Of a stretch of DNA of 64,000 bases, positions 1-64,000 are shown in pieces. Source of the DNA: Tragulus kanchil. Lineage: Eukaryota > Chordata > Mammalia > Artiodactyla > Tragulidae. Numbering within the stretch: the first letter of the stretch is position 1; each line of letters opens with the position of its first letter. Below the pieces are notes generated by a model. It was not told where the DNA came from and ran no database searches. It saw only the letters and a program-made list of their open reading frames with translations. Where the stretch lies: assembly GCA_022376925.1 (NCBI GenBank), contig JAIOJX010000032.1, positions 202,054,939 through 202,118,938 on the forward strand, in the 5' to 3' direction. The translations under genes and the position numbers were made by a program.

Positions 1-173
1 AAGCTGGAGTGAGTTGCTGTTACTTTCTCCAGAAGATCATCCCCATCCAGGGATGGCACCCAGGTCTCCTGCGATGCAGGCAGATTCTTCACGGATTGAG
101 TCACTAGGGGAAGCGAGGTGTGTGGAAGTGCAAGAGATCCATGGAGGGCTCTCTCCCTGCAGGCTTACCACTT
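1..173. repeat. Partial third copy of the block at 1,070-1,242
   Basis: Positions 1-173 match 1,070-1,242 base for base as far as I compared, then diverge abruptly ('ctt|ctcggga' against 'ctt|aatttta'). It contains part of a minus-strand Bov-tA SINE and the sequence after it. It is probably another fragment of the duplication at 881-3,050, cut by the window edge. Confidence 0.8.
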
Positions 174-499
174 CTCGGGAGCCAGAACAACTTGTGTGTC
201 CATGGATGATAACAACGGTCCCAGGAAGCAAGTCTGGGATCATCCTGTGAGGAGAGATGTATTTTCTATTTTGTTGGACTAAGTTGCAGGAGTTGAATTC
301 ATTTAAAAAGTTTAAAGAGCCTCCAACTCGAAGGAGGAAAAGCTTTATAGGATCTGAAAATGGTTACTTTGTTTGACCATTTTGTTGACCATTAGAGGTT
401 AATTTGTTTAACTTCCAACGGTTAATAGAAGAGAAAGTTAGTGTAGAGGTTGTTAGGAATGGAACTCCTTGACTAAAAAGCAAGAAAACTAACAAATTA

Positions 500-960
500 T
501 CAGGTTACCATACTTGGAAGTTAAGGAATTAGCTTGTAACTGTTTCTTGAGTGCTGGCAGAAGATAAAAGGCTCCTGGGTCAGAGTCAAAAGACTTATTC
601 ATGGCTGAGGAAGCAGGAGGAACACGGGCCTGTTGGCTTCAGTTTCTAATGGCCCCAAAGCCCCACCGGGTGATGTTATGGGCTTGGATGGATGGCTAAA
701 CACACAGTGGGTTGCCTTGCAGCTAAGGAGCAACAAGCTTGCAGGATTTACTGTTTTATAGTAAGAAGTAAGAAAGCGTACTTTTTGTTTTGGAAAGAGA
801 CATTTTCTCATCTCTCAAGGCTGCTTGGTGCAAACATAACTTTGGGAAATGGTTTAGGTAAAATGCAAACAAGGCCCTGCATTCTGGGCAAACCCAGCTC
901 AATGTGTGGAACTTCAAGAGATCAGAGGAGGACTGTCTCTCCCAACAGGCTCACCACTTG
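500..960 (+). repeat. Degenerate LTR-like sequence, copy A
   Basis: Resembles the sequence at 9,310-9,740 in order and spacing: 'gctggcag...cctgggtcagag' near 555-585, a TATA-like 'tgttttatagtaagaag' near 751, and 'ggaggactgtctctccca' near 926. The shared TATA-to-end layout suggests a solo or paired LTR of an endogenous retrovirus. Similarity is patchy, perhaps 60-70% by eye. No coding capacity. Confidence 0.5.
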
Positions 961-3050
961 ATTTTAAACTATCTTGAAAACGTTCGTCACTCAGTCATGT
1001 CTGACTCTTGGCGACCCCATGGACTGTAGCCCACCTGGCTCCTCTGTCCATGGGATTTGCCAGGCAAGAAAGCTGGAGTGAGTTGCTGTTACTTTCTCCA
1101 GAAGATCATCCCCATCCAGGGATGGCACCCAGGTCTCCTGCGATGCAGGCAGATTCTTCACGGATTGAGTCACTAGGGGAAGCGAGGTGTGTGGAAGTGC
1201 AAGAGATCCATGGAGGGCTCTCTCCCTGCAGGCTTACCACTTAATTTTAAACAGTCTTGGCTTCTAGCAAATCTTCATATGAATATGCTGGTCCATTAGA
1301 TACTCTGGGTAGCCTGACTGACAGAGGCAGGGACCAAGATTGTTTAATATGTCGCATACAACATTTAATTAAGGTGTCTCTCACCAGGATCCAAACCAGC
1401 AGGCTGAGGCCAACCTGTGGTATTAGCCTTTACCCTCCAGAGTTTGAATTTAGTGACCTATGAATAATTGTGTGTGTGGAGGGCTGGGGTGGAAGGACCA
1501 GTAAGTTGTGTTTCAAATAACTGGGATGTAGTCTAAGGCCAATCTATTTTCTGTTACAGTGTCCACAGATGTTTAGACTGACCTCTGATTTCTGGTGTCA
1601 TTACAGTGAGTTCCCTTACTTAAAAAGCAACTCCCACACCCAGTGGAAAGCATTCCATGGCCCATTCTTCCCTACATTCTGAAGGGGTGCAGGTCATTCC
1701 AGTTCAGGATTATCGGTTAAGATTTATTTGGATCTCCGTCAGATTTGGTTTAGATCACCGTCACAGTGGTTGGGTTAAACCACATGGGCAGTGAGTGCCG
1801 CTGAGTGGTTGCAGCCTCAGTCACTATACAAGGCATAACCTAAGCCCTCTAGGGTGTCAGGAGAAGCATTTGCATTAGTATCAGTCATACTGATTTGGGC
1901 TTCTCTGGCTGCTCAGTGCTAAAGAATTTGTTTATCAATGGGGAGGACGATTCATAGGAGACTAGGATTCTGGGCAAACCCAGCTCAATGTGTGGAACTT
2001 CAAGAGATCAGAGGAGGACTGTCTCTCCAACAGGCTCACCACTTGATTTTAAACTATCTTGAAAACGTTCGTCACTCAGTCATGTCTGACTCTTGGCGAC
2101 CCCATGGACTGTAGCCCACCTGGCTCCTCTGTCCATGGGATTTGCCAGGCAAGAAAGCTGGAGTGAGTTGCTGTTACTTTCTCCAGAAGATCATCCCCAT
2201 CCAGGGATGGCACCCAGGTCTCCTGCGATGCAGGCAGATTCTTCACGGATTGAGTCACTAGGGGAAGCGAGGTGTGTGGAAGTGCAAGAGATCCATGGAG
2301 GGCTCTCTCCCTGCAGGCTTACCACTTAATTTTAAACAGTCTTGGCTTCTAGCAAATCTTCATATGAATATGCTGGTCCATTAGATACTCTGGGTAGCCT
2401 GACTGACAGAGGCAGGGACCAAGATTGTTTAATATGTCGCATACAACATTTAATTAAGGTGTCTCTCACCAGGATCCAAACCAGCAGGCTGAGGCCAACC
2501 TGTGGTATTAGCCTTTACCCTCCAGAGTTTGAATTTAGTGACCTATGAATAATTGTGTGTGTGGAGGGCTGGGGTGGAAGGACCAGTAAGTTGTGTTTCA
2601 AATAACTGGGATGTAGTCTAAGGCCAATCTATTTTCTGTTACAGTGTCCACAGATGTTTAGACTGACCTCTGATTTCTGGTGTCATTACAGTGAGTTCCC
2701 TTACTTAAAAAGCAACTCCCACACCCAGTGGAAAGCATTCCATGGCCCATTCTTCCCTACATTCTGAAGGGGTGCAGGTCATTCCAGTTCAGGATTATCG
2801 GTTAAGATTTATTTGGATCTCCGTCAGATTTGGTTTAGATCACCGTCACAGTGGTTGGGTTAAACCACATGGGCAGTGAGTGCCGCTGAGTGGTTGCAGC
2901 CTCAGTCACTATACAAGGCATAACCTAAGCCCTCTAGGGTGTCAGGAGAAGCATTTGCATTAGTATCAGTCATACTGATTTGGGCTTCTCTGGCTGCTCA
3001 GTGCTAAAGAATTTGTTTATCAATGCAGGAGACATAGGAGACTGGAGTTC
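881..3050. repeat. Tandem duplication 1: 881-1,966 and 1,967-3,050
   Basis: Units of about 1,085 bases, essentially identical inside. Copy 2 has CC for CCC near 2,030. The end of copy 1 (1,941-1,966, 'gggaggacgattcataggagactag') is a scrambled version of the continuation in copy 2 ('caggagacataggagactggag'). Contains one complete minus Bov-tA SINE per copy. Confidence 0.93.
982..1183 (-). mobile_element. Bov-tA-type SINE (copy at 2,067-2,268)
   Basis: Reverse-orientation ruminant tRNA-derived SINE: 'cactcagtcatgtctgactc', then 'gactgtagcccacctggctc', then 'tccatgggatttgcc'. It sits between two similar ~75-base stretches (see findings). Confidence 0.88.
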
Positions 3051-3196
3051 AGCCCCTAGGTTGGCAAGATCCCATGGAGGAGGAAATAGCAACCCATCCT
3101 GATATTCTTGCCTGGGAAATCCCGTGGACAGAGGAGCCTGGTGGGCTCCAGTCCATGGAGAGTCAGACACAACTGAGAGACTGAGCATGCACGCAT
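2982..3196 (+). mobile_element. Bov-tA-type SINE (5' part also at 1,897-1,960)
   Basis: Starts 'gggcttctctggctgctcag' and ends 'gtcagacacaactgagagac', a forward Bov-tA element. The copy in the first duplicated unit is cut by the junction at about 1,940. Confidence 0.87.
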
Positions 3197-3740
3197 ACTA
3201 ATAGAAAGTTGTGTCTGTCTTTTTGCACACATGTGAAGGAAGGTCCATTTTGGGGGATTAATGTTGATGTCATCAGGTGGATGAGAATAGTTCGAGACCG
3301 GCCATGCCCACACAAATTTTTCTAATTTCCTATCAGGATGACAGATTCAGGAAGAGCTCAGATCACTAGCTAGTTGCCGCTTACCTTAGTTGTGCCCTAG
3401 TGTTTTGTCAGGCTGGATGCCAGGCCTAGGAGGCGAAGAGCATTAATTGTTTCCTTGCTCTTTGCATTTCCTGGGGCCTAAGGTGTTCCTTCTCCAGAGG
3501 GCAAGGTTATTTCTTTCCTCCCACTGTTATATAATCACCATGTCCCACTTAGTACCTGTGATTTCCCCTTTGCTCCAGTTACTGCCTACTACTAATATCC
3601 AGACGTTTCTGCCATGGGCACTGTCAGAAAATTGACAGATACTTATTATGTCTCCCACCTTGGCCCACTGTAGAGGAACTTCACAAGCAATACTCAACCA
3701 GGTGGTCTTTATCTTTACATCACTCCAATGAGAAAATCCA

Positions 3741-5985
3741 AGTAACAACTAGAATAAAGTTGAATCCCCAAAAATCTCTCCCCACCCCCCAGGCTGATCT
3801 GAAGTTGCTATTAGGAAAGACAAACCACGCCCAGGAATAGTCAGGGAAGGTCTCAAATTTTCCAATAGGTTTTTTAACGTTTCACCTGTTTTATCCAGAT
3901 CATTAATCAGTTGGTAACCCGGAGAAGATGAACACCTCATCAGGTGGCCACACTATGTGACTGAGGTGTATGAACCAGGAGGAGGTGAGGGAAGTAGCCA
4001 GAAATCTTTTTGAGAAGATGGCTGAGTGCTTGACAGTATCAGATGCCTGTGGATGGTCTGGAGTGTGAAAGGTCATTGGGTAATTTGACTATTGGGCCAT
4101 TGCGGAAAAAAAAAAAAGAAAAAGGCTGCACCACTGGCAGACTGTAGTTGGTTTGGAAAGCTCAAAATATGACCCAGTTTAGTTTCAAGGGCCACAGTGG
4201 TTTATCTAGAGTCAGATGCTTGGACTGGAGCAGCAGCAGCAGCCCTGTGACCTGGAAAAGTGGCAGGTACTGCAGGCCCCAGGGAGAGCCTGCAGAGGGG
4301 AGCAGAGTCCTAGCAGAGTCAGCTTCCTCACAGTGAGCAGCGGCGGTGCCCCTTTACTGCATACAAGACACACACGGCAGCTTAGGGGAGGCAGCACGAG
4401 TGCACAGTGGACCCGTGGCTTCTGCTCGGGGAACAGAGTCTGTGCCCCCACGGTGGTAGACATGTTTCTATGCCTGGTGTATGGATATATCCCAGTGGCA
4501 GTGGCAGTGGTTACGTTTGATCAGCAGCTTGACTCCCATCAGTCTTATCAGAATACTGACCCTTACTGGGGGTATCTTCATGAGTGACTCAGATTGTCCC
4601 ATTGGCAGACAGCCATGATTCTTTTCCACAGTCCTTAGCTGCATAGAAGGGTGCTTTCACTTTCTTGGTATATAGTCTTCCACGTGACACTGCAGGCAGT
4701 TAGGCCAATGGCAAATGCCTAGGAGTAAATAAAAATGTAACATGTCTGTTTCTTAGGCATATCATCTAAGGCGAAGGCGATGACCTGATTCAGTGCCCTG
4801 TACCAATCGACTCTTAGCAGTCGGCTTTCCGCAAGTTGCTGCCCCAGTGGCTTTTTCCCAAAAACCAGTAACAACTAGAATAAAGTTGAATCCCAAAAAT
4901 CTCTCCCCACCCCCCAGGCTGATCTGAAGTTGCTATTAGGAAAGACAAACCACGCCCAGGAATAGTCAGGGAAGGTCTCAAATTTTCCAATAGGTTTTTT
5001 AACGTTTCACCTGTTTTATCCAGATCATTAATCAGTTGGTAACCCGGAGAAGATGAACACCTCATCAGGTGGCCACACTATGTGACTGAGGTGTATGAAC
5101 CAGGAGGAGGTGAGGGAAGTAGCCAGAAATCTTTTTGAGAAGATGGCTGAGTGCTTGACAGTATCAGATGCCTGTGGATGGTCTGGAGTGTGAAAGGTCA
5201 TTGGGTAATTTGACTATTGGGCCATTGCGGAAAAAAAAAAAAGAAAAAGGCTGCACCACTGGCAGACTGTAGTTGGTTTGGAAAGCTCAAAATATGACCC
5301 AGTTTAGTTCCAAGGGCCACAGTGGTTTATCTAGAGTCAGATGCTTGGACTGGAGCAGCAGCAGCAGCCCTGTGACCTGGAAAAGTGGCAGGTACTGCAG
5401 GCCCCAGGGAGAGCCTGCAGAGGGGAGCAGAGTCCTAGCAGAGTCAGCTTCCTCACAGTGAGCAGCGGCGGTGCCCCTTTACTGCATACAAGACACACAC
5501 GGCAGCTTAGGGGAGGCAGCACGAGTGCACAGTGGACCCGTGGCTTCTGCTCGGGGAACAGAGTCTGTGCCCCCACGGTGGTAGACATGTTTCTATGCCT
5601 GGTGTATGGATATATCCCAGTGGCAGTGGCAGTGGTTACGTTTGATCAGCAGCTTGACTCCCATCAGTCTTATCAGAATACTGACCCTTACTGGGGGTAT
5701 CTTCATGAGTGACTCAGATTGTCCCATTGGCAGACAGCCATGATTCTTTTCCACAGTCCTTAGCTGCATAGAAGGGTGCTTTCACTTTCTTGGTATATAG
5801 TCTTCCACGTGACACTGCAGGCAGTTAGGCCAATGGCAAATGCCTAGGAGTAAATAAAAATGTAACATGTCTGTTTCTTAGGCATATCATCTAAGGCGAA
5901 GGCGATGACCTGATTCAGTGCCCTGTACCAATCGACTCTTAGCGCAGTCGGCTTTCCAGGACTGTGAGTGGTAGTTGCTGCCCCA
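3741..5985. repeat. Tandem duplication 2: 3,741-4,866 and 4,867-5,985
   Basis: Units of about 1,125 bases. Copy 2 has CCC for CCCC just after its start. The last ~50 bases of copy 1 (4,816-4,866) have deletions relative to 5,941-5,990. The unit contains 123-codon open frames in both copies, but no recognisable product. Confidence 0.93.
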
Positions 5986-7925
5986 GAGTGCCATCTGCTT
6001 TTAACCTAGCCGCCCCAGCAGTGAACCGGGCACAGACACAGAGAGACATGGAGAGGAATCTCTGGGAATGAAAACCTCACTGAGTTCCAGGCTTTGCTTT
6101 AGGGGGTGAAGTGGAAGATGGTTTCTTCCAAAGAGACAGCTGCCACTTCATTTTGAAAATCAAGATGCCTTTTAGGGCCAGGCTGGCTGTACTCTTGAAT
6201 ATACCACTTCCATTTTATGAGCGAGCCTTACGGAGCCCTTCCCTTGCTAGCCACAGATTTCAAAGCAGCACTCTCAGGCCAAAGACCATGGGTCAGACCC
6301 TCAGTTTCAACAAGAGCTTGGGAGTAGATTGGTAGTTGGTTCTTTAAAAAGGTGTGTACTTGGGCTTCCCTGGTGGCCCAGTGGGTAAAGAGTCCTCCTT
6401 GTAGTGCAGGGGGTGCTGGTTTGATCCCTGGCCTGGGAGGATCCCACATGCAGTAGAGCAGCTGCACTGGTGTGTCCAATTATGAGCCAGCGCTCTTAAG
6501 CACATGTGCCCAGAGCCTGTACTCTGCAGCGAGAGAGGCCGCTGCAATGGGAGGCCCACATAGGCCAAGGAATAAAGATGGATGAAAATTTTAAAAATTT
6601 AAAAAAAAAAAACAGTAAAAGAGGCAAAAATTAAAAAAAAGAAAGGTGTGTACTTGATGCCTGTGTCCAGCAGATGGCATTGTTATCGTGGCGAACCTGC
6701 CCCCATCCCCACCCTAATTCCATCTTTAAAGCTGTAATGTCTCTTTCTCGTGATTTACGTTGTTTCTCTAGGACCCCTTGGGAGGGGACAGGATCACCTC
6801 TCACTATGTGGCAGTCCAAGGAATTTCACATGTATGAAAAATATCTTTTCCACAGTCCTTAGCTGCATAGAAGGGTGCTTTCACTTTCTTGGTATATAGT
6901 CTTCCACGTGACACTGCAGGCAGTTAGGCCAATGGCAAATGCCTAGGAGTAAATAAAATGTAACATGTCTGTTTCTTAGGCATATCATCTAAGGCAAGGC
7001 GATGACCTGATTCAGTGCCCTGTACCAATCGACTCTTAGCGCAGTCGGCTTTCCAGGACTGTGAGTGGTAGTTGCTGCCCCAGAGTGCCATCTGCTTTTA
7101 ACCTAGCCGCCCCAGCAGTGAACCGGGCACAGACACAGAGAGACATGGAGAGGAATCTCTGGGAATGAAAACCTCACTGAGTTCCAGGCTTTGCTTTAGG
7201 GGGTGAAGTGGAAGATGGTTTCTTCCAAAGAGACAGCTGCCACTTCATTTTGAAAATCAAGATGCCTTTTAGGGCCAGGCTGGCTGTACTCTTGAATATA
7301 CCACTTCCATTTTATGAGCGAGCCTTACGGAGCCCTTCCCTTGCTAGCCACAGATTTCAAAGCAGCACTCTCAGGCCAAAGACCATGGGTCAGACCCTCA
7401 GTTTCAACAAGAGCTTGGGAGTAGATTGGTAGTTGGTTCTTTAAAAAGGTGTGTACTTGGGCTTCCCTGGTGGCCCAGTGGGTAAAGAGTCCTCCTTGTA
7501 GTGCAGGGGGTGCTGGTTTGATCCCTGGCCTGGGAGGATCCCACATGCAGTAGAGCAGCTGCACTGGTGTGTCCAATTATGAGCCAGCGCTCTTAAGCAC
7601 ATGTGCCCAGAGCCTGTACTCTGCAGCGAGAGAGGCCGCTGCAATGGGAGGCCCACATAGGCCAAGGAATAAAGATGGATGAAAATTTTAAAAATTTAAA
7701 AAAAAAAAACAGTAAAAGAGGCAAAAATTAAAAAAAAGAAAGGTGTGTACTTGATGCCTGTGTCCAGCAGATGGCATTGTTATCGTGGCGAACCTGCCCC
7801 CATCCCCACCCTAATTCCATCTTTAAAGCTGTAATGTCTCTTTCTCGTGATTTACGTTGTTTCTCTAGGACCCCTTGGGAGGGGACAGGATCACCTCTCA
7901 CTATGTGGCAGTCCATGAATGGGAT
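5746..7925. repeat. Tandem duplication 3: 5,746-6,844 and 6,845-7,925
   Basis: Units of about 1,097 bases. Copy 2 has AAAA for AAAAA and one missing base in 'aaggcgaaggcg' within its first 150 bases. The tail of copy 1 (6,817-6,844) is scrambled relative to 7,914-7,950. Its first ~240 bases overlap duplication 2, so that sequence occurs three times (4,621, 5,746, 6,845). Each copy holds a + strand CHR SINE. Confidence 0.93.
6362..6640 (+). mobile_element. CHR-type SINE (copy at 7,459-7,737)
   Basis: Begins 'gggcttccctggtggcccag', contains 'gatccctggcctgggagg', and ends 'gcccacataggccaaggaat' followed by an A-rich tail. This is a tRNA-Glu-derived SINE of cetartiodactyls. Confidence 0.87.
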
Positions 7926-9070
7926 AATCTTTGACACATGTATGATAAATACAATTATGCTTTCAGCAGTGGCAGCCACAGCAGTAGTTTCAAGGACGCT
8001 ACCCACAAGACCTTTTCCCTTCCCTCCCCTGATAGGAACTTGGCCTAGACCCCGTGAGTTGAATTTGGGTGCTTTCCCCTCTCTTGGAACTAACAAGTCT
8101 GGTCGGCCTGCATCGGGAGCTACAGTGACAGCCATCCAGAGATTATGCCTTTCCCAGGCAGGGGCTGCTGGATGCTGGGGGCAGGAGGAAGCCTTTTTTC
8201 CACCCCTGGATAGATTGGCACCACTTCTTCCCAATGTACTTGTCCTGTGTCTGGGGAGCCCCTGGGCAAGCTACCGTGTCTTCCCTGCAGTCCTCGGCAC
8301 CTGTGGTAACCCCTGGACCTCGCAAACTGTCTCCTGCTCTGGTGGATTGAGTAGGGTCCTGCTGTATCCAAGAGGACCTTGAGTCTCTCTCCTCCCCGAC
8401 TTCCCCACCATGCTAGGATGACTGTGTATGGCCTTTAGTCCCCTTTAGGGACAGCGAGACCTTAAACCCTCCTTTAATCATCTTACTCTTTAAAGTAGCT
8501 AAGACTGTGGCAACGGCGAGGGATCATGGGATATGGAGGAACAGAGTGGCTCTGAGCCTCTCAGCAAGGCATACTTTTAGCTTCAGTACATGGTTTACCC
8601 AAGGCCCTTTCAGTATTTTCATTCTACCCAGATTTCTATATTGAACAGCAAGGTCCTTAGAGCTGGCACCATTTAGGTAAACTTTGAGAGCTCCTCGATT
8701 CGTCAGCTGCATCCGTGTTGCCTCTTGTCTGGGGCTGTTCACCTTACTGTTCCATATCTGTGGTTACATCCTTTCCTCCTTTTTCCCAGAAGCATGTGAG
8801 CAGTAACCAAGACAGCATTCAGATGGTTTGGTTCAGTTCTTCTTCTCTCCACTCAGCCTCATTAATAGGTAGGACAGTGGAAGAGTCTCACTACCTCCCT
8901 TCCTCACCACTTGGACAAGAGCTTTTACCACCAGATTCCAAGGAATCTACTGTTATCCCCTAACCCTATCCCCAAGGCCCTTGTCCTTTCTCTTAAGCAA
9001 AGCTATGACTCAAAGCTATATGTTTGTCACCCAAAACTGTCACGGTTCGAGGTTTTAGTTTTACCCTGTG

Positions 9071-9290
9071 TGCGTGCGTGCTTAGTTGCTTCAGTTGTGC
9101 CTGATTCTTTGTGACCCTATGGACTGTAGCCCACCAGGCCTCTGTGTCCATGGGATTCTCCAGGCAAGAATACTGGAGTGGGTTGCCGTGCCATCCTCCA
9201 GGGGATCTTCCTGACCCAGGGATCAAACCCACATATTCTCATCTCCTGCACTGGCAGGCAGGGTCTTTAGCACCAGCGCCATGTGGGAAG
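9071..9290 (-). mobile_element. Bov-tA-type SINE (copy at 10,171-10,389)
   Basis: 'gttgcttcagttgtgcctga', 'gactgtagcccaccaggcct' and 'caagaatactggagtgggtt' mark a reverse Bov-tA element next to LTR-like copy B. Confidence 0.88.
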
Positions 9291-9299
9291 TTCTTATTT

Positions 9300-9740
9300 T
9301 AGCCTACTTGCCAACTGTTACATTAGCCTGTCACTGTTTTATGGATGCTGGCAGGAGACATAGTCCTGGGTCAGAGACAGCCAACTTTATTTCTCACAGT
9401 ACAGCAAGCAGGATGTGCGTCAGTATGTTGGCATCCGTTCCCCTTGCCCCCAGTGCCCCGCATGAGGCCCTGGGTCTGGATGAATGCTGCACGTGCGGTG
9501 GGGGGCATCCCAGCTGCGGAGTACTGAGCTTGAGGAATCTGCTGTTTTATAAGAAGCAGTAAACAAGACTGCTTTCTGTCCCAGAGGAAGATTCTGTGCC
9601 TTCCTTTAGGTTGCTGGAAGTGTACCCTGAGAAACGGCCTGAATAAAGGTCCTTGCATTCTTGGCATGTCCTGCAAAGTCTGTAGAAACAAGAGAGAGTC
9701 TGGGAGGACTGTCTCTCCCACCACAAACAGGCAGTAAAAG
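9300..9740 (+). repeat. LTR-like sequence, copy B (duplicated at 10,399-10,839)
   Basis: Contains a TATA-like 'ctgttttataagaagc' near 9,540, then about 100 bases on an AATAAA in 'cctgaataaaggtcc' near 9,642, then 'gggaggactgtctctccca' near 9,704. This order (TATA, AATAAA, short tail) is typical of a retroviral LTR. It is related to copy A at 500-960 in the same orientation. The family name is not certain; a ruminant ERV class II LTR is my guess. Confidence 0.55.
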
Positions 9741-11588
9741 CCAAGAGGAAGTGTGAATATTACTACTAGTTTTACTTGAAGTAAAAACCTCACACCCCTT
9801 TATCAGTGTGTTTCCAAATCGACTTGGAAACTAACCACAGATGTTGAGAGAGTTTAAATAGTGCCCTGCATGTGCAGGACTTGATGGTCTACAGGGTCCT
9901 CTCACACGGGTCACCTGATCCCTCCCTGTGAGTGGGACTGGCATTCTCCCACTCAGCCTCATTAATAGGTAGGACAGTGGAAGAGTCTCACTACCTCCCT
10001 TCCTCACCACTTGGACAAGAGCTTTTACCACCAGATTCCAAGGAATCTACTGTTATCCCCTAACCCTATCCCCAAGGCCCTTGTCCTTTCTCTTAAGCAA
10101 AGCTATGACTCAAAGCTATATGTTTGTCACCCAAAACTGTCACGGTTCGAGGTTTTAGTTTTACCCTGTGTGGGGCGTGCTTAGTTGCTTCAGTTGTGCC
10201 TGATTCTTTGTGACCCTATGGACTGTAGCCCACCAGGCCTCTGTGTCCATGGGATTCTCCAGGCAAGAATACTGGAGTGGGTTGCCGTGCCATCCTCCAG
10301 GGGATCTTCCTGACCCAGGGATCAAACCCACATATTCTCATCTCCTGCACTGGCAGGCAGGGTCTTTAGCACCAGCGCCATGTGGGAAGTTCTTATTTTA
10401 GCCTACTTGCCAACTGTTACATTAGCCTGTCACTGTTTTATGGATGCTGGCAGGAGACATAGTCCTGGGTCAGAGACAGCCAACTTTATTTCTCACAGTA
10501 CAGCAAGCAGGATGTGCGTCAGTATGTTGGCATCCGTTCCCCTTGCCCCCAGTGCCCCGCATGAGGCCCTGGGTCTGGATGAATGCTGCACGTGCGGTGG
10601 GGGGCATCCCAGCTGCGGAGTACTGAGCTTGAGGAATCTGCTGTTTTATAAGAAGCAGTAAACAAGACTGCTTTCTGTCCCAGAGGAAGATTCTGTGCCT
10701 TCCTTTAGGTTGCTGGAAGTGTACCCTGAGAAACGGCCTGAATAAAGGTCCTTGCATTCTTGGCATGTCCTGCAAAGTCTGTAGAAACAAGAGAGAGTCT
10801 GGGAGGACTGTCTCTCCCACCACAAACAGGCAGTAAAAGCCAAGAGGAAGTGTGAATATTACTACTAGTTTTACTTGAAGTAAAAACCTCACACCCCTTT
10901 ATCAGTGTGTTTCCAAATCGACTTGGAAACTAACCACAGATGTTGAGAGAGTTTAAATAGTGCCCTGCATGTGCAGGACTTGATGGTCTACAGGGTCCTC
11001 TCACACGGGTCACCTGATCCCTCCCTGTGAGTGGGACTGGCATTTTTGTCTTCCTCGGGTAGATGAGAAAAGAGAGCCTGAGCTGGAGAGGGTGAGTGAC
11101 TGCAGGGTCATGCCTGCACAGTGGCTGGTGGAGCTGGGACCGGATCTCTCTTGTTTTCCTGCAAATCTGTTTTGTCACACTGCTTGGAAGTTATTTTCTC
11201 TGTTTGACGTCACCATGTCAGCGTCCTCACTTCATGCCAAGCCATGTGTTCAGCAGATGCAGAAAGAGATTTACCCTTCTGCCTAGCTATTAGACCCAGT
11301 GAGTAAAACAAACAAACTAAAGAACCCTGCATTTTTGGTGAGAGGGTGTGTCGCCCCTCATGTTGTAGGTCAGTGATGACTGCTTATAGAAGCTGACCTG
11401 GGGATGGGTCGTCACCAGAAAGCAACTGCTCTTCTGAGCTGCAGGGAGAGAGTGACACTTAGAAGTGGCCAGGTTCTCTGGTGGATAACTGGCTTGCCAC
11501 TGTAAAGCCCCCATGGAAGGTGTGAAAGGTTGACCGTGGTTGTGTAGAATAACAGGATTTTTGCATAGTGTTTAAAAGCTAATGTGTT

Positions 11589-11865
11589 GGGCTCCCCTGG
11601 TGGTCCAGTGGGTAAAGAGTCCACCTTGCAGTACAGGGGGTGCTGGTTCAATCCCTAGCCCGGGAAGATCCCATGTGCCATGCAGCGGCTGGACCAGTGT
11701 GTCCAATTACAAGCCAGCCCTCTGGAGCGCACGCGCCCGGAGCTGGTGCTCTGCAGCGAGGGAGACCATTGCATTTGGAGGCCCACACAGGCCAAAGAAT
11801 AAAGATGGATGAAAATAAATAAATAAACAATAAAAGAGGCCAAAATTTTAAAAAGGAGAAAAAGC
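11589..11865 (+). mobile_element. CHR-type SINE (copy at 12,703-12,981)
   Basis: 'gggctcccctggtggtccag' to 'gcccacacaggccaaagaat' with an A-rich tail. Confidence 0.87.
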
Positions 11866-12448
11866 TAATGTGTTAGAATCAGTCCTTTACTTGTAAAATA
11901 ATTTTCAAGTAAATAAGGAGGATGGGTTTTAGGTTGATTGTTAACTTTGTAAGAAAGCTCCCACTTTTTATATACTGGTTAGTTATAATAAGATCAGAGA
12001 GTTCATAGTCAGTAGGTTAATTATCACATAATTGGGAGCAAAATCAGACTCTAGCCCACAGTGTAGTTTGTAACTGCAAGAGTAATGCACTTTCTAGAAG
12101 CAAAAGTAGTCTTGGGCCTAGAAGTTAACAGACTTGAAAGAACTCTTATTGCAAAACTTTATAGTATAGGAGACTCTTTGCCTTTTTAAAATAAATAGAA
12201 AGTCAAGATACAGAATAAGTGTAGATTTAACTTAAATTTATAACTGATTGGTAAGTATTTGGTAGCCTTTCTCTTCTGTCTAAATGAATGTTAAGAATCA
12301 GCCTAATGTCTTGCTTTCTCAAACCACTTATAGCAAAAGCATTTTTTAAAATTCAGATTTTCTCATTAATTGCTTGAAATTACAGCCTTTGCTTTTAACT
12401 ATAAATTCAATCATGCTTTATTGTTATCTGGGTCGTATGGTCATTTAA

Positions 12449-12616
<168 letters not shown>

Positions 12617-13598
12617 TAAAGCCCCCATGGAAGGTGTGAAAGGTTGACCGTGGTTGTGTAGAATAACAGGATTTTTGCATAGTGTTTAAAAGCTAATGTG
12701 TTGGGCTCCCCTGGTGGTCCAGTGGGTAAAGAGTCCACCTTGCAGTACAGGGGGTGCTGGTTCAATCCCTAGCCCGGGAAGATCCCATGTGCCATGCAGC
12801 GGCTGGACCAGTGTGTCCAATTACAAGCCAGCCCTCTGGAGCGCACGCGCCCGGAGCTGGTGCTCTGCAGCGAGGGAGACCATTGCATTTGGAGGCCCAC
12901 ACAGGCCAAAGAATAAAGATGGATGAAAATAAATAAATAAACAATAAAAGAGGCCAAAATTTTAAAAAGGAGAAAAAAAGCTAATGTGTTAGAATCAGTC
13001 CTTTACTTGTAAAATAATTTTCAAGTAAATAAGGAGGATGGGTTTTAGGTTGATTGTTAACTTTGTAAGAAAGCTCCCACTTTTTATATACTGGTTAGTT
13101 ATAATAAGATCAGAGAGTTCATAGTCAGTAGGTTAATTATCACATAATTGGGAGCAAAATCAGACTCTAGCCCACAGTGTAGTTTGTAACTGCAAGAGTA
13201 ATGCACTTTCTAGAAGCAAAAGTAGTCTTGGGCCTAGAAGTTAACAGACTTGAAAGAACTCTTATTGCAAAACTTTATAGTATAGGAGACTCTTTGCCTT
13301 TTTAAAATAAATAGAAAGTCAAGATACAGAATAAGTGTAGATTTAACTTAAATTTATAACTGATTGGTAAGTATTTGGTAGCCTTTCTCTTCTGTCTAAA
13401 TGAATGTTAAGAATCAGCCTAATGTCTTGCTTTCTCAAACCACTTATAGCAAAAGCATTTTTTAAAATTCAGATTTTCTCATTAATTGCTTGAAATTACA
13501 GCCTTTGCTTTTAACTATAAATTCAATCATGCTTTATTGTTATCTGGGTCGTATGGTCATTTAAAGAATTTCATTTTCTCTTTCTATTTTCTTTTTAG

Positions 13599-53031
<39,433 letters not shown>

Positions 53032-54068
53032 GGCCACTGCGAGGACTCTCGCCTGAGTCCAGGAACTTTGTGGGGATGGCCAGCTGTGAAGCCAGTCAGT
53101 CCCTGGACCTTCGCAGCTGTGGAGGAAGCTGCCCGAGGAGCCTGCCGACTTCTGCGGCCACCCGGCACGCCGCCCCGGGAGCATACCCGGAGCCCAGCCC
53201 GCTGGAGAGCGCCGCGGCCCCCTCCGTCTGCACAGGCTCGCCCACCCGGACTGACCAAGCCACGGACGACAGCCTCTCTCAGCCCGTCCCCCGCGTGTGC
53301 AGAGTGAGGACGAGTGAGGGAGAGGATGGGGTGTGACTGTGGGGGGCGTGTGCGTAGCAGCATGCGTGCGTCCGTGTGCCTGTGGCCTGTAGACCGTGAC
53401 TGGACAGCTGAGAGTCATAAACTCTAAGAAACTGTCCAGGGCTCCAGCGGTATTCTCTGGTGTTATTTTTCTTACTGGATTTAGTTTGTAAGATTCATCG
53501 GAAATTCTCAGCCCTCCAAGAAGGCGGACAGCACCACCTTGGGATCACCCGCGGCAGGGCAGACGGGACTGTCAGGGCGGTGCTGCCCTGCTGCCCACAA
53601 GTGAGCAGATACCCTCGGCTGAGTGCCCTGAGCTGGAGGCCCCGGCCGCAGGCTGGCCTCTGCCCACAGTGCGCGGGGCCTGGGCCGCAGCCCTCAGTGC
53701 CTCAGCCCTCGGTTCCTCGCTGTCTGGGAACGTCAGCCGTGTGGGGCTGGCGGGAGGCATGGCGCCCTGTCCTTGGCTGCTGTGTGTTTGCAGGGCCTGT
53801 GAGCCACGGTGGTTTCTGGCCACCGGTCCCTTTCCCTCCGCGTCCAGCCTGGCTGCGAGGGCGGCCCCCCTGCCTTCTCCAGATCCCTGGAGGCCTTCCC
53901 CTCTCCTAGCACCCAGGGTGAATGTGCGGCAGCTCCGGGCCGTGGCAGGCTGGGCTGCGGTACCAGTGGGTGTCAGGGATTGGGCTGCTCTGGCCTTTCT
54001 GGGCTAGTGCTTCTGTCACTCACCCCCACCCGGGTGCCAACCGCCTCCCTCCGGACTCGCTCCCGCAG

Positions 54069-54170
54069 CTTCTACCTCTTCCACCCTCTGGCTTATGGGA
54101 TGGTGGGTCCCTGGCCGAGGACCCCAAGTCCAATGGCAGGACTCAGGTGGCTGGAATCATGGGACTTTGA
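54069..54170 (+). pseudogene. POMT2: POMT2 exon 21, frameshifted duplicate copy
   Basis: Same acceptor and start as 52,926, but four bases are missing: one C in the CCCC before TGG, two bases in CCCCCGAAG, and one T in the final TTTT before GA. The frame is lost after residue 647. All losses shorten or adjoin homopolymers, which suggests sequencing error at a contig start. Confidence 0.85.
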
Positions 54171-54762
54171 GGCCACTGCGAGGACTCTCGCCTGAGTCCA
54201 GGAACTTTGTGGGGATGGCCAGCTGTGAAGCCAGTCAGTCCCTGGACCTTCGCAGCTGTGGAGGAAGCTGCCCGAGGAGCCTGCCGACTTCTGCGGCCAC
54301 CCGGCACGCCGCCCGGGAGCATACCCGGGCCCAGCCCGCTGGAGAGCGCCGCGGCCCCCTCCGTCTGCACAGGCTCGCCCACCCGGACTGACCAAGCCAC
54401 GGACGACAGCCTCTCTCAGCCCGTCCCCCGCGTGTGCAGAGTGAGGACGAGTGAGGGAGAGGATGGGGTGTGACTGTGGGGGGCGGGTGCGTAGCAGCAT
54501 GCGTGCGTCCGTGTGCCTGTGGCCTGTAGACCGTGACTGGACAGCTGAGAGTCATAAACTCTAAGAAACTGTCCAGGGCTCCAGCGGTATTCTCTGGTGT
54601 TATTTTTCTTACTGGATTTAGTTTGTAAGATTCATCGGAAATTCTCAGCCCTCCAAGAAGGCGGACAGCACCACCTTGGGATCACCCGCGGCAGGGCAGA
54701 CGGGACTGTCAGGGCGGTGCTGCCCTGCTGCCCACAAGTGAGCAGATACCCTCGGCTGAGTG

Positions 54763-56945
54763 CCCTGAGCTGGAGGCCCCGGCCGCAGGCTGGCCTCTGC
54801 CCACAGTGCGCGGGGCCTGGGCCGCAGCCCTCAGTGCCTCAGCCCTCGGTTCCTCGCTGTCTGGGAACGTCAGCCGTGTGGGGCTGGCGGGAGGCATGGC
54901 GCCCTGTCCTTGGCTGCTGTGTGTTTGCAGGGCCTGTGAGCCACGGTGGTTTCTGGCCACCGGTCCCTTTCCCTCCGCGTCCAGCCTGGCTGCGAGGGCG
55001 GCCCCCCTGCCTTCTCCAGATCCCTGGAGGCCTTCCCCTCTCCTAGCACCCAGGGTGAATGTGCGGCAGCTCCGGGCCGTGGCAGGCTGGGCTGCGGTAC
55101 CAGTGGGTGTCAGGGATTGGGCTGCTCTGGCCTTTCTGGGCTAGTGCTTCTGTCACTCACCACACTTCCCCCAGTCGGGCGTTTACCCCTCGACGTTTTC
55201 CTCAAAGACCCAGAGCACCAGACATGCCTCAGAGCTTCTCCTTCCCACTTTGACGCCGAACAAGCAGCCCAGAGCTGTTCCTTTTACTTCCTCCCCAGAT
55301 GAAAGAGAGAAAGAAAACCCTTGCGCTAGAACGGAACTAACCCAAGACCAGCCCTGAGCGTGCCTCCGTCTTCCTGGAGCATGACAAAATATTTTGTCTC
55401 AGAGGACAGTTACGCGTCAGGGTTTAATGATGCATCTCTGCTGCACTCCACCTTCCCTCCGCTGTAGCCCCCCCCAGCTCCGCCGAGGTCAGAGCTCTTT
55501 TGAGCATCTTTGCTAGGCGGTTGCCACGGAGACTGGAAATTGGTCCCAAGGACAGGCTGTGCTACCTACTGGGTGGTGGGGAGGGAAGCTTCTGGCCTTG
55601 CTCCGACGTTCAGACGGCCATCATTAATGTTAATAGAGGAAATGCAGCCCCAGCAAAGGCAAGGCAGGTCTGTTAATTAGATCTGGAGCCTGATGACCTC
55701 CCGCGGCCAGGGCTGCAGCCCTTTTGACTTCCCCCAGCAGGAAGCGCTGCCGCTGCTGGGTGCTGAGTCTGGGCTGCTTGCTTAATTGCATTTCTGGAAG
55801 GGAGGGAGAGCAGGGATGGAGAATTTCCTCTGTTCTCTCATCCTCTTCCTTCCCCTGAGCTGGAGGCCCCGGCCGCAGGCTGGCCTCTGCCCACAGTGCG
55901 CGGGGCCTGGGCCGCAGCCCTCAGTGCCTCAGCCCTCGGTTCCTCGCTGTCTGGGAACGTCAGCCGTGTGGGGCTGGCGGGAGGCATGGCGCCCTGTCCT
56001 TGGCTGCTGTGTGTTTGCAGGGCCTGTGAGCCACGGTGGTTTCTGGCCACCGGTCCCTTTCCCTCCGCGTCCAGCCTGGCTGCGAGGGCGGCCCCCCTGC
56101 CTTCTCCAGATCCCTGGAGGCCTTCCCCTCTCCTAGCACCCAGGGTGAATGTGCGGCAGCTCCGGGCCGTGGCAGGCTGGGCTGCGGTACCAGTGGGTGT
56201 CAGGGATTGGGCTGCTCTGGCCTTTCTGGGCTAGTGCTTCTGTCACTCACCACACTTCCCCCAGTCGGGCGTTTACCCCTCGACGTTTTCCTCAAAGACC
56301 CAGAGCACCAGACATGCCTCAGAGCTTCTCCTTCCCACTTTGACGCCGAACAAGCAGCCCAGAGCTGTTCCTTTTACTTCCTCCCCAGATGAAAGAGAGA
56401 AAGAAAACCCTTGCGCTAGAACGGAACTAACCCAAGACCAGCCCTGAGCGTGCCTCCGTCTTCCTGGAGCATGACAAAATATTTTGTCTCAGAGGACAGT
56501 TACGCGTCAGGGTTTAATGATGCATCTCTGCTGCACTCCACCTTCCCTCCGCTGTAGCCCCCCCCAGCTCCGCCGAGGTCAGAGCTCTTTTGAGCATCTT
56601 TGCTAGGCGGTTGCCACGGAGACTGGAAATTGGTCCCAAGGACAGGCTGTGCTACCTACTGGGTGGTGGGGAGGGAAGCTTCTGGCCTTGCTCCGACGTT
56701 CAGACGGCCATCATTAATGTTAATAGAGGAAATGCAGCCCCAGCAAAGGCAAGGCAGGTCTGTTAATTAGATCTGGAGCCTGATGACCTCCCGCGGCCAG
56801 GGCTGCAGCCCTTTTGACTTCCCCCAGCAGGAAGCGCTGCCGCTGCTGGGTGCTGAGTCTGGGCTGCTTGCTTAATTGCATTTCTGGAAGGGAGGGAGAG
56901 CAGGGATGGAGAATTTCCTCTGTTCTCTCATCCTCTTCCTTCCCC
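54763..56945. repeat. Tandem duplication 12: 54,763-55,852 and 55,853-56,945
   Basis: Units of 1,090 bases, identical by eye. The block overlaps duplication 11, so about 390 bases occur three times (about 53,630, 54,767 and 55,857). The junction is 'cttccttcccc|tgagctgg' against 'cttcctteccc'-type continuation 'cttccttccccctcgcc'. Confidence 0.92.
55520..55533 (+). promoter_or_regulatory. X-box (RFX-type) motif
   Basis: GTTGCCACGGAGAC fits the RFX consensus of two half-sites with a two-base spacer (GTTGCC-AC-GGAGAC). The second copy is at 56,610-56,623. It lies in the presumed POMT2 3' UTR. A motif match alone does not prove function. Confidence 0.4.
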
Positions 56946-58858
56946 CTCGCCACTCCCCTCCTCCTCCCCACCAGGCCGAGTTGGTTTCTTCTCAGCTGGG
57001 TGTGGGCAGCCAACTGGGTGGGCTCTCCTGGGGCTGGGATGCGGGAGGCCCTGTGCTAGACTGCCTTCACTGAACAGCGGCCCCACGACAGCATCTGGGA
57101 GGTGGCTGGTGTTTCCCTGTGCCTTCTTCCTTCCCAAGGAACTTGTTGGAAGGGAGGTGCCCCGAGAGCAGGCAGCCATTCTGAGTGAGGGCAAGGAAGG
57201 AGAAGGCTCCGCCGAGCTCCTGCCTGCCGCTCCCTCCTAATCTGGCCACAGGGGAATAAAAGCTTCCTTTGTCTCTTCCACTGTTCTCCAAATATGGGAG
57301 GAGGACCGTGTGCCCACTCCCTCCGCGTCCTCTTTGCTCAGGCTGGCGGACACTTCCGAGGCTTCCCGCAGCTTCAAGTCCCGGATCTGTTGCTGGGGGA
57401 GGCTGGGGAGAGGGGCTGTTGGAACGGCGCTGTGAATACGGGCTCCAGCCTCCGGGCAGTGTGACAGGTCCCACAGACTTGCTGGCGGAGGAAGGAGGCA
57501 TTTGTTAGCTCAACCTCCAGTCAGCTTCTTAAACCACATTTTACATGAAAAAAAGTTTTCCACAGATAATCAGAGGCCGTTTACTTTTGTAATAAATAGC
57601 TCTTATTTTGAATGCTATGCTGTTCTTGTTGTACTTAATTGAATCTGACTTGCCCTCTGGCTCCAGAAAGAAGAGAAGAATGTTTTGAGAGCAAGAGCCA
57701 TTCCTTGGTGTCTGGAGGCTGAAGCCTTTCTGAGTCCAGCTCAGGTCCTGGGCTGGGCAATAGAATACGGGCATGTGCCTTAAAGTTCTTGAGTAATGTT
57801 CTGGGGCTGAAGGGTACTTCTGGCCTTGCTCCGACTTAATTGCCCCAGCAAAGGCAAGGCAGGTCTGTTAATTAGATCTGGAGCCTGATGACCTCCCGCG
57901 GCCAGGGCTGCAGCCCTTTTGACTTCCCCCAGCAGGAAGCGCTGCCGCTGCTGGGTGCTGAGTCTGGGCTGCTTGCTTAATTGCATTTCTGGAAGGGAGG
58001 GAGAGCAGGGATGGAGAATTTCCTCTGTTCTCTCATCCTCTTCCTTCCCCCTCGCCACTCCCCTCCTCCTCCCCACCAGGCCGAGTTGGTTTCTTCTCAG
58101 CTGGGTGTGGGCAGCCAACTGGGTGGGCTCTCCTGGGGCTGGGATGCGGGAGGCCCTGTGCTAGACTGCCTTCACTGAACAGCGGCCCCACGACAGCATC
58201 TGGGAGGTGGCTGGTGTTTCCCTGTGCCTTCTTCCTTCCCAAGGAACTTGTTGGAAGGGAGGTGCCCCCAGAGCAGGCAGCCATTCTGAGTGAGGGCAAG
58301 GAAGGAGAAGGCTCCGCCGAGCTCCTGCCTGCCGCTCCCTCCTAATCTGGCCACAGGGGAATAAAAGCTTCCTTTGTCTCTTCCACTGTTCTCCAAATAT
58401 GGGAGGAGGACCGTGTGCCCACTCCCTCCGCGTCCTCTTTGCTCAGGCTGGCGGACACTTCCGAGGCTTCCCGCAGCTTCAAGTCCCGGATCTGTTGCTG
58501 GGGGAGGCTGGGGAGAGGGGCTGTTGGAACGGCGCTGTGAATACGGGCTCCAGCCTCCGGGCAGTGTGACAGGTCCCACAGACTTGCTGGCGGAGGAAGG
58601 AGGCATTTGTTAGCTCAACCTCCAGTCAGCTTCTTAAACCACATTTTACATGAAAAAAAGTTTTCCACAGATAATCAGAGGCCGTTTACTTTTGTAATAA
58701 ATAGCTCTTATTTTGAATGCTATGCTGTTCTTGTTGTACTTAATTGAATCTGACTTGCCCTCTGGCTCCAGAAAGAAGAGAAGAATGTTTTGAGAGCAAG
58801 AGCCATTCCTTGGTGTCTGGAGGCTGAAGCCTTTCTGAGTCCAGCTCAGGTCCTGGGC
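56745..58858. repeat. Tandem duplication 13: about 56,745-57,849 and 57,850-58,858
   Basis: Units of 1,105 bases. One C/G difference lies near 58,268 and one G/C-type change near 58,044 region frames. Copy 1's tail (57,752-57,815) is a badly degraded version of 58,857-58,930, and copy 2's start has a ~40-base gap ('ctccgac...ccccagc'). It carries the AATAAA candidate in both copies. Confidence 0.9.
57591..57596 (+). promoter_or_regulatory. Candidate POMT2 polyadenylation signal AATAAA
   Basis: AATAAA in 'ttgtaataaatagctc', followed by a T/G-rich stretch ('gctgttcttgttgta') about 25-40 bases on, as expected of a cleavage site. The second copy is at 58,696-58,701. Another AATAAA lies upstream in 'ggggaataaaagc' near 57,255. 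Confidence 0.45.
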
Positions 58859-60978
58859 TGGGCAGGTGACCCTGAGTACATATCGGGGGGCATGTAGGCC
58901 CTCTCACAGAGAAGGTTACTTGAGTAATGTTGGTTGTTATTTGCATTTATTTAAAGTGCTCCAAACTAAGTAGGAAGCTGGACCTTGTTTATTCCTCTTG
59001 GAACCTCCCCACATAAGTACAAAAAGAAACGAGAGTGTGAGTCACCGTTGTCCACTTCTGAGACAGCCGAGTGGCCCGGCACTGCAGCCTCAGTGTCCAC
59101 TCCTCACCAGGGGCCCCGCCTTGACAGGCATCTTCTGATCAGGAGCCATGGAAACGTCCAAACGCGTTTTGGACGGTAGCTGGAAGAGGAGAGGAGTCCA
59201 GTGGACTGTGAAACGGGGTCTTCTGGGTTGTCTGACTCCCTCTCCGGCTTAGGTTCAGGAGGAGCTGGAGGCAAGGGAGGGGACCCTCTAGATCCTCGGG
59301 AGACAGAGCTGACAAGCAGGGGAGAGAAGGACCGAGCTGCTCTTAACCGGCATGGGCTAGCTTACTACCTCCCGCCGGTCTGTGACCCTGGATCCTCAGA
59401 AAGGCCCAGTGACGTCAGTGCTGCCTTTGTCCCCGCCTCACCCAGGAGAGACTGGATTACTTACCCCAGGTGCCACGATGAGTGAGCAGGAAAGCTGGGA
59501 CTCGGCCCGGAGCTGGGCTTTGTTGGCTTCTCCAGCCTGGTCCTGGACCAGAAGCACTGCCCAGGCCAGCCCGGATCCCACGGGTGCAGATGAGCGTGTT
59601 CCTTTGTACCATCTTCCTAAAGCATGGACAGAGCATCCAGGGCCCAGAGTTGGCTGGGGCACCCGGACCCAGTGTTTTTCTGAGAAGAAGAAAGCCCTGG
59701 TTTGTAGCATTCCAAGTTCATGGTGTACGTACTCCACCACTGCCTGTTTCGGGCCGCCAGCCTGATGTTCCCGCATGAGAAACTGGGAAGGTGGGCACAG
59801 TTGGCTGTCCCAAGCCATCTCCGGGCCAGCTCCAGCACGCTGTGGACCCAGACCTGGTTACCTTGGCTTGGTCTGAACTATGAATGCAGCTCTTGGTGTC
59901 TGGAGACTGAAGCCTTTCTGAGTCCAGCTCAGGTCCTGGGCTGGGCAGGTGACCCTGAGTACATATCGGGGGGCATGTAGGCCCTCTCACAGAGAAGGTT
60001 ACTTGAGTAATGTTGGTTGTTATTTGCATTTATTTAAAGTGCTCCAAACTAAGTAGGAAGCTGGACCTTGTTTATTCCTCTTGGAACCTCCCCACATAAG
60101 TACAAAAAGAAACGAGAGTGTGAGTCACCGTTGTCCACTTCTGAGACAGCCGAGTGGCCCGGCACTGCAGCCTCAGTGTCCACTCCTCACCAGGGGCCCC
60201 GCCTTGACAGGCATCTTCTGATCAGGAGCCATGGAAACGTCCAAACGCGTTTTGGACGGTAGCTGGAAGAGGAGAGGAGTCCAGTGGACTGTGAAACGGG
60301 GTCTTCTGGGTTGTCTGACTCCCTCTCCGGCTTAGGTTCAGGAGGAGCTGGAGGCAAGGGAGGGGACCCTCTAGATCCTCGGGAGACAGAGCTGACAAGC
60401 AGGGGAGAGAAGGACCGAGCTGCTCTTAACCGGCATGGGCTAGCTTACTACCTCCCGCCGGTCTGTGACCCTGGATCCTCAGAAAGGCCCAGTGACGTCA
60501 GTGCTGCCTTTGTCCCCGCCTCACCCAGGAGAGACTGGATTACTTACCCCAGGTGCCACGATGAGTGAGCAGGAAAGCTGGGACTCGGCCCGGAGCTGGG
60601 CTTTGTTGGCTTCTCCAGCCTGGTCCTGGACCAGAAGCACTGCCCAGGCCAGCCCGGATCCCACGGGTGCAGATGAGCGTGTTCCTTTGTACCATCTTCC
60701 TAAAGCATGGACAGAGCATCCAGGGCCCAGAGTTGGCTGGGGCACCCGGACCCAGTGTTTTTCTGAGAAGAAGAAAGCCCTGGTTTGTAGCATTCCAAGT
60801 TCATGGTGTACGTACTCCACCACTGCCTGTTTCGGGCCGCCAGCCTGATGTTCCCGCATGAGAAACTGGGAAGGTGGGCACAGTTGGCTGTCCCAAGCCA
60901 TCTCCGGGCCAGCTCCAGCACGCTGTGGACCCAGACCTGGTTACCTTGGCTTGGTCTGAACTATGAATGCAGCTCTTG
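58808..60978. repeat. Tandem duplication 14: 58,808-59,891 and 59,892-60,978
   Basis: Units of 1,083 bases; one G/A difference near the start of copy 2 ('ctggagactg'). The first ~55 bases also occur at 57,700, so this stretch is present three times. The junction is 'cagctcttggt|gtctgg' against 'cagctcttggtcacgg'. Confidence 0.92.
59410..59417. promoter_or_regulatory. Palindromic CRE, TGACGTCA
   Basis: Full 8-base CREB/ATF site in the intergenic stretch downstream of POMT2, repeated at 60,493-60,500 by duplication 14. It could belong to a regulatory element between POMT2 and the next gene; unproven. Confidence 0.4.
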
Positions 60979-61675
60979 GTCACGGTCCATTAAAAGGAGG
61001 GAGGCAGTGGGGCACAGAGGTCTGGTGGAGGGGCCACGTCCATCCTGAGGTCAAATGCTGGCCAGTTACTTAACGTCATTGCCTTTCCTCAACCGTAAAA
61101 CAAGGGCACAAGAGATGGGATCTACTTTGTGGATCTATGAGAATGAAGAAAGTTAATGATGCAGAGTCCTTCGCACAGTGTCTGGACACAGGTGCTCAGT
61201 ACATGCTAGCTCTTTACTGGTGGTGGCAAAGCAGCCTCCATGACACCATTGGCTCTAGAACAGTGCTTGCCCCCTCTTCTCAATTAGAGCCTCTTGCCCA
61301 GATTGTGGGCAGATGCCAGGATGGGGGCTCCTGTGACTCTCCCCAGCCCCTCACATGCAAAGTCTGTGCCTGTCTCTTGATTGGAATACACCACCCGGAC
61401 AGCTGAGGCTCAACCAGGTTCTTTCACTCAGGGAGATTAGAGAGCACTCGGCTCTCTCCTCCTGCCTCCGCCTGGCTTTAGAGAGGCAGAACGAGTGCAG
61501 ACTCCACCGCCTACTAGCTATCGACTAGTAAGGCCATCGACTCACTAGCCTGGCAGGCTTCGGGCCCTGCCCAAAGCAGAAAAGAGGGCAGCAGGGTACC
61601 GAGTGCAGACTGTGGCCAGGAAGTGCAAACTGGGTGGAGTGGGAAGCCTTAGTCAGGAGCCAGCTGGCCTGCACG

Positions 61676-63750
61676 GAGCCCTGGGCATCTGGGCACTGAA
61701 AGGTGAAGGTCACCAGAGGCATACGAGGCCTTCCCCCACGACCTGATGTAGGGCCATGGGACGCTAACCTGGGAGTCCAATCCCTGAGCCCCCCAGACTT
61801 GTCCCTTCAGTCCCCAGGCCCTCTGTGTTCTCACGTGGGAATCTCCTGGACACCTCAGGACACACGCCAGCTGCCTTCCAGCTTCGTGCCCCTGCTCCAT
61901 CCCAGCAACCTCCATGGTGTAGGGAGGGATGGAGTTAGGTGTGCTTATAAGTCCTGAGTCCCTGGAAGAGAGAAAGCAGCAAGATGGTTTCGCCAGGCTT
62001 GCCTGGGAGCAAGAAGGCGTTCTGCTGAGGCCCTCAGGCCAAATTAGGGTGAGCGGGAAAAGTTCTAGAATGCAAGAATTCCACACTCCATGCCTAGCAA
62101 AGAGTTGGTCATGGAGCCTCAGCCTGTTCATGACCGAAGGCCCTGCCGCCTTGTGCCCACGGAACAAAGCCGGTGAGCTGAGAGGCTCCTGGAGACCCAT
62201 GACCAGCCCCTTTACTGCGCAGCTGAGGAAACTGAGAGAGAGGCGGGCGGACGGAGAGGAGACAGGTGTGGCGACTCGACATAATGAAAGATAAATGAGG
62301 ATCTTGCTTTTTACAACCTGAACTACTCGGACTGGGCTAGGACCCAAGGAACTTTCATGGTTGAAAGAGGAAGGTTCTGGTCTGATCGACAGGTGACCAA
62401 CCTCGCACCCTGAATGGCAAACAGGAGATTCTGTTTCCTGAACTTCAAGTTAAAGAAATAAACAGTACTCCTATTTAAATATTTACGAAAGTCTATTAAA
62501 AGCACTGAATAGTCCAGTATTCTTGCTTTACCCTCTTAATGTCCAGATAGTGTGGTGGAAAGCTCTCCGTTTCTGCACCTGAGACCCCATCCTGGCCAAG
62601 CAGAGCTCAGACTAGTTACAGCTGGGGCTGGCAGATTTCCAAAGAGGGAGCCTCCAGATAACCTGGCCCTGGCCGGACATGACTGTGATCTTGCCCTGTC
62701 CCTAAAGCCGAGAGCCCTGGGCATCTGGGCACTGAAAGGTGAAGGTCACCAGAGGCATACGAGGCCTTCCCCCACGACCTGATGTAGGGCCATGGGACGC
62801 TAACCTGGGAGTCCAATCCCTGAGCCCCCCAGACTTGTCCCTTCAGTCCCCAGGCCCTCTGTGTTCTCACGTGGGAATCTCCTGGACACCTCAGGACACA
62901 CGCCAGCTGCCTTCCAGCTTCGTGCCCCTGCTCCATCCCAGCAACCTCCATGGTGTAGGGAGGGATGGAGTTAGGTGTGCTTATAAGTCCTGAGTCCCTG
63001 GAAGAGAGAAAGCAGCAAGATGGTTTCGCCAGGCTTGCCTGGGAGCAAGAAGGCGTTCTGCTGAGGCCCTCAGGCCAAATTAGGGTGAGCGGGAAAAGTT
63101 CTAGAATGCAAGAATTCCACACTCCATGCCTAGCAAAGAGTTGGTCATGGAGCCTCAGCCTGTTCATGACCGAAGGCCCTGCCGCCTTGTGCCCACGGAA
63201 CAAAGCCGGTGAGCTGAGAGGCTCCTGGAGACCCATGACCAGCCCCTTTACTGCGCAGCTGAGGAAACTGAGAGAGAGGCGGGCGGACGGAGAGGAGACA
63301 GGTGTGGCGACTCGACATAATGAAAGATAAATGAGGATCTTGCTTTTTACAACCTGAACTACTCGGACTGGGCTAGGACCCAAGGAACTTTCATGGTTGA
63401 AAGAGGAAGGTTCTGGTCTGATCGACAGGTGACCAACCTCGCACCCTGAATGGCAAACAGGAGATTCTGTTTCCTGAACTTCAAGTTAAAGAAATAAACA
63501 GTACTCCTATTTAAATATTTACGAAAGTCTATTAAAAGCACTGAATAGTCCAGTATTCTTGCTTTACCCTCTTAATGTCCAGATAGTGTGGTGGAAAGCT
63601 CTCCGTTTCTGCACCTGAGACCCCATCCTGGCCAAGCAGAGCTCAGACTAGTTACAGCTGGGGCTGGCAGATTTCCAAAGAGGGAGCCTCCAGATAACCT
63701 GGCCCTGGCCGGACATGACTGTGATCTTGCCCTGTCCCTAAAGCCGAGAG
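61676..63750. repeat. Tandem duplication 15: 61,676-62,712 and 62,713-63,750
   Basis: Units of 1,036 bases, the shortest of the set, identical by eye. The junction is 'gccgagagccctgggc' against 'gccgagagccctagtgg'. Long minus-strand open frames (232 and 255 codons) inside it resemble no known protein. Confidence 0.93.
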
Positions 63751-64000
63751 CCCTAGTGGCCTCCACAGGTCCCAGGGTGCCTCAGCCCGAACCCAGACCT
63801 AGAGCAGACCTCCGCCCACCCTTGCCCGGCTCCGGCTCCGCCCTGTCACCCAGGTAGGTGAGCAGAAAGGAGACCCTGTACCAAAGGGTCGGAGGCCTCC
63901 AGGCAGCGTTTGCGGGGGGCGGTGGAGAGACGGCTCTGCCAGAGGCTACAGAAGGGGAGCGAGTGGAACTCCGTGCTCTAACTAGCAAGTGGTAAAACTG

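What the first reader, a model, noticed from the sequence alone, without database searches (positions are those of the whole stretch)
881..63750. Fifteen independent tandem duplications, all about 1.04-1.14 kb
Seen directly: fifteen places where a block is followed at once by a near-identical copy, with offsets 1,085, 1,125, 1,097, 1,099, 1,114, 1,076, 1,086, 1,085, 1,085, 1,126, 1,137, 1,090, 1,105, 1,083 and 1,036. The blocks share no sequence with each other and their borders fall anywhere in exons, introns and repeats. Known tandem duplication processes do not give one fixed length at fifteen unrelated sites in 64 kb. A fixed-length contig-end overlap left unmerged does. I infer about 16 kb of false sequence.
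Basis: partly seen in the sequence, partly recalled or inferred. Interest (0 to 1): 0.8.

Follow-up and report, generated by a model that had tools for sequence, protein, structure and literature searches.

The report
Unmerged overlaps in a genome assembly
The fifteen doubled stretches of about 1.1 kb are real in the sequence file but almost certainly not in the animal: they look like overlaps that a long-read assembly program failed to merge, and they falsely double six exons of one gene.

Summary
All 15 tandem pairs are present (98.8-100% identity; core offsets 1036-1137 bp, mean 1095), and a 16th is cut by the window start. About 16.4 kb, 26% of the window, is second copy. It is almost certainly an assembly artefact. 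(1) 74 of 95 differences between copies lie within 150 bp of a copy end (27% expected). (2) There the seam-side copy loses bases: 137 lost, 6 gained. (3) Junk between three pairs is a garbled version of the true flank. (4) POMT2 lies here; 6 of 20 exons found are doubled, none is doubled in the 153 related proteins listed, and the doubled last exon is frameshifted in the seam-side copy. Best model: neighbouring consensus units share one assembly-graph node (1024 read bases in wtdbg/wtdbg2, recalled) and were joined without merging it. The program is inferred. One result also fits biology: seams carry excess microhomology (2.6 bp against 0.7 by chance). I read it as spurious few-base overlaps accepted by the joining step; microhomology-mediated duplication could give the same, but not the seam-side errors or the fixed length.

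The parts
1..1242 (.). Pair 0 (not in the finding): tail of first copy 1-173, second copy 174-1242, seam 173/174
   Evidence: 1-173 identical to 1070-1242, offset 1069; the rest of the first copy would lie left of the window (inferred)
881..3050 (.). Pair 1: copies 881-1970 and 1967-3050
   Evidence: offset 1085; 5 of 6 differences within 21 bp of the tail seam, the sixth 60 bp from the head seam
3733..5957 (.). Pair 2: copies 3733-4830 and 4860-5957, 29 bp between them
   Evidence: the 29 bp aligns to the sequence after copy 2, better than 4,859 of 4,863 random places
5745..7915 (.). Pair 3: copies 5745-6818 and 6844-7915, 25 bp between them
   Evidence: the 25 bp aligns to the sequence after copy 2, better than 4,855 of 4,855 random places
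8843..11044 (.). Pair 4: copies 8843-9945 and 9944-11044
11444..13687 (.). Pair 5: copies 11444-12569 and 12559-13687; doubles a POMT2 exon
18534..20705 (.). Pair 6: copies 18534-19629 and 19621-20705; doubles a POMT2 exon
   Evidence: second copy lacks 12 bases near its start
22997..25169 (.). Pair 7: copies 22997-24083 and 24091-25169
28797..30970 (.). Pair 8: copies 28797-29885 and 29882-30970, identical; doubles a POMT2 exon
31615..33797 (.). Pair 9: copies 31615-32714 and 32701-33797; doubles a POMT2 exon
39218..41473 (.). Pair 10: copies 39218-40348 and 40347-41473; doubles a POMT2 exon
52884..55161 (.). Pair 11: copies 52884-54024 and 54028-55161; doubles the last POMT2 exon, frameshifted in copy 2
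   Evidence: runs of C and T shortened in copy 2 next to the seam
54763..56945 (.). Pair 12: copies 54763-55855 and 55853-56945, identical
56737..58864 (.). Pair 13: copies 56737-57759 and 57842-58864, 82 bp between them
   Evidence: the 82 bp holds a garbled piece of the sequence after copy 2, then a garbled piece of the sequence before copy 1; random places scored as well 37 and 6 times of 4,871
58809..60980 (.). Pair 14: copies 58809-59897 and 59892-60980
61676..63754 (.). Pair 15: copies 61676-62718 and 62712-63754, identical
12482..54171 (+). POMT2 (protein O-mannosyltransferase 2): 20 exons found; doubled at 12482/13600, 18933/20009, 28862/29947, 32081/33166, 39825/40951, 52924/54067
   Evidence: tblastn with mammalian POMT2 and frame-by-frame scan of the + strand

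Best explanation
The pairs are an assembly artefact. A long-read assembler laid this region out as a chain of separately computed consensus units (1.8-13.7 kb between seams here), each sharing one graph node with the next. At 16 of these shared nodes the joining step did not find the full overlap and pasted the units with the node present twice, on at most a spurious match of a few bases. Node length is set in raw-read bases, so a fixed length in deletion-prone reads becomes a slightly longer, slightly variable length in the genome. The best candidate is the wtdbg/wtdbg2 design with its consensus step wtpoa-cns, whose node is 1024 read bases (recalled): 1095/1024 = 1.07. SHOWN: the pairs, their narrow length, base loss on the seam side, garbled flanks at three seams, doubled exons absent in the relatives examined. 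INFERRED: separate consensus units, the node, noisy deletion-prone long reads, the failed join. LEAST CERTAIN: the program (about 0.55). The confidence given is for an artefact of unmerged unit overlaps, whatever the program.
For: Length: 15 offsets, mean 1095.4, SD 24.7, range 1036-1137, at largely unrelated sites. Position: 74 of 95 differences within 150 bp of a copy end against 27% expected; leaving out pair 13, 51 of 71 (from the same output); 11 of the 12 pairs that differ in that alignment have such differences. Direction: within 150 bp of a copy end the seam-side copy lacks 137 bases, has 6 extra and 14 substitutions; 14 of 15 seam sides with a net length change are losses. At pair 11 the losses include CCCC to CCC and TTTT to TTT. 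Between-copy junk at pairs 2, 3 and 13 aligns to the true flanks better than to nearly all random places (4 of 4,863; 0 of 4,855; 37 and 6 of 4,871 as good). Gene: 6 of 20 POMT2 exons found are doubled; in the 153 related proteins listed each of the six occurs once or not at all, never twice, 33 of them brought in by a query with those exons doubled. The last exon is intact in the interior copy (35/35) and frameshifted in the copy that starts about 40 bp after the seam (16/35 in one frame). No copy contains another pair's seam.
Against: Seam microhomology is above chance: 39 bp over 15 seams, mean 2.6, against 0.70 in 400 random error-free joins of the window's own sequence; the total was not reached in 100,000 resamples (pairs 3, 10 and 11 redone). 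Plain pasting does not predict this; a joiner that accepts a short spurious overlap does, but that step was not tested. Three pairs (8, 12, 15) are identical throughout and so carry no seam errors. Pair 1's tail runs the other way (6 bases gained). Which copy is in error is an assumption except in the coding exon of pair 11. For wtdbg2 in particular: of 15 neighbouring node pairs 5 overlap, and 2 of them (359 and 399 bp) exceed the 256-base default that I recall; its paper was not held, and no listing or passage that I saw describes this failure. No reads or second assembly were available. Random real duplications would also show no nesting in 11% of simulations, so that observation is weak.
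Confidence: 0.94

Rival explanations
1. Same class of artefact from other software: another assembler, gap filler or chunk-wise polisher that leaves overlaps of about 1 kb. (This lies inside the best explanation; its 0.4 is part of the 0.94.)
For: The seam errors and doubled exons do not name a program. Failed merging (PMC9635638, passages seen) and incorrect gap filling (PMC9516828, passages seen) are reported with false duplication.
Against: Unit lengths run from 1,795 to 13,678 bp with no evident common step, which does not fit fixed windows. Ordinary contig overlaps would not be expected to have one length.
Confidence: 0.4
2. Real tandem duplications made by a microhomology-mediated process with a fixed step of about 1.1 kb.
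For: Seam microhomology is above chance, as expected of microhomology-mediated joining. Head-to-tail orientation, near-identical copies.
Against: Seam-side base losses and garbled flanks have no biological reading that I know of. Sixteen events in about 47.6 kb of unique sequence, all with near-identical copies, all one length. Six exons of one conserved enzyme doubled, none doubled in the 153 relatives listed.
Confidence: 0.02
3. Heterotype false duplication: the two copies of each pair are the two parental haplotypes placed side by side.
For: A few interior differences exist: 12 substitutions and 11 indel bases in about 12 kb, a possible heterozygosity level. Heterotype errors were the larger share in two of the three older assemblies of PMC9516828, the hummingbird being the exception (passages seen).
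Against: Haplotype differences would be spread along the copies, not gathered at their ends, and would not be one-sided losses. They give no reason for one length. Three pairs are identical.
Confidence: 0.03

Closest known systems
Homotype false duplication (Ko et al. 2022, PMC9516828; passages seen)
   Same: One locus represented twice because read errors leave sequences uncollapsed; creates false exon gains.
   Different: Here there is no gap between copies, the length is fixed, and pairs sit every few kb inside continuous sequence. [quoted passage not shown]
wtdbg/wtdbg2 layout with wtpoa-cns consensus (Ruan and Li 2020; paper not held; the two-program structure seen in passages of PMC12037172)
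   Same: Builds contigs from raw noisy reads as chains that share graph nodes of fixed read length (node size recalled), then computes consensus.
   Different: I saw no printed description of failed node merging leaving 1.1 kb doublings. Two of 15 neighbouring node pairs overlap more than the recalled default allows.
Merging failures in hybrid assemblies (bald notothen study, PMC9635638; passages seen)
   Same: Failed merging of overlapping sequences doubles single-copy genes.
   Different: There genes are doubled when long-read contigs and short-read scaffolds are merged, not short fixed-length blocks at internal seams.
Tandem duplications of BRCA1-deficient tumours (tandem duplicator phenotype; recalled, search listing only)
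   Same: Head-to-tail duplication, with microhomology at junctions (recalled).
   Different: Recalled spans are about 10 kb or more and sites are spread over the genome. No seam-side sequence errors are expected.

Membership tests
Homotype false duplication | One real locus behind both copies (read depth low over the copies) | not testable with these tools
   No reads available
Homotype false duplication | Sequence errors distinguish the copies | tested here: met
   74 of 95 differences within 150 bp of a copy end; 137 bases lost against 6 gained on the seam side. Three of 15 pairs show no difference.
Homotype false duplication | Assembly gap between copies (usual, not obligatory, in PMC9516828) | tested here: not met
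   The window holds only A, C, G and T. The paper also allows connection by unsupported sequence. I therefore say it works like this kind and leave membership open.
Homotype false duplication | No heterozygous k-mers between copies | not testable with these tools
   Needs read k-mers
wtdbg/wtdbg2 node-overlap artefact | Overlap set by a node of 1024 raw-read bases (recalled) | tested here: inconclusive
   Mean 1095, SD 25, i.e. 1.07 x 1024; fits reads with a net loss of about 6.5%, as the seam-side losses suggest in direction, but the read type is unknown
wtdbg/wtdbg2 node-overlap artefact | Neighbouring nodes overlap by at most 256 read bases by default (recalled) | tested here: inconclusive
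   5 of 15 neighbouring pairs overlap: 359, 236, 399, 248, 94. Two exceed 256; setting and version unknown.
wtdbg/wtdbg2 node-overlap artefact | Assembly made with this program | not testable with these tools
   The record is unnamed; the own-genome search did not complete
Microhomology-mediated real tandem duplication | Junction microhomology above chance | tested here: met
   39 bp over 15 seams against 0.70 per seam by chance
Microhomology-mediated real tandem duplication | Both copies are equally good sequence apart from the junction | tested here: not met
   Seam-side losses and garbled flanks

The most novel reading that the evidence does not exclude
The duplications are real: a microhomology-mediated process in this animal or its cultured cells copied fixed steps of about 1.1 kb in tandem at sixteen sites in under 50 kb, very recently. 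The microhomology excess is the only result that leans this way.
Probability: 0.02. Interest if true: 0.95.

Novelty: not a real feature. Interest (0 to 1): 0.22.

Why it matters
If the whole assembly looks like this stretch, a quarter of it is false second copy, genes carry false doubled exons, and counts of tandem duplications, gene length and genome size are wrong. The signature is simple to scan for: tandem pairs near 1.1 kb whose differences sit at the seams as base losses. A scan of public long-read assemblies for it would show how common the failure is.

Tried and rejected
Fixed-window polishing or stitching: rejected as the main reading because seam spacing is irregular (1,795-13,678 bp). 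Tandem repeat arrays: Tandem Repeats Finder lists nine rows of short arrays (it looks for periods up to 500 only). Structured RNA: no Rfam match at gathering score. tRNA-like hits at 6366, 7463 and 25807 are probably SINE-derived (recalled); the first is doubled by pair 3. Nesting test: no copy contains another pair's seam, but under 15 random real duplications none is nested in 11% of simulations, so this is only weak support.

Literature: ten searches. One search was about tumours; the other nine were about wtdbg2, ruminant assemblies or false duplication. Each listed only its best papers, and no listing that I saw names this failure of wtdbg2; many relevant papers are not in that library, so this absence means little. 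Passages only were seen of PMC12037172, PMC9516828, PMC10372904, PMC8228171, PMC9635638, PMC8290290 and PMC7227121; those passages do not describe it. The wtdbg2 paper was not held.

The first seam test used a wrong anchor for pairs 3, 10 and 11 and gave microhomology 2, 0 and 0 there; redone it gives 0, 2 and 0, so the total of 39 is unchanged. The tblastn listing missed one copy of the exon at 28862; the frame scan found both. Two ways of placing the seam of pair 9 give different edge differences (three near the start, none); counts in this report are those, where the seam was placed to maximise the alignment score.
Full report
What is there. A self-comparison of the window finds all fifteen tandem pairs. 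The main offset of each pair lies between 1036 and 1137 bp, mean 1095.4, SD 24.7. A sixteenth pair is cut by the window start: bases 1-173 are identical to 1070-1242, offset 1069. Neighbouring blocks sometimes overlap, so a few stretches occur three times, which corrects the statement that the blocks share nothing. The summed offsets of the fifteen pairs are 16,431 bases, 25.7% of the window.

Where the copies differ. I took each seam as the end of one unit and the start of the next, placed it to maximise the alignment score, and aligned the overlap with the seam junk included. There are 95 differences in the fifteen overlaps; 74 lie within 150 bp of an overlap end, where 27% would be expected (differences come in bursts, so the binomial p-value printed there overstates the case). 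Leaving out the noisiest pair, 13, it is 51 of 71. Three pairs (8, 12, 15) have none; of the other twelve, eleven have differences near an end (pair 9 does not). Near the ends the copy next to the seam lacks 137 bases, has 6 extra and 14 substitutions. Of the 15 seam sides with a net length change, 14 are losses and one (pair 1, tail) is a gain. At pair 11 runs of C and T are shortened in the seam-side copy. Interior differences are few: 12 substitutions and 11 indel bases in about 12 kb.

Junk at the seams. Pairs 2, 3, 7, 11 and 13 have 29, 25, 7, 3 and 82 bases between the matching parts. At pairs 2 and 3 these bases align as a shortened version of the sequence that follows copy 2. At pair 13 the first part is a garbled version of the sequence after copy 2 and the second part a garbled version of the sequence before copy 1. 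As a control the same junk was aligned to random places in the window: as good a score occurred 4 of 4,863 times (pair 2), 0 of 4,855 (pair 3), and 37 and 6 of 4,871 (pair 13, right and left flank). That is what two poorly supported unit ends placed side by side would look like. The 7 and 3 bases at pairs 7 and 11 are too short to judge.

The gene. The plus strand carries POMT2, protein O-mannosyltransferase 2 (matches to solved fungal-type mannosyltransferases; mammalian relatives; tblastn). Of five frames scanned against Pfam, one matches PMT and one PMT_4TMC above the curated cut-off, one PMT_4TMC below it, one nothing, and one, on the other strand, GCV_H. Twenty exons were found; the first coding exon was not. 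Six of the twenty are present twice, each inside one of the pairs. In the 153 proteins listed by two searches (the best 120 of 623 and of 2,556 matches), each of the six exons occurs once or is absent, never twice, at a 50% ungapped identity threshold; absent counts are 10, 15, 10, 1, 2 and 25. The last exon reads through in the interior copy (35/35) but is frameshifted in the copy that begins about 40 bp after a seam (16/35 in one frame).

Mechanism. The facts fit a chain of separately computed consensus units that share one fixed-length graph node with the next unit and were joined without merging it. Errors are then expected at unit ends and dominated by the error type of the reads; lost bases point to deletion-prone reads such as nanopore (general knowledge, not tested). 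[quoted passage not shown] A sika deer genome made with wtdbg 1.2.8 from PacBio reads (PMC10372904, passages) shows that ruminant assemblies of this family exist; nothing links it to this window.

The result that does not fit neatly. Seams carry short matches between the two joined ends: 39 bp in total over fifteen seams, mean 2.6, against 0.70 in 400 random joins (pairs 3, 10 and 11). The cleanest seams have 2, 4, 3, 2, 3, 6 and 7 bp (pairs 4, 8, 9, 10, 12, 14, 15). A joiner that looks for an overlap only in a narrow corner at the unit ends would pick the longest chance match there, a few bases (inference). Microhomology-mediated real duplication would also give this. Seam-side errors, the fixed length, sixteen events in under 50 kb and doubled exons of a conserved enzyme weigh against the latter.

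Not available: reads, the assembly record, a second assembly, and the own-genome search. The program name is therefore inference; the artefact is, in my judgement, close to certain.

Noticed in passing
window, whole: The window is mammalian and looks ruminant: dispersed repeats of up to about 280 bp read like bovine tRNA-derived SINEs (recalled). The POMT2 model is 93.6% identical to sheep over 667 positions, while sheep and Bos are 97.9% identical over 632, so the source may lie outside the Bovidae, perhaps a deeper ruminant branch; consensus errors could also lower the figure.
   Followed up: partly
43454-43975 (-): A reading frame with a glycine cleavage H-protein domain (Pfam GCV_H, E 5.7e-34) on the opposite strand inside a POMT2 intron; probably a processed GCSH pseudogene.
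   Followed up: partly
39637-39663 and the matching place in copy 2, about 40763-40789: Six clustered substitutions between the copies of pair 10, far from the seam, five of them to A in copy 2. This could be a polishing error or an allelic difference.
   Followed up: no
52884-58864: Seams are close together (1.8-2.1 kb) where G+C is highest, up to 63%, but also near the window start, where it is 46-49%. Join failure may depend on composition or local coverage.
   Followed up: no
1-12481: The first coding exon of POMT2 was not found upstream of the second with four mammalian proteins and three; it may lie left of the window or be missing.
   Followed up: partly
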